Assembly (NCBI RefSeq): GCF_001866075.3
Contig: NZ_CP063356.1
Span: forward strand, 186,001-250,000
DNA from: Anaerobacillus isosaccharinicus
GTDB taxonomy: Bacteria > Bacillota > Bacilli > Bacillales > Anaerobacillaceae
DNA length: 64,000 nucleotides
Direction of reading: 5' to 3'
A program made the position numbers and the translations under genes. Of the stretch, positions 1 to 64,000 are shown one piece after another. The stretch's first letter is position 1. Every line of letters begins with the position of its first letter. The notes beneath the pieces were generated by a model. The model was given only the letters and a program-made list of their open reading frames with translations. It ran no database searches and was not told where the DNA came from.

Positions 1-39
1 TGGCGAAGTAGCCGCATGATCTACATAGATAGATTTCAT
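1..39 (-). CDS. Cysteine desulfurase (IscS/NifS family), N-terminal fragment
   Basis: The reverse strand starts with ATG at 39 and reads MKSIYVDHAATSP before the window edge cuts it off. This is the typical N-terminus of class V aminotransferase cysteine desulfurases, which take sulfur from cysteine with PLP. A Shine-Dalgarno AAGGTGC (44-50) precedes the start. In B. subtilis the gene after cymR is yrvO, a desulfurase that feeds MnmA in tRNA 2-thiouridylation, so position supports the same role. Only 13 codons are visible, so the subtype is inferred from context. Confidence 0.8.
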   Translation of the reverse strand, partial: MKSIYVDHAATSP

Positions 40-57
40 TTTTGCACCTTCTTACTA

Positions 58-156
58 AAATGTAGAATGTAAAATGTAGAATGAAAAATTTAAAAGTTAA
101 GCATCGAAGCTGAGCTGTCACTCATTCTACATTCTGAATTCTACATTCTACATTAT
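58..156. repeat. Heptad-arm inverted repeat, locus 1 (cymR/desulfurase gap)
   Basis: The left arm holds TGTAGAA, TGTAAAA, TGTAGAA and TGAAAAA in 7-bp register. The right arm holds TTCTACA, TTCTGAA, TTCTACA, TTCTACA. The core carries the variant GCATCGAAGC. The element fills most of the 123-bp gap between two genes likely to share a transcript. Confidence 0.85.
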
Positions 157-162
157 TATGGA

Positions 163-582
163 CTAAATATAAAACATATAGTATTCTTGGTTGCCTTTAT
201 CTTCATAATTGGCTAATTGGTCTAGTGTTGTGTTATCGAGAACATCTTTGACCGCGTCTCTAATTTTAATCCAAAGATCGCGTTTTGCTGGCTCTTCGTC
301 TTCCAATACTTCAACTGGACTAATTGGCCCTTCAAGAACTCTGATTATGTCACCTGCTGTAATTTTTTCTGCTTCTTTCGCTAGCATGTAACCACCGTAT
401 GCTCCGCGAACACTTTTCACTAAAAGGGCATTCCGAAGCGGTGCAATTAATTGCTCTAGATAATGTTCTGATAAATCATGATCTTTGGCGATCGATTTTA
501 ATGAAACTGGTCCCTCACCTTGCTTCTTTGCTAATGCCATCATGATTGTTAACCCGTAACGTCCCTTGGTCGATATCTTCAA
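163..582 (-). CDS. cymR: CymR, Rrf2-family repressor of cysteine metabolism
   Basis: This 139-residue protein is nearly collinear with B. subtilis CymR: it opens MKISTKGRYGLT, has the Rrf2 winged-helix segment (SEHYLEQLIAPLRNA, about 38-52), the GAYGGY wing (about 61-66), the ISPVEVLEDEEPAKR stretch, and ends YYMFYI. CymR represses cysteine and sulfur-uptake genes, with CysK as partner in Bacillus (family knowledge). It has no cysteine and no Rrf2 Fe-S ligands. The start is TTG (580-582), preceded by AGAGGG. That ribosome site and the first 68 bases lie inside the end of the upstream membrane gene, which suggests translational coupling. Confidence 0.95.
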   Translation of the reverse strand: MKISTKGRYGLTIMMALAKKQGEGPVSLKSIAKDHDLSEHYLEQLIAPLRNALLVKSVRGAYGGYMLAKEAEKITAGDIIRVLEGPISPVEVLEDEEPAKRDLWIKIRDAVKDVLDNTTLDQLANYEDKGNQEYYMFYI

Positions 583-1207
583 TTTTTATCCCTCTTTCTA
601 TCATAGCATCTACTAAACGTTGACATTGTGGCAACGTAAAACCTACGACATTACCAATCGTTAGACTAAATAGAATTGTTCCAATAAATACTGGTCCGCC
701 TAAAATCCAGCCAATCATTAACACAACAATTTCCATGACAAAACGAACATGCTGAACTTTCCAACCACTTCGTTCAGTAATGGCAATCATTAAGCTGTCT
801 CTAGGTCCAGCTCCACACTTTGGAGCTATATAAAGTCCAATACCATAACCACAAACTATGACTCCAACCAAAAGCATAACATATTGTCCTATTGTTGTGG
901 CAGGTGTATTAATAAATATACGAAAAATGTCAATAAATACGCCAACAAGCACCATATTTAGAAAGGCACCGAACTGTGGCCATTCTTTTGTTAATATACC
1001 AGTTATTGTTATTATACAAAAACCCACTATTATTGACCACGAACCAACAGTAAGTCCTACTTGTTTTGTCAGACCAATGTGGAGCACGTCCCAAGGGGCA
1101 ACACCCAGATTTGCTTCTATCATTAAGACAATCCCAAATGACATAACAAGCAATCCTGTTAAAAAAATTAGCCATCTTCTACCAAATCTTCTTTTGTCTA
1201 GTGCCAC
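515..1207 (-). CDS. YczE/YitT-type integral membrane protein
   Basis: The protein has about five hydrophobic segments, starting with WLIFLTGLLVMSFGIVLM, and the motif APWDVLHIGL typical of the YczE/YyaS/YitT group. Its transported substrate is unknown. I place the start at GTG 1205-1207 because AGGAGAGG lies about 11 bases upstream, giving 230 residues; a TTG at 1268-1270 would add 21 residues but has no ribosome site. It is not between rarA and cymR in B. subtilis, so it looks like a local insertion. Its 3' end overlaps cymR by 68 bases in another frame, and it is divergent from rarA. Confidence 0.75.
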   Translation of the reverse strand: MALDKRRFGRRWLIFLTGLLVMSFGIVLMIEANLGVAPWDVLHIGLTKQVGLTVGSWSIIVGFCIITITGILTKEWPQFGAFLNMVLVGVFIDIFRIFINTPATTIGQYVMLLVGVIVCGYGIGLYIAPKCGAGPRDSLMIAITERSGWKVQHVRFVMEIVVLMIGWILGGPVFIGTILFSLTIGNVVGFTLPQCQRLVDAMIERGIKIEDIDQGTLRVNNHDGISKEAR

Positions 1208-1384
1208 AGTTGTGTCATCCTCTCCTAGCCTTGCTACCAAACTGTTTATTTCATAATCAAATTCAATCAATTATATCACGATTTTCGAAATTAAAGGTAA
1301 GAATAAAAGCTGGTAGATAATCGTTGCATTTAGCTTTCTCATCAGTTATTCTGACTCAAAAGACTCTTAAGGAGTAGACAAACC

Positions 1385-2713
1385 GTGGACTTATTTAATT
1401 ACTCTTCCAAGCAAAATGAAAATATCAAAGGGCCTTTAGCAAGTCGGATGCGGCCTAGAACAATCGACGAAGTCATTGGCCAAGAAGAAATACTTGGCAA
1501 AGGAACGTTACTCAGACGAGCGATTGAGGCCGATCGCTTAACTCCAATGATCTTTTATGGACCACCTGGCACAGGAAAAACAACGATTGCCAAAGTCATT
1601 GCAAACTCAACTTCTGCTACTTTTGAACAGTTAAATGCTGTCACTGCTGGCATTGCAGATATAAGAAAAGTTACAGATGTCGCTAAAGAACGACTTTTAA
1701 TGTACGATAAAAAAACCGTTTTATTCATTGATGAGATCCACCGTTTTAATAAAGGTCAACAAGATGCTTTATTACCGAACGTTGAAGATGGAACCGTTAT
1801 TTTAATTGGTGCAACAACTGAGAGTCCGATGTTTGAGATAAACCAAGCTTTACTATCTCGGTCACGGCTTTTTCAATTAAGACCACATACAGATAAAGAC
1901 ATTAAAGAAATCTTATCAGTTGCAATTACCGATAAAGAACGAGGATATGGAAACTATCAAATTCATCTAAATGATGAAGCATTAGATCATATCGTGAATG
2001 TAGCCAATGGAGATGCTAGATCAGCATTAAATGCATTAGAGCTTGCTGTCCTTACTACAAATCCAAATTCTGAAGGTGTTATTTCGATTACACTACATAT
2101 TGCCGAGGAATCGATTCAAAAACGTATCGTCCGTTATGATAAGAAAGGCGATAACCATTATGATACAATTTCTGCTTTCATTAAAAGTATTCGTGGATCA
2201 GATCCAGATGCAACGTTATATTGGCTGGCCAAAATGCTTTATGCCGGAGAAGATCCAAAGTTTATCGCTAGAAGATTGTACGTTCATGCCGCAGAAGATA
2301 TTGGTTTAGCTGATCCAAACGCGCTGCTCATCGTTCAAGCAGCTACTTTCGCAGTAGATTTTGTCGGCATGCCTGAAGCTAGAATTCCTTTAGCAGAAGC
2401 TGCTCTTTATTTAGCAACAGCTCCAAAAAGCAATGCGGTAATCACTGGTATCGACAAAGCCCTTGATGCTGTAAAAAAAGAAAAAACAGGTGAAGTACCT
2501 GTCCACTTAAAGGATGCCCATTATAAAGGTGCCAAAGAATTAGGTCATGGCATTGGTTATAAATACCCTCATGATTATGAAAAAAATTATGTACCGCAAC
2601 AATACTTACCAGACCACATGATCGGTAAAAGCTTTTATAAACCTTCCGACAACGGCTACGAATTAACCGTAAACAAACGGTTACAGTACTTTGAGCAACG
2701 GAAGAAAATGTAG
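1385..2713 (+). CDS. rarA: RarA/MgsA, AAA+ ATPase of replication fork maintenance
   Basis: The 442 residues show an AAA+ clamp-loader-like ATPase: Walker A GPPGTGKTT (59-67), Walker B VLFIDEIH (112-119), the GATTESP sensor-1 segment, and a C-terminal RarA tetramerisation region with the LYLATAPKSNA signature. RarA acts with SSB at stalled forks (family knowledge). The start is GTG 1385, with AAGGAG at 1369-1374. The TAG stop (2711-2713) lies within the first heptads of the adjacent inverted repeat, so the last codon and stop may come from that element. B. subtilis also has this gene (yrvN) beside cymR. Confidence 0.95.
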   Translation: MDLFNYSSKQNENIKGPLASRMRPRTIDEVIGQEEILGKGTLLRRAIEADRLTPMIFYGPPGTGKTTIAKVIANSTSATFEQLNAVTAGIADIRKVTDVAKERLLMYDKKTVLFIDEIHRFNKGQQDALLPNVEDGTVILIGATTESPMFEINQALLSRSRLFQLRPHTDKDIKEILSVAITDKERGYGNYQIHLNDEALDHIVNVANGDARSALNALELAVLTTNPNSEGVISITLHIAEESIQKRIVRYDKKGDNHYDTISAFIKSIRGSDPDATLYWLAKMLYAGEDPKFIARRLYVHAAEDIGLADPNALLIVQAATFAVDFVGMPEARIPLAEAALYLATAPKSNAVITGIDKALDAVKKEKTGEVPVHLKDAHYKGAKELGHGIGYKYPHDYEKNYVPQQYLPDHMIGKSFYKPSDNGYELTVNKRLQYFEQRKKM

Positions 2714-2820
2714 TAGAATGTAGAATTAAAAATGTAGAATGTAGAATTTTTTTTTAAGTTTAGCTTCGAAGCAAAACTTTAAAACCATTTTACATTCTAC
2801 ATTTTACATTTATACATTCT
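2708..2820. repeat. Heptad-arm inverted repeat, locus 2 (rarA 3' end)
   Basis: The left arm has TGTAGAA-type units running from the rarA stop to about 2755. The core has GCTTCGAAGC at 2763-2772. The right arm has TTTTACA, TTCTACA, TTTTACA from 2788. The fold would lie directly after the stop codon. Confidence 0.85.
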
Positions 2821-3170
2821 TTAATAAATAAATTTGGTTCTTTCCCGTAAAATGTCCTTCCTCGCTGAATTTTCTGATCCCACATATTCATTAAAACCAC
2901 TTCTTTTTATGTTTCTACTATTTTATCCTAATGAATTTGATTTTTTTCATCTATTATATCTTTTCTTACTAAGTAGTTTGGGAGATGAGTGAATTTTACA
3001 GCAAAATATTTACATTCCACGCAATTTATCTATGTCTAAGTACAAAAATTACTCCAACTATGTATATTTCTAATTAAATCTGTCAAAAGTATTACTAATC
3101 AATTAACATTTTTTCACATTTTAATAATGGGTAGAAAAATAGAAATAATATTTAAGGAGATGAATGATTT
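2821..3170. other. Non-coding AT-rich gap before rsfA
   Basis: I see no open frame with a ribosome site, RNA motif or strong hairpin here. The stretch presumably holds the rsfA promoter. I could not assign a convincing sigma-factor site. The only clear signal is AAGGAGATGA at 3153-3162, the rsfA ribosome site. Confidence 0.5.
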
Positions 3171-3824
3171 ATGAAAATTAGACAAGATGCTTGGTCGTCA
3201 GAAGATGACTTATTACTCGCTGAAACTGTGTTACGCCATATAAGAGAAGGTGGAACTCAGTTAAAAGCATTTGATGAAGTAGGAGATGAGTTAAACCGTA
3301 CTTCTGCAGCATGTGGATTCCGCTGGAATGCAGTAGTTAGAAACCAATATAATGAAGCAATAAAACTAGCAAAAAAACAAAGAAAAGAAATGAAACGTAG
3401 ATTGTCATATAAACCTACGGCGACTGTTCATACTATGGAAACTTCAATGATGCCAACTATGACAGCTTCTGAAGTAAATGTTGTAGGAAATTACCAGCAA
3501 CAGACCCAGAGCCTTAATCTAAAAGACGTACTTAATTTTATTCAATCATTAGCTTCAAAAGAAGGTAGTTCATTAGAATTAAGGAAAGATAATGAAAAAC
3601 TAATGAAAGAAAACTTACAATTAATGACCGAGAAAAAAGAGTTAGAAGCTAAGCTTTCTAAACTAGAGAACGACCACCGAGTTGTTGAAGAAGATTATCA
3701 ATCATTAATTCAAATCATGAACCGCGCTCGTAGAATGGCTTTACTACAAGACGAGGAAGAACAAATACAAGCTCCTAAGTTCCGTATGGACAAGAATGGG
3801 AACTTAGAAAAAATTGCGAAATAA
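3171..3824 (+). CDS. rsfA: RsfA-type prespore transcription factor
   Basis: The N-terminal 60 residues form a Myb/SANT-like DNA-binding domain opening MKIRQDAWSSEDDLLLAET, with SAACGFRWNAVVR as recognition helix, as in RsfA and its Bacillus paralogues. A Q/S/T-rich linker (about 80-120) and a coiled coil (about 137-200) follow. RsfA tunes sigma-F dependent genes in the forespore (family knowledge). The ATG has AAGGAGATGA about 9 bases upstream. A hairpin terminator follows. Paralogues with the same domain exist, so the exact orthologue is less certain than the family. Confidence 0.85.
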   Translation: MKIRQDAWSSEDDLLLAETVLRHIREGGTQLKAFDEVGDELNRTSAACGFRWNAVVRNQYNEAIKLAKKQRKEMKRRLSYKPTATVHTMETSMMPTMTASEVNVVGNYQQQTQSLNLKDVLNFIQSLASKEGSSLELRKDNEKLMKENLQLMTEKKELEAKLSKLENDHRVVEEDYQSLIQIMNRARRMALLQDEEEQIQAPKFRMDKNGNLEKIAK

Positions 3825-3833
3825 GCACAAACA

Positions 3834-3866
3834 AAAGCACCGGAATGTTTCCGATGCTTTTTGTTT
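3834..3866. terminator. Bidirectional terminator between rsfA and lutC
   Basis: AGCACCGGAA and TTTCCGATGCT pair with a short loop. A T-run follows on the + strand and TTTTGTTTG on the - strand, so the hairpin can end both convergent genes. Confidence 0.85.
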
Positions 3867-3869
3867 GCT

Positions 3870-4589
3870 TTATTTATCTTCGACAATAATATAAGTTGCT
3901 TTAATCGGGCCATGTACACCAACAACTAAATTTAACTCAATATCGGCACTATTACTTGGACCAGAAATAAAGTTAATACATGACGGGATAGGACCAGCTT
4001 GAGCCATCTCATGAATTTGAGTAGCTGCCTGCGACATACGTGGTACGATTGTACTCTTTGGAATAATAGCAATATACGTTGCTGGAAGTAGACTAACAGA
4101 TCTACCTTTTCCTTTGTCACTAAATAAAACAACTGAACCTGATTCGGCTAACGTAATATCAGAGAATGTAATTCCAATGTTTGCTCTTTCAGCTATCGTG
4201 ATATTTTCTTCACCTATGCTAGGATCCCATACATGAAATTCGTTCTCTTCAACATTTGAAAACTCCTCAAATACCTCAGTTAAGTTATACTCTGCAAAAC
4301 GAGGATCATTCCAGTTGATAATTGATTTTCCGCCAAGCTCTGCGATCGCATCCTTTAAGACATTCTGCAATGTTTGCATTGTTGCTCTTTTAGCAACCGT
4401 GTGAATTCTTTGACACTGATCTTCTAGTTGAGCAGCTAATTCATCTTGGGACATACCTTTAAAAACTTCATATTGCGGGCGATGCTTCCACTCTGGTCGA
4501 ACAACACCTGAAGTTTTGCGCTCTCTTCCTAAAGAATTCGCAATTTTATTAAGAAATTTTTCTTTGTTATAAACTGTTCCTGCTGTCAT
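3870..4589 (-). CDS. lutC: LutC, lactate utilization LUD-domain protein
   Basis: This 239-residue LUD (DUF162) protein ends with the family pattern GPSNSADIELNLVVGVHGP (about 212-230). With LutA and LutB it forms the L-lactate to pyruvate oxidation system. I start it at ATG 4587-4589 because AAAGGAGG ends 8 bases upstream; an in-frame ATG at 4619 would overlap lutB by 29 bases. The chosen start lies one base after the lutB stop, as expected for a coupled operon. Its ribosome site sits in the last codons of lutB. Confidence 0.93.
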   Translation of the reverse strand: MTAGTVYNKEKFLNKIANSLGRERKTSGVVRPEWKHRPQYEVFKGMSQDELAAQLEDQCQRIHTVAKRATMQTLQNVLKDAIAELGGKSIINWNDPRFAEYNLTEVFEEFSNVEENEFHVWDPSIGEENITIAERANIGITFSDITLAESGSVVLFSDKGKGRSVSLLPATYIAIIPKSTIVPRMSQAATQIHEMAQAGPIPSCINFISGPSNSADIELNLVVGVHGPIKATYIIVEDK

Positions 4590-4590
4590 C

Positions 4591-6021
4591 CTAGTTTCCT
4601 CCTTTGTCACGGTTATCAAACCATGTTCTGAACTTATCTTTACCTTTACTTAGTTCAGGAAGGTCGCGAATATCTGTCCATAATTTTACTGGTCCAGGGC
4701 CATCTGTGATAAAACCATTTTTCGTAAAAGGACCCATAACAGAAGGTGCAGACTTTGTACCAACATTATATACAGTTGGTGATGAAGCAGCAAAGGCATA
4801 TCCTTTCATTGCTAACTTTTCAGCAAATGGTGCTTTACCTTCTTGCTCTACCATTACACGACGATGTTCGATTAAAAGATTATGCAAAGGAATTTTTACT
4901 GGACAAACTTCTGTACACGCTCCACATAAACTTGATGCGTAAGGTAATTCCTTCCACTCATCATAATCACCTAATAATGGATTTAATACCGCGCCAATCG
5001 GTCCAGGGTAAATCGAACCGTAAGAATGTCCTCCAATGTGACGATACACTGGACAAACGTTAATACAGGCAGCACAACGAATACATTGAAGGGCACTTTG
5101 GAATTGTGTCCCTAAAATCTTTGATCTACCATTATCGACAATGACTAAATGGAACTCTTCTGCACCATCTACATCGCCCTCTTGTTTCGTCCCTGTTAAA
5201 CCAGTTACATAACTAGTAAGCTTTTGGCCAACAGCACTTCTAGCTAACATACTAATAAGGATGTCTAATTCTTCCCAAGTTGGAACGATTCTTTCCATCC
5301 CCATAACGGCAATCTGCGTTTTCGGAATAGTTGTTGCAAGTCTTGCATTCCCTTCATTCGTAACAAGCGAGATAGAACCTGACTCTGCTACTGCAAAGTT
5401 ACAACCAGTAATACCAACTTCTGCAGTTAAGAAGTCTTTTCGTAACTCTTCACGAGCAAACAAAGCCATCTCTTTAGGATCACTTGTTTTCGTGTATCCT
5501 CTTTTATCAGCAAAAGTTTGGCGAATTTGCTCTTTATTTTTATGAAGGGCTGGAACAACAATATGTGACGGTGGATCATGATCATCTAATTGTAAAATCC
5601 ATTCTCCAAGATCACTTTCAATAACTTCACAACCCATAGATTCAAGGGCTTGATTCATACTAATTTCTTCAGTTACCATTGATTTAGATTTAATTATTTT
5701 CTTAGCGTCTTTACGAGATACGACACCTTTAATATATTCATTAGCTTCTTCAGCTGTTTCTGCAAAAAAGACGTTACCACCGTTTTTAATAACGTTCTCA
5801 GTCAATTGCTCTAAATAAAAATCTAAGTTTTCAAGAGTGTGTTGACGAATTTCTTCAGCAAGATTTCTCCAATCCTCCCAGTCACCTAAAGCACTTATTG
5901 AATCTAAACGGCGTCCTTGCATCCGTTCTTGAGCGCCTGCAACAGCTTTACGCATAAAGTCATCATTAATTCCCTTATCTACACGAGTAAAGAACTTGTC
6001 ATCACCTGTTTTAATCCCCAT
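4591..6021 (-). CDS. lutB: LutB, iron-sulfur subunit of L-lactate oxidation
   Basis: The 476 residues carry an N-terminal LUD domain and two 4Fe-4S clusters: C-x2-C-x2-C-x3-CP at about 313-324 ([12 protein letters not shown]) and C-x2-C-x3-CP at about 366-374 (CGACTEVCP). LutB homologues pass electrons during lactate oxidation to pyruvate (known for B. subtilis LutABC). The ATG (6019-6021) lies 12 bases after the lutA stop, with AGGCGGTG between. Length and cysteine pattern are complete. Confidence 0.95.
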
Positions 6022-6033
6022 TTACTTCACCGC

Positions 6034-6753
6034 CTATCGACTATTTAATACTTCTGCAATATGCATAACTTTGATTGGTTTACCTTGACGATTAATTCGA
6101 CCACCAATATTCATTAAACAACCTAAATCTGCACCAATTAATACTTCTGCTTCTGTTTCTTCTATGTGTTGAACTTTCTCATTAACCATTTGCTCAGATA
6201 TTGGTAGCATCTTTACAGCAAAAGTACCGCCGAAACCACAGCACTGCTCTTTATTAGGTAATTCAGTAAACTCTAAACCTTCTACATTTTGAAGTAGTGT
6301 CATTGGAGCTTCTTTCACACCTAATAATCGAGTCATATGGCATGAAGTATGATATGTTGCTTTAGCATTAAGTTTTGCGCCTACATCGGTAATATTTAAT
6401 ACATCTACAAGAAATTGTGTTAATTCATATGATTTATTTTTAAGTTCTTCTGCTCTTTGCTTCCACTCGGCATCGTCTTCAAATAAATGAACGTATTCAT
6501 GTAGCATCGTTACACATGAACCTGATGGTGAAACGACGAACTTTGCATCTTTGAAAACATTGATCATGTGCTTTGCTACTTCTCTTGTTTCACGATGGTA
6601 GCCACTGTTATAAGCTGGCTGCCCACAGCACGTTTGTTTTTTTGGGAAATCTACTTCACAACCAAATCTCTCGAGAATTTCCACTGTGCTTTTCCCCACT
6701 GACGCTGGGTATACAACGTCAGCTAAACAAGTTAAAAATAAAGAAACCTTCAT
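6034..6753 (-). CDS. lutA: LutA, CCG-domain protein of L-lactate oxidation
   Basis: The 239-residue protein has two CCG (DUF224) units with cysteine pairs at about 42-43 ([11 protein letters not shown]) and 171-172 ([11 protein letters not shown]), the ligand pattern of the heterodisulfide reductase/GlpC group. It is the first gene of lutABC. The start ATG follows AGGGGGAA. A perfect 13-base dyad (6789-6801) about 35 bases upstream is a likely GntR-type (LutR-like) operator, so induction by lactate is inferred. The neighbouring lactate permease fits the same pathway. Confidence 0.95.
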
Positions 6754-6788
6754 ATTTTTTCCCCCTAAATTGTTAGATAGATGATCCG

Positions 6789-6801
6789 GTCATCAGATGA
6801 C
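6789..6801. promoter_or_regulatory. LutR-like operator upstream of lutA
   Basis: GTCATCAGATGAC is a perfect odd dyad about one base. The core TCATC-N-GATGA recurs twice upstream of the lactate permease. It fits a FadR-subfamily GntR regulator such as LutR; no regulator gene lies in the window. Confidence 0.7.
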
Positions 6802-6855
6802 TTGCTTACAGAATAAAAACGAATAGTTAAATCCGCCTCTATTTAAATTATAGTT

Positions 6856-6888
6856 CCCCAAGCTATTATAACTCATAACAGCTTGGGG
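6856..6888. terminator. Inverted repeat between the permease and lutA
   Basis: CCCCAAGCT (6856-6864) pairs with AGCTTGGGG (6880-6888) around a 15-base loop. On the - strand it is followed by an AT-rich stretch but no clear T-run. It may be a weak terminator reducing transcription from the permease into lutABC, or a stabilising hairpin. Confidence 0.5.
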
Positions 6889-6926
6889 AGCAGTGATATT
6901 TTGTACACTTAATAAATTTTAATCAA

Positions 6927-8717
6927 TTAAGCTGCGTTTTTTTGTTGTTCATCCATCTCTTTATTCTTTTTAATACCAATGATAATTGCGTAAACAAGAC
7001 CTGCAACTACCGCAACAAGAATAATAGATCCAAGATTAAATCCAAAACCGTATAGATATACATACCCTATAGATCCTGCGAATAATACATAGTATGTCAT
7101 TGGAATAATTGTCTTACGGATCATTGATCCTTCACGTCCTACAACACCAGCTGCAGCAGATGCCGCTACTACGTTGTGTACACAAATCATGTTACCAGCT
7201 GCTCCACCAATTGCTTGAAGAGCTACGATAATTGTTGCACTTCCACCAACACCGATTAATTCAGCAGTGTTATATTGGAAACCAGCAAACATCATGTTTG
7301 AAATTGTGTTACTTCCTGCAACGAATGCTCCAAGAGCACCAATGATTGGTGAAATGATTGGCCATTGTGCACCAAATAGTTCAGCTGCACCAACAGCTAA
7401 TTGGAATGGCATTGCACGGAATTCATTTGTTATTACGTTTGAGTTAATGAAAACTTGAACCATTGGTACTGCAAATAGTAATGCTGGAGCCGCACTTAAA
7501 GTTGTTTTGAAAGCCCCATTAACTGCCTTACCATAAGAACTACCTTTCATACCATATAAACCGATACATATTAAAGATACTAAAATGAAAATGGCTGCTG
7601 GTAAATAAAATGGCGATGTTGCAGCCGCAATACCAGGTACATTGAATAAACCGCCTTCATTTCCGAACACTTTTACATAATCAATTTTAATTCCTTGTAA
7701 GAAACTCTTAATCGGTAAAAAGTCAAGACGAGTTAATACTAGGAACATACCTACTAGAATGTACGGGAACCAAGATTTTATCATTGAAACTTTTGGTCCT
7801 TTAAATTCACTTGTATCTACTTTTAAGCTTCCAGACCATTCTGGATCCCAATTTTCTTCTTTTTCAAATGCCCAAGTATGTTTTGGTAACAAGAAACCTG
7901 CTTTTGCTGCAGGAACAACAATTGCTAAACCAATTAATCCACCGAATAATGATGGGAATTCTGGCCCTAATAGATTTGCAATAATAGCGTAAGGAACCGT
8001 GAACGCTAAACCTGCGAAGATAGCAAACTTCCAAATAGCTAAACCTTCTGCAAACGATTTATTTTTACCATAGTACTTGGTTAACATCCCTACCATTATC
8101 ATTGGAAGGAAGATACCAACGATCATATGAAGAATTGAAACTTGTCCTGCTATTTGAAGTAATGTAGCTGGAAGATCAGTAATTGACTCAATACCACCTA
8201 AACCACCATTTACCCCAACGATGATTGGTGTTCCAATTGCACCAAATGTAACTGGTGTTGATTGAATAATTAACGCTACAAGTACAGCACCCATTGCTGG
8301 GAAACCGATCGCAACTAAAAGTGGTGCTGCGATTGCTGCTGGTGTACCAAAGCCTGATGCACCTTCAATGAAAGAACCGAATAACCAAGCGATAATAATT
8401 GCTTGAACACGACGGTCAGGTGATACATCTGTAAAACCTTGTTTAATTGTGTTTAATGCGCCGCCTTCTTTTAACGTGTTTAATAGTAAGATAGCCCCAA
8501 AAACGATCAATAGAATGTCTATTGCCATTACAATCCCACGGAACGATGCCGCAAGAACTTGTGTCATAGGTACGTTCCAAACGAACAATGCTACTGCAGC
8601 TGTGATTAAGAAAGATAGTGGCATTGCACGACTAGCTGGCCAACGTAAAATGACCAAGAACAACAATACTGACAAAATTGGTACTAATGCAATAATTGCT
8701 AACAATCCTGTACCCAA
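6927..8717 (-). CDS. lldP: L-lactate permease, LctP family
   Basis: This 596-residue polytopic protein has more than a dozen hydrophobic segments and LctP-family stretches such as [15 protein letters not shown] (about 118-132) and [18 protein letters not shown] near the C-terminus. The family imports lactate with protons. The start is TTG 8715-8717 with AGGGGGAA upstream. The gene precedes lutABC on the same strand, joining uptake to oxidation. Two TCATC-N-GATGA dyads and a cre-like site lie upstream. The paralogue names lutP, lctP and lldP are interchangeable here. Confidence 0.93.
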
Positions 8718-8747
8718 AATAATTCCCCCTAAATTAAATTCAAACTA

Positions 8748-8758
8748 TCATCTGATAA
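8748..8758. promoter_or_regulatory. LutR-like operator near the lactate permease start
   Basis: TCATCTGATAA matches TCATC-N-GATGA with one mismatch. It lies about 30 bases upstream of the permease start, a position suited to blocking transcription. Confidence 0.55.
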
Positions 8759-8838
8759 CCTATTGGTATTAGAGTCCCCTCAAAAACTATGAATAATTGC
8801 CAATAACTCCCTAATAGTTGACAACCTAATCTTATGGT

Positions 8839-8849
8839 CATCAGATGAT
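8839..8849. promoter_or_regulatory. LutR-like operator, distal site
   Basis: TCATCAGATGA is identical to the core of the lutA site. It is about 90 bases from the proximal site and directly beside a cre-like sequence. Confidence 0.65.
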
Positions 8850-8854
8850 TATTT

Positions 8855-8868
8855 GTAAGTGCTTTCAT
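8855..8868. promoter_or_regulatory. Candidate cre (CcpA) site
   Basis: TGTAAGTGCTTTCA differs from the cre consensus TGWAANCGNTNWCA at one central base. Placed by the lactate operator, it suggests carbon catabolite repression of lactate uptake. Confidence 0.5.
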
Positions 8869-9082
8869 TATATGAAAAGTTCAGTTATTTATCAATATAA
8901 AGTTCAAAAAAACTTCATATATAAAACTTATTCAGTTAATAGTAAAAAATAGAGTCGATATTACGGATAGTTCTTTGTATAAAGGTACAAATAAGTGACG
9001 TTTTTTAATGACAAAAATATACCATAATGGTAAAAAACTTAATTTTTACCTAGAACAATAAGTTCCTTTTAGTGCAAAATAT
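8869..9082. other. Non-coding stretch upstream of the lactate operators
   Basis: This AT-rich part of the tcdA/permease gap shows no open frame with a ribosome site and no RNA motif that I recognise. Confidence 0.4.
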
Positions 9083-9123
9083 TTGAAAAAAAATATGAAA
9101 GATGGTATTAGAAGGGAATAGCT

Positions 9124-9177
9124 GTGAATGTTGAATTAAGAAATTATCTCAAAGTGTCATTCAACATTCACTTTTTT
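9124..9177 (+). terminator. Hairpin with T-run on the + strand, beside tcdA 3' end
   Basis: GTGAATGTTGAAT (9124-9136) pairs perfectly with ATTCAACATTCAC (9159-9171). Six T follow at 9172-9177, but only on the + strand, where no known gene lies upstream. tcdA and the permease run on the other strand. Confidence 0.55.
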
Positions 9178-9939
9178 CTATCGTTGTATATGGATGTCTT
9201 TTAGTAAAGTCGTAATAACATGACCTGCCATAATAAGACCAGAAACCGATGGTACGAAGGCATTCGAAGATGGAGGCATTTTAGCTTTTCGAATTGGAGA
9301 TTCTTCTTGTGCTTTAGAGACTATTTCTTGTCTAATTTCTTCTCGTATTTTAATTGGCTGTTCATCAGAAAATACTACATTTATCCCTTTGTGTATTCCT
9401 TCTTTTCGAAGCTTAGTTCGAATGACTTTAGCAAGAGGATCATAACTAGTTTTTGAAATATCTGCTATTCTAAGTTTTGTTGGGTCCATTTTGTTTGCTA
9501 CACCCATACTTGATATAATTGGGATTTTTCTCTTTAAACACTCTTTCATTAAATGAATTTTATAGGAGATTGTATCTGAAGCATCAACTACGAAATCAAG
9601 TCCATAATCAAAAAACGCTTCATACGTTTCCTCTGTGTAAAACATTTTCAAGGCAATTACTTCACACTCTGGGTTTATATCCGCGATCCTCGCCTTCATT
9701 AAATCTACTTTAGGCTGACCAACTGTAGAAAGCAGTGCATGGACTTGGCGATTTACATTCGTAATATCAACATCATCTTTATCTACTAACACTAATTTTC
9801 CAACACCAGAACGTGCCAAGGCTTCTGCTGAAAAAGACCCTACCCCTCCAATCCCTAATACAGCTACAGTGCTATTTTTTAAAAGGTTTAAACCATCATG
9901 ACCAATGGCAAGTTCATTTCTTGAAAATTGATGTAACAT
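9178..9939 (-). CDS. tcdA: TcdA, tRNA ct6A37 dehydratase
   Basis: The 253-residue protein is an E1-like ThiF/MoeB ATPase with the nucleotide loop GIGGVGS (29-35), VDKDDVDITNVNRQ (about 52-65) and DASDTISYK. The C-terminal PSSNAFVPSVSGLIMA segment is typical of TcdA (YgdL/CsdL, B. subtilis YrvM). It cyclises t6A to ct6A in tRNAs decoding ANN codons. Its place near the 6S RNA and aspS matches B. subtilis gene order. A good ribosome site (GAAGGAGAAA) precedes the ATG. Confidence 0.93.
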   Translation of the reverse strand: MLHQFSRNELAIGHDGLNLLKNSTVAVLGIGGVGSFSAEALARSGVGKLVLVDKDDVDITNVNRQVHALLSTVGQPKVDLMKARIADINPECEVIALKMFYTEETYEAFFDYGLDFVVDASDTISYKIHLMKECLKRKIPIISSMGVANKMDPTKLRIADISKTSYDPLAKVIRTKLRKEGIHKGINVVFSDEQPIKIREEIRQEIVSKAQEESPIRKAKMPPSSNAFVPSVSGLIMAGHVITTLLKDIHIQR

Positions 9940-10112
9940 TTATATTTCTCCTTCCAATTCCTATTAATATGATAGGAAATCTACATTTCACGAATAAAAA
10001 TATATCATATGCTGTATAAAATGTAAATTTCCCCTACCGTCCAGCGACTATACTTTTTATAAATAATTTATCTATAATAGCAACCAACTTTCATGTTTCT
10101 GTTTTCTCATAA

Positions 10113-10141
10113 TAAAAAACCTAGAAAATCCTCCTAGGTTA
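10113..10141 (-). terminator. Terminator downstream of the 6S RNA
   Basis: On the - strand AACCTAG pairs with CTAGGTT around a 9-base loop, followed by six T. It ends the 6S RNA transcript. Confidence 0.8.
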
Positions 10142-10149
10142 ACAGTCTA

Positions 10150-10338
10150 AATAATATAAAGTCCCGATATGCCGTATAATACATAGTTTTGAACCTGCCT
10201 AAGCAGGTGGGTGCTCTGTTTAACTCTTTGTACTTCCTCTCGTGAAGGCTTGCACGCCAAGCTAAAACTTCAAGCTCCCATATTAAAAATGTTGGCTCAA
10301 AACGTATAGTATTCTACAAACACCTCAGGACTTTTTTG
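10150..10338 (-). ncRNA. ssrS: 6S RNA (6S-1/BsrA-like)
   Basis: The reverse strand has the closing stem AAAGTCC near 10335 with GGACTTT near 10158, enclosing about 180 bases with the Firmicute 6S landmark AATATGGGAGC and a long imperfect helix. It is preceded by a promoter, TTGAAT (10370-10375), 17-base gap, TATTAT (10347-10352), and followed by an intrinsic terminator. In B. subtilis the 6S-1 gene lies between aspS and yrvM (tcdA). Here it is on the same side of tcdA, with hom inserted between it and aspS. 6S RNA binds housekeeping RNA polymerase in stationary phase. The exact ends are estimates. Confidence 0.85.
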
Positions 10339-10346
10339 TTGTTTTT

Positions 10347-10375
10347 ATAATACCATGAATTATTTTTGAATTCAA
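10347..10375 (-). promoter_or_regulatory. Promoter of the 6S RNA
   Basis: On the - strand TTGAAT and TATTAT are 17 bases apart. The predicted transcript start is about 7 bases before the 6S closing stem. Confidence 0.7.
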
Positions 10376-10430
10376 GTTGACCATGTAAATGACCTTAAAT
10401 TGTAATATTTTCTATTCCAAAATAATTAAA

Positions 10431-11678
10431 TCACAAAGCTTTCATCTGGATGTTTCCTTTTGTGCTTTGGAGTTTCTTATTAACTCTAAGCACTGGGAAT
10501 GCTTCTAATTGTTTGATCCTAGTTATTGAAGGAGCTAGACTGTCTAGAGTTATTAAAATGGCTACTTTACTATTATTTTCGAATTGGACAATCTCCTCTG
10601 TCATATATGTTACCTCTTTTAAGCTTTGATAAACCTCTTTTTCATCCTTCATATCAAACAGCAGCAAATATTCCTGGTCACAGGCTACGCTTCCTTCTTT
10701 TCGTTTCGCCACTTGCTGGTGGTAACTTTTCCTCTTTAGCTGGTGGAGGAAATCTTCAATCATACTCGTTGCTGTCGGCTTTTTGCCTGCCCCTGGGCCT
10801 GACGCGACAAAGTTACCTAACCATTCACCCTGTAAGTAAACTCCATTGTTTTCATTATCAATGGACCTAAGCGGGTGACTTTCTTCAATAAAACTAGGTG
10901 AAATGGATCCTTTGACTTCTTTCCCATCATAATATGCTTCTGCAATATATTTTAATTTTAAATTAAAACATTCTCCTGCTTTAAAATGCCAACTTTTTAA
11001 TTGAGACATTCCCCTTCTTTGAAATTGTTCTGGTTTCGGCCAGTTACCAAAGCAAAGTCTACATAATATTTGTAATTTATAAAGCACATCAAATCCCTCA
11101 ATATCTGCTGTAGGGTCTGCCTCAGCAAATCCTAGGTCCTGTGCTTCCTTTAAGACACTATCAAACGTTCGATTGCCTTCTTGTAGTTTTGTCATAATAT
11201 AATTAGTGGTTCCATTCAAAATACCCGAGACTTTTTCAACTGAGGTCCATTGTAACTGGCTGTTAAGGGTATTAATAATAGGAATACCACCTGCTACTGC
11301 AGCCTCAAACCCGAGGTAAGTTTCATTTTTAATTGCTAAACTTTCAAGTAACTGTCCATGCTTAGCTACTAACTCTTTATTTGCTGTAATGACAGGTACC
11401 TTTTTCGTTAATAAAAAGGTAATGTAATCTAATGCAGGTTGTTCACCACCTATTGCTTCAAAGACTACATCAAACTCATGTTTAAAAAATTCATCTGGTG
11501 AATCCGTTAGCAGTTCACTATTTTCTAAACTTAAATAACGTTTTTTATTCCTAATAAGAATTTTTACTACACATATAGATTCTTGCAAATGGTGTTCCAA
11601 AAATTCTATTGTATCAGTTATTCCTTCATAAACACCTGAATTTACCGTTCCAAATCCAAGTAAGCCAATTTTAATCAC
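10431..11678 (-). CDS. hom: Homoserine dehydrogenase under SAM riboswitch control
   Basis: The protein (415 residues) opens with a Rossmann GLLGFGTVNSG loop and contains the substrate motif GILNGTTNYIMTKLQEG (about 150-166), GFAEADPTADIEG, and a catalytic-domain lysine (YKLQILCRL). The family reduces aspartate semialdehyde to homoserine. I start at GTG 11676-11678 because AAGGGGAGG is 6 bases upstream; an ATG two codons earlier touches that site. The leader carries a SAM-I riboswitch and no thrC or thrB follows, so this copy probably serves methionine synthesis. It is inserted between aspS and the 6S RNA relative to B. subtilis. Confidence 0.92.
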   Translation of the reverse strand: MIKIGLLGFGTVNSGVYEGITDTIEFLEHHLQESICVVKILIRNKKRYLSLENSELLTDSPDEFFKHEFDVVFEAIGGEQPALDYITFLLTKKVPVITANKELVAKHGQLLESLAIKNETYLGFEAAVAGGIPIINTLNSQLQWTSVEKVSGILNGTTNYIMTKLQEGNRTFDSVLKEAQDLGFAEADPTADIEGFDVLYKLQILCRLCFGNWPKPEQFQRRGMSQLKSWHFKAGECFNLKLKYIAEAYYDGKEVKGSISPSFIEESHPLRSIDNENNGVYLQGEWLGNFVASGPGAGKKPTATSMIEDFLHQLKRKSYHQQVAKRKEGSVACDQEYLLLFDMKDEKEVYQSLKEVTYMTEEIVQFENNSKVAILITLDSLAPSITRIKQLEAFPVLRVNKKLQSTKGNIQMKAL

Positions 11679-11753
11679 GTACATCCTCCCCTTCTGTTTC
11701 GTACCTTCTCATAATTAATGAGTAAAACCTCGAGAGATTTTCTTTACTAAAAA

Positions 11754-11782
11754 CAAAAAACCTCTCCAGATAAGGAAAGGTT
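11754..11782 (-). terminator. Riboswitch-controlled terminator of hom
   Basis: On the - strand CCTTTCC pairs with GGAGAGG (one G-U) and a T-run follows (11755-11760). Its CTTATCTG can instead pair with CAGATAAG of the riboswitch P1 3' strand, giving the antiterminator. Confidence 0.85.
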
Positions 11783-11796
11783 TTCATGTGCCTTAA

Positions 11797-11934
11797 CTTA
11801 TCTGCCAGAGTACACTGTACTCTGCTGAAATTAGCACCTTGTTATCATAAGGAGAATTATGCATGAACACAATTCCCTTACTTAAACAGGTTGCCGGGCT
11901 TCATCGGGTCAGTCCCTCCGCCTCTCTTGATAAG
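11797..11934 (-). promoter_or_regulatory. SAM-I riboswitch (S-box)
   Basis: On the - strand the P1 strand CTTATC (11929-11934) is followed by AAGAGAGGCGGAGGGACTG and CCGATGAAGCCCGGCAACC, both diagnostic S-box elements. AAGGTGCTAATTTCAGCA follows and GATAAG (11797-11802) closes P1. SAM binding should favour the downstream terminator and shut off hom. A possible promoter, TTGAAG-17-TATTAG, lies further upstream, but it is weak. Confidence 0.95.
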
Positions 11935-12028
11935 TAGTATTTAATTTCGTAAAAAGAATACTTTTTCTAATAATACGATTATTTGGAAACTTCAAATTTC
12001 AAGTAAAAACAATATATCACGTTTGAAA

Positions 12029-12105
12029 TGAAATGTAAAATGTAAAATGGTTTGAAAGATTTGCTTCGCAGCTAAGCCCACAATAATTCTACAATATACA
12101 TTTAC
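12029..12105. repeat. Heptad-arm inverted repeat, locus 3 (aspS 3' end)
   Basis: The left arm is short (TGTAAAA twice). The core has the variant GCTTCGCAGC (12063-12072). The right arm has TTCTACA then ATATACA. The element abuts the aspS stop. Confidence 0.7.
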
Positions 12106-13893
12106 TTAAGCTTGAACTTTCTCTTCTTTTTTCGGAATGACAGACAGGTTTAACTCTTTTAATTGTGCATCGCTTACGCCACTTGGCGCATTTGTTAATA
12201 AGCAGCTTGCACTTGCTGTTTTTGGGAATGCAATTGTGTCACGTAAGTTTGTTCTACCAGCTAGAAGCATGATTAGTCTGTCTAACCCTAAAGCAATTCC
12301 ACCATGTGGAGGAGTACCGTATTCAAAGGCTTCCATTAAGAATCCAAACTGATTACGAGCTTCTTCATCCGAAAATCCTAACGCTGTAAACATATCTTCT
12401 TGTAAACTACGCTCGTAAATACGTTGTGAACCACCACCGAGTTCATATCCATTCAATACTAAGTCATACGCATCTGCTCTTACTTTCTCAGGCGCAGTCT
12501 TTAACAGTTCTATATCCTCTTTGACAGGACGTGTAAACGGATGGTGTTCTGCCACATAACGATCAGCATCTTCATCATATGATAATAGAGGGAATTCAGT
12601 TACCCATAAAAAGTTGAATTTCGTTTTATCAATTAACTCTAATTCTTTAGCAAACTTCAAACGAAGAGCACCTAAGCTATCGAATACAACCTTCTTTTTA
12701 TCTGCTCCAAAGAATAATAAGTCACCCACTTCCGCATTGAAAGCAGTATGCATTTGGCTTTGCTCTTCTTCAGTTAAAAACTTAGCAATTGGCCCTTTAA
12801 AACCGTCTTCTTCAACTTTTAACCAAGCAAGCCCTTTTGCACCATAGATAGCAACAAACTTGGCAAGATCATCGATTTCTTTACGAGAATATTTCAATGC
12901 CCCACCTTTTACATTTAGGCCTTTTACAATTCCACCATTTTCAATTGCAGACGTAAATACTTTAAAACCACAATCTTTAACGATTGCTGAAAGTTCCACA
13001 AGTTCCATCTCAAAGCGAGTATCAGGTTTGTCAGAGCCATAACGGTTCATTGCTTCATTATAAGATAATCTTTGGAAAGGGGCTGTTACATCTATTCCTT
13101 TTGCTTCCTTCATTACTTTAACCATCATTTCTTCCATCATTGCTAATAAATCTTCTTTATCCATAAATGAAGTTTCAATATCGACTTGGGTAAATTCTGG
13201 CTGACGGTCAGCACGTAAATCTTCATCACGGAAGCAACGAACAATTTGATAATAACGCTCAAAACCTGAAACCATTAATAATTGTTTAAAAATTTGTGGC
13301 GATTGTGGCAATGCATAAAACTCACCGTGGTGAACACGACTTGGCACTAGGTAATCACGTGCACCTTCTGGCGTACTTTTTGTCAGCATTGGCGTCTCAA
13401 TCTCTAAAAATGCATTTTCATCTAAGTAGTCACGAATTAGCTTCGTTGTTTTATGTCGTAATTTAAATGTTTCTTGCATTTGAGGACGTCTAAGGTCAAG
13501 GTAACGATACTTTAAACGAATATCTTCAGAAGTATTTGCGCCATCTTCAATTTGGAATGGTAATGATTTTGATTTATTAAGAACCTCAATTTTAGAAGCT
13601 AATACTTCAACTTTTCCAGTTGCCATTTTTGGATTAACTGTTGCTTCGTCACGTACAGTTACGATTCCTTCGATATCAATGACATACTCACTACGAATTT
13701 TATCGGCAATTTGAAGGGCTTCTACAGACACCTCAGGTTGAAATACTACTTGAACGATACCAGAACGGTCACGTAAATCGATAAATATCACTTGCCCTAA
13801 ATCTCTACGTGTTTGTACCCATCCTTTTAGACGAACTTTTTCACCAATTATTTGCTCTAAAACTTCTCCACAATTATGCGTTCTTCCAATCAC
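12106..13893 (-). CDS. aspS: Aspartyl-tRNA synthetase
   Basis: The 595-residue class IIb synthetase has an N-terminal OB-fold ([10 protein letters not shown]), motif 2 [16 protein letters not shown], the bacterial GAD insert, and motif 3 [16 protein letters not shown] choose GTG 13891-13893: AGGGGG is 8 bases upstream and the protein then opens VIGRTHNCG, matching the usual short M-x-GRT start. It lies 19 bases after hisS on the same strand, forming the hisS-aspS operon known from Bacillus. Confidence 0.96.
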
Positions 13894-13912
13894 TTTCAAT
13901 TCCCCCTATTAA

Positions 13913-15184
13913 TTAGTTCAACTTTTTTTGTAAGTAATTTGTTAGCTCAAGTACTGGTATTTCTTCTTGCTCACCGGTTGCCATTTCTTTTACGACAACT
14001 GTATTTTTCTCAAGTTCATTTTCTCCTATAATTGCTACAAATGTTGCTTCAAAACGATCTGCCGCCTTCATCTGAGCTTTCATTTTTTTATCAAGATAAT
14101 CTTGGTCACAAGATAAACCTGCTTGCCTTAACTTAAATGTTAAATTAGTAGCTGCTAGCTTTGCTTCATCCCCCATAGAAATTACGTAGCAATCTAGAGT
14201 TTCCTTTAACGGCAATGAAATATTCTGAACTTCTAAAGCCATTAAAAGCCGTTCAATGCTTAACCCAAATCCAATCCCTGGGGTTTCAGGACCACCAATC
14301 TCTTGTACTAAGCCATTGTAGCGTCCACCACCACAAAGGGTTGTAATTGAGCCGAATCCGTCACCATCAATCATTATTTCAAAGGCAGTATTATTATAAT
14401 AATCCAAGCCACGAACGAGATTTGGATCTACTACAAAGGTGATATTCATATCATCTAAAAGTGTTTTTACTTTTTCGAAGTAAACGATTGATTCTTCATT
14501 TAAATAATCTAGGATTGCAGGAGCATTACTCATCAGCTCATGATCCCGATCTACTTTACAATCTAAAATCCTTAAAGGATTTTTCGCTAATCTAGATTGA
14601 CAATCTGAACAAAACTCATCTATTCTCGGCTTAAAGTGGTTTACTAAGGCTTCTCGATGAGCGTTTCTGCTTTCGGTATCCCCTAAGCTATTAATCACAA
14701 GTTTAAGATTATCAAGCCCTAATTCGCGGTACAACTCCATAACTAAGGCGATGACTTCAGCGTCAATTGTCGGATCAGCACTTCCTAAAGCTTCGACACC
14801 AAATTGTACGAACTGACGCATTCTTCCTGATTGTGGTCTTTCATAACGAAACATCGGACCAATATAATACAATTTTGTCGGTTGGATTGGGTTTCCAAAT
14901 AATTTATTTTCAACATAAGATCGGACAACTGAAGCTGTTCCTTCTGGTCTTAACGTTAAACTTCGCCCACCTCTATCTTCAAACGTATACATTTCCTTTT
15001 GAACAATATCTGTCGTATCACCTACACCACGCATAAACAATTCTGTTTGCTCAAACATCGGTGTACGAATCTCCTTATAATTATAACGTCGACAAAGATC
15101 TCTTGCTTTTTCCTCCACGTATTGCCAAAGTTCTACTTTCCCGGGCAATATATCTTGTGTTCCTCTAGGTACTTTAAAACTCAT
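13913..15184 (-). CDS. hisS: Histidyl-tRNA synthetase
   Basis: The 423 residues show class II motif 2 [14 protein letters not shown], the histidine motif [14 protein letters not shown], motif 3 [15 protein letters not shown] and a C-terminal anticodon-binding domain. The ATG (15182-15184) has AGGAGGAG 7 bases upstream. Only 18 bases separate the start from the TATA at the insertion-sequence boundary. The T-box that should control it now lies about 3.9 kb upstream, beyond two insertion sequences, so tRNA-dependent control is probably weakened or lost. Confidence 0.96.
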
Positions 15185-15206
15185 TTGAACTCCTCCTAAC
15201 CATATA

Positions 15207-17091
15207 ATAGACTCTCGGCATTTGCCGAGCCTTGTGGCTCAAGGTTTTCTTGAACCAATTTATTTGTATCCCTCCTATTTCTAGGTGGGATTTTTACTTT
15301 AGTTTTCTTCTTCAATTGGAAATTAATTGTTGAAAAATATCATAAAAAAACTAAAAAAACACTTGACTTTTTAGTGGAACCCCAATAATCGCCGAGGAGG
15401 AATTGACTTCCTAACAATACGGTGAAATGGGGGATTTAAATGAAACCTGCGCTAATACCACATATCTCATATCAAAACTTCGTTTTAGACCAATTAAATA
15501 CTCATTACTCAGGCGGTATACTGACTCTCGTACAAAAAGATTGGACTATTATCTCGAAGTTATGGATCACGGATCTTTCGTTTACCACTACGTGGCTTCA
15601 TGATTCATATTCAGTTAAAGGTCCTGAGCCACGTGATCCTGCTTCCATGCTTCGCTCTTATCTTTTGTGTTTATTGACAAGTCCGACCCTGAGTATTACA
15701 GAATGGGTGAACCAACTCCATCGTGTTCCTCTTTACACGATCCTTAGCGGCTTTGAACCTGGGGATGTTCCAGGTGTCGGTACTTTTTATGACTTCTTCA
15801 GACGGCTATCAGGTTTTGAGAAGGCTAATGTAAAACCTTTTATTAAGCTCAAACGAAAAAAGAAGAAGAAGAAAAAACCGAAAAAGGGTGAAAAAGCAAC
15901 TCCTAGAAACCCTGGTATTATTAGAAAATTAGTGGATCGTCATTTACGCAATGGCTCAAAACAAAAACAATTGCCGGGAGATCAATTATACGCGTTTTTT
16001 CAATCTCAATTTCTTGAAGTTTCAGCGAGATTGGGTTTGCTTGGGGATCCCCATTCCCTTGGTGTTGTTGGAGATGGGACACCCGTGGAAACAGCGAGAT
16101 ACCCAAGGAGCAAACCTATTTGTGATTGTAGTGCCCAAGGACTAACGAATTGTACTCATCCTCGTCGATATTCTCAACCTGACATCGACTCAGGTTGGGA
16201 TAGTTCAAGGGAGAGGTACTTCAACGGATATCATCTCTACATGATATCCACTAGCGATAGCCAATACGACTTGCCGCTATATCCACGGCTGCATCCTGCT
16301 TCCCGGCATGATTCAGTCAGCCTAGTGGTTGGTTCAATTGAATTTTCGCAACGGTACACCTTGGGCACAATTGATAAAATCCTTCTCGATGCCGCACATG
16401 ATGCAGAACCGATTTACGAATTACTGGACCATCATAATGTGGAACCATTTATTGATCTTAATGTTCGAACAAAGAAAAACTTCAGTACGCAAAGTGATAT
16501 TCAGATTTCTCCCCTAGGCGTTCCTATTTGTCCAATTGGAATGGAAATGAAACCCAATGGGTTTGACAAATCTCAAAACCGCCAAAAGTGGCGTTGTCCA
16601 CTAGCTTGCGGAACAAAAAATACATGTTCCACTCCGTGTTCTAAAGCGAAGTATGGCCGGACATTTCATACGTTTAAGCAAGATAATCTTCGTCTGTTCA
16701 CTAAAACACCGAGGTCTTCTGAAAAGTGGAAACTGATTTATAAACGAAGAACTTCAGTTGAACGTTCGAACAAAAGAGAAAAAGTCGACTATCACTTAGA
16801 ATCTGGGCGTCATCGCTCTACAAAAATGTGGTATGTCCGCTTATATTCAATCATGATGTGTCAACACATAGATGCTTGGTACAGTAGTCAGAAAGAGACT
16901 TTGAACATCCAAGAAATCATCTTTTCTAAGAGCGCCTAGTCATTTTTAAAAAATAGCAGCCGTAGGCTTATTTGGTATACACTTTTTTGAAAACACTATG
17001 AAAACACATCACTTTGCTGTCCTGTTAATGAAATTCCCAGTAAATTTTTTACAAATCTTCGATAAACTCATCATTTATTCCGAGAGTCTAT
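15207..17091 (+). mobile_element. Insertion sequence copy A (tandem pair)
   Basis: The 1885-bp element starts ATAGACTCTCGG and ends CCGAGAGTCTAT, perfect 12-bp terminal inverted repeats. TATA flanks it on both sides (15203-15206 and 17092-17095), a likely 4-bp target duplication. Hairpins CTCGGC/GCCGAG and GAGCC/GGCTC lie just inside the left end. It encodes one DDE transposase read away from hisS. Family assignment is tentative (IS1182-like). Confidence 0.9.
15440..16939 (+). CDS. DDE transposase of copy A
   Basis: The protein has 499 residues: an N-terminal DUF772-like region (EPRDPASMLRSYLLCLLT, about 63-80), a lysine run (about 139-150), and a DDE core with candidate acidic residues in GDGTPVETA, LLDAAHDAEPIYE and RTSVERSNKREK. 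A cysteine-rich segment (about 375-410) precedes the last acidic residue. A GGGGGA-like ribosome site precedes the ATG, and TTGACT-17-TAATCG upstream could be its promoter. The frame is intact, so it may be active. Copy B differs by a small number of residues, nearly all in the last third. Confidence 0.9.
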   Translation: MKPALIPHISYQNFVLDQLNTHYSGGILTLVQKDWTIISKLWITDLSFTTTWLHDSYSVKGPEPRDPASMLRSYLLCLLTSPTLSITEWVNQLHRVPLYTILSGFEPGDVPGVGTFYDFFRRLSGFEKANVKPFIKLKRKKKKKKKPKKGEKATPRNPGIIRKLVDRHLRNGSKQKQLPGDQLYAFFQSQFLEVSARLGLLGDPHSLGVVGDGTPVETARYPRSKPICDCSAQGLTNCTHPRRYSQPDIDSGWDSSRERYFNGYHLYMISTSDSQYDLPLYPRLHPASRHDSVSLVVGSIEFSQRYTLGTIDKILLDAAHDAEPIYELLDHHNVEPFIDLNVRTKKNFSTQSDIQISPLGVPICPIGMEMKPNGFDKSQNRQKWRCPLACGTKNTCSTPCSKAKYGRTFHTFKQDNLRLFTKTPRSSEKWKLIYKRRTSVERSNKREKVDYHLESGRHRSTKMWYVRLYSIMMCQHIDAWYSSQKETLNIQEIIFSKSA

Positions 17092-17095
17092 TATA

Positions 17096-18994
17096 ATAGA
17101 CTCTCGGCATTTGCCGAGCCTTGTGGCTCAAGGTTTTCTTGAACCAATTTATTTGTATCCCTCCTATTTCTAGGTGGGATTTTTACTTTAGTTTTCTTCT
17201 TCAATTGGAAATTAATTGTTGAAAAATATCATAAAAAAACTAAAAAAACACTTGACTTTTTAGTGGAACCCCAATAATCGCCGAGGAGGAATTGACTTCC
17301 TAACAATACGGTGAAATGGGGGATTTAAATGAAACCTGCGCTAATACCACATATCTCATATCAAAACTTCGTTTTAGACCAATTAAATACTCATTACTCA
17401 GGCGGTATACTGACTCTCGTACAAAAAGATTGGACTATTATCTCGAAGTTATGGATCACGGATCTTTCGTTTACCACTACGTGGCTTCATGATTCATATT
17501 CAGTTAAAGGTCCTGAGCCACGTGATCCTGCTTCCATGCTTCGCTCTTATCTTTTGTGTTTATTGACAAGTCCGACCCTGAGTATTACAGAATGGGTGAA
17601 CCAACTCCATCGTGTTCCTCTTTACACGATCCTTAGCGGCTTTGAACCTGGGGATGTTCCAGGTGTCGGTACTTTTTATGACTTCTTCAGACGGCTATCA
17701 GGTTTTGAGAAGGCTAATGTAAAACCTTTTATTAAGCTCAAACGAAAAAAGAAGCAGAAGAAAAAACCGAAAAAGGGTGAAAAAGCAACTCCTAGAAACC
17801 CTGGTATTATTAGAAAATTAGTGGATCGTCATTTACGCAATGGCTCAAAACAAAAACAATTGCCGGGAGATCAATTATACGCGTTTTTTCAATCTCAATT
17901 TCTTGAAGTTTCAGCGAGATTGGGTTTGCTTGGGGATCCCCATTCCCTTGGTGTTGTTGGAGATGGGACACCCGTGGAAACAGCGAGATACCCAAGGAGC
18001 AAACCTATTTGTGATTGTAGTGCCCAAGGACTAACGAATTGTACTCATCCTCGTCGATATTCTCAACCTGACATCGACTCAGGTTGGGATAGTTCAAGGG
18101 AGAGGTACTTCAACGGATATCATCTCTACATGATATCCACTAGCGATAGCCAATACGACTTGCCGCTATATCCACGGCTGCATCCTGCTTCCCGGCATGA
18201 TTCAGTCAGCCTAGTGGTTGGTTCAATTGAATTTTCGCAACGGTACACCTTGGGCACAATTGATAAAATCCTTCTCGATGCCGCACATGATGCAGAACCG
18301 ATTTACGAATTACTGGACCATCATAATGTGGAACCGTTTATTGATCTTAATGTTCGAACAAAGAAAAACTTCAGTACGGAAAGTGATATTCAAATTTCTC
18401 CCATAGGCGTGCCTATTTGTCCAATCGGTAAGGAAATGAAACCCAACGGTTTTGACATATCTCAAAACCGCCAAAAGTGGCGTTGTCCACTAGCTTGCGG
18501 ATCGAAAAATACATGTTCCACTCCGTGTTCTAAAGCGAAGTATGGCCGCACATTTCATACGTTTAAGCGAGATAATCTTCGTCTGTTCACTAAAACACCA
18601 AGATCTTCTGAAAAGTGGAAACTCATTTATAAACGAAGAACTTCAGTTGAACGTTCGAACAAAAGAGAAAAAGTCGATTATCACTTAGAAGCTGGGCGCC
18701 ATCGCTCTACAAAAATGTGGTATGTCCGCCTATACTCAATCATGATGTGTCAACACATAGATGCTTGGTACAGTAGTCAGAAAGAGACTTTGAACATTCA
18801 GGAAATCATCTTTACTAAAAGCGCCTAGACAATTTTTAAAAAATAGAATAACTGTAGGCTTATTTGGTGCATACTTTTTTGAAAACACTATGAAAACACT
18901 ATGAAAACACATCATTTTACTGTCCTGTTAATGAATTTTCCAGTGAATTTTTTACAAACTCTCGATAAACTCATCATTTATTCCGAGAGTCTAT
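17096..18994 (+). mobile_element. Insertion sequence copy B (tandem pair)
   Basis: This 1899-bp copy is in the same orientation, with the same 12-bp ends and TATA on both sides (17092-17095, 18995-18998). It shares the middle TATA with copy A. It is 14 bp longer, mainly because of an extra ACTATGAAAACA-type unit near 18895-18910. Confidence 0.9.
17329..18828 (+). CDS. DDE transposase of copy B
   Basis: This 499-residue frame has the same domains as copy A. By eye there is one base difference in the first 1.2 kb or so of the element (a K-to-Q change in the lysine run) and about 28 in the last 0.5 kb of the gene. Changes include Q-to-E, L-to-I and M-to-K around the segment after KKNFST. The frame is intact. 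The uneven divergence points to gene conversion or recombination between non-identical copies. Confidence 0.9.
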   Translation: MKPALIPHISYQNFVLDQLNTHYSGGILTLVQKDWTIISKLWITDLSFTTTWLHDSYSVKGPEPRDPASMLRSYLLCLLTSPTLSITEWVNQLHRVPLYTILSGFEPGDVPGVGTFYDFFRRLSGFEKANVKPFIKLKRKKKQKKKPKKGEKATPRNPGIIRKLVDRHLRNGSKQKQLPGDQLYAFFQSQFLEVSARLGLLGDPHSLGVVGDGTPVETARYPRSKPICDCSAQGLTNCTHPRRYSQPDIDSGWDSSRERYFNGYHLYMISTSDSQYDLPLYPRLHPASRHDSVSLVVGSIEFSQRYTLGTIDKILLDAAHDAEPIYELLDHHNVEPFIDLNVRTKKNFSTESDIQISPIGVPICPIGKEMKPNGFDISQNRQKWRCPLACGSKNTCSTPCSKAKYGRTFHTFKRDNLRLFTKTPRSSEKWKLIYKRRTSVERSNKREKVDYHLEAGRHRSTKMWYVRLYSIMMCQHIDAWYSSQKETLNIQEIIFTKSA

Positions 18995-19051
18995 TATATG
19001 CAAACTATAAATACTTTAACGCTTTAATTTGATCCCGTCTTTTTTAAAGTA

Positions 19052-19346
19052 CAAAAAAACCCCCACCCCTGATATTAATATCAGGGACGAGAGTTTTGAT
19101 CCCGTGGTGCCACCCTAATTGAACGAATATTTTTAATATAAGTCCCACTTTAGACAGTTAACGCCTGTAGACGTTTTCCCCTATTAAAAAATCGCCGACA
19201 GCAACTTTCATTCAGGGAAAAACCTAAGGAGTGTTCATTCATTAAGCACATGGAGAAATGTTTTCAGCCTCGACATTCCCTCTCTTACCACGCAAGCCCT
19301 AACTACTCTGCTCCCTCAAAGGTTGTAAATATTTTGTTAATCATTG
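19052..19346 (-). promoter_or_regulatory. T-box riboswitch, original leader of hisS-aspS
   Basis: On the - strand AGGGTGGCACCACGGGATC (19098-19116) is the T-box motif, preceded by a stem I region with AGAGTAGTT (AGTA-type) and GAACACTCC (about 19228-19236). The terminator stem is a 20-bp palindrome (19067-19086) followed by seven T (19052-19058). The antiterminator bulge is TGGC, which pairs with tRNAs having discriminator G (tRNA-Asp, not the usual C73 of tRNA-His). The specifier codon is not certain. The next gene downstream was hisS, now cut off by two insertion sequences. Confidence 0.92.
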
Positions 19347-19352
19347 TATTCT

Positions 19353-19381
19353 ATCATACGAAGTAACTGTTTGCTTGTCAA
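19353..19381 (-). promoter_or_regulatory. Promoter of the T-box leader
   Basis: On the - strand TTGACA (19376-19381) and TATGAT (19353-19358) are 17 bases apart, a near-consensus sigma-A promoter. Confidence 0.85.
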
Positions 19382-19396
19382 TACTGATTTACGTAA

Positions 19397-19573
19397 TTAA
19401 TTTTTTGATAACTTTTTTTTTAGATCTTTTACATTTCCTAATGAAATTCCATACTCTTCTGCTAGCTCATAATTCGTTAAGTTTTGTTCTTTTTGGATAA
19501 AGTCATGAAAGTCAACTCCAATTAGTTGATGATGTCCATCCATTGCTCCTGATTGTTTACTACCTGCTCTCAT
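19397..19573 (-). CDS. Small conserved protein with C-terminal HTH-like segment
   Basis: I do not recognise a named function. The 58-residue protein opens MRAGSKQSGAMDGHHQL and ends with a helix-turn-helix-like segment (NYELAEEYGISLGNVKDLKK, about 34-53) resembling sigma region 4 or small DNA-binding proteins. I chose ATG 19571-19573, which has AAAGGAAG about 7 bases upstream; an ATG at 19615 would add 14 residues without a ribosome site. Bacillus genomes have a small gene in this place between dtd and hisS. It follows the dtd terminator and precedes the T-box promoter. Confidence 0.65.
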   Translation of the reverse strand: MRAGSKQSGAMDGHHQLIGVDFHDFIQKEQNLTNYELAEEYGISLGNVKDLKKKLSKN

Positions 19574-19624
19574 AAACGACTTCCTTTCAAGTGCTTTTCC
19601 CTTTAGCATGTCCATTTTCCTAAA

Positions 19625-19660
19625 TAAAAAAACCTAACTTCGGAAAAGTTAGGTTTTTTT
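19625..19660. terminator. Bidirectional terminator downstream of dtd
   Basis: AACCTAACTT and AAGTTAGGTT pair around CGGAA, flanked by A7 and T7. It ends the relA-dtd transcript on the - strand. Confidence 0.9.
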
Positions 19661-19662
19661 AT

Positions 19663-19755
19663 TAAAATGTAGAATTTAGAATGTGGAATGTAAAATTTTG
19701 AGACACTGCTTCGAAGCAATGCTTTCAATAATTCTACATTTTACATTTTACATTA
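19663..19755. repeat. Heptad-arm inverted repeat, locus 4 (dtd 3' end)
   Basis: Left units are TGTAGAA, TTTAGAA, TGTGGAA, TGTAAAA; right units are TTCTACA, TTTTACA, TTTTACA. The core has TGCTTCGAAGCA at 19707-19718. It lies between the dtd stop and the dtd terminator. Confidence 0.9.
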
Positions 19756-20196
19756 TTATTTACTTTCAACTATCAACGTCACTGGCCCATGATTTAAAAG
19801 CTGAACGTCCATCATGGCACCGAAAATTCCCGTTTCAACTTTTATCCCTTTTTCTCGGAGTTTATTATTTAGAAGATTGTATAAGTTTTCAGCAACATCT
19901 GGCTTAGCTGCACCCATAAAGTTTGGCCTTCTACCTTTACGACAATCTCCATATAAAGTGAATTGCGAGACCGATAAAATTTGTCCGCCTACGTCGAGTA
20001 ATGATAAATTCATTTTACCAGCCTCATCTTCAAAAACTCGTAGATTTACAATTTTTTCTGCCAAAAACGCTACATCTTCCTCTGTATCATCATGAGTTAC
20101 CCCAACTAAAAGCATAAAACCAAAGTCGATTTGACCCACTGTTTTATCTTCGACAACTACACTAGCTTGTTTCGTTCTTTGGACAACTACTCTCAC
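19756..20196 (-). CDS. dtd: D-aminoacyl-tRNA deacylase
   Basis: The 146-residue protein begins [15 protein letters not shown] and has both DTD active-site motifs, SQFTLYGD (about 77-84) and [12 protein letters not shown] at the C-terminus. It removes D-amino acids from mischarged tRNAs. The start is GTG 20194-20196 with AAAGGGG upstream. It sits 14 bases after relA, as in B. subtilis (yrvI). Confidence 0.95.
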
Positions 20197-20210
20197 TATT
20201 TTTACCCCTT

Positions 20211-22403
20211 TTAATGCATAATTCTACGAACAGAATAAATATCGCGAATCCGCTTTATACGGTCAACAACCTTTTGTAAGTGATCAACGTTATGGATTGA
20301 GATTGTCATTAAAATTGTTGCCATTTTATTCTTATCAGACTTTCCTGATACAGCATTTATATTGGTTCTTGTTTCTGTTACCGCTTGGAGAACTTCATTT
20401 AACAGGCCACGACGGTCATAGCCTGAAATTTCGATATCAACGTTGTAATTTTTCGTTTCTTGATTATTGCCTTCCCATTCCACCGGGAGTAATCTAGTTT
20501 TTGCATCATCAGTTACGACGTTCGTACAATCAGCGCGATGAATTGATACGCCGCGCCCTTTTGTTATAAAACCGATAATTTCGTCACCAGGAACAGGATT
20601 ACAGCATTTTGATAAACGGATCAATAAATTATCGATGCCTTTAACCCGTACACCAATATTTGTTTTCTTTGTAGGTGTATATTTCTTTATATCTGAAACT
20701 CGTTCAGATAAGGTTTGATCGTCTAATTCTTGTCCACGCTTTTTACGAATTTTTTCAGTCAATCTTGTAGCTATTTGCGCAGCCGTAATTCCGTTATAGC
20801 CAACTGCTGCATACATATCTTCTTCACCTTGAAAGTTAAACTTGTTTGCAACTATTTCTATGTTTTCATTGATTAACACTTCTTTAGGTTCAATACCATG
20901 CTTTTTAATTTCTTTTTCAACAAGTTCCCGACCCTTAGCAACGTTTTCATCACGACGCTCTTTTTTGAACCATTGACGAATTTTATTTTTCGCATGAGAG
21001 CTTTGGGCAATTTTAATCCAATCCTGACTAGGGCCGTATGAATGTTTTGAGGTTAATACTTCAACAATGTCTCCTGTTTTCAGTCGATGATCAAGGGTTA
21101 CCATTTTCCCATTTACTTTTCCACCGATACAACGATTGCCTATTTCCGTATGAATACGGTAGGCAAAATCTAAAGGAACAGATCCCGCTGGAAGCTCAAT
21201 AACATCACCCTTTGGTGTAAAAACGAAGACCGTATCAGAAAATAAATCAATCTTTAAGGATTCCATAAATTCTTGGGCATCATTTGCATCATTTTGCCAT
21301 TCTAAGATTTCTCTAAACCAAGTCATCTTCTCTTCTAAAGATTGCCCATCAGACACTGCTTTGCCTTCTTTATAAGCCCAATGTGCCGCAACCCCAAATT
21401 CTGCAATTTTGTGCATATCTGCAGAACGAATTTGCACTTCCAATGGATCTCCTTTAGGACCGATCACCGTTGTGTGAAGGGATTGATACATATTCGCCTT
21501 TGGCATCGCAATATAATCCTTAAATCGACCTGGCATTGGTTTCCAGCATGTATGAATTACACCTAAAACAGCGTAGCAATCTTTAATATTTTCTACGATG
21601 ATTCTAACTGCTAGTAGATCATAGATTTCATTGAACTGTTTATTTTGGAGGGCCATTTTTCGATAGATGCTGTAAATATGCTTAGCCCGTCCATGCATTT
21701 CCGCTTTTACGCCAACTTCTTCTAAGCGTTCTTCAATTTTGTTTACAAGATCCACGATATATTCTTCGCGCTCGGCACGCTTTTTCTTCATTAAATTGAC
21801 AATTCGATAGTATTGTTGTGGATTTAAGTAACGTAATGCCGTATCCTCAAGTTCCCACTTTATTGTAGAAATTCCTAAGCGATGAGCAAGTGGTGCAAAT
21901 ATTTCTAACGTTTCATTTGCTATTCTTCTTTGCTTTTCTGCTGGCAAATGCTTGAGTGTACGCATATTGTGGAGACGGTCTGCAAGTTTAATTAAAATCA
22001 CTCGAATGTCTTTAGCCATGGCTACGAACATTTTGCGGTGATTTTCAGCTTGTTGCTCTTCATGTGATTTGTATTTTATTTTTCCAAGCTTTGTGACTCC
22101 ATCTACCAACATTGCTACTTCTGCATTAAATTCCTTTTGTAACTCTTCTAAAGTTACGTCCGTATCTTCAACGACATCATGCAAAAATGCTGCAGCAATC
22201 GTGTCAGGATCCATTTCCAAATCAATTAAAATCTCAGCAACTTGAATTGGATGAAGGATATAAGGTTCCCCTGACTTACGGTATTGTTCTCCATGAGCTT
22301 GATTAGCAAATTCATAAGCCTTATTTAAAAAATCTACATCTTTTTGAGCAAGATAAGTACGCGCTTTATCTAATACTTGTTCGATCAATGGAATCACCAA
22401 CAC
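20211..22403 (-). CDS. relA: RelA/SpoT bifunctional (p)ppGpp synthetase/hydrolase
   Basis: The 730 residues contain the HD hydrolase domain ([10 protein letters not shown], about 75-84), the RelA/SpoT synthetase ([11 protein letters not shown], about 308-318), a TGS domain ([16 protein letters not shown], about 393-408), a zinc-finger/helical part ([16 protein letters not shown]) and a C-terminal ACT domain. It makes and degrades the stringent alarmone. The start GTG 22401-22403 has AAAGG upstream; an in-frame GTG two codons later is also possible. It forms an operon with dtd. Confidence 0.96.
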
Positions 22404-22477
22404 CTTACAGCCTTTAATTTATTTCTTTCTATTATCGTTATAATTTGTCTTGATGTAAAGAGTGAATGCCTATTTAA

Positions 22478-22576
22478 TGTGAAATGTAGAATGTAGAATG
22501 CAAAATGTTGAAAGTTTTTGCTTCGAAGCAATGTCTTCCAAAATTCTAAATTCTACATTTTACATTCTACATTCCT
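22478..22576. repeat. Heptad-arm inverted repeat, locus 5 (apt/relA gap)
   Basis: Left units are TGTGAAA, TGTAGAA, TGTAGAA, TGCAAAA, TGTTGAA; right units are TTCTAAA, TTCTACA, TTTTACA, TTCTACA. The core has TGCTTCGAAGCA at 22519-22530. Confidence 0.9.
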
Positions 22577-22582
22577 ATAAAC

Positions 22583-22618
22583 AAAGAGCGCTCCCTCTAG
22601 AGCACTCTCCGCTTTTTT
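22583..22618 (-). terminator. Terminator of apt
   Basis: On the - strand AGAGTGCTC pairs with GAGCGCTCT (one G-U), followed by TTGTTTAT. An eight-T run also lies on the + strand side. Confidence 0.75.
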
Positions 22619-23134
22619 TTAAGAATACTGTGTTAGCGAGAAGATTTCGTACTTGCTTAACTTCTGGCGTCCATCTAGGTAATCCAATTCGATCATAAAG
22701 ACAATTCCTGCTACAATACCGCCTAGTTCTTCAACCATCTTTACCGTTGCTTCAATTGTACCACCGGTTGCTAGAAGATCGTCAGCAATTAATACACGTT
22801 GACCAGGTTTAATCGCATCTTTATGAATTGTAAGAACATCTTTACCGTATTCTAGACCATATTCGACTTTAAGCACCTCTCTAGGTAGCTTTCCTGCTTT
22901 ACGAACAGGAACAAAACCGATCTCAAGTGCATAAGAAATTGGACAACCTACAACGAAACCTCGAGCTTCAGGTCCAACGACTACATCTATCTGCTTGTCC
23001 TTCGCAAAATTGGCCATCTCATCAATAGCTTTCTTATATGCCGCGCCATTTTCCATTAATGTAGTAATGTCTTTAAAACGAATACCTTCCTTCGGGTAAT
23101 CTGGGACAATTGTAATATACTCTTTAAAATCCAT
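22619..23134 (-). CDS. apt: Adenine phosphoribosyltransferase
   Basis: The 171-residue protein has the PRPP-binding motif [13 protein letters not shown] (about 117-129) and the apt hallmark GPEARGF (about 54-60). It salvages adenine to AMP with PRPP. The ATG has AGGAGGAA upstream. It lies between recJ and relA on the same strand, as in B. subtilis. Confidence 0.96.
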
Positions 23135-23212
23135 CTTCGTGTTCCTCCTAATTGTTTATAAAACGGCTAGCCCACATAATATGCGCATTAGTAAACTCTA
23201 CTTTCATTTTTA

Positions 23213-25561
23213 TTATTCTACGTTTTGAACGGCTAGAAAAAGTTGTTCAAACCATTGTTTTAGTTCATTGTAAGAAGAATAATATAAATCGTTTTCTAAT
23301 TTTGCCTGTTCTTGTTTTCGTTTGTATGTTTTTGAATGATTGAGATCTTTTTTCTCGATATTTGTAGAAAGGGATATAAGTCCATTTTTAATTGTAACAA
23401 ATTCTAAATCAAAAAACACCTTTACCATAAAATCAATTGTGTCAGTTGACCACCCTTTATGTTTTGCTAACTGGGCACCATATTTATTTAAGTCAAATGT
23501 TTGTTGCTTTGTTAAAAAAGCATAAAACCATTTGAAGTTTTCCCTAGATGGGATTGTTGTGAAAAAGTGATTTTCATTATGGTGAAAGATTGGATATATT
23601 CTTTCTGGTTTTTGACATTTTGATAATACTATTTCGAGCTGACTTTTTTCAAAAGGCAGGTCTAATAAAAATAAATATTTCTCAGAAAAATCGAGCTCAG
23701 GTGCCTCTATTCCATAAGGAACATGAACTAATTGATATTTGCTTTCGATCTTCAAGGCATCTAATGTTGACTCATCGAAATAAATACAAACGACCTTTTC
23801 TGCGGGTAATTGACTATATTTCTTAAAGCTCCCATTTCCGCGACAGTCAAACAATTGCCAATCGTTAACTGCAACATCTTCTAACATGAGCTGTGGTTTA
23901 CAATGACCATTCCATTCGTTAATCGAAAGCGTACCAACGGCTGAAATTTGTGCTGACATAGAAATTTCTTCAAAAAGATACCCAAGATGAAACCCTACAC
24001 AGTCTACAGTGTTCCCATTTTGCTCTAGTAGCATTTTTAAATGATTCTCTTCACTGCCAATTCGCTTCATTTGTGACAAGTTTACCTGGTCTACCATTAT
24101 TTTTGGAGTAGGGTTACTTACTCCAAAAGGAGCTAGCAAGCTCATTTCCTCAATTACCGGTAGGGTTACATCCTTTAATGAAACACCAATATCAATTTTT
24201 GTAATTGGAATGTAATCCGATGCGGTTAAAACTTCACTAGCAATAACATTTAAGCGACTTCTTAATTCTTCTAGATCAGCTAATTTCATCGTTAAGCCAG
24301 CAGCCATTGGATGGCCACCAAAATGGGGTAAGATATCGCGACATTCAGATAAGTTTTTGAACATATCAAAGCCTTCAATACTTCTAGCAGACCCCTTTGC
24401 TAAGCCTTTTTCTTTATCAATAGTCAATACAATCGTTGGGCGATAATACCGCTCTACTAATCTTGAGGCAACAATTCCAATAACCCCAGCATTCCAACCT
24501 TCTTTAGCAACAATTAAAACTTTGTGATCATCTAAAGAAGTATATAAGTTTTCGACAATTTCAACTGCTTCTTCAGTAATTTCGTTGACGATACCTTGCC
24601 TAACTTTATTAAGTTCATCAATGTCTGTTGCTAACCGTTCTGCTGTGATTTTATCTTCACAGATTAACAGCTCTACAGCTGGGGTAGCTGAGTCAAGTCT
24701 GCCTGCAGCATTTATTCTTGGACCAATTCCAAAACCAACATGGTCGGCGTTCAATTCCTTATCGATCATTCCAGTTATTTTCTTCAACGCTTGTAGTCCA
24801 GGACGATTTGTATTTTCTAATGCCTTTATTCCTTTTTTTGTAATAAGACGGTTTTCGTCTACTAGCGGAACTAAGTCTGCCACCGTACCGATTACTACTA
24901 TATCTAATAAGTCTTCCGGAACTTGCCCAAGCAATGCATGAGCTAGTTTGAAGGCTACACCGACTCCTGCTAACCCTTTAAACGGGTACATACAATCCTC
25001 TTGTTTTGGATTAACAATGGCATAAGCATCTGGTAATACTGGTGGCGGTTCATGATGATCCGTCACAATAAAATCTAGACCGATCTCTTTTGCTACATTC
25101 GCTTCATGAACAGCGGAAATACCAGTATCAACGGTTACAACCAATGAATACCCAGTATCCTTTGCTTTTCTTAAGGCAGGCTCATTTGGGCCATATCCTT
25201 CTGTAAAACGATTAGGAATATAAAAATCAAATTCAGCTTTTAAACGCTTTAGTGTATGTACCATTACAGCAGTACTACTAACGCCATCGGCATCATAATC
25301 ACCAAAAATTAAGATCTTTTCTTTTTCTCGGATCGCCTGATGAATTCGCTCTGTTGCTATTCTCATCCCCTTCATCATGAAGGGATCGTGAAAGTTCATT
25401 TTTTCAATGTATAAAAAATTACGAGCTTCCTCTACTGAGGAAATTCCTCTATTTAATAGTAGATTTGCCACTAGTGGTGTTATTTTTAATTCAGTGACAA
25501 ACTGTTGTTCTAAGGAATGGCCTCGACCTTCTACTTTCCATCTTTTTTTCGACCTTAACAT
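23213..25561 (-). CDS. recJ: Single-strand-specific exonuclease RecJ
   Basis: The protein has a DHH phosphoesterase core (GDYDADGVSSTAV, TDHHEPPPVLPDA), a DHHA1 domain with GGHPMAAGLT, an OB-fold and a Bacillus-type C-terminal extension ending in EQLFLAVQNVE. RecJ resects 5' ends in RecF-type repair and mismatch repair. I start at ATG 25559-25561, giving MLRSKKRWKVEG, which matches the usual RecJ start, with TAGGGGTG upstream; an ATG at 25615 would add 18 residues unlike the family. Length is 782 residues. Confidence 0.93.
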   Translation of the reverse strand: MLRSKKRWKVEGRGHSLEQQFVTELKITPLVANLLLNRGISSVEEARNFLYIEKMNFHDPFMMKGMRIATERIHQAIREKEKILIFGDYDADGVSSTAVMVHTLKRLKAEFDFYIPNRFTEGYGPNEPALRKAKDTGYSLVVTVDTGISAVHEANVAKEIGLDFIVTDHHEPPPVLPDAYAIVNPKQEDCMYPFKGLAGVGVAFKLAHALLGQVPEDLLDIVVIGTVADLVPLVDENRLITKKGIKALENTNRPGLQALKKITGMIDKELNADHVGFGIGPRINAAGRLDSATPAVELLICEDKITAERLATDIDELNKVRQGIVNEITEEAVEIVENLYTSLDDHKVLIVAKEGWNAGVIGIVASRLVERYYRPTIVLTIDKEKGLAKGSARSIEGFDMFKNLSECRDILPHFGGHPMAAGLTMKLADLEELRSRLNVIASEVLTASDYIPITKIDIGVSLKDVTLPVIEEMSLLAPFGVSNPTPKIMVDQVNLSQMKRIGSEENHLKMLLEQNGNTVDCVGFHLGYLFEEISMSAQISAVGTLSINEWNGHCKPQLMLEDVAVNDWQLFDCRGNGSFKKYSQLPAEKVVCIYFDESTLDALKIESKYQLVHVPYGIEAPELDFSEKYLFLLDLPFEKSQLEIVLSKCQKPERIYPIFHHNENHFFTTIPSRENFKWFYAFLTKQQTFDLNKYGAQLAKHKGWSTDTIDFMVKVFFDLEFVTIKNGLISLSTNIEKKDLNHSKTYKRKQEQAKLENDLYYSSYNELKQWFEQLFLAVQNVE

Positions 25562-25616
25562 GAAATACCACACCCCTAACCTATTTAGTATACAAGAGGT
25601 TAGAGAGTGTGGCAAT

Positions 25617-25940
25617 TTATGATTTCGGATTCGAACTGTTATTTATCTCTGGTTTTTTTTCTATTGGTTTCTTAGGCGAAGCTACCGTATTCTTTTTAAG
25701 CTCTTCATTTTCTAGCTGAAGTTTTTTTAGCTGTGAGCTTAGTTTATAAAATTGATAAATCCCAACTCCACCAACTAAAATAGCTCCCATTAAAACAGAG
25801 CTTATAATCACGATGACAAGTGGCCACTGTGCCGTTCCGAACATATAATTTACCGTTACAGCATCCATGTTAATAACAGCAAAGATAGTGATTAATAACG
25901 CGACAACCAAACCAATTATTAAACCCCATTGACCTCTCAA
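25617..25940 (-). CDS. LapA-domain (DUF1049) membrane protein
   Basis: The 107-residue protein has two membrane segments (about 7-25 and 39-61) around the VNYMFGTAQWPLVIVI signature, then a coiled coil (about 66-86) and a lysine/proline-rich tail. This is the LipopolysaccharideA/DUF1049 family; B. subtilis YrvD sits in the same place before recJ. Function is unknown in Gram-positives. The start is TTG 25938-25940 with AAGGAG 8 bases upstream. Confidence 0.85.
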   Translation of the reverse strand: MRGQWGLIIGLVVALLITIFAVINMDAVTVNYMFGTAQWPLVIVIISSVLMGAILVGGVGIYQFYKLSSQLKKLQLENEELKKNTVASPKKPIEKKPEINNSSNPKS

Positions 25941-25956
25941 ACGATCAACTCCTTTT

Positions 25957-26048
25957 TAATGTAAAATGTAGAATTCAGAATGTAGAATGAATGTTTTTAG
26001 TCCCCCTTCGAAGCAGCACTTAAAACAATTTTACATTCTACATTTTTA
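25957..26048. repeat. Heptad-arm inverted repeat, locus 6
   Basis: Left units are TGTAAAA, TGTAGAA, TTCAGAA, TGTAGAA; right units are TTTTACA, TTCTACA. The core has CTTCGAAGC starting at 26006. It fills the gap between the cation-efflux gene and the LapA-like gene. Confidence 0.85.
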
Positions 26049-26049
26049 A

Positions 26050-26946
26050 TTATTCTGAAAATGGATTAATGTGAACTCTAACATCTTGGACGTGCTCTAT
26101 TTTTACTAATTGTTCCTTCACCTTTTTTCCAATGGCGTGACCGTGTTCCACTGTTATATAAGGATCAACAGCAATTTTTATATCAATAATTACATAATGG
26201 CCGTGTTCACGTGCTAGAAATTCATCAATCTTTAACACACCTGGAACAGCTAAGGCTGTCTTTTTCATCTCAGCTGTATCTTCTTCATGAAGTACGTGGT
26301 CCATGGCATTGTGAATTGATTGTTTTCCAAGCGCCCAAGCCATTTTTATAATGAGAATAGACACGAATAAGCCAGCCAATGGATCAGCATACACTAGCCA
26401 AGGTACGCCAATATACCCACCGATAATAGAGGCACCAATCCCCAGTAATGCTGCGATTGATGAAAACACATCTGATCGATGATGCCAAGCATCTGTAATT
26501 AATGCTTCACTACGATATTTTTTTCCCAAACGATATTTGTACCGAAACATTAATTCTTTAACAATAATTGAAAAAATAACTGCATAAATAGCAATAATTT
26601 TTGGAACCTGAATTGGTTCATTAAACGATTTAATTGCAGAAAGGGCAATCTCAAAACCAACAAAAAATAATAAAACTGCTACAATGATCGCAGCGATTGA
26701 CTCTGCTTTTCCATGTCCATAAGGATGATCTTCATCTGGGGGGAGTTTCGCAGCTCTAACTCCAATTAAAACTGCTACTGAGCCAACAACATCAGAAGCA
26801 GAATGAACTGCATCAGCAACTAAGGCTCTACTACCAGCTAGCCAACCTATGACACCTTTGATAATAGCTAATAAAATGTTTCCAATGATTCCTACCCAAG
26901 CCGCGAATTGAACTTGTTGGTACCGTTCATCTTTTTCCGCTTTCAT
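26050..26946 (-). CDS. Cation diffusion facilitator (metal efflux) protein
   Basis: The 298-residue CDF protein has six hydrophobic segments with the metal-site motifs ALVADAVHSASD (about 41-52) and ITDAWHHRSD (about 150-159), and a cytoplasmic C-terminal domain with HGHYVIIDIKI. The H/HD-type site resembles manganese/zinc exporters such as the B. subtilis MneP/MneS type; the metal is not proven. The HPYGHGKAES loop is typical. AGGTGATT precedes the ATG. The recJ-lapA region lies upstream of it on the transcript strand only to the right side of locus 6, so it may be separately transcribed. Confidence 0.88.
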   Translation of the reverse strand: MKAEKDERYQQVQFAAWVGIIGNILLAIIKGVIGWLAGSRALVADAVHSASDVVGSVAVLIGVRAAKLPPDEDHPYGHGKAESIAAIIVAVLLFFVGFEIALSAIKSFNEPIQVPKIIAIYAVIFSIIVKELMFRYKYRLGKKYRSEALITDAWHHRSDVFSSIAALLGIGASIIGGYIGVPWLVYADPLAGLFVSILIIKMAWALGKQSIHNAMDHVLHEEDTAEMKKTALAVPGVLKIDEFLAREHGHYVIIDIKIAVDPYITVEHGHAIGKKVKEQLVKIEHVQDVRVHINPFSE

Positions 26947-27085
26947 TTAATCACCTATTTTCTTTAATTAATACCCCGATAATCAATAACTAAAACTCTA
27001 CAATTTATCCATATACTTTCAGTTTCCCTATTTCCTCCTTAAGTTTCATGGTTAATTATTATTAGGCATTATAACTTAAGACTAG

Positions 27086-27123
27086 AAAAAATAAACCGCG
27101 GTTTCATTAACCACGGTTTATTT
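27086..27123. terminator. Terminator downstream of secF
   Basis: AAATAAACCG and CGGTTTATTT pair, with flanking A and T runs. On the - strand it ends the secDF transcript before the cation-efflux gene. Confidence 0.85.
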
Positions 27124-27132
27124 GTACTATTA

Positions 27133-28065
27133 TTATGCTTCATTCTCCGCTGTTTTAAAGCGCCTTTTTTGCAAACTTTTACTTTTCCAGACAAGCCATA
27201 GTTGAGCAGCAATAAACAGAGAAGAATATGTCCCTGCTACTAACCCCACTAATAAAGCAAAGGCGAATGTTCGAATTGCTTCACCACCGAAAATAAGTAA
27301 GGCTGCTGCTGCAAACACAACCGTTAAAACAGTATTAATCGAACGAGCTAGCGTTTGAATTAAACTCTTATTTACGACACGAGCTAAGTCTTCAAACCCT
27401 CTAACCTTTTTCTCGTATGATAAATTTTCCCTAATCCTATCAAAGGTAACAATCGTATCATTTATTGAATAACCGACAATGGTCAGTACTGCTGCAATAA
27501 ACGGCAAGTTCACTTCCATTTGTGTAATGCTAAATATGGTAATAATGAAAAACGCATCATGGAGTAAAGCAACAATTGCAGCTACTCCATATAAAAGCTC
27601 AAAGCGAATTGTAACATAAATAACAATTCCAATCGCTGCAAAAATAACCGAGTAAAATGCATTTCGAGCAAGCTCGCGACCAATAGTTGGTGTTACCGTA
27701 CTTATGTTAGGCTCTACACCGAAACTTGCATTAAAATGGCGCTGTACTTGTAATATTTCTGCTTGTGATAATACTCCTTCACCATCAATAAAAGTAGCAT
27801 AGGCCATTTCACTACGGTCCCCTGCTAACAAGACATTATCTGGAGTAAGACCAATTTTAGCAAATTCCTCGTACACTCGTTCTGCTGTTAATGATTCATT
27901 ACTTAAAAGTTCAACCTTCGTTCCACTTTCGAAATCAATTCCTAAGTTTAAGCCAACGGTTGATAGAAGGATGGCACCAATTATGACAAGAAGACCTGAG
28001 AAGATAAAGAACTTCTTACGATGCTTAACAAAATCTAGCTTTGAATCTCCATAATTAAAGTTCAT
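27133..28065 (-). CDS. secF: Protein export membrane protein SecF
   Basis: The 310-residue protein has six membrane segments, the SecF motif GIDFESGTKVEL (about 37-48) and the TM4 segment VGYSINDTIVTFDRIREN. SecDF uses the proton gradient to help late steps of Sec export. The start is ATG 28063-28065, with AAGGAGAG 8 bases upstream, overlapping the secD stop by 11 bases. An earlier start at 28089 lacks a ribosome site. In B. subtilis secD and secF are fused; here they are separate genes. Confidence 0.95.
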   Translation of the reverse strand: MNFNYGDSKLDFVKHRKKFFIFSGLLVIIGAILLSTVGLNLGIDFESGTKVELLSNESLTAERVYEEFAKIGLTPDNVLLAGDRSEMAYATFIDGEGVLSQAEILQVQRHFNASFGVEPNISTVTPTIGRELARNAFYSVIFAAIGIVIYVTIRFELLYGVAAIVALLHDAFFIITIFSITQMEVNLPFIAAVLTIVGYSINDTIVTFDRIRENLSYEKKVRGFEDLARVVNKSLIQTLARSINTVLTVVFAAAALLIFGGEAIRTFAFALLVGLVAGTYSSLFIAAQLWLVWKSKSLQKRRFKTAENEA

Positions 28066-29344
28066 TAATCTCACTCTCCTTAACACCAAACATGCGTGGC
28101 TTCTTATTTAATATTCTGCTGTTCACCCATAAGCCTAAAAGAAGACGTGAACCATAAACTGCCGTAATAAAACTCGTTAAAATACTAACAATTAGCATAA
28201 CTGCAAACCCTTGTACAGCCATTGTTCCAAAGTAGAACAGTACAGCCGCTGCTAGAATTGTTGTTATATTTGCATCCAAAATGGTTGATAATGAACGACG
28301 GCTTCCAGCTTTAAAAGCAGACATGGTTGTTTTCCCTGTTCGAAGCTCGTCCTTAATTCTTTCATAAGTAATAATGTTGGCATCTACGGCCATACCGACA
28401 CCAAGAATTAATGCCGCAATCCCTGGTAATGTAAGAACTGCATTCATCCAGTTAAAGATGACAAGTACTAAGTAAATATAGAATGATAACGTTATAACCG
28501 CTATTATTCCCATAAAACGGTAATAGATTAACATATAAAGGAAAATTAAAGCTACACCAATAAACCCTGCATAAATCGTCATTTCCATTGCTTTTTCACC
28601 AAGAGCAGCTCCAACTGAGTTAGAGTATACTTCCTCAAGCTTCACTGGAAGTGACCCCGCATTTAGAACATCTGCTAAAAATTGCGCTTCTTCTAATGTA
28701 AAAGTCCCTCTGATCACAACATTTGTAGTGTTAAGAACTTGATCAACACTTGGAGCAGAGATAAACTTTTGCTCTGATTCTGGCTTAAGCCTTTCCTCCA
28801 TAAAGGAATCGCCTTCTTCATAATCCATCCAAATAACAAGTTGACTATTAAGTACTTGTCTAGTCACCTCTGCAAATTGACTAGCACTATTTAATGTTAC
28901 CCCAACCCAAGGCTGGTTTGCTTCACTAAACGTTACACTTGCGCCACCTTGTCTAAGATCGGCTCCATCAAGCATTAAGTTGTCATTAACATCTCGAAAC
29001 GATAGTTGCGCTTCTGTCGAAAGAAGCTCACGAGCTGTTTGTTGATCTTCAACACCAGCTAGCTGAACTCGAATTCGGCTATCTCCTTCTATCGAAACGT
29101 TCGGTTCAGAAACACCGATAACGTTAATACGTTGGTTTAACGCTGTTACTGTACTTTTTAAAACATCATCATCTATGACGTCACCTTCATGGGCAGGATG
29201 AACTTCATACAAAACTTCAAATCCACCTTGAAGATCTAAGCCTAGCTTAATTTCTTTTGCAACGTCCATTACCGTTGAGACTACTAGACCTGCTAGAAGT
29301 GCAACAATAAGAAAAAAAGCTACAATACGACCTTTTTTAACCAT
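28055..29344 (-). CDS. secD: Protein export membrane protein SecD
   Basis: The 429 residues show an N-terminal membrane segment, LGLDLQGGFEVLYEV (about 34-48), a periplasmic-type P1 domain and five further membrane segments including GVGMAVDANIITYERIKDEL. The start ATG has AAGGAGG upstream. The stop overlaps the secF start, so the two are coupled. A heptad repeat follows upstream toward comN. Confidence 0.95.
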   Translation of the reverse strand: MVKKGRIVAFFLIVALLAGLVVSTVMDVAKEIKLGLDLQGGFEVLYEVHPAHEGDVIDDDVLKSTVTALNQRINVIGVSEPNVSIEGDSRIRVQLAGVEDQQTARELLSTEAQLSFRDVNDNLMLDGADLRQGGASVTFSEANQPWVGVTLNSASQFAEVTRQVLNSQLVIWMDYEEGDSFMEERLKPESEQKFISAPSVDQVLNTTNVVIRGTFTLEEAQFLADVLNAGSLPVKLEEVYSNSVGAALGEKAMEMTIYAGFIGVALIFLYMLIYYRFMGIIAVITLSFYIYLVLVIFNWMNAVLTLPGIAALILGVGMAVDANIITYERIKDELRTGKTTMSAFKAGSRRSLSTILDANITTILAAAVLFYFGTMAVQGFAVMLIVSILTSFITAVYGSRLLLGLWVNSRILNKKPRMFGVKESEINEL

Positions 29345-29386
29345 TTTTAAAAATGCCTCCTTGTTATAAATCTCTCTATGTAATTG

Positions 29387-29469
29387 AAAAATGTAGAATT
29401 TAGAATGTAGAATGTAAAATTAATTAAAAATCACTCGCAGCTAAATTCTACATTTTACATTCTAAATTA
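29387..29469. repeat. Heptad-arm inverted repeat, locus 7 (upstream of secD)
   Basis: Left units are TGAAAAA, TGTAGAA, TTTAGAA, TGTAGAA, TGTAAAA; right units are TTCTACA, TTTTACA, TTCTAAA. The core is degenerate (CTCGCAGC). Confidence 0.85.
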
Positions 29470-29555
29470 AAAAAGCTTGTCCCTATAAGTACAATATTAC
29501 AATTATAGCGATGCAATGTTTCGACTGTCAATTTCATTCATCAAATCTACATTTT

Positions 29556-29843
29556 CTAATTTTCACCAAATGAAATTTTATCTTCTGACGAAAACCAATT
29601 TGGTCCTTTGTACGCTCCAACAGTAAGCCATGTCATATAATCAGTGGCTTTAAGAGTTAAAATTGTGCTAACTAAGTGATGAATTTGCACAAACTCCTTT
29701 TTCTTATGAAGTTTGGCAATGACACACTGCCATAATTCCTCTTCTGTGGCGCGATCATAACCAATCATATGAAACTCTTCTACTTTACTTGTTAGCGCAG
29801 GCATTACATCTTCTTTCCAAACGTCAAATTGTTGTTTTTCCAT
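29556..29843 (-). CDS. comN: ComN-type post-transcriptional regulator
   Basis: The 95-residue protein contains WQCVIAKLHKKKE and DYMTWLTVGAYKGPNWF (about 67-83), the pattern of Bacillus ComN (YrzD), which promotes comE mRNA accumulation and interacts with DivIVA. It lies between secDF and spoVB as in B. subtilis. AGGAGGAA precedes the ATG. Confidence 0.85.
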   Translation of the reverse strand: MEKQQFDVWKEDVMPALTSKVEEFHMIGYDRATEEELWQCVIAKLHKKKEFVQIHHLVSTILTLKATDYMTWLTVGAYKGPNWFSSEDKISFGEN

Positions 29844-29861
29844 AACCAGTTCCTCCTATTA

Positions 29862-30347
29862 TTAAAAAACTGAGTAAACAAACAAACTTACCCCAACACC
29901 TGCAATTACTACCCCAGTTGTAATTGCGATAAGCGCTGAACGAAACGGTATAAAGAAAATAATAGCTGCTAAACACGCAAAATATGCTCCTGTAGTTGGT
30001 AGCGGAACGGCAGTAAATAAGATTAATCCTATAGCCCCATATTTTTCAACATTTGCACTTTTACTCATTGTGCGGTTATACAACCAATCGAAAAAGCGTT
30101 TATAAATTGGAAATCGCATTAAGAATGTACTTAATGGCCTAAATAAAATTAAGATTGGAATAATCGGTAGTAAGTTTCCTAATAGGCTATAAAATAAAGC
30201 TTCACCATAGGACAACCCTGCTAAAAAAGCGAACGGTATCCCACCCCTTAATTCAAGTATTGGCATTGCCGATATCACAACCACAATTAGCTCAGTAGGT
30301 AAAAAACTTAAATTTTCTACTAAAAAATTTTGAAAACTCTCTTTCAA
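29862..30347 (-). CDS. Small multi-drug export family membrane protein
   Basis: The 161-residue protein has about four membrane segments and the pattern ISAMPILELRGGIPFAFLAG (about 25-44), followed by AVPLPTTGAYFACLAA (about 114-129), typical of the Sm_multidrug_ex (PF06695) family. Its substrate is not known. The start is TTG 30345-30347 with AAAGGAGAG upstream. It is 18 bases before comN and probably cotranscribed. Confidence 0.8.
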   Translation of the reverse strand: MKESFQNFLVENLSFLPTELIVVVISAMPILELRGGIPFAFLAGLSYGEALFYSLLGNLLPIIPILILFRPLSTFLMRFPIYKRFFDWLYNRTMSKSANVEKYGAIGLILFTAVPLPTTGAYFACLAAIIFFIPFRSALIAITTGVVIAGVGVSLFVYSVF

Positions 30348-30362
30348 TGAAAACTCTCCTTT

Positions 30363-30458
30363 ATGTAAATGTAGAATGTTGAAGGTAGAATGGTGTTTGA
30401 TAAGCTTCGAAGCAGAGCCTCAGTAATTATACATTTTTCATTCTAAACTTCTAAATTA
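30363..30458. repeat. Heptad-arm inverted repeat, locus 8 (upstream of spoVB)
   Basis: The left arm has TGTAGAA and TGTTGAA-type units. GCTTCGAAGC is intact at 30404-30413. The right arm is degenerate (TTATACA, TTTTTCA, TTCTAAA). The core is better preserved than the arms. Confidence 0.75.
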
Positions 30459-30544
30459 ATATAACTTGTCATGCTTTGTCCCCTACTAAGCATATAAATA
30501 ATTACGGAAAATATCCATCATTTTTTAGAAGGTAGGGGTAGTAC

Positions 30545-32119
30545 ATGGGTAAACAAAGCTTTCTGCAAGGTGCATTTATTTTAATAATAGCAGGTCTGAT
30601 CGTTAAAATCCTAGGATTTGTAAATAAAATAGTTGTAGCTAGAATTATGGGCGCTGAAGGTGTTGGTCTATATTCAATGGCTGTTCCAACTCTCATACTA
30701 GTTATTACGATTACACAAATTGGCCTGCCAGTCGCAATTTCTAAACTAGTTGCCGAGGCCGAAGCGGTCAATAATCGTGCAAAGATTAAGCAAATTTTAG
30801 TTGTTTCTTTGGCTACTACAGGGACGCTGAGTATCATTTTCACTATTGGAATGATCGGCTTTGCCCCAATTATATCAAAATACTTTCTAACTGATGCAAG
30901 AGCTTTTTATCCATTAGTAGCAATTTCACCGATAGTTCCTATTGTAGCACTTTCTTCTGTCCTGCGTGGATATTTCCAAGGAAGGCAAAATATGAAGCCT
31001 TCTGCCTACTCTCAAGTAATAGAGCAAGTGGTCAGGATCACACTTGTGGCATTATTAACAAGTGCATTTTTGCCATACGGAATTGAATATGCAGCAGCTG
31101 GAGCAATGATCTCAGTAGTGTTTGGTGAATTGGCTTCGTTAATTTATATGATAACAATGTTTAAAATGAAAAAAAGAATTAAAGTTAGGAAAAATTTCTT
31201 TGGCAATTTAAAAGAAGGCAAAAAAACATTTCAAGATCTTATGGCTGTAGCCCTTCCAACTACTGGGAGTAGATTAATTGGATCGATTTCCTTTTTCTTT
31301 GAACCTATTGTAGTCTCTCAAAGTCTAGCAATTGCCGGAGTTACCACTGTAATTGCCACAATGCAATATGGGGAATTAGCCGGTTTTGCCATTCCACTAT
31401 TATTTTTACCAACGTTTATTACATACTCACTATCAGTTTCTCTTGTACCAGCCATTAGTGAAGCTGCCGCTGGTAAACAATATAAACTAATTCATCATCG
31501 TCTTGCCCAAGCACTCCGTTTAGCCCTAGTATCTGGTGGAATTTCCTGTGTCATTCTTTATGTATTTGCAGTTCCAATTATGGATCTAATGTACAACGCA
31601 CCTACGGTTTCAACCTATATTAAAATTATGGCTCCTTTTAGCATTTTCTTGTATTTCCAAGGACCTCTTCAAGCAGCATTACAAGCGTTAAATTTAGCAA
31701 AAGCCGCGATGATTAATAGTTTAATAGGAGCAGTCGTAAAAATAAGTGCCGTTTTCATTTTAGCATCAAGACCAGAATTAGGGATTATGGGGGCAGCGCT
31801 TGCCATTGTTGCCGGTTTTATGCTCGTTACACTTCTACATTTCGCTACGCTAGTAAAAACGATTTCTTTTACATTACACATCAGAGAGTTTCTAAAAGCA
31901 ATTATTTGCATTTTAATTAGTGGTTGGCTCGCATTTTTCTTATATAACAATGCTTTCTTAAGCCAGAGTCTTTTATCGAAGACATTGTTATCAATAACTG
32001 CTGTTAGCATTGGCTACGTAATATTACTCATGCTTTTTGGTTTAATCAAAAAAGACGAAATGCGTCGTGTACCTTTTGTTGGTCATTTCCTAGCTCGATT
32101 TATTTTAAGCAAAAGTTAA
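30545..32119 (+). CDS. spoVB: Stage V sporulation protein B (MOP-family flippase)
   Basis: The 524-residue protein has about 14 membrane segments and opens FLQGAFILIIAGLIVKILGFVNK, the polysaccharide-transport/MurJ-like (MOP) pattern with RIMGAEGVGLYSMA. SpoVB is needed for spore cortex formation, probably by lipid II translocation (family knowledge). The ATG has GGTAGGGG upstream. It is divergent from the membrane gene at 30347. Its natural terminator hairpin is split by an insertion sequence. Confidence 0.9.
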   Translation: MGKQSFLQGAFILIIAGLIVKILGFVNKIVVARIMGAEGVGLYSMAVPTLILVITITQIGLPVAISKLVAEAEAVNNRAKIKQILVVSLATTGTLSIIFTIGMIGFAPIISKYFLTDARAFYPLVAISPIVPIVALSSVLRGYFQGRQNMKPSAYSQVIEQVVRITLVALLTSAFLPYGIEYAAAGAMISVVFGELASLIYMITMFKMKKRIKVRKNFFGNLKEGKKTFQDLMAVALPTTGSRLIGSISFFFEPIVVSQSLAIAGVTTVIATMQYGELAGFAIPLLFLPTFITYSLSVSLVPAISEAAAGKQYKLIHHRLAQALRLALVSGGISCVILYVFAVPIMDLMYNAPTVSTYIKIMAPFSIFLYFQGPLQAALQALNLAKAAMINSLIGAVVKISAVFILASRPELGIMGAALAIVAGFMLVTLLHFATLVKTISFTLHIREFLKAIICILISGWLAFFLYNNAFLSQSLLSKTLLSITAVSIGYVILLMLFGLIKKDEMRRVPFVGHFLARFILSKS

Positions 32120-32169
32120 TTGAATTTCATATTACCTAAAAAAATAAAACGGAAAAATCTAACGTTTAG

Positions 32170-33798
32170 AGCGTGTTCAAAAAGGGGTAAATTTTTCATG
32201 AAAAACAAAAATACACCTCAGCGATAAATGGTAAAATGGGAGTACCAAACAACCAAAAATACCAATTTACGAGGTGCATTTTCATGGATATGCAGCTAGA
32301 ACTGCTTCCCTACCACTACTATAACACACTCGGTTTTGATGTGGAATTGATAGATTATATTGATCATGTTGATGATTCCATTGTCTTGGAAAAAATTAAA
32401 CCATTATATAAAGATGGTGGTCGACCACCTATTGATGCTAGAACGTATTTTCGTATGCATTATTTGTACTTTACACGTCCTGAGATCACGTCTTTTAGAG
32501 AGCTGTGTAGACAGCTGAAGGATCCTAAGAATCAGGCATGGCGTAACTTCATCGGCACTCCTAACATAAAGGATGTTCCTGTTCATTCGAGCTTGACTCA
32601 TTTTCGTAATACCGTGACACCTGAGCACTTTTATAAAATCTTATTTAATCTGATTGGTCAAGCTCTAAAACTGGATGATTTTTTAGAACCAACTCTAGCA
32701 GGAATTGATTCTAGACCCGTCTATGCTCATGTGAACGGCTATAAAAAGAAACGGTGTTCTTGTGAAAACAAAGAGATTTGTGAATGCGAGAAAACGTATT
32801 CAGATCCTGATGCCAAAGTCGGTGTTCAAAGGAATAAGGCCAATCAGAATAAATTTTTTATCGGCTATCGAAAACATTCGATCGTTTGCCCCTCCCCCTC
32901 GGGACCTGTTGTTCTCTTGTCTATTGTTCTTCCTCCAGATACTCACGATGTCGATGTTCTTCTTCCGCTGGTAGAAAAACTTAAGCAAATCGGTGATCTG
33001 AAAGTAGACTATCTCGTAGCTGATTTAGGCTATTTCAGTGAGGAAGATCAGGCAGAGTCATTTCTCAAACACGATGTAGCTGTCGTCACGGAATTTAAGA
33101 AAAATACGATTATCCCGGAGACGTGTTCCACAGAAGGGAAGCCCGAATGTGAAGCTGGTCATCCACTACTTTGGGATGGGTTCGATAAGGAAACAAATAC
33201 TTCTTGGTTTCAGGCAGATGAAGAGAAATGTTTCTCCTGCCCCCTAGAAGCAACTTGTGAAAAGCAATTTGGTTTCTCTTTTGAAGAAAGTCCTTTCTTC
33301 TATGGTCCTGTTCCACAAGGGTCGGAGCTACAGAAAAAGATGGTAAAATTCCGTAAACAAGTGGAACTTTCCTTCGCTCATGAATCAAACCAACTCGATT
33401 CCGTTATGCGACATAAAAAAGTACCAGTGAAGACAACGGAGAGAGTACAATCTTTTTTCATCATGAGAGATCTATTCAGGCTCATTCAACGGATGATCAA
33501 GCATGTTCGAGAGACAGTCTTGCCTAAAGATCATGTTGAAACTTTACAGAAATTACAGGAAATGCAGGTGGAGCAGCTATCCTTACCGATAGCCAGCTAA
33601 TATAAGTCTCATCAAACATTTTTTTAAAATTTGTTTATGTCCAAGGGGGGAGTCCGCTCTTTTTTAAATGTGATTTTTAGTAAGTATACACATTATTTTT
33701 TTTGCTTGAAATAACTTACTTTCATTTCCAATAATGGAAGTGCAGCTGCGTGATTTATGAAATATGGTTTGCTAAATTAGATACTTTTTGAACAGACT
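32170..33798 (+). mobile_element. Insertion sequence in the spoVB terminator
   Basis: The 1629-bp element has imperfect terminal repeats, left AGCGTGTTCAAAAAG and right (inverted) AGTCTGTTCAAAAAG. CGTTTAG flanks both ends (32163-32169, 33799-33805), a 7-bp target duplication. It carries one intact DDE transposase and about 200 non-coding bases at its 3' end. It is a different element from the tandem pair. Family is tentative (IS4/IS5 superfamily, IS1182-like). Confidence 0.88.
32284..33600 (+). CDS. DDE transposase of the spoVB-terminator element
   Basis: The 438-residue protein has an N-terminal DUF772-like region (PPIDARTYFRMHYLYFTRPE), then the DDE core with acidic residues in AGIDSRPVYA and YLVADLGYFSEED, and a final glutamate probably in KQVELSFAHESN. 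Cysteine pairs (CSCENKEICEC, CFSCPLEATCEK) suggest a metal-binding part. I choose ATG 32284 because GAGGTG lies about 10 bases upstream; a start at 32236 would add 16 residues. The frame is intact. Confidence 0.88.
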   Translation: MDMQLELLPYHYYNTLGFDVELIDYIDHVDDSIVLEKIKPLYKDGGRPPIDARTYFRMHYLYFTRPEITSFRELCRQLKDPKNQAWRNFIGTPNIKDVPVHSSLTHFRNTVTPEHFYKILFNLIGQALKLDDFLEPTLAGIDSRPVYAHVNGYKKKRCSCENKEICECEKTYSDPDAKVGVQRNKANQNKFFIGYRKHSIVCPSPSGPVVLLSIVLPPDTHDVDVLLPLVEKLKQIGDLKVDYLVADLGYFSEEDQAESFLKHDVAVVTEFKKNTIIPETCSTEGKPECEAGHPLLWDGFDKETNTSWFQADEEKCFSCPLEATCEKQFGFSFEESPFFYGPVPQGSELQKKMVKFRKQVELSFAHESNQLDSVMRHKKVPVKTTERVQSFFIMRDLFRLIQRMIKHVRETVLPKDHVETLQKLQEMQVEQLSLPIAS

Positions 33799-33836
33799 CG
33801 TTTAGTAACTTCTAAACCGATAGCTTTTTCCGTCTT

Positions 33837-34508
33837 TTATTTTTCGTCTTTTAGGTCTACGTAAAAGGTTTGATTATCATTCAATGAACAATATGAAATT
33901 TTTTTTATTTCTTTATATCCTAACTTCCGAAGCTCTTGCCTTAACCAAAGAGGAGTTTTTTTTATCCTATCAAGATGTTCTAATTGGACCTTGCCATCTA
34001 AAACTAACGGTAGAGGTAATTCAACTTTTGAAGCATAGTCAGGATCATTTTTTTCTCGTTCTGTTTTTTCGATGACTGAAAGCTTACCTGATGGTTCCAA
34101 AATAGCAAATTCTACGTCAGATACCCTTCTAACATTACTTTGCCTTAACTGAATCATTAAATCGTCAAAGTTATAGCGCTGCTTTTTCATTTCCTCCTCA
34201 TCAATTTTACCTTTATTAATTAAAACTGATGGTTTTCCATCAATCATTTTTCTTAATTTTTCACTTTTTAATGAAACCCAAGCCAACGAAATTTGAATAA
34301 TACACAAAATTAGGATTGGAACAATTGTATTCATCATAGGAACACGAATGTTTTCAATAGAAATTACCGCTAGTTCGGCAATCATAATAGAAACAACAAA
34401 ATCCAATATCGATAATTGCCCAATTTCCCGTTTTCCCATAAAGCGTAATACGAGTAAAATTATAAAGTAAATCAGCACCGTTCTTAAGATAATTGTCCAG
34501 TAATCCAC
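33837..34508 (-). CDS. DUF421 membrane protein (YrbG-like)
   Basis: The 223-residue protein has three N-terminal membrane segments (including LIYFIILLVLRFMGKREIGQLS), then a DUF421 domain with KPSVLINKGKI and DVEFAILEPSGKLSV. B. subtilis YrbG lies in the same place beside spoVB. Function is unknown; paralogues are spore or envelope associated. The start is GTG 34506-34508 with AAGGAGG 10 bases upstream; a start at 34550 would add 14 residues with no ribosome site. Confidence 0.85.
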   Translation of the reverse strand: MDYWTIILRTVLIYFIILLVLRFMGKREIGQLSILDFVVSIMIAELAVISIENIRVPMMNTIVPILILCIIQISLAWVSLKSEKLRKMIDGKPSVLINKGKIDEEEMKKQRYNFDDLMIQLRQSNVRRVSDVEFAILEPSGKLSVIEKTEREKNDPDYASKVELPLPLVLDGKVQLEHLDRIKKTPLWLRQELRKLGYKEIKKISYCSLNDNQTFYVDLKDEK

Positions 34509-34621
34509 GCAATGATCGCCTCCTTGTTTAACAACCGACCGAACTACCATTTGCGTTGGTGCTAGCCTATTTTATCTTAGTTTGACCATAATTCGCTAAA
34601 TAATTGGTTAAAGAAAATGGT

Positions 34622-34705
34622 AAATCAATGTAGTATGTAAAATGCAGAATGTAGAATTAATCTAGCTAATGCAACGAAGAATCCTCACTGCAAAGTCACA
34701 TTCTA
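34622..34705. repeat. Heptad-arm inverted repeat, locus 9 (degenerate)
   Basis: The left arm has TGTAGTA, TGTAAAA, TGCAGAA, TGTAGAA. The right arm is nearly lost (TTCTATA) and the core lacks GCTTCGAAGC. It looks like a decaying copy between the ArsB-like terminator and the DUF421 gene. Confidence 0.6.
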
Positions 34706-34712
34706 TAAGCTC

Positions 34713-34758
34713 TATTTTCATTAAAAAAAGCCCATGCTGGGCTTTTTTTAATGAAAAT
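34713..34758. terminator. Terminator overlapping the ArsB-like stop codon
   Basis: AAAAAAAGCCC and GGGCTTTTTTT pair around ATGCT, and pairing extends to ATTTTCATT/AATGAAAAT. The TAA stop of the transporter lies within the right stem. Confidence 0.88.
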
Positions 34759-36040
34759 AAATTAAATATCTAAAGTAAATGTAAATACTCGAAATAATAA
34801 ATGAGACAAGGGCTACAGGAGCTCCGACTTTGAGAAACTCCATATAGCTAAATCCTTGGTTAGCACGAGCAGCTAAACCAGCGACGATAACGTTTGAAGT
34901 AGCTCCAATTAACGTTGCATTTCCCCCTAAACAAGCTCCTAAAGCTAACGCCCACCATAATGGATCTAGATTGGTCATGCCATAATTTTGAAATTCTAAT
35001 ATCACAGGAATCATCGCTGCTACAAATGGTATGTTGTCAACAAAACCTGATAAAATTCCTGATGCCCATAACATTAGCATCGCGGTTTTAGGCAAATCTC
35101 CATCAGTATAATAAATAATTGATTTTGCGATTTCATCAATAATTCCTACCTCTTTTAAACCACCTACAAGCATAAACAATCCAACAAAGAAAAATAATGT
35201 AACCCATTCAACAGATTTAAATACTTCCTCAACTTGTTGTTCTTCATGAGTGAGGAGAAGTAATAATAAAGCACCTGCCATCGCTACACTTGTAAGCTCC
35301 ACTTTTAATAATGGCTGAATAATAAATCCAACTGTTGTTATGACAAGTACTAAAACCGATTTAAAAAGTAAGGATTTGTTTTTTAAATACATAGTTGCAG
35401 TTACATTCATTAGCTTTAACCGATTTTCTTCTGTTACTTTTAGCGCATTCCCATAATAGCGGGACATTCCCGCTATGACAACAGCAAAAATAATAACTAC
35501 CACTGGTCCTAAGTGAATTAAGAATGCATTAAAATTTAAATGTTCCACTGCTTGCCCAATCATTAAGTTAGGTGGGTCACCAATCAATGTTGCTGTTCCG
35601 CCTATATTTGATGCTAAAATCGTCATGAGTAAGTAAGGAATAGCTGAAATATTCAATAACTTAGTTAAGGTTAGAACAATCGGTACGATTAAAAGGACAG
35701 TCGTTACATTATTTAAAAAGGCCGAACCAACCCCAGTGATTAAAGATATAACGACAAGTAATGGTATAGGTTTTCCTTTGACCTTCTTCGCAACAGTAAT
35801 CGCAATATACTCAAAAAAGCCACTTTGGCTAGTTATCGAAACTAAAATCATCATTGAGAGGAGCAAAGTTATTGTATGCCAATCAATATGATGAATAAAA
35901 GCCGAATCGAGGTCTAACACACCAAAAAACAACATTAAAACTCCACCAACACAGGCTACTAGTGCTCTATTTAGTTTTTCGGAAATGATTAGGGCGTAAC
36001 TAACAATAAAAATGATAAAGGCAAAGGTTAATTGCATCAT
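34748..36040 (-). CDS. ArsB/NhaD-type ion transporter
   Basis: The 430-residue protein has about 11-12 membrane segments and two inverted halves with the ion-transporter superfamily motifs SAFLNNVTTVLLIVPIVL with GGTATLIGDPPNLMIG (about 150-165) and SGFVDNIPFVAAMIPV with LGGNATLIGATSNVIVAG. Family members move arsenite, Na+ or dicarboxylates; I cannot assign the substrate. AAAGGGGA precedes two adjacent ATG codons. It is not in this place in B. subtilis, so it is probably an insertion in the spoVB-yajC cluster. Confidence 0.85.
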   Translation of the reverse strand: MMQLTFAFIIFIVSYALIISEKLNRALVACVGGVLMLFFGVLDLDSAFIHHIDWHTITLLLSMMILVSITSQSGFFEYIAITVAKKVKGKPIPLLVVISLITGVGSAFLNNVTTVLLIVPIVLTLTKLLNISAIPYLLMTILASNIGGTATLIGDPPNLMIGQAVEHLNFNAFLIHLGPVVVIIFAVVIAGMSRYYGNALKVTEENRLKLMNVTATMYLKNKSLLFKSVLVLVITTVGFIIQPLLKVELTSVAMAGALLLLLLTHEEQQVEEVFKSVEWVTLFFFVGLFMLVGGLKEVGIIDEIAKSIIYYTDGDLPKTAMLMLWASGILSGFVDNIPFVAAMIPVILEFQNYGMTNLDPLWWALALGACLGGNATLIGATSNVIVAGLAARANQGFSYMEFLKVGAPVALVSFIISSIYIYFRYLIYFH

Positions 36041-36240
36041 GATCCCCTTTCATGTCAATCCATTGCTACATTCTATGAGGGGTTTGTCTCATTTAGAAGA
36101 AGTTTAGGACATAGTTTTAACTTTGGAAAATCGATAGAAAAATCACATTCATTAACAAAGATTCAATTCTAATTTGGTACAAGGGTGAATAAGCTTTATT
36201 AGGCATCACATCAGGATTTTTTGAAAGGAGGAAGAGAGGC

Positions 36241-36627
36241 TTGGAAAATAGAGGGATATTAACTTCTATGGTTTATGGTCTTGTCACAATACTTGTCATT
36301 ATTCTTTCAGTAAGCTTTATCATTTCTTTACTGCTTAGATTTACATCGTTAACGGAGTCATCTTTTAGTTGGATCATTATCGGGCTAACATTCATTGCTC
36401 TAATTGTTGGTGGCTTTGTCTCAGGAGGAAAATCAAAGCAAAAAGGCTGGATGGTAGGAGCAGGTACAGGACTTTTATATTCTTTACTCGTTTTTTTAGT
36501 TCAGTACTTAGGCTACAATGCTACATTCACCCTTGAGCAATACCTATTCCACGGTGGCTTTCTACTAGCAGCTATTATCGGTGGTATTATGGGCGTTAAC
36601 GTTGTCAGAAATTCGAGGATGGTTTAA
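36241..36627 (+). CDS. TIGR04086 family membrane protein (YrzE-like)
   Basis: The 128-residue protein has four membrane segments with short loops, including FVSGGKSKQKGWMVGAGTGLLY (about 59-80). B. subtilis YrzE lies in the same place beside yajC (yrbF). Function is unknown. The start is TTG 36241 with GAAAGGAGG upstream. It is convergent with yajC and shares its terminator. Confidence 0.8.
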   Translation: MENRGILTSMVYGLVTILVIILSVSFIISLLLRFTSLTESSFSWIIIGLTFIALIVGGFVSGGKSKQKGWMVGAGTGLLYSLLVFLVQYLGYNATFTLEQYLFHGGFLLAAIIGGIMGVNVVRNSRMV

Positions 36628-36726
36628 TAATGTAGAATGCAAAATGTAAAATGTAGAATTCGTTCAAGTATTGCTTCGAAGCTTAACTTCAATAATTTTA
36701 CATTCTACATTCTAAATTCTACATTG
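36628..36726. repeat. Heptad-arm inverted repeat, locus 10
   Basis: Left units are TGTAGAA, TGCAAAA, TGTAAAA, TGTAGAA; right units are TTTTACA, TTCTACA, TTCTAAA, TTCTACA, all in strict 7-bp register. GCTTCGAAGC is at 36673-36682. It lies between the YrzE-like stop and the shared terminator. Confidence 0.92.
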
Positions 36727-36772
36727 CAAAAAGAGAAGGGACATCCTTTTGGATTGTCCCTTCTCTTTTTGC
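36726..36772. terminator. Bidirectional terminator of yajC and the YrzE-like gene
   Basis: GCAAAAAGAGAAGGGAC and GTCCCTTCTCTTTTTGC pair around a short loop. A-rich and T-rich sides serve both convergent genes. Confidence 0.92.
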
Positions 36773-36779
36773 CTATGTA

Positions 36780-37043
36780 CTAGTCAGGATTAACTACTTC
36801 ACGTATAGCATTACGGTCATAAGTTAACTTTTTGTTATCAGTTACTAATAGGATTACTTTGTCTTCATCGATTGCATCGATTGTGCCGTGTAGTCCACCA
36901 ATTGTGATGATCTTATCTCCCTTTTTAAGGTCCGCATGCATTTGTTGGATTTTCTTTTGACGCTTTTGTTGTGGACGGATTAATAAGAAGTAAAAAATCG
37001 CGAACATAAATAGTAATGGTAAAATCGCTGTAAAAAAGTCCAT
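36780..37043 (-). CDS. yajC: Sec translocase accessory subunit YajC
   Basis: The 87-residue protein has one membrane segment (about 3-22), the FYFLLIRPQQKRQKK motif, and KKGDKIITIGGLHGTIDAIDEDKV. YajC associates with SecDF. It follows tgt on the same strand, as in B. subtilis (yrbF). AAAGGGGTG precedes the ATG. Confidence 0.93.
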   Translation of the reverse strand: MDFFTAILPLLFMFAIFYFLLIRPQQKRQKKIQQMHADLKKGDKIITIGGLHGTIDAIDEDKVILLVTDNKKLTYDRNAIREVVNPD

Positions 37044-37111
37044 TTGTTATTTCACCCCTTTCTTTTAGTAAAAGTAATGATACTACCCATTATCTCTTTT
37101 ATTTCACAAAA

Positions 37112-38251
<1,140 letters not shown>

Positions 38252-38320
38252 CTATTTCTTACTCCCTTCAACTGTTGGACGTTCAGAAGTCCGACAACGT
38301 CGGTTTGATATTGAACGTTT

Positions 38321-39349
38321 CTATAATATTAACATCGCGTCTCCAAAGCTAAAAAAGCGGTATCTTTCTTTCACAGCTTCTTCATAAGCATGCAAAGTAT
38401 GCTCCCTACCTGCAAGGGCACTTACAAGCATAATAAGCGTTGACTTTGGTAAGTGAAAATTCGTAATTAATCCATTTATTGCTTTAAACTCAAAACCAGG
38501 ATAAATAAAAATGCTTGTCCAACCCGAGCTTTCCTTAAAAACTCCGTCATTGGCGTGGGCAATTGTCTCCAAGGTGCGCGTTGATGTTGTACCAACTGTT
38601 ACAATTTTTTTTCCTGACTTTTTCACACTATTTAGCGTTTCGGCGGTTTCTTCAGTCATTTGGTAAAATTCAGCATGCATCTGGTGCTCCTTTATATCAT
38701 CTACACTAACAGGACGAAATGTTCCTAGTCCCACATGTAAGGTAATGTAAACAATATGGATGCCTTTTGCTTTCATTGCCTCTAGTAGTGCCACTGTAAA
38801 ATGAAGACCTGCAGTCGGAGCTGCAGCAGAACCGCGATGTTTAGCAAAAACGGTCTGATAGCGTTCTTTATCTTCTAATTGTTCTGTTATGTATGGTGGC
38901 AATGGCATTTCACCAAGAGATTCTAGTATTTCGTGAAAAATCCCTTCATACTGGAACTCCATAATTCTTCCACCATGATCTAGCTCTTCTTTACAAATTC
39001 CTTTTAAACGGCCATCGCCAAATGATACAACTGTTCCTTTGCGAACTCGTTTTGCAGGCTTAACAAGAGTTTCCCACTCGTCATTTTCATTTTGTTTCAG
39101 TAGTAAGAATTCAATATTTGCACCTGTATCTTCTTTTGTCCCATACAGTCTTGCCGGTAATACTCGAGTATCGTTTAAGACAAGGCAATCTCCTTCAGTT
39201 AAAAAATCAATAACATCTGAAAATATGCGATGATTAATTCCACCTGTTTTTGAATCTAAAACTAAAAGTCTAGAAGCAGTTCGATCCTTTAATGGTGTTT
39301 GAGCAATGAGCTCTTCAGGTAAATAAAAATCAAAATCTTTAACTTCCAT
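38321..39349 (-). CDS. queA: S-adenosylmethionine:tRNA ribosyltransferase-isomerase
   Basis: The 342-residue protein opens [22 protein letters not shown], typical of QueA, and has [13 protein letters not shown] and [11 protein letters not shown]. It converts preQ1-tRNA to epoxyqueuosine using SAM. AAAGGTG precedes the ATG. The order ruvA-ruvB-queA-tgt-yajC is conserved in Bacillus, here with a DUF2905 gene added after ruvB. Confidence 0.97.
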
Positions 39350-39373
39350 TTTTATATTTCACCTTTTTTCTAG

Positions 39374-39452
39374 TTATGAGTTTATAATTGAGAGTTGTTA
39401 AAAATAGTACTTCGTAGCAAAGTAATATGTAACTCACATCGCTCTCAACAAG
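39374..39452. repeat. Possible divergent member of the repeat family
   Basis: The left side reads TTATGAG, TTTATAA, TTGAGAG in rough 7-bp steps. GTTGAGAGC is recovered inverted on the right. The core has CTTCGTAGC. The resemblance is in plan, not sequence. Confidence 0.35.
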
Positions 39453-39494
39453 ATATAAGCATACATAAGCAAGATCGTCTTGACAAGTAAAAAT

Positions 39495-39713
39495 TTACCT
39501 CAAACGTCCAACTAAATATAGGATTAACGAGATCACAACACTTAAAACAATCGAAGTCACGATCGGGAAATAAAATGTTGTGTTGCCTTTTTTAAAGAAG
39601 ATGTCCCCTGGTAATTTCCCAATCGGAAAAAACCTCCCAACTACCTGCCATAAAATACCTAAAACTATTAAGATAACTCCTACAGTAATAAGTAATTTTG
39701 GTATGTTCGTCAT
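39495..39713 (-). CDS. DUF2905 membrane protein
   Basis: The 72-residue protein has two membrane segments (about 8-26 and 51-69) around the signature GRFFPIGKLPGDIFFKKGNTTFYFP. This is the DUF2905 family found in many Gram-positives near ruvAB. Function is unknown. Its ATG (39711-39713) shares one base with the ruvB stop (TAATG), so the genes are translationally coupled. Confidence 0.85.
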   Translation of the reverse strand: MTNIPKLLITVGVILIVLGILWQVVGRFFPIGKLPGDIFFKKGNTTFYFPIVTSIVLSVVISLILYLVGRLR

Positions 39714-40714
39714 TATTTTGGAACCTCCATTTGAAAATGTTCGTACACTTTATACGTTACCATTCTCCCCCTAGGAGTACGTTGTATAAACCCAATCTGT
39801 AATAAATAAGGTTCATAAACATCTTCAATCGTATGTGATTCCTCTCCAATTGTAGCAGCTATTGTATCAAGACCAACAGGACCACCACGAAATTTCTCAA
39901 TAATCCCTTTCAGTAGCTTATGATCAATATGGTCTAAACCAAGAGGGTCTACTTGTAGTCTTTCTAAAGCATTCACTGCTAATTCCAAATCTATAAAACC
40001 TGTTCCTTGAACTTGAGCGAAATCCCGAACTCTTCTAAGTAAACGATTGGCAATACGAGGAGTTCCCCTTGAGCGCCTCGCGATTTCGATACTTGCTTGG
40101 TCCTCAATTTCCACTTGATAAACTTCTGCTGTTCTTAATACAATTTTCCTTAATTCTTCATTTGTATAATAGTCTAATCGGGATAAAACACCAAAACGAT
40201 CTCGTAAAGGGGAAGATAAAAGACCAGCTCTTGTCGTTGCCCCTACTAGTGTAAAGGGTGGTAAATCAAGACGAACAGACCGAGCTGTAGGGCCCTTCCC
40301 AATGACAATATCTAAACAAAAATCTTCCATTGCAGGATAAAGCACTTCTTCCACGACACGATTTAAGCGATGTATTTCATCAATAAATAAAACATCCCCA
40401 GGTTCTAAAGCGGTTAATATCGCTGCTAGATCACCAGGCCTTTCAATGGCCGGCCCTGAAGTTGTCCTTATTTGAACATTCATTTCATGAGCGATAATTG
40501 TTGCCAGCGTTGTCTTTCCTAAGCCAGGAGGTCCATACAATAACACATGGTCTAATGCTTCATTTCTAATTTTCGCTGCTTCAATAAATACTTGTAAGTT
40601 ATTTTTAACTTTTTCTTGCCCAATATATTGAGTAAGTAATTGAGGCCGTAATTGATTTTCGAGAGTTTCTTCCTCTTGTTGCACCTCAGCTGAAACCATT
40701 CTTTCTTCCATCAT
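39713..40714 (-). CDS. ruvB: Holliday junction branch migration ATPase RuvB
   Basis: The 333 residues have Walker [10 protein letters not shown] (about 61-69), Walker [10 protein letters not shown] (about 109-117), [10 protein letters not shown], and the C-terminal winged helix with [12 protein letters not shown] and [10 protein letters not shown]. RuvAB moves Holliday junctions. GAGGAGG precedes the ATG. It is 27 bases after ruvA. Confidence 0.97.
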
Positions 40715-40742
40715 ATAACCTCCTCGGAAAAAGCAACTGATA

Positions 40743-41351
40743 CTATATAGTTAAAAGCAGTTGCAATGCTTTCTTAATATATTGATCTGTAGACAATTGT
40801 TCTTCGGCAAGCTTCGGAGCAATTTTCTTAATTTCCCTTTCAACATATCCTAATGCTTGTAATGCTTCTATGGCATCTTCTAATTCTCGCGGGTACCTAG
40901 CTTTTTGTTCGTTCTTAAGCTCATAAACTGAACCAACTAAACTTGGCATGAAATCCTCTAATTTCCCCTTTAAATCTAAAATCATTTGGCGTGCCGTTTT
41001 TTTACCAACACCAGGGAACTTCGTTAAAAACGCTTCATTTTCTTCTTCTATGGCATTAACGACTTGCTGTGGTTGCCCTGAGGCTAAAATAGCTAGCGCA
41101 CCTTTTGGACCAATTCCAGAAACATTTAATAATTTTTCGAATAACGCCCGTTCATCTCTTGAACGGAATCCAAAAAGCTTGATAGCATCTTCTCGAACAT
41201 ATTGATATGTATAAACAGTAATTGCACTGCCCTCGTCTACTTTGTAAATAAACGGATTTGCACAGTAAATTTGATAGCCTACTCCATTCACATCAATAAC
41301 AATATATTGTGTATCTATATAATTTACAGTTCCTTTTACAAATTCAATCAA
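40743..41351 (-). CDS. ruvA: Holliday junction DNA-binding protein RuvA
   Basis: The 202-residue protein has an N-terminal OB-fold ([23 protein letters not shown]), two helix-hairpin-helix motifs ([13 protein letters not shown], about 73-85; [13 protein letters not shown], about 107-119) and the C-terminal domain III binding RuvB. The start is TTG 41349-41351 with GAGAGG upstream. It is the first gene of the ruvA-ruvB group. Confidence 0.97.
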
Positions 41352-41456
41352 TTAGTACCTCTCCTATCTATAAAGCCGAACATTTATTTCTATTTTTCAT
41401 TTTACCATAAATGTTAGTAGGAACAACCTTCAAAAAAGAGTAGAACAAAACGAAAA

Positions 41457-41567
41457 TAGAGGGTGACTCATAAATGTCTGTTCACCTCAAGTTAAATCTA
41501 TACACATAGAGAAATCATTCTCATTGTTTATATAGCCCTTGAGGTAAAGACTTTGAGTCACCCTCTT
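41457..41567. repeat. Long nested inverted repeat between ruvA and bofC
   Basis: AGAGGGTGACTCA (from 41458) pairs with TGAGTCACCCTCT near 41554-41566. Inside it ACCTCAAG (41484-41491) pairs with CTTGAGGT (41538-41545). Further inside, GAGAA and TTCTC flank ATCA. The whole could fold as one stem of about 110 bases. It starts 8 bases after the bofC stop and may act as its terminator. Confidence 0.75.
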
Positions 41568-41574
41568 AATTTAA

Positions 41575-42195
41575 TTACATTTCATGTCTTGCATATTTCT
41601 TGTACATCTTTAGTACTTCTTCATAACGGTCTCTAGAAATTACAGGAATACCTTTCTCTAATTCCTGTTGTTGGTGACTTTTCAGCTTTTTCATATTAAT
41701 TTGAAAAAATGACTGAATTACCTTTTCCTCCGAAGGTTTTCCCTCGTAAATATTTAGCGTACCTTCTTGTGAGATTCCAAAATAGCCGTTAATTTTTAAT
41801 AAAGGAGATATGTCATCAACTCTTTGTTGAAATACAACTTGAGCCTCATCTTGATCGATTAAATCCCACTCAGCATATTCTGCCCAAAAGTCTTCCATTG
41901 ATAAAATCGTTTCTTCAACAATTTCCTCACTAATTTCACCATCTAGGTAAATCCTAGCAAGAATAACCCGTACTGTTTTTGGATCAACAACTTGCACTGT
42001 TGCCGTTACTGGTGCTGCAATTACAATTTGGCCTTTATTTATACTTTCTCGCATTAAAGAATTATCTAGAGAAGTTGCCATTTTATAAGATTGCTGTGGC
42101 TGAATATATATACCAACACTAAATAACAATATTAAGAGTGCAAATAATCCCATTAGCTTTACTTTTAAATTTTTCTTTACTAAATTTTTAGCCAT
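41575..42195 (-). CDS. bofC: BofC, intercompartmental signalling sporulation protein
   Basis: The protein (206 residues from the chosen ATG) has an N-terminal signal or membrane segment (about 12-32) and the BofC core: LSMEDFWAEYAEWDLIDQDE, VVFQQRVDDISPLLKINGYFG and KVIQSFFQINMKKLKSHQQ. BofC inhibits SpoIVB signalling in pro-sigma-K processing (family knowledge). I choose ATG 42193-42195; GGTGGTGG lies just upstream. It lies before ruvAB as in B. subtilis. Confidence 0.92.
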   Translation of the reverse strand: MAKNLVKKNLKVKLMGLFALLILLFSVGIYIQPQQSYKMATSLDNSLMRESINKGQIVIAAPVTATVQVVDPKTVRVILARIYLDGEISEEIVEETILSMEDFWAEYAEWDLIDQDEAQVVFQQRVDDISPLLKINGYFGISQEGTLNIYEGKPSEEKVIQSFFQINMKKLKSHQQQELEKGIPVISRDRYEEVLKMYKKYARHEM

Positions 42196-42336
42196 TATAA
42201 CCACCACCATTACTTGAAATTACTTTTAAATATTAACTAAACCAACATAAAAAGCCTTTATAAATGGCTATTGTTATTATCGCCAAACATAAAGACATTT
42301 ATCCGTTTGTAGAAAATTTCAGACCTTAAAACGACA

Positions 42337-42360
42337 AAGAGGCTAGCCATCTAGCCTCTT
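42337..42360. terminator. Terminator of the glycine-rich lipoprotein gene
   Basis: AAGAGGCTAG and CTAGCCTCTT pair around CCAT. On the - strand the stem is followed by TTGTCGTTTT. Confidence 0.8.
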
Positions 42361-42389
42361 ATGCCATATTTACTTAACTTTAATTTTAA

Positions 42390-43997
42390 TTACCGCGAAC
42401 GTTGAAACGGGCGTTGAATTGCTCTACCAAAGTCATGGAACATATCATTGATTGTTGCTCCAACTTCCTCGAACGGTTCACCTGCACGAAGTCGATCATC
42501 TGCTGAACGAATTTGATTGTATTGATCTCTTTCAGTCACAATAATCACTTCTCTATCGCCATCCATGCCTCTAAGTCTTTGACGAATATCTTGTTCAACT
42601 CGTTGAGCATTTTGACGGTCAGCATCAACACCAATTAACACCCTGTTGTCATGTAAAATAACACGTGAATCTCTTACATTTTCAAGGTCAGCAAGACGTG
42701 TTGTATAACCTTGAGCAGTTGTTGCATCATAACCATCTGGATATGCAAATTCACTCATTCCAGTTCCAGGAACTACACGATCACCTGCGCGACCATTTGC
42801 TCCTTCACGATTACCAAATGTACCCATTTGTCCACCTTGACCCATGTGGCCTCTACCTTGGCCCATTTGTCCACCTTGACCCATGTGGCCTCTACCTTGG
42901 CCCATTTGTCCACCTTGACCCCTGCCCTGGCCCATGTTTGTACCTAAACCACCGATTCCAGTTCCAGCTCCGGCTCTACCAGTACGTTCTCTTAAAATGC
43001 CACGATCATCAACATAACCTGGTCGGTTACCGACAATCCCAGCACCTCGTTGATCACCAGTACCGAAAGCTTGTCCCCTACCGGTTCCTCTCATTCCTGC
43101 ATTTCCATGCATTCCTAAGCCAGTATCCATTCCACGTGTTCCACCATGATAGCCTGTCTCACCTTGCCATCCTGGATTAGCCGCAATACCGTGACCAGTG
43201 GTACCACCTCTACCTGCTGCAGTTCCAAAACCACCTGTTGCTCCGCCAGCACCCTGGCCTGTCATACCTGCTCCTGTAGTTCCGCCACCAGTGCCGAACA
43301 TCCCTGTACCTTGCCCTGTACCTGTAGCTCCGCCTCCAGTACCGAACATCCCTGTACCTTGCCCTGTACCTGTAGCTCCGCCTCCAGTACCGAACATCCC
43401 TGTACCTTGCCCTGTACCTGTAGCTCCGCCTCCAGTACCGAACATCCCTGTACCTTGTCCTGCTCCTGTTGCTCCGCCTCCAGTACCGAACATCCCTGCA
43501 CCTTGTCCTGCTCCTGTTGCTCCGCCTCTAGTGCCAAACATCCCTGTACCTTGTCCTGCTCCTGTAGCTCCGCCTCTAGCACCGAACTTTCCTGTACCTT
43601 GTCCTGCTCCTGTTGCTCCGCCTCTAGTGCCAAACATCCCTGTACCTTGTCCTGCTCCTGTAGCTCCGCCTCTAGTGCCAAGCATCCCTTTACCTTGCCC
43701 TGTAGTACCAGCACTTCCTGCTCTTTCACCGGCTAAACCTGTAGCTGGCTGCCTAGCATCTCTCCCAAAGCCTCTTGCTCCTCGACGGTCATCACGTGTA
43801 AACATATCGGTAATTGGACCTTCACCTGCACGTTGACCTGTTATACCTGTATCTTGACGTTGATCAGTGGTGTGATACCCAAAACCACGTTGATCTGCGC
43901 CACCTTGTCCAGTAGTACCTTGTTGATCAACTCCACAACCAACTAAACCACCTAATAAAAGTGTTGCTGCTGATAAAGTAATTGCAATTTTTTTCAT
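42390..43997 (-). CDS. YhcN/YlaJ-family sporulation lipoprotein with glycine-rich repeats
   Basis: The 535-residue protein starts MKKIAITLSAATLLLGGLVGC, a lipoprotein signal with lipobox LVGC. About 400 glycine-rich residues follow, including nine 16-residue units of the type MFGTGGGATGTGQGTG and short MGQGRGHMGQGGQ repeats. The last 120 residues form a YhcN/YlaJ domain (GYTTRLADLENVRDSRVILHDNRVLIGV). B. subtilis has the spore-cortex protein CoxA (YrbB), of the same family, in this place. I choose ATG 43995-43997, with AAAGGAGG upstream. The repeat region is far longer than in known relatives. Confidence 0.88.
   Translation of the reverse strand: MKKIAITLSAATLLLGGLVGCGVDQQGTTGQGGADQRGFGYHTTDQRQDTGITGQRAGEGPITDMFTRDDRRGARGFGRDARQPATGLAGERAGSAGTTGQGKGMLGTRGGATGAGQGTGMFGTRGGATGAGQGTGKFGARGGATGAGQGTGMFGTRGGATGAGQGAGMFGTGGGATGAGQGTGMFGTGGGATGTGQGTGMFGTGGGATGTGQGTGMFGTGGGATGTGQGTGMFGTGGGTTGAGMTGQGAGGATGGFGTAAGRGGTTGHGIAANPGWQGETGYHGGTRGMDTGLGMHGNAGMRGTGRGQAFGTGDQRGAGIVGNRPGYVDDRGILRERTGRAGAGTGIGGLGTNMGQGRGQGGQMGQGRGHMGQGGQMGQGRGHMGQGGQMGTFGNREGANGRAGDRVVPGTGMSEFAYPDGYDATTAQGYTTRLADLENVRDSRVILHDNRVLIGVDADRQNAQRVEQDIRQRLRGMDGDREVIIVTERDQYNQIRSADDRLRAGEPFEEVGATINDMFHDFGRAIQRPFQRSR
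42821..42930. repeat. 39-bp tandem repeat in the glycine-rich gene
   Basis: A 39-bp unit encoding MGQGRGHMGQGGQ occurs a little over two times, with nearly identical DNA. Confidence 0.8.
43262..43690. repeat. 48-bp minisatellite in the glycine-rich gene
   Basis: A 48-bp unit occurs about nine times, encoding 16 residues each. Three neighbouring units near 43310-43460 look identical in DNA, which suggests recent expansion. The unit is a multiple of three, so copy-number change keeps the frame. Confidence 0.9.
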
Positions 43998-44090
43998 TGG
44001 TTTAATTCCTCCTTTCACAATTAATTTGTCATTCTTCCTTACAAATTAATCTGTTATATCTAGGAAGTAAGGGGGAATTTTGTGTAAACG

Positions 44091-44119
44091 AAAAGCCAAC
44101 CCATTTTAGGTTGGCTTTC
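44091..44119. terminator. Terminator of safA
   Basis: AAAGCCAACC and GGTTGGCTTT pair. On the - strand TTTTCGTTT follows. Confidence 0.85.
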
Positions 44120-44136
44120 TATCCTTAGACTTAATC

Positions 44137-45219
44137 TTAATCTTCTTCTTCTTCATCTTCATATTGGAACTGTTTTCTGTCATATGGATTAAATTGTTGA
44201 GGAAATGGTTGTTGTTGATAACCCCAAGGTTGTACTTGTGGCATCATTGGTTGTTGCATCATTGGTTGTTGCATTGTAATGTCCCCGTACCCTTGGAAAT
44301 TAGGTGCACCCCAATATTGGCTCTGTGGAACTTGCATGGGTGGTACTTGCACTGAACCACTTGGTGCTGTCGGTGGCATACCTTCATCATCAAAGTCCAT
44401 ATCTACGGGTGGAGCCATTCCGAATTGAGCTTGTTGAGGATAATACGGCATCTGCTGTGGTGCTGGTTGGTAAGGCATTTGTGGTGCCATTTGGCCAAAA
44501 CCTGGCATCGGAGCCGTTGGGTAACCACCCATTTGAGTCCCCATTGGTGCTTGATATCCATATGGTACGGCTGGAACCATGCCTGGATATTGAGGGTACC
44601 CTTGAGGAACCATTGGCGCACAACCTGGCATAATTCCTGTTACCGGATAACACTGTTGTTGCATTGGGAAACTAGGTGGCGGAGCCATTGGTGCAGGTTT
44701 AACCATTGGTTTTGCTGGTGGTTTTGGTAGCTCCTTTTTTGGTGGCATTGGTTTCGGCATTTCCATCTTTGGTAATTCTTTCATTTCAGGTAATTTTGGT
44801 GGTGCTGGCATCGGAATTGGGACTGGTTTTGCTGGCATCGGTTTGTATACATTAAAGTTCATATTCATATGATGAAGATGTTGTTCTTGTGTCATTTGAT
44901 GTTGAATTGGTTGTACTGGCAGTGCAGGTGGTGGCGGTGGTACTGGTGCCGGCATTTTCACTTCTTCTTTTGGCGGTGTAACCACTACTTCTTGTTTAGG
45001 CACTTCTTTCGGTTGAGGTGCCACTATCAGTTGTTCCTTTTTTGCAACCTGCTTTTTAACAGGAACCCCACCAGTTGGAATTTTTATTTTCATACCTGGC
45101 ATAATGACATCCGGATTACTTAAATGACTATTAACCTGTTTAAGTTCTTCAAAATCAACATCGTACTTTTTTGATAACTTCCACAATGTGTCTCCTTGCT
45201 GAACAATATGAATTTTCAC
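44137..45219 (-). CDS. safA: SafA-like spore coat morphogenetic protein
   Basis: The 360-residue protein has an N-terminal LysM domain (HIVQQGDTLWKLSKKYDVDFEELKQVNSHL, with PDVIMPGMKIKIP), then a proline-, methionine- and glutamine-rich low-complexity part and an acidic tail (YEDEEEED). SafA builds the inner spore coat on the cortex (family knowledge). The middle is divergent, as usual for SafA. It is next to nadA as in B. subtilis. The start is GTG 45217-45219 with GGGAGGG 9 bases upstream. Confidence 0.88.
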   Translation of the reverse strand: MKIHIVQQGDTLWKLSKKYDVDFEELKQVNSHLSNPDVIMPGMKIKIPTGGVPVKKQVAKKEQLIVAPQPKEVPKQEVVVTPPKEEVKMPAPVPPPPPALPVQPIQHQMTQEQHLHHMNMNFNVYKPMPAKPVPIPMPAPPKLPEMKELPKMEMPKPMPPKKELPKPPAKPMVKPAPMAPPPSFPMQQQCYPVTGIMPGCAPMVPQGYPQYPGMVPAVPYGYQAPMGTQMGGYPTAPMPGFGQMAPQMPYQPAPQQMPYYPQQAQFGMAPPVDMDFDDEGMPPTAPSGSVQVPPMQVPQSQYWGAPNFQGYGDITMQQPMMQQPMMPQVQPWGYQQQPFPQQFNPYDRKQFQYEDEEEED

Positions 45220-45498
45220 GTCATATTTCCCTCCCTAAGCTAATCTCCAGCAAAAGCATATATTTTTTGTTACATGCCGCCGTTCAATATGGCCTTCAGC
45301 ACAATTTATGCCGTAAGGGTAGGAGATATAACCAAACTCTTTGATTTCTAAAAAATTGGTATAAGCCTTTATACCTTTTTGTAACGGACAGAAAAAGAAA
45401 AATCTTCTATATGTATAATATTCAAAACTCTAGCACTCAGTTCCACTCCACTGTTATTTCTCGTTTGTTCATTCTAGTTATTAGAATTCAATATTTTA
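45220..45498. other. Non-coding gap upstream of safA
   Basis: Apart from the safA ribosome site I see no gene or RNA motif here. It should contain the safA promoter, probably for a mother-cell sigma factor, but I cannot place it with confidence. Confidence 0.4.
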
Positions 45499-45550
45499 CA
45501 AAAAAAGATAACCCAGCCAATCCAAATTCAAGATTGGTGAGTTACCTTTT
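45499..45550. terminator. Terminator of nadA
   Basis: On the - strand GGTAAC..CCAATC pairs with GATTGG..GGTTA with small bulges, followed by seven T. Confidence 0.85.
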
Positions 45551-45552
45551 GA

Positions 45553-46656
45553 TTAAGCTCTTTCAAGCATTCGATTAACAGCTACTACGGCATCTCGAGT
45601 AATATCTTTATCAACACTGATTTGATTAATTGGTGATTTCTTCTCTATGCTTTCTAAAGACCATAGTAAATGGGGAAGATCAATGCGGTTCATAGTTAAA
45701 CATGGACACATATTTGGATTTAAAGATAAAACTTTTTTGTCAAAATGAACTTGGGCAAGTCTTTTCACTAAGTTCATTTCTGTTCCAATTGCCCAGATAC
45801 TATTAGGTTCTGCTGCTTCAAGCTTATCAATAATATAGTTTGTTGAACCAGCTAAATCTGCTAATTGAACCACTTCATGACTACATTCAGGATGAACAAT
45901 GATATTTATGTCTGGGTAATCTTTTCTCATTTGTTCTACATTTTCAACAGTAAACTTCTCATGAACAGAACAATAGCCTTTCCATAAAATTACCTTTATT
46001 TTATTAATGTCTCCATCATATTCTACCTGCTCGCTTTCAGGGTCCCATACAGCCATCGCTTCTAGTGGGATACCTAAATCATAAGCCGTATTCCTACCTA
46101 AATGTTGATCTGGCAGGAAGAAAATACGTTCTTTTTGTGTTAAAGCCCATTTCACCATTTTTTTTGCATTAGAAGATGTAACGGTAGCACCTTCATGCCT
46201 TCCACAGAAAGCCTTAATTGCAGCAGTACTATTTACGTAAGTTAATGGTAGCATTGTATCCCCAAATAGCTCTTGTAGCTTTACCCAAGAACTTTCAGTT
46301 TGTTCGATACTAGCCATATCAGCCATTGAACAACCTGCTCTCATATCAGGCAATAATACTTTTTGATTTTCATTTGTTAATATATCAGCTGTTTCAGCCA
46401 TAAAATGAACACCACAAAAAACAATGTATTCTGCTAGGTTATTATTTGCTGAAAGTTGTGCAAGCTTTAAGGAATCACCAATATCATCCGCAAATTGAAT
46501 GACTTCATCCTTTTGGTAATGATGACCAGGAATATACAAACGAGTACCGAACTTCTCTTTAATTTCTCTAATTCTAGTTTCCATTTCTTCCACTGACATT
46601 GTCTTATAACGATCCGGTAACATAACCTCTTCATTCATCATCTCTAAAATACTCAT
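45553..46656 (-). CDS. nadA: Quinolinate synthase NadA
   Basis: The 367-residue protein is a quinolinate synthase. Cysteines likely to bind the 4Fe-4S cluster lie in [16 protein letters not shown] and [10 protein letters not shown]. It condenses iminoaspartate (from NadB) with dihydroxyacetone phosphate. It is the last gene of nadBCA. AAGGGGTT precedes the ATG. A repeat with a different heptad separates it from nadC. Confidence 0.96.
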
Positions 46657-46671
46657 TTAAACAACCCCTTT

Positions 46672-46787
46672 TTAGAATTATGAATTGTGAATTGTGAATT
46701 ATGAAATTATAACCTTAGACCTACCTTTGAGTGCTCATGGTTTAGCCTTTCATTCATAATTAATAATTAATAATTCAAAATTAGATT
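46672..46787. repeat. Heptad-arm inverted repeat, variant family (nadC/nadA gap)
   Basis: The left arm reads TGAATTG, TGAATTG, TGAATTA, TGAAATT. The right arm reads TAATTAA, TAATTAA, TAATTCA after ATTCA. The 7-bp plan is the same as in the other loci, but the heptad is different and the core lacks GCTTCGAAGC. It lies inside the nadBCA operon. Confidence 0.75.
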
Positions 46788-47621
46788 TTAGACTTCAACA
46801 TTAAAACTAATATCTAACGCCTTTGCTGAATGTGTTAAAAAACCTAAGGAAATGTAGTCTACTTCTGTAAAGGCATAGCTTGCAACATTATCTAGTGTTA
46901 TTCCACCTGAAGCTTCGGTAATGATCCCGTCTGGAACTAGCTCCTTAAATTGAATAATTTCTTCCGGAGTACGATTATCAAACATGATAATGTCTGCCTT
47001 AGCTTTAACCGCTTCGATGACATCTTCTTTAGACTCAGTTTCTACTTCAATTTTTACGGTGTGACCTAACTTCTCTCTTACTTTCTTCACCGCTTCTTCA
47101 ATCCCGCCTGAGGCTGCAATATGATTATCTTTTATCATCACTGCATCGTAAAGACCAAAACGGTGATTATAGCCACCACCACATGTAACCGCATATTTTT
47201 CTAACATTCTTAAGCCTGGTGTCGTTTTCCGTGTATCACAGATTTTCGTGTGATTACTATTCGCATTCACTACAGCCTTGTTTGTAATTGTAGCAATCCC
47301 ACTCATTCTTTGAATTAAGTTTAAAATCACTCTCTCACCTGTTAACAAGTGAATAACAGGACCTTCTACGGTAGCGATTTTATCGCCTTTTATTACTTCT
47401 GCACCATCATTTAAATGAAAGTCTATCGATATTCTCTCGTTTAGTAATGTAAAACCTTGTTTAATAACATCTACGCCACAGAAAATACCATCATCTTTTG
47501 CAACAAAGACTCCATAACCAAAATCCTGTTCTGTAAAAATAGATTCGCTCGTTAAATCCCCAAAACCAAGATCTTCTTCAAAAAACTCTTCTAGCATTGT
47601 CTTTAACTTTAACTTATTCAT
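46788..47621 (-). CDS. nadC: Quinolinate phosphoribosyltransferase (carboxylating)
   Basis: The 277-residue protein has RMSGIATIT, DTRKTTPGLR and KYAVTCGGGYNHR, the QPRTase signature region (about 105-155), and VETESKEDV and SGGITLDNV near the C-terminus. It makes nicotinate mononucleotide from quinolinate and PRPP. It lies 26 bases after nadB with GGAG before its ATG. Confidence 0.97.
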   Translation of the reverse strand: MNKLKLKTMLEEFFEEDLGFGDLTSESIFTEQDFGYGVFVAKDDGIFCGVDVIKQGFTLLNERISIDFHLNDGAEVIKGDKIATVEGPVIHLLTGERVILNLIQRMSGIATITNKAVVNANSNHTKICDTRKTTPGLRMLEKYAVTCGGGYNHRFGLYDAVMIKDNHIAASGGIEEAVKKVREKLGHTVKIEVETESKEDVIEAVKAKADIIMFDNRTPEEIIQFKELVPDGIITEASGGITLDNVASYAFTEVDYISLGFLTHSAKALDISFNVEV

Positions 47622-47647
47622 GAAATAGACAACTCCTTTGGTAGACT

Positions 47648-49225
47648 TTAACCAATCATTTCCGATAGCTCAAAAAATTTTTCGCAATACAAATCACCAT
47701 TTAGAAATACATTCTGGTAACCGTACCACTTCTTATCATTCGTTGTAGGATAGTCTGATCGATAATGCCCACCACGACTTTCCTCTCTCATTAAACTAGC
47801 TCTTGCAATTAATGATCCAGAAATTAACATATTACAAATAATCTTGTCTTCTACCGATAACTGAAAGTGACTTTGCTCCATTGAAATGTCTTTAAACTGA
47901 TCAAACCAACTGACGGCTTTTTGAAGCCCTTCCTTGTCTCTCATGATACCTACATAACGATCCATTACCTCTTGAATTTCGGTTTTAGTAGGTAGTGGAA
48001 GGTTGTTGAATGTTTTCATCACAACGGGTACGCGCCCGCCATCACGCTTTATTTTTTCTGCTCCTAAAATTGTACTAGCTAAACGTTCAGCAAATACAAT
48101 GGCCTCTAATAAAGAATTACTAGCTAATCGATTTGCTCCATGGACACCTGTATAAGCACACTCGCCAACAGCAAATAAGTTTTCGATGGATGAGCGTCCA
48201 TCTCGATCAACTTTAACTCCACCCATGATAAAATGGGCGCCAGGTTGAACTGGTAATAAGCCGCTTTTTAATAGCTCTGGGGTTTTTTTACACATTTCAT
48301 AGATTGACGGAAATCTATATTGAAAATTAGCCACATTATTTATATTTAAAAATATTTTATTATTGTTTAATTTTGTATTAAAAATTTCCCTCGCTACAAC
48401 ATCACGTGGGGCTAAGTCTTCCAATGAATGCTTCCCTTTCATAAGGAACTGACCATCTTCAGTAACAAGCCTTCCTCCTTCGCCACGAACCGCTTCTGAA
48501 ATAAGTCCACAACTGCTATCTCCATTCATTAACAAAGTCGGATGAAATTGAATAAATTCCATATCACAAATAGCAGCACCAGCTCGATAGGCCATTGCAA
48601 TGCCATCACCTGTGGCTTCAAGACAATTCGATGTTGCTGAATAAAGTTGACCAATACCACCTGTTGCAATAATCACTTGATCTGCCTCGATAAACCAGAT
48701 ATCCTCATTTGTATCTTTTGTAAAAACCCCCAGGCAAACGCCGTTTTCAACCAATAAGTCGTAGGCCATTTCTTGCTCAAAGACTTCAATCTTCGAAAGC
48801 ACCCTTGCCATAATTGCTTCAACCACTACTTTACCAGTTGCGTCTCCGCCAGCATGAAGGATCCTTCTTTTACCATGAGCACCTTCCATACCTAATGAGA
48901 GTTGATTATTATCATCTTTGTCAAAAGATACACCCATTTCGATGAGCTTTTTTATTAGCCTAGTTCCATGCTTCACAAGGATCTCTGTCGTTTCTCTGTT
49001 GTTATGAAAGCCTCCAGCAACGATCGTATCGTTAAAATGCTCCTGCCAATGATCTTCCTTCGTCATGGCAGCGGCAATTCCTCCTTGGGCGAGCCAAGAA
49101 TTACTATGATTCAATTCTGACTTTGTGATAAGCATCACATTTCTATCGTTACAAAGGTAATCTGCAGTCATTAATCCCGCAAGACCTCCTCCAATAATAA
49201 CGACATCAGTTTTTTTTACATTCAT
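47648..49225 (-). CDS. nadB: L-aspartate oxidase
   Basis: The 525-residue flavoprotein opens VVIIGGGLAGLMTADYL and has WLAQGGIAAAM, EFIQFHPT, RGEGGRLV and HGANRLASNSLLEA. It oxidises aspartate to iminoaspartate. I start at ATG 49223-49225 because AAGGAGG lies 6 bases upstream; an earlier frame start at 49303 would add 26 residues. The promoter region holds two inverted GTCTTG boxes likely bound by NiaR. Confidence 0.95.
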   Translation of the reverse strand: MNVKKTDVVIIGGGLAGLMTADYLCNDRNVMLITKSELNHSNSWLAQGGIAAAMTKEDHWQEHFNDTIVAGGFHNNRETTEILVKHGTRLIKKLIEMGVSFDKDDNNQLSLGMEGAHGKRRILHAGGDATGKVVVEAIMARVLSKIEVFEQEMAYDLLVENGVCLGVFTKDTNEDIWFIEADQVIIATGGIGQLYSATSNCLEATGDGIAMAYRAGAAICDMEFIQFHPTLLMNGDSSCGLISEAVRGEGGRLVTEDGQFLMKGKHSLEDLAPRDVVAREIFNTKLNNNKIFLNINNVANFQYRFPSIYEMCKKTPELLKSGLLPVQPGAHFIMGGVKVDRDGRSSIENLFAVGECAYTGVHGANRLASNSLLEAIVFAERLASTILGAEKIKRDGGRVPVVMKTFNNLPLPTKTEIQEVMDRYVGIMRDKEGLQKAVSWFDQFKDISMEQSHFQLSVEDKIICNMLISGSLIARASLMREESRGGHYRSDYPTTNDKKWYGYQNVFLNGDLYCEKFFELSEMIG

Positions 49226-49293
49226 ACTTATCCTCCTTTTAAAGGAACTAGACGGCTTTTTCATTGCTTTATTCACATAATTAACATACAACT

Positions 49294-49337
49294 GTCTTGA
49301 CACCTATATTTACATACTTTTAAACTAGTGACAAGAC
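49294..49337. promoter_or_regulatory. Candidate NiaR operators between nadB and nifS
   Basis: GTCTTGACAC (49294-49303) and GTGACAAGAC (49328-49337) form an imperfect inverted pair 24 bases apart. They resemble the NiaR/YrxA site and overlap the best -35 candidates in both directions. The regulator gene niaR lies two genes away. Confidence 0.6.
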
Positions 49338-49487
49338 TTTTTTTACTTTACCAACGTTTATCTTTAATAAAAATGGAAAACTAATATTATTTTAGACCAT
49401 TGCAAAAATTTGTACTATTTTTCACTATGGCATATCCTTTTACAAAGAGCTTTTCTATCGGTTTAAATTTACTAAGGTGGTGCGTTG

Positions 49488-50612
49488 ATGATTTATTTAG
49501 ATTATTGTGCAACAACACCAATGTCAGAGAAGGCTTTGGATGTTTTTTCAAAAGCTTCCATAAATTTTTTTGGGAATCCTAGTAGTCTTCACGATGAAGG
49601 AGCGAGAGCAAAAAGTTTGTTAGAACAATCTCGTAAAGCCATTGCAAACTGTATAAATGGAGACACAAAGGGAGTTTACTTTACTGGTGGTGGCTCAGAT
49701 TCGAATAACTTAGCGATCAAGACATTAGTTAAGGGAAAAACTGGACATATCATTACTACAAGTATTGAACATTTCTCAGTCCTTAACACCTTCTTGCAGC
49801 TTGAAGAAGAAGGCTTTGAAATTACATTTTTAGACGTTGACCAAACAGGAAAAGTATCTCTATCAACATTAAAAGATGAGATAAAAGATAATACAATTCT
49901 TGTCTCAATTGGTCACGCCAATTCCGACATTGGAACAATCCAAAATTTAAGTGAGATTGGAGCTTTTCTTAAAGAAACAAATATAATTTTTCATAGTGAT
50001 TGTGTTCAGTCTTTTGGTAAAATTCCAGTCGATGTTGCAACATTAAATGTTGATAGTATTTCACTCTCAAGTCATAAAGTTTACGGACCAAAAGGTGTAG
50101 GAGCAGTATACATCTCTCCAAAAATTAACTGGAAGCCAATCATTCCAAATACATCCCATGAAAATGGGTTTCGTCCTGGAACAGTAAATGTACCTGCCAT
50201 CGCTAGCTTTGCCGAGGCTGCAATTGACATATGCACTCAGATGCAAGACGAACGTTCTCGTTTAAAAGAGTTAAGTCAATTACTACTACAGCGCCTATCA
50301 GAAAAAAACATTTCTTATAGCCTTGTAGGTCATAATACTGACCGCTTAAGTCATCATTTATCATTAAGAATTCATGGTATTGAAGGTCAATGGATTATGC
50401 TAGAACTTAGTCAAAAAAATATCGCTATATCAACTGGAACAGCTTGTAAAGTTGGAGAGCAAAATGCTTCTAAAACGATGCTACAATTAGGCTTTACTAA
50501 AGATGCTGCGACTGAGTTAATTCGAATTTCTATGGGTAGAAAAACAACAAAAGCTGATATTGAAAATACAGCAAGTGCTCTTGAAAACATTGTTAAAAAT
50601 TTCTTCGAGTAA
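49488..50612 (+). CDS. nifS: Cysteine desulfurase NifS of the NAD cluster
   Basis: The 374-residue class V enzyme has the PLP lysine in SLSSHKVYGPKG (about 201-212) and the catalytic cysteine in STGTACKVGEQ (about 315-325). In B. subtilis this paralogue matures the NadA Fe-S cluster. The start is ATG 49488, 7 bases after AAGGTGG. It is divergent from nadB and cotranscribed with niaR. Confidence 0.93.
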   Translation: MIYLDYCATTPMSEKALDVFSKASINFFGNPSSLHDEGARAKSLLEQSRKAIANCINGDTKGVYFTGGGSDSNNLAIKTLVKGKTGHIITTSIEHFSVLNTFLQLEEEGFEITFLDVDQTGKVSLSTLKDEIKDNTILVSIGHANSDIGTIQNLSEIGAFLKETNIIFHSDCVQSFGKIPVDVATLNVDSISLSSHKVYGPKGVGAVYISPKINWKPIIPNTSHENGFRPGTVNVPAIASFAEAAIDICTQMQDERSRLKELSQLLLQRLSEKNISYSLVGHNTDRLSHHLSLRIHGIEGQWIMLELSQKNIAISTGTACKVGEQNASKTMLQLGFTKDAATELIRISMGRKTTKADIENTASALENIVKNFFE

Positions 50613-50626
50613 AAGGGGAGTCTTGA

Positions 50627-51178
50627 ATGAAGCAACAAAAGAAAAAGGTATTAGGCGAAGAACGAAGAGAGTTAATTTTACAATGGCTTATGAATGAAGA
50701 ACAGCCAATTACCGGAACTCTACTTGCAACGAAAACAAACGTTAGCCGCCAAGTTATTGTTCAGGATATCTCAATATTAAAAGCAAGAAATTTTCCGATT
50801 TTGGCAACAGCTCAAGGCTATGTTTATTTTAAGGAACAACTGAAAACAGACTTAGTTTCTAGAGTTATCGCTTGTAAACATTCCCCTGAAAAAACTGCAG
50901 AAGAGCTGAATATTATTGTTGATTATGGTGGAATTGTCAAAGATGTCGCTGTAGAACATCCCGTATACGGTGATTTAACTGCTTCACTTATGATTAGGAA
51001 TCGTCGTGATGTACAGCTATTTATTACAAAAATGGCCACAACAAATGCATCACTCCTATCACAGCTTACAGATGGAGTTCATCTTCATACGATAGAAGCA
51101 AGGAGAAAGGATATACTTGACGAGATTTGTAACACCCTATCTGAAGCTGGTTTTCTCTTGAGTAGCGAGGATAATTAA
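50627..51178 (+). CDS. niaR: NiaR (YrxA/NadR), NAD biosynthesis repressor
   Basis: The 183-residue protein has an N-terminal HTH_11 domain (ITGTLLATKTNVSRQVIVQDI, about 24-44) and a C-terminal 3H domain with histidines in VEHPVYGDL and GVHLHTIEA. It represses nadBCA and nifS with nicotinic acid as corepressor (known for B. subtilis). It is 14 bases after nifS with AAAGGGGAG upstream. Confidence 0.93.
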   Translation: MKQQKKKVLGEERRELILQWLMNEEQPITGTLLATKTNVSRQVIVQDISILKARNFPILATAQGYVYFKEQLKTDLVSRVIACKHSPEKTAEELNIIVDYGGIVKDVAVEHPVYGDLTASLMIRNRRDVQLFITKMATTNASLLSQLTDGVHLHTIEARRKDILDEICNTLSEAGFLLSSEDN

Positions 51179-51229
51179 ATGCCGTAGAAAAAATCTCAAA
51201 AGAAAATTAAGCGATATTTAAGAAAAGCG

Positions 51230-51270
51230 CAGAGCGCCCGCCTAACGGCTCGGAGCTAGACAACTTTTTA
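51230..51270. repeat. Possible short interspersed motif after niaR
   Basis: AAAGCGCAGAGCGCCCGCC then CGGCTCGGAGCTAGACAA stand out by GC content. A shorter relative, CTGCGGAGCTAAAA, occurs near 55178-55191. This resembles Bacillus repeat-like motifs but there are too few copies here to judge. Confidence 0.3.
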
Positions 51271-51303
51271 AATTCAAAAAGTTATACTTTCTTATCTTTA
51301 AAT

Positions 51304-51342
51304 AAAACTGGCTAGGATCTGTATCATCCTAGCCAGTTTTTA
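51304..51342. terminator. Bidirectional terminator of niaR and pheA
   Basis: AAAACTGGCTAGGAT and ATCCTAGCCAGTTTT pair around a short loop, with runs on both sides. Confidence 0.9.
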
Positions 51343-52224
51343 TGTTTTGACCTTAACCTCATGTTCTTTTTTTAATAGTGAAAAACACGGATAACTTCCT
51401 AACATCGTTACCTGACACTGTAAGGCTTCTAATTCTGCAATCACTCCTGGAATTAGGACCTCATCAATTTTCATCTCAACATCGATCACAAAGAAATAAT
51501 TTCCTAACCCTGTTTTCATCGGCCTTGATTCGATTTTTGATAGGTTTAGCTTACGCCAAGCAAAAGCAGAAAGAACATGGTGAAGTGCGCCAGGATAATC
51601 AGATGGCAACGTCACCATCAACGTCGTTTTGTCTCCAGTATAAAGTGTTGATGTTTCTGGAATGATCTTTTTTTCATTTCTCAAAATAACAAAGCGAGTA
51701 TGATTATTTTCATAATCATGTATGTTGTTTTGTGCTATTTCTAAATTGTACTGCTTAGCTGCTAAATGATTTCCAATCGCAGCAATGCGCTCATTCGGAT
51801 GATTAGCAACAAAATCAGCTGCTGCCCCTGTTGAGTTCATATACTCAAACTTAGCGTTGGGAAGCATTGAGCGTAAAAATTGATGACATTGGGCAATTGC
51901 ATGAGGATGTGAATACACTTTTTCAATTTCAGTCCAAGTACTGAAATGGTTACTATGAATTAATAAATGCTGCTCAATAGGAACAACAATCTCACCATTA
52001 ATCATAAGTTTTTGATTATGAATTAAATAATCTAACGTTAAATTAACTGAACCCTCAATTGCATTCTCGATAGGAACAACTGCAAAATCTACTGTTCCAG
52101 TAGTAACTCCGTCCATACAATCAGGAATGGAGGAAAAAGGAACTAGCTCCTCATTAAGAAATACCGCTTTTGCAGCCACCTCTGTAAATGTTCCCTTTGG
52201 ACCTAAATAAGCAATTTTATTCAT
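51340..52224 (-). CDS. pheA: Prephenate dehydratase
   Basis: The protein (294 residues) has the PDT domain opening IAYLGPKGTFTEVA with VPIENAIEGSVNLTLDYL, and NHTRFVIL with the catalytic threonine, then an ACT domain with SKIESRPMKTGLGNYFFVID for phenylalanine feedback. It makes phenylpyruvate. I choose the second of two adjacent ATG codons (52222-52224), 7 bases after AGGAG. It follows pheB. Confidence 0.94.
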   Translation of the reverse strand: MNKIAYLGPKGTFTEVAAKAVFLNEELVPFSSIPDCMDGVTTGTVDFAVVPIENAIEGSVNLTLDYLIHNQKLMINGEIVVPIEQHLLIHSNHFSTWTEIEKVYSHPHAIAQCHQFLRSMLPNAKFEYMNSTGAAADFVANHPNERIAAIGNHLAAKQYNLEIAQNNIHDYENNHTRFVILRNEKKIIPETSTLYTGDKTTLMVTLPSDYPGALHHVLSAFAWRKLNLSKIESRPMKTGLGNYFFVIDVEMKIDEVLIPGVIAELEALQCQVTMLGSYPCFSLLKKEHEVKVKT

Positions 52225-52242
52225 CATGTGCTCCTTTCAAAT

Positions 52243-52689
52243 CTATGCTCCGGATCCAATCAGTTCTACTTTTTCTACTGCATCAAGCTGTTGAATTTGT
52301 TTCACCAATTTGTCGATCTCAATGACCATTGAAGCAGTTTCAATAGACAACGTAATCGTTGCTCTACCTTGTAGTGGAATGGTTTGATTAATTGTTAGGA
52401 CGTTCGAGCCTGCCTCAGCTACAACCGATAATAATCTCGATAATGTTCCTGACCGATCTTCAAGATGAATAGAAAGTGTCATAATCTTTTCCTTCACCAT
52501 TGTATGAAAAGGAAAGATACCATCTTTGTATTTATAAAAAGCACTTCTACTTAGATCAACTGCCATAACAGCTTCGTTTATCTTTTTAACTTTACCACTG
52601 TCTAGTAAAGCCTTTGCTTCTAACGTTTTTTGCATTGCTTCTGGCAATATATCAGCCCTAACTAAATAAAACTCTTCTCTATTTTTCAT
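52243..52689 (-). CDS. pheB: PheB, ACT-domain protein (UPF0735)
   Basis: The 148-residue protein has an HTH-like N-terminal half ([18 protein letters not shown], about 44-61) and a C-terminal ACT domain ([26 protein letters not shown]), the pattern of Bacillus PheB. It is not a chorismate mutase. Function is unclear, perhaps amino-acid sensing. I start at ATG 52687-52689, matching the family start; GTG codons upstream would add up to 6 residues. Confidence 0.88.
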
Positions 52690-52757
52690 TGACACTAAGA
52701 CCACCACCTGAAATTTCCTATTAATACATTATAAATTTGCAAGACTATTTTGACAAC

Positions 52758-52877
52758 ATAATAATGTAGAATGCAAAATTTAGAATGTAGAATTGTTGAA
52801 AAGTAACGCAAAGAAGAAAAAGCCTCTTTGAATCACTCACACCATTCTACATTTTTACTTCTACATACTACATTTAA
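52758..52877. repeat. Heptad-arm inverted repeat, locus 11 (obg/pheB gap)
   Basis: Left units are TGTAGAA, TGCAAAA, TTTAGAA, TGTAGAA; right units are TTCTACA then TTCTACA, TACTACA. The core is unrelated to GCTTCGAAGC. It sits just beyond the obg terminator. Confidence 0.8.
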
Positions 52878-52903
52878 AAAGCTACCTTCACAGGTAGCTT
52901 TTT
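52876..52903. terminator. Terminator of obg
   Basis: AAAAAGCTACC and GGTAGCTTTTT pair perfectly around six bases. It ends the spo0B-obg transcript before pheB. Confidence 0.9.
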
Positions 52904-52907
52904 AAAA

Positions 52908-54188
52908 TTATTCAACAAACTCAAATTCAAATTTTAAGATACGAACTAGGTCGCCGTCTTTAGCTCCAAGCTCACGAAGAGTAGCATCTACGCCCATTCC
53001 TCTCATTTGACGTGCAAAACGACGAATTGATTCATCTCTTGTGAAATCGGTCATTTTAAAGAGCTTCTCTAAGTCAGGACCGGAAAGTACAAATACACCA
53101 TCATCGTCTTTAGTAATTTTATACGGTTCTTCAGCTTTTTCGTGGCGATAAACAATTCTACTTTCCACTTCTTCTTCAACAAGTGGAAACTCTGATGTCG
53201 TGTCTACTTTATCGGCAACTGCTAAAATTAGTTCTCTTAAGCCTTGTCTTGTAATAGCTGAAATCGGGAATATCGGGACATCTTGTCCTAACTGTTCTTT
53301 GAAATAAGCTAAATTGTCTTCAGAATCAGGCATGTCCATTTTATTAGCCACAATGATTTCTGGACGCTCTGTTAAGCGAAGATTGTATTCTTTAAGTTCT
53401 TGTTTGATTTTTACGTAGTCATCGTAAGGGTCTCGTCCTTCTAAACCAGACATATCAATAACGTGAACAATAACCTTTGTTCTTTCAATATGTCTCAAAA
53501 ATTGATGTCCTAATCCAACACCTAAGTGAGCACCTTCAATTAAACCAGGCAAGTCAGCCATAACAAAGCTACGACCTTCTTCGACCTCGACTACACCTAA
53601 GTTCGGTTTAATTGTTGTGAAATGATACTCAGCAATTTTAGGCCTTGCCGCTGACACAACGGATAAAAGGGTTGATTTACCTACACTTGGGAACCCTACA
53701 AGTCCCACATCTGCAAGCAGTTTAAGCTCAAGAGTAATATTACGCTCTTGACCAGGTTCTCCATTTTCAGCGATTTCCGGTGCTGGGTTCGTAGGAGTTG
53801 CAAAACGACAATTCCCGCGACCACCACGACCACCTTTAGCAATAATCGCGCGTTGTCCATGATTTACTAAATCAGCAATTGTTGTTTTAGTATCCTCATC
53901 AATAACCGTTGTTCCTGGAGGAACTTTAATAACAAAATCTGGAGCATTTTTTCCATGCTGACTTTTAGATCTACCATGTTCTCCACGTTGGGCCTTAAAA
54001 TGACGTTGATAACGGAAATCCATTAATGTTCTTAAGCCTTCTTCGACTTCAAAGACAACATTCGCTCCACTACCACCATCACCCCCAGCTGGCCCACCAT
54101 CTGGAATATATTTCTCACGACGGAATGCAACCATTCCGTTACCACCGTCGCCACCTTTTACATATACCGTAACCTTATCTACAAACAT
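52908..54188 (-). CDS. obg: GTPase Obg (CgtA)
   Basis: The 426 residues have the glycine-rich Obg fold ([22 protein letters not shown]), a GTPase domain with GFPSVGKST (about 165-173), [10 protein letters not shown] and NKMD, and the C-terminal OCT domain. Obg acts in ribosome assembly, stress signalling and sporulation. It follows spo0B, as in B. subtilis. Confidence 0.96.
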
Positions 54189-54228
54189 CTTTTCACCTCA
54201 AAAATTCTTCAATCTCGTTCATTTAAGC

Positions 54229-54777
54229 TTAATTTATTAGCTTAAATGTTACGTAAAACTCTTCCTTACTAATATAAGATTCCACTAATTGCATTTGTTC
54301 ATTCCAATTGTTTTCGTTCTCGACAATTTTTTTTATTTTTTCATCATTAGTTAACTTTCCTTGAAAATCAAACGTAAAACGTGGGAACTCATCTTCTAGT
54401 AGCTCTATCGTTAACTGTAAATGATTATCGCCATATTGTTCACAGCTTTCATTTAAAGCAAATGAAAACTGATGAAACCACTTCTGCAAGCGATTTTCAA
54501 ATAAATTAAGGTTTTGACATTCTCCAATTACTTCAAACTCTAGTTGAAAATGGTTTCCTTTCTCCCAATTAAAAACTAAAATTTCATTGGCAAAATTGGG
54601 AATACTAAGGTTTGAAAGTTTACTTTCATGTTGGGATTGGTTCACAACCTCTTGAATAATTTCCTCTACACGATCGTATTTTTTTAAAGCAAGATTACCT
54701 TTAATTAATTGCATAACGTTAAGCCAATCATGCCGAGAATGCCGAAGTATTTGTAGGATGTTCCACTCATCTTTCAT
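54229..54777 (-). CDS. spo0B: Sporulation initiation phosphotransferase Spo0B
   Basis: The 182-residue protein has the phosphoacceptor histidine in RHSRHDWLNVMQLIKGNLAL (the H of HDWLN, about residue 16) and a degenerate ATPase-like C-terminal part. Spo0B passes phosphate from Spo0F to Spo0A. I choose ATG 54775-54777, with AGGTG upstream; a GTG at 54786 would add 3 residues. In B. subtilis ribosomal genes rplU and rpmA lie upstream; here an ABC importer does. Confidence 0.9.
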   Translation of the reverse strand: MKDEWNILQILRHSRHDWLNVMQLIKGNLALKKYDRVEEIIQEVVNQSQHESKLSNLSIPNFANEILVFNWEKGNHFQLEFEVIGECQNLNLFENRLQKWFHQFSFALNESCEQYGDNHLQLTIELLEDEFPRFTFDFQGKLTNDEKIKKIVENENNWNEQMQLVESYISKEEFYVTFKLIN

Positions 54778-55252
54778 ATCCAACACCTATTTTCGATAAA
54801 ATTTGCCTTGTTTATCCCCAATTAAAAAAGGCTGCCAAAGAGGAAAAGATGTAACTAGACATTTTCAATAAAATACCAAATGTCTTCATTATATAGGCAT
54901 AAACAAGAAAAGCCTTGTCCCGTCAACAAAGCAAAATAAGAAAAAACAATAGAGCAACCTTCATCTCGAAACTAAATGAAGAATTGCACAATTCGAACGA
55001 GTATAATTGTTAGCTACACTATATGTTATCATAAAAATTATTTTAAACAATCAAATTCAGTTATTTTTACCAACATTTTCTCCTTATCTAGCCAAAAAAA
55101 TGGCTAAAGAGTACTTTTTCTGTTTTAATTTATTGTTAGGCGACTTTTTGAGGAAGCCTTCTATCCAATTCCAATAGCTGCGGAGCTAAAAACCCCTGGC
55201 ATTCCATAATGAATTGAGAGAAACGTCACGGAAATTTTCTTGATTTATTTTG
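54778..55252. other. Non-coding gap between spo0B and the ABC importer
   Basis: I see no gene here. AGCCAAAAAAATGGCT (55090-55105) is a small hairpin and CTGCGGAGCTAAAA occurs near 55178. The spo0B promoter should lie near its left end but I cannot fix it. Confidence 0.4.
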
Positions 55253-55281
55253 TTGACAGTTTAATTTATCCATCATATACT
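55253..55281 (+). promoter_or_regulatory. Sigma-A promoter of the ABC importer
   Basis: TTGACA (55253-55258), a 17-base gap and TATACT (55276-55281) make a near-consensus promoter about 70 bases before the ATPase start. Confidence 0.85.
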
Positions 55282-55347
55282 AAGAGTACTTTAATCCCGA
55301 GTAAAAACATATGATTAATTAAATTAATGCAGTTTGGAGGTTTTAAC

Positions 55348-56196
55348 ATGACCCACGTAGTAATAAAAGACGTTGAAAAAACGTTTTATAATAAAGTTGA
55401 AAAGACTTCATTTACCGTATTCAATAACATTAACCTAACAATAAAAAAAGGGGAGTTTGTCTCTTTACTAGGTCCCTCTGGATGTGGAAAGTCTACTTTA
55501 CTAAATATTGTCGCAGGTCTAGATAAAGCTAGCAATGGCGTTGTCAAAATCGGTACTAAGGAAGTTAGTGGCCCAGGTTCTGATCGAGGTGTTGTTTTCC
55601 AAGAAGCAGCATTAATGCCATGGTTGACAGTTCTAGAAAATGTAACATTTGGACTAAAAAAACAAAAGATTAGCAAAGAAGCAGCTGAAAAAAAAGCGTT
55701 AGAATATTTAAAGCTTGTTCACCTAAGTAAGTTCGTTGGTTCATATCCACATGAACTTTCAGGCGGAATGAAGCAACGTGTTTCTATAGCAAGAGCACTT
55801 GCTATGGATCCCGAAATATTACTAATGGATGAACCTTTTGGAGCACTGGACGAGCAAACAAGATCAATGCTTCATAAAGAAGTTCAATTTATTTGGGAGC
55901 AAACAGGAAAAACAATTATTTTTGTAACTCATAACATTCGTGAATCAGTTCTTTTATCAGATCGAATTGTTTTAATGGGAACAAGACCTGGCGGAATTAT
56001 TCAAGAATTCCCAGTCAATCTACCAAGACCACGAAAACCTTCTTCACCAGAATTTATTAAACTCGAAGAAGACATTATGAGTTTATTAGCTGGTGAGATT
56101 GAGAAAGTAATGAAGGAGGAGATGGGTGATGACTACAACACTAAGAAGGCTAGCCTTCTTTACAGCTCTAATCGCAATATGGGAGAGCATATATAG
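55348..56196 (+). CDS. ABC importer ATPase, NitT/TauT/SsuB family
   Basis: The 282 residues contain Walker A GPSGCGKST, Q-loop FQEAALMPW, signature LSGGMKQR, Walker B LLMDEPFGALD and switch FVTHNI. The family energises uptake of sulfonates, nitrate or thiamine precursors. I choose ATG 55348, with TTGGAGG upstream; a start at 55327 lacks one. The last 22 residues overlap the permease gene by 68 bases in another frame, longer than usual, so the natural stop may have been lost. Confidence 0.9.
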   Translation: MTHVVIKDVEKTFYNKVEKTSFTVFNNINLTIKKGEFVSLLGPSGCGKSTLLNIVAGLDKASNGVVKIGTKEVSGPGSDRGVVFQEAALMPWLTVLENVTFGLKKQKISKEAAEKKALEYLKLVHLSKFVGSYPHELSGGMKQRVSIARALAMDPEILLMDEPFGALDEQTRSMLHKEVQFIWEQTGKTIIFVTHNIRESVLLSDRIVLMGTRPGGIIQEFPVNLPRPRKPSSPEFIKLEEDIMSLLAGEIEKVMKEEMGDDYNTKKASLLYSSNRNMGEHI

Positions 56197-56896
56197 GTTA
56201 AATGGAGAATTTAGCTTTTTTAGCACAAGATTTTTCCCGTCTCCAAGTGGAGCTATTCAACAATTATACAAAGGATTCTTTGAAACTGGCATTCTAAGCA
56301 ACGCCTTATTTACTAGTTTACAAAGAATTAGCTTAGGTTTCACCTTAGCCCTCTTAATTGGAGTTTCCCTAGGTATATTATTAGGACGCTCAAAACTTGC
56401 TGACGAAACACTTGGATCACTTGTTATTGCGCTTCAATCAATACCGAGTATTGTTTGGTTACCAATAGCGCTTATCTTCTTTGGACAAGGAAATACAGCG
56501 ATTATCTTTATTATTGTTTTAGGTGGAACATGGGCGATGACAATGAATGTTAGAATGGGGATTAAAAATGTTCAACCACTTCTAATTAGAGCAGCACTAA
56601 CAATGGGCTATAAAGGCTCTGAGCTTGTTTGGAAAGTGATGATCCCAGCCTCTATCCCAGCAGCATTAACAGGTGCTCGACTTGCTTGGGCATTCGGTTG
56701 GCGCGCCTTAATGGCAGGGGAACTTTTAGGCCGTGGCGGTCTTGGAAGAACACTACTTGATGCAAGAGACATGTTTAATATGGATTTAGTTATTGCAATT
56801 ATGGTCATTATTTCAGTGATTGGATTAATTGTTGAGTATTTAATTTTTGCTCCAATCGAAAGGAAAGTTATGACTCGTTGGGGATTGGCTAAGTAA
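56129..56896 (+). CDS. ABC importer permease, NitT/TauT/SsuC family
   Basis: The 255-residue protein has about six membrane segments and the EAA-loop region AALTMGYKGSELVWKVMIPASIPAALTGARL (about 156-186). The ATG at 56129 has AAGGAGG 9 bases upstream. It is encoded in the middle of the three-gene importer. Substrate is not evident from sequence. Confidence 0.9.
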   Translation: MTTTLRRLAFFTALIAIWESIYRLNGEFSFFSTRFFPSPSGAIQQLYKGFFETGILSNALFTSLQRISLGFTLALLIGVSLGILLGRSKLADETLGSLVIALQSIPSIVWLPIALIFFGQGNTAIIFIIVLGGTWAMTMNVRMGIKNVQPLLIRAALTMGYKGSELVWKVMIPASIPAALTGARLAWAFGWRALMAGELLGRGGLGRTLLDARDMFNMDLVIAIMVIISVIGLIVEYLIFAPIERKVMTRWGLAK

Positions 56897-56945
56897 ATGT
56901 AGAATCTAGAATGTAAATTGTAGAATGTAAAATGTAGAATTTTTA
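56893..56945. repeat. Heptad-arm repeat, locus 12 (one arm only)
   Basis: Six consecutive units follow the permease stop: TGTAGAA, TCTAGAA, TGTAAAT, TGTAGAA, TGTAAAA, TGTAGAA. No complementary right arm is seen before the binding-protein gene. The element lies inside the importer operon. Confidence 0.8.
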
Positions 56946-57005
56946 AATATTAGTAATTCATAGATGCAATTCAAAATAACGAAAAAAACATTGGGGGTAT
57001 AAAAG

Positions 57006-57998
57006 GTGAAAAGATTTTTTACAGTAACATTATTGGCATTATTATTAGGAGTACTAGCTGCTTGTGGGTCGTCTAAATCAGAATCTGTAGCTATCGGATT
57101 TTTTCCAAACTTAGATCATGCAGCCGCTATCGTTGGAAAAGAAAAAGGTTTCTTTGAAGAAGAAATGACAGGGAAAGAGCTTGATTTCACTTCTTTCCCA
57201 AATGGAAATGACTTTATTGAAGCATTAGATAACAATGCAATTCAATTAGGTTATGTTGGACCTGGGCCAGCAATTAACTACTTTTTAGCTGGTGGAGACA
57301 TTGTTGTATTAGGTGCTGCTGCGAACGGAGCAACATTAATTGTTGCTAGAGAAGGTTCTGGAATTGAAACGCTAGAAGACTTTGCTGGTAAGTCATTTTG
57401 TACTCCAGGAAATGGTTGCACGCATAACGTTCAGTTAGAAATTATGTTACAAGACATGGGCTTAACAACGACAAGACGTGGTGGAGTAGTAGACCATCAA
57501 CCACGTGTTAACCCGGCAAATATGATGATCATGTTTGAATCAGGTGAAATTGACGCTGCTGCGGCACCTGAACCTTGGGGAACTTATTTAGTTGAAGAAT
57601 TTGGCGCAAAAGTAATTACTGAGTGGAATGAAGTTTATTTAGGCGAAACATTAGCAAGTGTTGTTGTTGTAACAACTCCTAAATTTTTAAAAGAAAATCC
57701 AGAAGCAGTTGATCAGTTTTTAAAAGCTCATAAGCGTGCAGTTGATTACACGTATGAGAATACAGCGGACACATTAGTAACAATTAACGATCATCTTTTC
57801 AACATTTCACAACAAAGACTTCCTGAGTCTGTATTAGAAAATGCTTGGAAGCGTATGGTCGTTACAACTGAAACTCATGCAGATGCACTTCAAGCATGGG
57901 CAACTGCTTCATATGAATTAAATTTCATTGACAATGAACCAAACCTTGAAGGCTTTGTAGATACTTCAAGACTTGATAAAATTATTTCAGGAAACTAA
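57006..57998 (+). CDS. ABC importer substrate-binding lipoprotein, NitT/TauT/SsuA type
   Basis: The 330-residue protein has a lipoprotein signal with lipobox LAAC (about 17-20) and an NMT1/SsuA-type fold: GFFPNLDHAAAIVGKEKGFFEEE, then QLGYVGPGPAINYFLAGGD and a CTPGNGCTHNVQLE segment with two cysteines. The ligand is unknown; sulfonate, nitrate-like or pyrimidine compounds are typical for relatives. The start is GTG 57006. It is the third gene of the importer, after a heptad-repeat arm, and ends at a shared terminator. Confidence 0.88.
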   Translation: MKRFFTVTLLALLLGVLAACGSSKSESVAIGFFPNLDHAAAIVGKEKGFFEEEMTGKELDFTSFPNGNDFIEALDNNAIQLGYVGPGPAINYFLAGGDIVVLGAAANGATLIVAREGSGIETLEDFAGKSFCTPGNGCTHNVQLEIMLQDMGLTTTRRGGVVDHQPRVNPANMMIMFESGEIDAAAAPEPWGTYLVEEFGAKVITEWNEVYLGETLASVVVVTTPKFLKENPEAVDQFLKAHKRAVDYTYENTADTLVTINDHLFNISQQRLPESVLENAWKRMVVTTETHADALQAWATASYELNFIDNEPNLEGFVDTSRLDKIISGN

Positions 57999-58043
57999 AA
58001 AAAGAAATCCTTTTAGCCAATGCTAAAAGGATTTCTTTTTTTT
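57996..58043. terminator. Bidirectional terminator of the importer and hemY
   Basis: AAATCCTTTTAGC and GCTAAAAGGATTT pair around CAAT, with A7 and T8 flanks. It serves both convergent transcripts. Confidence 0.95.
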
Positions 58044-59448
58044 ACGCTAACTGTTGCTTCAACTTCGTTATCACAGCTTCACCTTGGTCAATACAATCTG
58101 GTACGCCAATTCCTTCAAATGAACCCCCTACCACATATACACCTGGTAATTGCTTTTGAAGCTGTTCTTTTAACTCATCAATTCGTTGTTTATGACCGAC
58201 AACATACTGTGGCATAGAGTCTTTCCAACGACGAATGATATGGAATTCAGGTTTTTCATCAATTTGCATTGTCTTGTTTAAATCCGTCAACACAGCGTTA
58301 ATGATTTCCTCATCAGACCAGTCTACGATTGCATCATTTCCAGCACGCCCTACATAGCAGCGTAATAACGCATAGCCTTCTGGAGTTGAATGATGCCATT
58401 TTTTATGCGTCCACGTACAAGCCGTGATATTGTAATCATTTTTCTTTGATACAACAAAGCCTGTGCCGTTAATATCTTTTTTAATTGCAGATTGTGGGAA
58501 AGCCATCGCAATCGTAGCAACTGATGTAGATGGAATGTCTGCTAACGATTGGACAAAAGAATAGTTTCTTAATGCTTCTTCTGTCACATGGTGTGGTGTT
58601 GCCATAACAACATAATCAAATGTTTCAACTACCCCATTTGAAAAAGTTAGTTCGTAAACCTCTCCCTTTTTCTCAAGGTTTACTAAGCCGACACCTTTAA
58701 CAACAGCTTCTTCATCTAAATATTTCTCAACACCGTCCACTAATGATTGGAGACCACGTTTAAATGACAAAAACATTCCTTTAGGTTTTGTCTTTGGGGC
58801 ACCTTTTGGCTTAGGTGGTGTCGCTTTTTTCATTCCAAGAATAAGACTACGATATTTTTGCTCTACCTGGTGGAATTGGGGAAATGTAGCCATTAAGCTT
58901 AATTTATCAATATCCCCTGCATAAATCCCTGAAAGTAGTGGCTCAATTAAATTATCAACAATCTCATTACCTAACCGTTTTCTAAAAAAACTTCCTAGCG
59001 ACATATCCACATCCGGATCAGTTGCTCTAGGTAGAAATAAATCACCAGCAGCTCTAAGTTTTCCTAATGGAGAAAAAAGATTTGTCGTAGCAAAAGGGAC
59101 CATTTGTGTTGGAATCCCCATAATCGCACCACCAGGAATTGGGTATAACTTGTCATTATTAAGAATAAACGCTCCGCCACTCCCGTTATAAACTAATTCT
59201 TTTTCTAGACCAACTTCTTTAGCAAGTCTTGTTGCACTTTGCTTTCTTGCTAGAAACGAATCAGGGCCCATTTCAATGACAAAGCCATTACGGTAATCTG
59301 TTGAAATTTTTCCACCAAGTTTTTGAGATTTCTCATATAGACGGTACTCACAGTCTAAGCCACTAGCTAATATTTCTTTTTGTAAATAGTAAGCAACTGT
59401 AATACCTGTTATTCCGCCACCGATAATAGCTACTCTTTTTTTACTCAT
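58042..59448 (-). CDS. hemY: Coproporphyrinogen/protoporphyrinogen oxidase HemY
   Basis: The 468-residue flavoprotein opens VAIIGGGITGITVAYYLQK (dinucleotide-binding loop) and has SFFRKRLGNEIVDNLIEPLLSGIYAGD and a C-terminal GGSFEGIGVPDCIDQGE. In Firmicutes this enzyme (also CgoX) oxidises coproporphyrinogen III. Its ATG overlaps the hemH stop (TAATG), so the genes are coupled. Confidence 0.95.
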   Translation of the reverse strand: MSKKRVAIIGGGITGITVAYYLQKEILASGLDCEYRLYEKSQKLGGKISTDYRNGFVIEMGPDSFLARKQSATRLAKEVGLEKELVYNGSGGAFILNNDKLYPIPGGAIMGIPTQMVPFATTNLFSPLGKLRAAGDLFLPRATDPDVDMSLGSFFRKRLGNEIVDNLIEPLLSGIYAGDIDKLSLMATFPQFHQVEQKYRSLILGMKKATPPKPKGAPKTKPKGMFLSFKRGLQSLVDGVEKYLDEEAVVKGVGLVNLEKKGEVYELTFSNGVVETFDYVVMATPHHVTEEALRNYSFVQSLADIPSTSVATIAMAFPQSAIKKDINGTGFVVSKKNDYNITACTWTHKKWHHSTPEGYALLRCYVGRAGNDAIVDWSDEEIINAVLTDLNKTMQIDEKPEFHIIRRWKDSMPQYVVGHKQRIDELKEQLQKQLPGVYVVGGSFEGIGVPDCIDQGEAVITKLKQQLA

Positions 59449-60395
59449 TAGCGATCACTTTCTTTCTCGGCTAACTTATTCATCACAACATCAGCTAAAC
59501 AATCAATGAATTTCGGCTTAGCATTTGGCATCTCTGGACGGAAATAAGCAACACCTAAATCATCAGTAACGACTTTGCACTCAATATCGTTATCGAACAG
59601 AACCTCAAGGTGGTCAGCAACAAAACCAACTGGGCAATATACAAATGCTTTATAACCTTTTTCATTATAGAGATCTCTCGTTAAATCTTGAACATCAGGT
59701 CCAATCCAAGGATCAGGCGTATTTCCTTCACTTTGCCAACCGATCGTATAGTTCACAATGCCAGCTTCTTTTGCAATTAAATCAGCCGTTTCTTTTAGTT
59801 GGTCTGGATATGGATCACCATTTTGTAAAATTTTCTCCGGCAAGCTATGAGCAGAGAAAATAACGACTGAATTATTAAATTGTTCTTCAGTCATACTAGC
59901 TACCGTCTTCTTAATTTCATCTGCCCAATATTGAATAAACTGAGGATGATCGTACCAGCTATCAATGCTATGTATTTTTGGGCCATTTATTTTCTCTGAA
60001 TGTTCCTTTGCACGACCGTTGTAGGATTTAACGCTAAATGTTGAATAATGAGGTGCTAATACGATACTTACTGCTTCTTCAATCCCATCTGATTTCATTT
60101 GATCAACGGCATCTTCGATAAATGGGTCGATATGCTTTAACCCTAAGTAAAGTTTAAATTGAACATCTTCATTTAATTCATTAAGCTTTTTTTCTAAGCC
60201 TTGCCCTTGTTCTTCTGTGATTTTCGCTAATGGCGAAATACCACCAATTGCTTCATAACGCTCTGTCAGTTCATTCAGCATCTCATCTGAAGGCTTTCTT
60301 CCACGTCTAATATGTGTGTAATACGGCTCAATTTCCTCGATACTTCGGGGAGTCCCATAAGCCATAACAAGTAATCCAATCGTTTTTTTAGACAT
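59448..60395 (-). CDS. hemH: Ferrochelatase HemH (coproporphyrin type)
   Basis: The 315-residue protein has the conserved histidine in [10 protein letters not shown] (about 186) and the acidic residues of [13 protein letters not shown] (about 257-269). Firmicute HemH (CpfC) inserts iron into coproporphyrin. It lies between hemE and hemY. The start ATG has AAAGGTG very close upstream. Confidence 0.95.
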
Positions 60396-60414
60396 TTCAT
60401 TGCACCTTTCTTTC

Positions 60415-60511
60415 TTAATGTATAATGTAGAATGTAAAATGTAGAATTACTTGAAAGAAATGCTTCGAAGCAAACCTCCACTCATTCTACATTCTACATT
60501 TTACATTTTTA
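60415..60511. repeat. Heptad-arm inverted repeat, locus 13 (hemE/hemH gap)
   Basis: Left units are TGTATAA, TGTAGAA, TGTAAAA, TGTAGAA; right units are TTCTACA, TTCTACA, TTTTACA. TGCTTCGAAGCA is at 60461-60472. It lies within the hemEHY operon. Confidence 0.92.
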
Positions 60512-60513
60512 AT

Positions 60514-61551
60514 TTATTTGGCTGTATATTCATGAACAAAAGCAGTTAGTTTACGTAATGTATCTGGGCTTACTTGTGGGAATACTCCGTGTCCAAGGTT
60601 GAATACGAAACCACCTTCATGAGCTAACCCTTGATCTAGAATTTCTTTCGCTCTGGCTTCAATTACATCCCATGGTGCAAGTAAAATAGCTGGATCTAAA
60701 TTTCCTTGAACAGCTTTTTTAATTCCACGCTCACGAGCTTCATTAATCGATAATCTCCAATCTAGACCAACAACATCTAAAGGAAGATCATGCCATTCGT
60801 TAGCTAAGTGGCTCGCACCTACACCAAACATAATTAATGGTACGTTTTCTTCTTTTAAAGCTGTAAAAATTTTATGCATAACAGGCTTAATAAACGTACG
60901 GTAATCTTGAACGTTTAACGCCCCTACCCAAGAATCAAATATTTGAATTGCTTGAGAACCTGCTTTAATTTGAGATTTACAGTACGTAATTGTCATATCT
61001 GCTAGTTTGTCCATAAGTAGGAACCAGCTTTCAGGCTGTGAATACATAAACGCCTTTGTTTTATTATAATTTTTTGAAGGCCCACCTTCAATCATATAGC
61101 TTGCAAGTGTAAATGGTGCTCCACCAAAGGAAATTAATGGTACTGATAACTGCTCTCTTAACAGTTTAATTGTATCTAATACGTAAGGAACATCAGCTTC
61201 TGGATTAATTGTTCCTAGCTTTTCCACATCTTGTATTGTACGAATTGGATTTGCGATAACAGGACCAATTCCCGCTTTAATTTCTACGTCTACACCGATT
61301 GCAGGAAGCGGTGTCATAATATCTTTATAAAGAATTGCTGCATCATTGTTATATTGATCAACTGGTAGCTTCGTTACATAAGCACAAAGCTCAGGCTGAT
61401 GTGTAATTTCAAAAAGTGAATACTTTTCTTTAATCGCAAGGTATTCAGGTTGTGATCTCCCTGCCTGTCTCATATACCATACAGGAACATGTGAAACCTT
61501 CTCTCCTCTAGTTGCTTTTAAAAAGTTGTCATTAAATTGATTTGTAGTCAT
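60514..61551 (-). CDS. hemE: Uroporphyrinogen decarboxylase
   Basis: The 345-residue protein has the hallmark [14 protein letters not shown] (about 25-38), [14 protein letters not shown] and [12 protein letters not shown]. It decarboxylates uroporphyrinogen III to coproporphyrinogen III. I choose ATG 61549-61551, with GGGTGAGG upstream; an ATG at 61569 would add 6 residues. It is the first gene of hemEHY. Confidence 0.95.
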
Positions 61552-61805
61552 TATACCCTCACCCTTCATCCTTTGTACTTATGTAAACTAGTACATATTA
61601 AACATTTTCTCTGCGAATTCTTCTAAACACTTTATTAACTATATCCTTTATCTGAATAAGTGTATAGATTTTAGAGCAACTTGTCATAAAATTGATCTTT
61701 TTTCATTTCAATTTCTATCTTAAAGGTCCTTGATTGTATTAAATGTGATTTTTTTAACATTTTAATACGTTAATTAAGAAAGTTCATAAAATAGAAATAT
61801 TTTTA

Positions 61806-63329
61806 TTATCCTTGTTTTTCTTTATCTTTAGGATGCAGCTCAGAAAAACGGTTAGTTAATACACTTATTGGTAATCGAACAATTAAATCTTTCCATTCTT
61901 TAAATCGATAAGGTGCAAAAGGAGATGTATAGTATGTTCCTAAGCTTCTTAAACCAACTAAATGAATATTTAAAAAAATATACACAATAACAATCCCATA
62001 TAAACCAAAGGATGCCGCGCTTAACATCATCACAAAACGGAGAATACGTAACGTAATACTCACGTTATAAGCTGGAATTGCAAATGAGGCTATCGCGGTG
62101 AGTGCCACGACGATAACCATGATCGGACTGACAATCCCTGCTCTAACTGCTGCCTCGCCAATAACAAGACCACCAACAATGCCAATCGTTTGTCCTACTG
62201 CTCTTGGTAAACGGACTCCTGCCTCTCTCAGTAGCTCAATCGTAACTTCCATTATAATAGCTTCAACAAACGCTGGGAAAGGTACTCCTTCCCTTGAACC
62301 GGCAATGGATATGGCTAAGTACGTAGGGATCATTCCTTGGTGGTAAGAAACCATCGCAATATAAAGTGCGGGAAGAAAGACGGCAATGAATGCCGCAAGA
62401 TATCTAAGCATCCTAATTAATGAACTTATATGCCAACGGTCATAATAATCCTCTGGAGAACGAAACAGCATATGAAATGTCACAGGAGCCATCAGGCTAA
62501 AGGGACTTCCATCCTTTAAAACAACCACTTGTCCACTCATTAATGCAGAGACTGTTTTGTCCGGTCGTTCGGTTCTTAGCATTTGTGGAAAAATCGATAA
62601 CACATTATCCTCAATAAATTGTTCCAATGTACCTGTTTCAGATACCTGATCGTTATCCACACATGCAATTCGATAGCGCATTTCTTTAATATGTTTCTCA
62701 TTTGCAATACCTTTTAAATAAAGAATCGCGAAATCACTTTTTCCACGTCTGCCCAATGTACCAAACTGCACGGTCAGATTTGGATCTCTCACTCTACGGC
62801 GAATTTGCAAAATATTCGTGTGTAATGTTTCAACAAATCCATCTCTTGGACCACGAACAACAACTTCACTTTCAGGTTCTGCGATACTGCGCTCATTAAA
62901 TTGCCGTGTCTCAAAAAGAATTAATTTTTTGATCCCATCGATAACAAGAATGGTTTCACCTGATAATAACGGAAGCATCGCTTTTTCTAACGAATCTTCT
63001 GTCTTAACTTCACTTAATGTCACTACTTCATTTTGTATATAGGTTAGAAGGTTGTTTTTATTAAGATGATCTTGGTCAACAAAGTACATGAGTGGACGAA
63101 TTATATCTTCTTCTATACTATTTGAATCACAAAGTCCATCAACAAAGAAAAGCGCTGCTTGTATTTTTTTCCCAATTAAAAAATTTCTTTGTAGAATATC
63201 ATCGCTTTCACCGACAATATTTTTTATGGACTTTACCGTTTCTTCTAAATCTCCATTAAGTACCATTGTATAATCATGCCCTTGTCGTACGCTTTTTCCA
63301 TTTAATTTTAAAAAGAGTTTCTTTAGCAT
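61806..63329 (-). CDS. GerA-family spore germinant receptor, A subunit
   Basis: The 507-residue protein has a soluble N-terminal part and a C-terminal membrane part with about five segments. Family signatures include GPRDGFVETLHTNILQIRRRVRD (about 170-192), SLMAPVTFHMLFRSPEDYYDR and REAGVRLPRAVGQTIGIVGGLVIGEAAV. GerA-type receptors sense nutrients in the spore inner membrane. AGGAGAA precedes the ATG. It is 9 bases after the C-subunit gene. The nutrient cannot be told from sequence. Confidence 0.93.
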   Translation of the reverse strand: MLKKLFLKLNGKSVRQGHDYTMVLNGDLEETVKSIKNIVGESDDILQRNFLIGKKIQAALFFVDGLCDSNSIEEDIIRPLMYFVDQDHLNKNNLLTYIQNEVVTLSEVKTEDSLEKAMLPLLSGETILVIDGIKKLILFETRQFNERSIAEPESEVVVRGPRDGFVETLHTNILQIRRRVRDPNLTVQFGTLGRRGKSDFAILYLKGIANEKHIKEMRYRIACVDNDQVSETGTLEQFIEDNVLSIFPQMLRTERPDKTVSALMSGQVVVLKDGSPFSLMAPVTFHMLFRSPEDYYDRWHISSLIRMLRYLAAFIAVFLPALYIAMVSYHQGMIPTYLAISIAGSREGVPFPAFVEAIIMEVTIELLREAGVRLPRAVGQTIGIVGGLVIGEAAVRAGIVSPIMVIVVALTAIASFAIPAYNVSITLRILRFVMMLSAASFGLYGIVIVYIFLNIHLVGLRSLGTYYTSPFAPYRFKEWKDLIVRLPISVLTNRFSELHPKDKEKQG

Positions 63330-63338
63330 TATTTTCTC

Positions 63339-64000
63339 CTAGCTCAACCGTTCTTTTGTCATATAATGCCTAATCTTAGCTTTTACATCAATGTTAATAA
63401 CTGCTTTAGAAAAATAGCCATCTTTTCCATCCCACTGATCCTCAATTTTCTTCCAGTATGGATAATTCTTCTTTTTCACGGAAATATATAGTTTAAAAAT
63501 ATCAGCATGAAATTCTTCTTGCATCTTTTTCACTATTTTTTCCGTTACGAACTTTATTTCCTCTTCTAAAGCTTTCTCGAGTTCTTCTATCGTCGCTTGA
63601 TCACCAATCTCAACTCCTTCTAACCAGTTCTCTACGAATGTACCCTCGGTTTTTATTCTAATCTGGAAGTGGTCAGTTTCATTTTTTCGCATATAATCAA
63701 TTTCAGTATCCATACCATCAAGCTCATAAACAAATAGATTCTCTTTAAATCTAACCTCGATAATGGCATTTTCAGCTTGACCTAAAATATAATTATACCC
63801 TTCAAGATCTTCTTCACCTAACCAACCAATTAATTCATTTGTCTTTCCAAGAAATACCCCAGCCCCTGCAATGATAAGGTCTTTTCCTTCTTTTGCAGTA
63901 ATTCGCGGAATAATATAACTTTTTTCACCAATGACAGCCCCTCCTAATTCACCAATCTCTACTGGGAATGGCAACCCTTGATGTGCTGGATAATTTTCTT
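63339..64000 (-). CDS. Ger(x)C-family germinant receptor lipoprotein, C-terminal part
   Basis: The reverse-strand frame stays open to the window edge, so this is the C-terminal part of the gene (about 220 codons). It has GerAC-type features: AGAGVFLGKTNELIGWLGEEDLEGYN, ILGQAENA and a C-terminal region of alternating charged strands ending in KAKIRHYMTKERLS. An internal TTG at 63974 is unlikely to be the start. With the A subunit it belongs to one germinant receptor operon. The missing 5' end should hold the lipoprotein signal. Confidence 0.85.
   Translation of the reverse strand, partial: ENYPAHQGLPFPVEIGELGGAVIGEKSYIIPRITAKEGKDLIIAGAGVFLGKTNELIGWLGEEDLEGYNYILGQAENAIIEVRFKENLFVYELDGMDTEIDYMRKNETDHFQIRIKTEGTFVENWLEGVEIGDQATIEELEKALEEEIKFVTEKIVKKMQEEFHADIFKLYISVKKKNYPYWKKIEDQWDGKDGYFSKAVINIDVKAKIRHYMTKERLS

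Follow-up and report, generated by a model that had tools for sequence, protein, structure and literature searches.

The 64-kb stretch of Anaerobacillus-like DNA analysed here (the window) contains a dense family of intergenic palindromes built from tandem 7-bp units, and raises the question of how a whole population of gene-end palindromic repeats, which are common in bacteria, changes together. Four related species, designated G000 (the genome of the window), G005, G002 and G003, have elements of the same plan at many common sites in different 7-bp spellings and provide a natural record of genome-wide replacement. It thereby becomes possible to test what keeps such populations uniform: a trans-acting protein, gene conversion or insertion into old copies.

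Structure and abundance of the elements

In G000, the element is a near-palindrome of about 95 bp, consisting of about four AATGTAR units, a core around GCTTCGAAGC and about four YTACATT units (dialect I). The original prediction of a single intergenic inverted-repeat family in 7-bp register, for which a genome-wide search was proposed, was borne out by that search: the strict pattern AATGTARAATGTARAATG gave 136 + 127 = 263 matches, compared with 2 + 7 = 9 for the reversed pattern. A register scan of the 64-kb window revealed 22 arms, against 0 in ten order-1 and 0–1 in ten order-5 simulations, and 16 runs of period 7 were found, against 0–1 for each of periods 4–6 and 8–12. The sampled stretches of G000 contain 94 paired elements and 25 solo arms; simulated sequence yields 1–8 arms per genome and no pairs. 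Because this sample is skewed toward loci positive for the pattern or the model, and 150 of 5286 candidates were scored in the model search, an exact copy number is not claimed. Pairwise tests refer to the 84 of the 94 pairs with a spacer of 20–60 nt. No catalogued repeat was matched: six heptad strings had no match in the openly licensed literature searched, and screening of the window against Rfam at gathering scores detected a T-box, 6S RNA and a SAM riboswitch, and nothing else.

Tandem heptads in 7-bp register were present at all 13 loci originally listed for the window. The two-armed plan ascribed to them was found in its strict form, with two inverted arms, at nine (59, 2717, 19666, 22476, 25958, 29390, 36629, 52763 and 60417), and four have one scorable arm; the spacer, previously given as 30–50 bp, is slightly shorter, 21–42 nt between the scored arms of the window. 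Paired elements of dialect I are located at positions 59..154, 2707..2810 (the upstream ORF, 1385–2713, stops on a TAG within the first heptad), 19666..19754, 22476..22573, 25958..26051, 52763..52874 and 60417..60514. The pair at 29390..29468 has a short degenerate core, and the pair at 36629..36725, directly behind an ORF ending at 36627, is the top match of model R1, which was partly built from it. At 12032..12098, a left arm of two scorable units and the core GCTTCGCAGC are followed by a degenerate right arm; the element at 30363..30450, also with a degenerate right arm, lies in a divergent gap and is an exception to gene-end placement. On the plus strand, a solo left arm of four units, the right arm of which is not scorable, occupies 34627..34654, and a solo arm of six units with no right arm occupies 56896..56937. 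A fourteenth element, absent from the earlier list, is present at 46670..46785; it is paired and composed of another heptad, AATTATG/AATTGTG (dialect II).

Position relative to genes

A new observation is that the elements abut gene ends. Sixty-one of 75 elements lie no more than 10 nt from a stop codon or overlap it (85 elements, minus 5 at edges and 5 in divergent gaps), and in gaps with more than 100 nt to spare, gene-end placement was found in 15 of 23 cases, compared with 1.07 expected. The non-coding placement described originally holds for the larger set, none of the 85 tested elements being located inside an ORF. Where a gap separates tandem genes, the following start codon often lies 16–24 nt past the element.

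Shared sites and heptad dialects in related species

Also new is that many of these sites are occupied in related species as well, by elements with other heptads, namely AGTTTTG/AGTTTAG and AATTATG. Over 52 gaps, in a count that partly includes single arms, 14 of 16 G000 sites are common to G005, and one of 15 G005 sites is private (p = 9.7e-10); for pairs only, 8 sites are common, 2 are found in G000 only and 4 (of 12) in G005 only (p = 2.5e-5). Sites common to G002 and G003 number 9 and 8 of the 16, respectively. Junctions differ from the G000 position by 5 nt or less in 31 of 52 comparisons, with a median difference of 3.5 nt over the 46 comparable ones, the other six being unplaceable or at least 40 nt away.

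The gap of element 59..154 contains pairs in G005 (dialect IV) and G002 (dialect II). The element at 22476..22573 is common to G002 and is represented by AGTKTAR in G005 and AGTTTTG in G003. Dialect I is also found in G005 at 29390..29468, as is a solo AATGTAR arm at 56896..56937. In the genome G006, the gap of 60417..60514 contains a (CTTTCTA)n arm in the dialect peculiar to that genome. The heptad AAAGTAG is private to G006: AAAGTDG has 56 matches there and 0 in six other genomes. The period test gave no excess (5 runs of period 7, 4 each of periods 8 and 12), and the G006 dialect accordingly rests on the AAAGTDG counts. Within an element, the two arms usually agree in dialect, another new observation (42 of 45 elements; permuted mean 30.5, maximum 40 among 1000).

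The comparison with relatives that had been suggested originally is sensitive to spelling. AATGTAR arms were found at 0 of 80 spoVB loci of relatives, a misleading result of a dialect-blind scan: A. arseniciselenatis (L031; its genome is G003) bears elements in another dialect, and the candidate conclusion of absence in relatives was dropped for this reason. A presence/absence test that looks for one spelling overlooks elements at orthologous positions.

Among the 84 G000 elements, the best match of the G002 copy at 22476 is its own ortholog, by a small margin (63 vs. 59.5), and this element is the strongest candidate for vertical inheritance. For the other copies tested, the ortholog was not first; for instance, the G005 copies at 25958 and 36629, the dialects of which differ, had ranks 65 and 31 of 84. 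Whole-element scores of orthologs are weakly above permutations for G000–G005 (36/2000) and G000–G002 (74/2000), and permutations revealed no such signal for G000–G003, G005–G002, G005–G003 and G002–G003. Cores at common sites show no extra likeness over those at unshared sites (G000–G005, 11 sites, 1104 of 2000 permutations reaching the observed value) in tests covering the 11, 5 and 4 sites with a core recognisable in both genomes, and core orthology at shared sites thus found no support.

In a search of the phylum, the four-unit pattern was matched in 32 of 398 genomes, G000 included, and an inverted pair within 160 bp was found at 1 of 20 inspected loci of these matches. In some of the 32 genomes (e.g., G496, G750 and G657), the reversed control was high too. 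G047, from a different family within the order, yielded 3 inverted pairs in 95 kb picked around matches. Nothing was found in plasmid searches.

Traces of mobility

A further new observation is that a single genome can have filled as well as empty sites, as seen in rRNA operons: 12 of 13 23S–5S spacers of G005 are filled and one is empty, and one of five is filled at that spot in G002. At this site, the cores of G003 score 23–24 against G005 copy L342, the best of 121 non-rRNA cores reaching 18, and only 14–17 against the commoner G005 core (L308); the G002 core scores 16 against that of G003, barely above the background of 14. Recent copying in G005, considered because two loci share an identical 31-bp arm, was rejected, since the loci are rRNA operon paralogs. 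No near-identical copies were found among the 84 G000 elements, the best of 3478 pairs having 90% identity; accordingly, the evidence is of past mobility.

No general or consistent target-site duplication was detected in the 84 elements. Flanking repeats are in weak excess: 12 were found at k = 4 (mean 6.9) and 6 at k = 5 (mean 2.7), both equal to the maximum of 50 shuffles. At k = 4, offsets 0–2 gave 12 vs. 7.1 (85 of 2000 shuffles) and offsets 0–4 gave 26 vs. 14.9 (2 of 2000); with low-complexity repeats removed, the values were 13 vs. 7.2 (15 of 600), and the far-flank control had no excess.

The search for a mobiliser covered the Y1 and RT families. Sixteen of 40 Y1_Tnp matches were inspected, including all 6 of G000, and none lies between two heptad arms; locus L283 has one weak arm of four units. 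A 255-aa protein of G000 scored 69.6 bits with the RAYT model, below the cut-off of 80. Of the 32 RT matches, 10 were inspected, and these are neither placed between heptad arms nor located beside arrays. With 0 of 26 inspected loci flanked, both gene types were rejected as neighbours of the elements.

Origin and turnover of the elements

The interpretation we tentatively prefer, at somewhat less than even confidence, is that the elements are old non-autonomous palindromic DNA of the REPIN/MITE type, the heptad arms of which are putative protein-binding arrays turning over in place as lineage dialects. A palindrome of about 95 bp would once have spread by transposition, to which the coexisting filled and empty sites bear witness, presumably by means of a transposase, and its copies would have been retained mostly flush with gene ends, where, now old, they occupy many common sites across several species. 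The heptads would act as an array of 7-bp sites read on double-stranded DNA by a trans-acting protein. In each lineage, the typical dialect would have replaced the heptad in place, usually in both arms; the most likely means is that copies of the favoured dialect overwrite or displace older ones at existing sites. A bolder extension, doubtful at present, is molecular drive, in which the heptad-binding protein would itself drive the replacement of its 7-bp sites in fixed palindromes, so that a very large number of gene-end loci would switch spelling together in each lineage.

Independent insertion in each species is unlikely. The dialects would then be separate mobile subfamilies targeting gene ends, with permissive gaps hit again and old copies lost. 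It is consistent with a gene-end preference that is strong even in long gaps, with core similarity that does not follow orthology, and with loci where two dialects stand side by side, namely 609864 and 2915204 in G000 and the gap of 12032 in G005 and G003, which contains AATGTA-type units and then AGTTTTG units. However, the near-complete overlap of occupied gaps between G000 and G005 (less complete for pairs only), the frequent coincidence of junctions and the lack of near-identical copies in G000 argue against it.

It is less probable still that ancient insertions drifted locus by locus through slippage and hairpin-templated repair, with no mobile or trans-acting driver. Slippage of heptads has been proposed for bacteria generally (PMC4679880, in the excerpted text, citing Mrazek 2007). 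The slippage originally suggested for these arms is visible in places: exactly three units (21 bp) are missing from one G003 rRNA copy (L331 vs. L313), and long or higher-order heptad arrays are present in G002. Most arrays, however, look inherited rather than freshly slipped, given that the usual arm has four units (54 of 94 left and 57 of 94 right arms) and that the variant unit AATTCAG is position-biased, adjoining the core in 0 of 84 elements in either arm. Templated extension of one arm by the other, the second mechanism suggested, is not supported: within dialect I, own-arm similarity is 0.777 compared with 0.795 for permuted arms, i.e., slightly lower (all 500 permutations equalled or exceeded the observed value), which led to rejection of arm-to-arm hairpin templating, and the lengths of left and right arms are uncorrelated (r = −0.02). 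Dialect also follows the genome more than the locus, contrary to local drift.

A function as selected intercistronic or 3′-UTR RNA hairpins, similar to the stop-proximal REPs of E. coli, which influence how the upstream gene is translated, seems improbable. In the excerpted text of PMC12306157, 446 of 4,072 E. coli REPs lie no more than 15 nt from a stop codon (260 of 496 in an earlier study cited there), and ribosomes stall at REPs within 15 nt of the stop. The position of the present elements at stop codons and their stable predicted folds (median z −6.4, 83 of 84 below −3, 30 shuffles each) agree with this possibility. However, in the 62 elements of tandem context, the sense strand has no excess of wobble pairs over the A–C type (93 vs. 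104, p = 0.48), so that no strand-specific signal of RNA pairing was detected, the heptads show no sign of upkeep for RNA pairing, and RNA-hairpin function as the main constraint is unsupported; furthermore, single-armed copies exist, and there are copies located behind 23S rRNA.

A dialect-bearing DNA uptake signal like that of Neisseriaceae is very improbable. The elements resemble the DUS in their dialects by species, their inverted pairs and their place at gene ends (PMC3630211, excerpted text), but ten tests on the window and two orthologous stretches gave no clear enrichment of single heptads beyond the elements (AATGTAG in G000, 15 vs. 12.6 expected; the largest excess, AGTTTAG in G005, 17 vs. 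11.4), and this candidate was rejected. Writing of the heptads from an RNA template by a reverse transcriptase or telomerase-like enzyme, although compatible with the exact 7-bp register and the uniformity of dialects, is hardly credible given RT genes in all 7 genomes, including heptad-poor ones, the 10 of 32 RT loci inspected lying apart from arrays, and the many point variants of the units.

Comparison with known repeat systems

Under the preferred reading of old palindromic DNA with arms replaced in place, the closest systems are REPINs and MITEs. According to the available parts of the sources, REPIN/REP-RAYT systems (PMC3116915, PMC12306157, PMC3733652) are likewise extragenic inverted pairs of about 100 bp with many copies per genome; the present elements are inverted, hairpin-forming extragenic pairs too. 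REP units of 20–40 bp carry a GTAG or CGTC tag in these sources, whereas the arms here are tandem heptads, with GTAG contained in the units AATGTAG, AGTGTAG and AAAGTAG and absent from AATTATG and AGTTTTG. In REP systems, the RAYT gene is flanked by the repeat; no such gene was found among the inspected Y1 matches. Different dialects at shared sites are, compared with REPINs, a feature of the present elements. For REPINs, rare junctions left by excision or insertion have been sought by deep sequencing (PMC3116915, excerpted text).

MITEs such as Bcr1 are short, non-coding and bounded by terminal inverted repeats, with filled and empty sites. The present elements are likewise short and non-coding, with inverted ends, dispersed copies and both filled and empty sites, but their arms are built of heptads, their flanks show a weak excess of 4–5 nt repeats and no consistent target duplication, and no parent transposon was found in a search covering the Y1 and RT families. 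Bcr1 of Bacillus cereus is named as a MITE-type element in the available part of PMC3733652. The inverted partner is the rule here, and direct heptads lacking one, the arrangement of TAACTGA and STRR repeats, are the minority among the sampled elements.

Cyanobacterial STRR are tandem 7-bp intergenic repeats. TAACTGA repeats resemble the present family in their 7-bp tandem units, intergenic position next to genes and patchy distribution, but are direct repeats located mostly just before start codons (PMC4679880, excerpted text), whereas the arms described here are inverted around a core, lie mostly directly behind genes and switch units. The DUS of Neisseriaceae, with species-typical variants and inverted pairs at gene ends, differ in comprising thousands of single motifs, genes included (PMC3630211, excerpted text). 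If molecular drive on DNA palindromes were true, the present elements would stand apart from REPINs, MITEs and uptake sequences alike.

Heptad elements in the window and in the genome

The genome of Anaerobacillus isosaccharinicus is a single contig of 5,227,144 bp, of which the window covers C1:186001–250000, and the closest relatives of the SpoVB protein encoded in the window belong to A. arseniciselenatis (88% identity) and A. alkalilacustris (86%). A 7-bp register scan of the window showed the presence of 22 heptad arms (0 in order-1 and 0–1 in order-5 simulations); 16 runs had a period of 7, and the remaining periods from 4 to 12 yielded 0–1 runs apiece. The original prediction named 13 loci at which two inverted heptad arms face each other; this two-armed plan was recovered at nine of them, where both arms were scorable, and not at the other four, which have a single scorable arm. 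A 14th element, built of a different heptad, is located at 46670–46785. A genome-wide search gave 136 + 127 strict matches to the heptad pattern versus 2 + 7 to its reverse. The covariance model gave at least 150 strand-wise matches in at least 77 places, a floor, as 150 of 5286 candidates were scored. Other features of the window, all on the minus strand and identified at the Rfam gathering score, are a 6S RNA (10157–10334), a SAM riboswitch (11795–11936) and a T-box leader (19080–19328).

The element consensus begins with (AATGTAR)n and AATT, continues with a core that contains TTnAAAG, GCTTCGAAGC and CTTnnAA, and closes with the mirrored arm. In 94 pairs with both arms scorable, taken from sampled stretches, an arm typically contains four heptads (54/94 left and 57/94 right arms), and the spacer between arms is mainly 26–46 nt. 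The unit variant AATTCAG has its maximum at the third unit counted from the core and directly adjoins the core in 0/84 elements, in both arms. Near-identical copies are absent among the 84 A. isosaccharinicus elements, the median pairwise identity being 79% and the maximum 90% (3478 pairs).

Position relative to genes and rRNA operons

The flanking genes are in tandem for 62 of 85 elements, convergent for 13 and divergent for 5; a further 5 elements sit at locus edges, and no element falls within an ORF (ORFs of at least 80 aa, called mechanically). A stop codon adjoins 75 elements; 61 of them either overlap it or begin or end no more than 10 nt away, and in 14 of those 61 the ORF terminates at least 5 nt into the arm, the stops being supplied by the heptads themselves. 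In gaps with over 100 nt of free room, 15 of the 23 elements are that near a stop, versus 1.07 expected under uniform placement (maximum 5 in 500 simulations).

The placement preference is not restricted to stop codons, as a site at the 23S rRNA gene shows. Elements were found in the 23S–5S spacer in 12 of 13 copies in the relative G005, with one empty site, and in four of five in A. arseniciselenatis; in the relative G002, one of five copies carries an element at that spot and another an AATTATG element closer to the 5S gene. They occur in 0/11 copies in A. isosaccharinicus, and in none of the five copies read (of nine matches) in each of A. alkalilacustris and the relative G006. Accordingly, one genome holds both filled and empty sites. 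The left arm of the spacer copies is clear; the right arm is degenerate in G005, G002 and the AGTTTTG-type copies of A. arseniciselenatis, one spacer copy of which is exactly three heptads short. A different recurrent insert (GTGCTCCTGCG...) was found in the 23S–5S spacers L309, L315 and L322 of A. isosaccharinicus and G002, and in G002 it comes with a GCTTCGAAGC palindrome.

Shared sites and lineage-specific heptads

A tree of ten proteins groups A. isosaccharinicus with G005 and then G002; next come A. arseniciselenatis and L032 of the MAG G004, to which it was assigned because it contains a G004 locus, joined by G006, and A. alkalilacustris stands beside the outgroups (supports 76–100). Over 52 gene gaps, A. 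isosaccharinicus and G005 have 14 occupied in common, two being occupied only in the former and one only in the latter (p 9.7e-10), in counts that, like those for the other relatives, take in single arms, some close to noise level; for pairs alone the figures are 8, 2 and 4 (p 2.5e-5). Of the 16 gaps occupied in A. isosaccharinicus, nine are shared by G002 (one own), eight by A. arseniciselenatis (two own, at partial coverage), four by A. alkalilacustris (three own, p 0.12) and two by G006 (p 0.09). At common sites, 46 of 52 junctions were comparable (6 were not), with a median difference of 3.5 nt and at most 5 nt in 31.

In orthologous regions of the relatives, period-7 arrays are built of different words: AGTTTTG, AGTTTAG and AGTTATG in G005 (20 period-7 runs; other periods 0–1), AATTATG, AATTGTG and AATGTAG in G002 (nine; 0–2), AGTTTTG and AATTGTG in A. 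arseniciselenatis (eight; 0–1). G006 has five such runs, with four each at periods 8 and 12, and A. alkalilacustris none. AAAGTDG arrays number 56 in G006 and 0 in six other genomes (control 0); a scorable inverted pair was present at one of ten G006 loci inspected, so that most arrays observed in this genome have a single arm. In window-orthologous stretches, a generic scan found 10 pairs in A. isosaccharinicus, 14 in G005, four in G002, three in A. arseniciselenatis and none in A. alkalilacustris and G006; simulations (three per genome) gave 0 pairs and 1–8 arms. Both arms share one dialect, or heptad spelling, in 42 of 45 pairs (permuted mean 30.5, maximum 40; 1000 permutations).

At site 22476, A. 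isosaccharinicus and G002 have dialect I (AATGTAR) with an identical unit variant, G005 has AGTKTAR and A. arseniciselenatis AGTTTTG; the top match of the G002 copy among the 84 A. isosaccharinicus elements is its ortholog, narrowly (63 vs 59.5). Whole-element scores are weakly higher with the ortholog between A. isosaccharinicus and G005 (36/2000 permutations) and G002 (74/2000), a signal absent in four other species pairs, and core similarity does not follow orthology. In G002, AATTATG and AATGTAG blocks alternate in one register at L300:10103–10317, forming a higher-order repeat; comparable mixed-dialect tandem blocks at L147:1238–1445 and 5202–5362 suggest between-dialect recombination or slippage.

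A generic pattern of three units, sought in 397 genomes belonging to the order, is prominent in five of the seven genomes of the genus (351–459 matches), counts for A. arseniciselenatis and the MAG G004 being upper bounds because the reversed control is itself high there (126 and 193). Elsewhere the pattern is prominent in G047 (110 matches) and weak in G050 (7). Heptad arrays at L288–L293 of G047, from another family of the order, include three inverted pairs with a different core. A four-unit pattern was matched in 32 of 398 genomes of the phylum, and several unrelated genomes are rich in dialects of their own (G697, G556, G508, G439, G472), but 19 of 20 loci inspected from this search have no inverted pair within 160 bp. 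Heptad arrays are therefore widespread, though patchy, and the two-armed gene-end element is so far known from this genus and possibly also from G047.

Constraint on the heptads and flanking sequences

Predicted folding is strong (z < -3 in 83/84 elements). Selection for RNA pairing predicts sense-strand mismatches biased to G-U over A-C, and no such excess was found (93 vs 104). The arms of one A. isosaccharinicus element are no more alike than those of strangers, being slightly less alike than between elements (0.777 vs 0.795; 500/500 permutations), and single heptads outside elements show no clear enrichment. Therefore, the simplest remaining constraint would be that the heptad is a site read on double-stranded DNA.

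No consistent target duplication was found at the flanks of 84 elements. Short flanking repeats show a weak excess (k = 4, offsets 0–2: 12/84 vs a mean of 7.1, 85/2000 shuffles; offsets 0–4: 26 vs 14.9, 2/2000; low-complexity repeats removed: 13 vs 7.2, 15/600), absent from the far-flank control. The 4–5 nt direct repeats immediately outside A. isosaccharinicus arms, for example at 208476 (CCTAT) and 180607 (CAATC), are in weak excess and could be remnants of short target duplication.

Comparison with known systems

Locus L134:1102–1869 (minus) encodes a 255-aa Y1 transposase-like protein, slightly below the cut-off of the RAYT model, and Y1 proteins of comparable length were found in A. alkalilacustris, G002, G004, G005 and G006.

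No description of the heptad element was found among openly licensed papers on Anaerobacillus repeats, Bacillaceae heptamer palindromes or the heptad strings. In the excerpted text of PMC4679880, TAACTGA heptads are direct repeats ahead of start codons. The heptad element behaves as a REPIN- or MITE-type element; membership in REP/REPIN was rejected because two defining features failed, REP units of 20–40 bp tagged with GTAG or CGTC and a RAYT gene flanked by the repeat (none among the 16 of 40 Y1 matches inspected), and the element may be a MITE. Judging from excerpts of the respective sources, the nearest systems are REPINs and stop-proximal REPs in behaviour (PMC3116915, PMC12306157, PMC3733652) and DUS dialects in evolution (PMC3630211).
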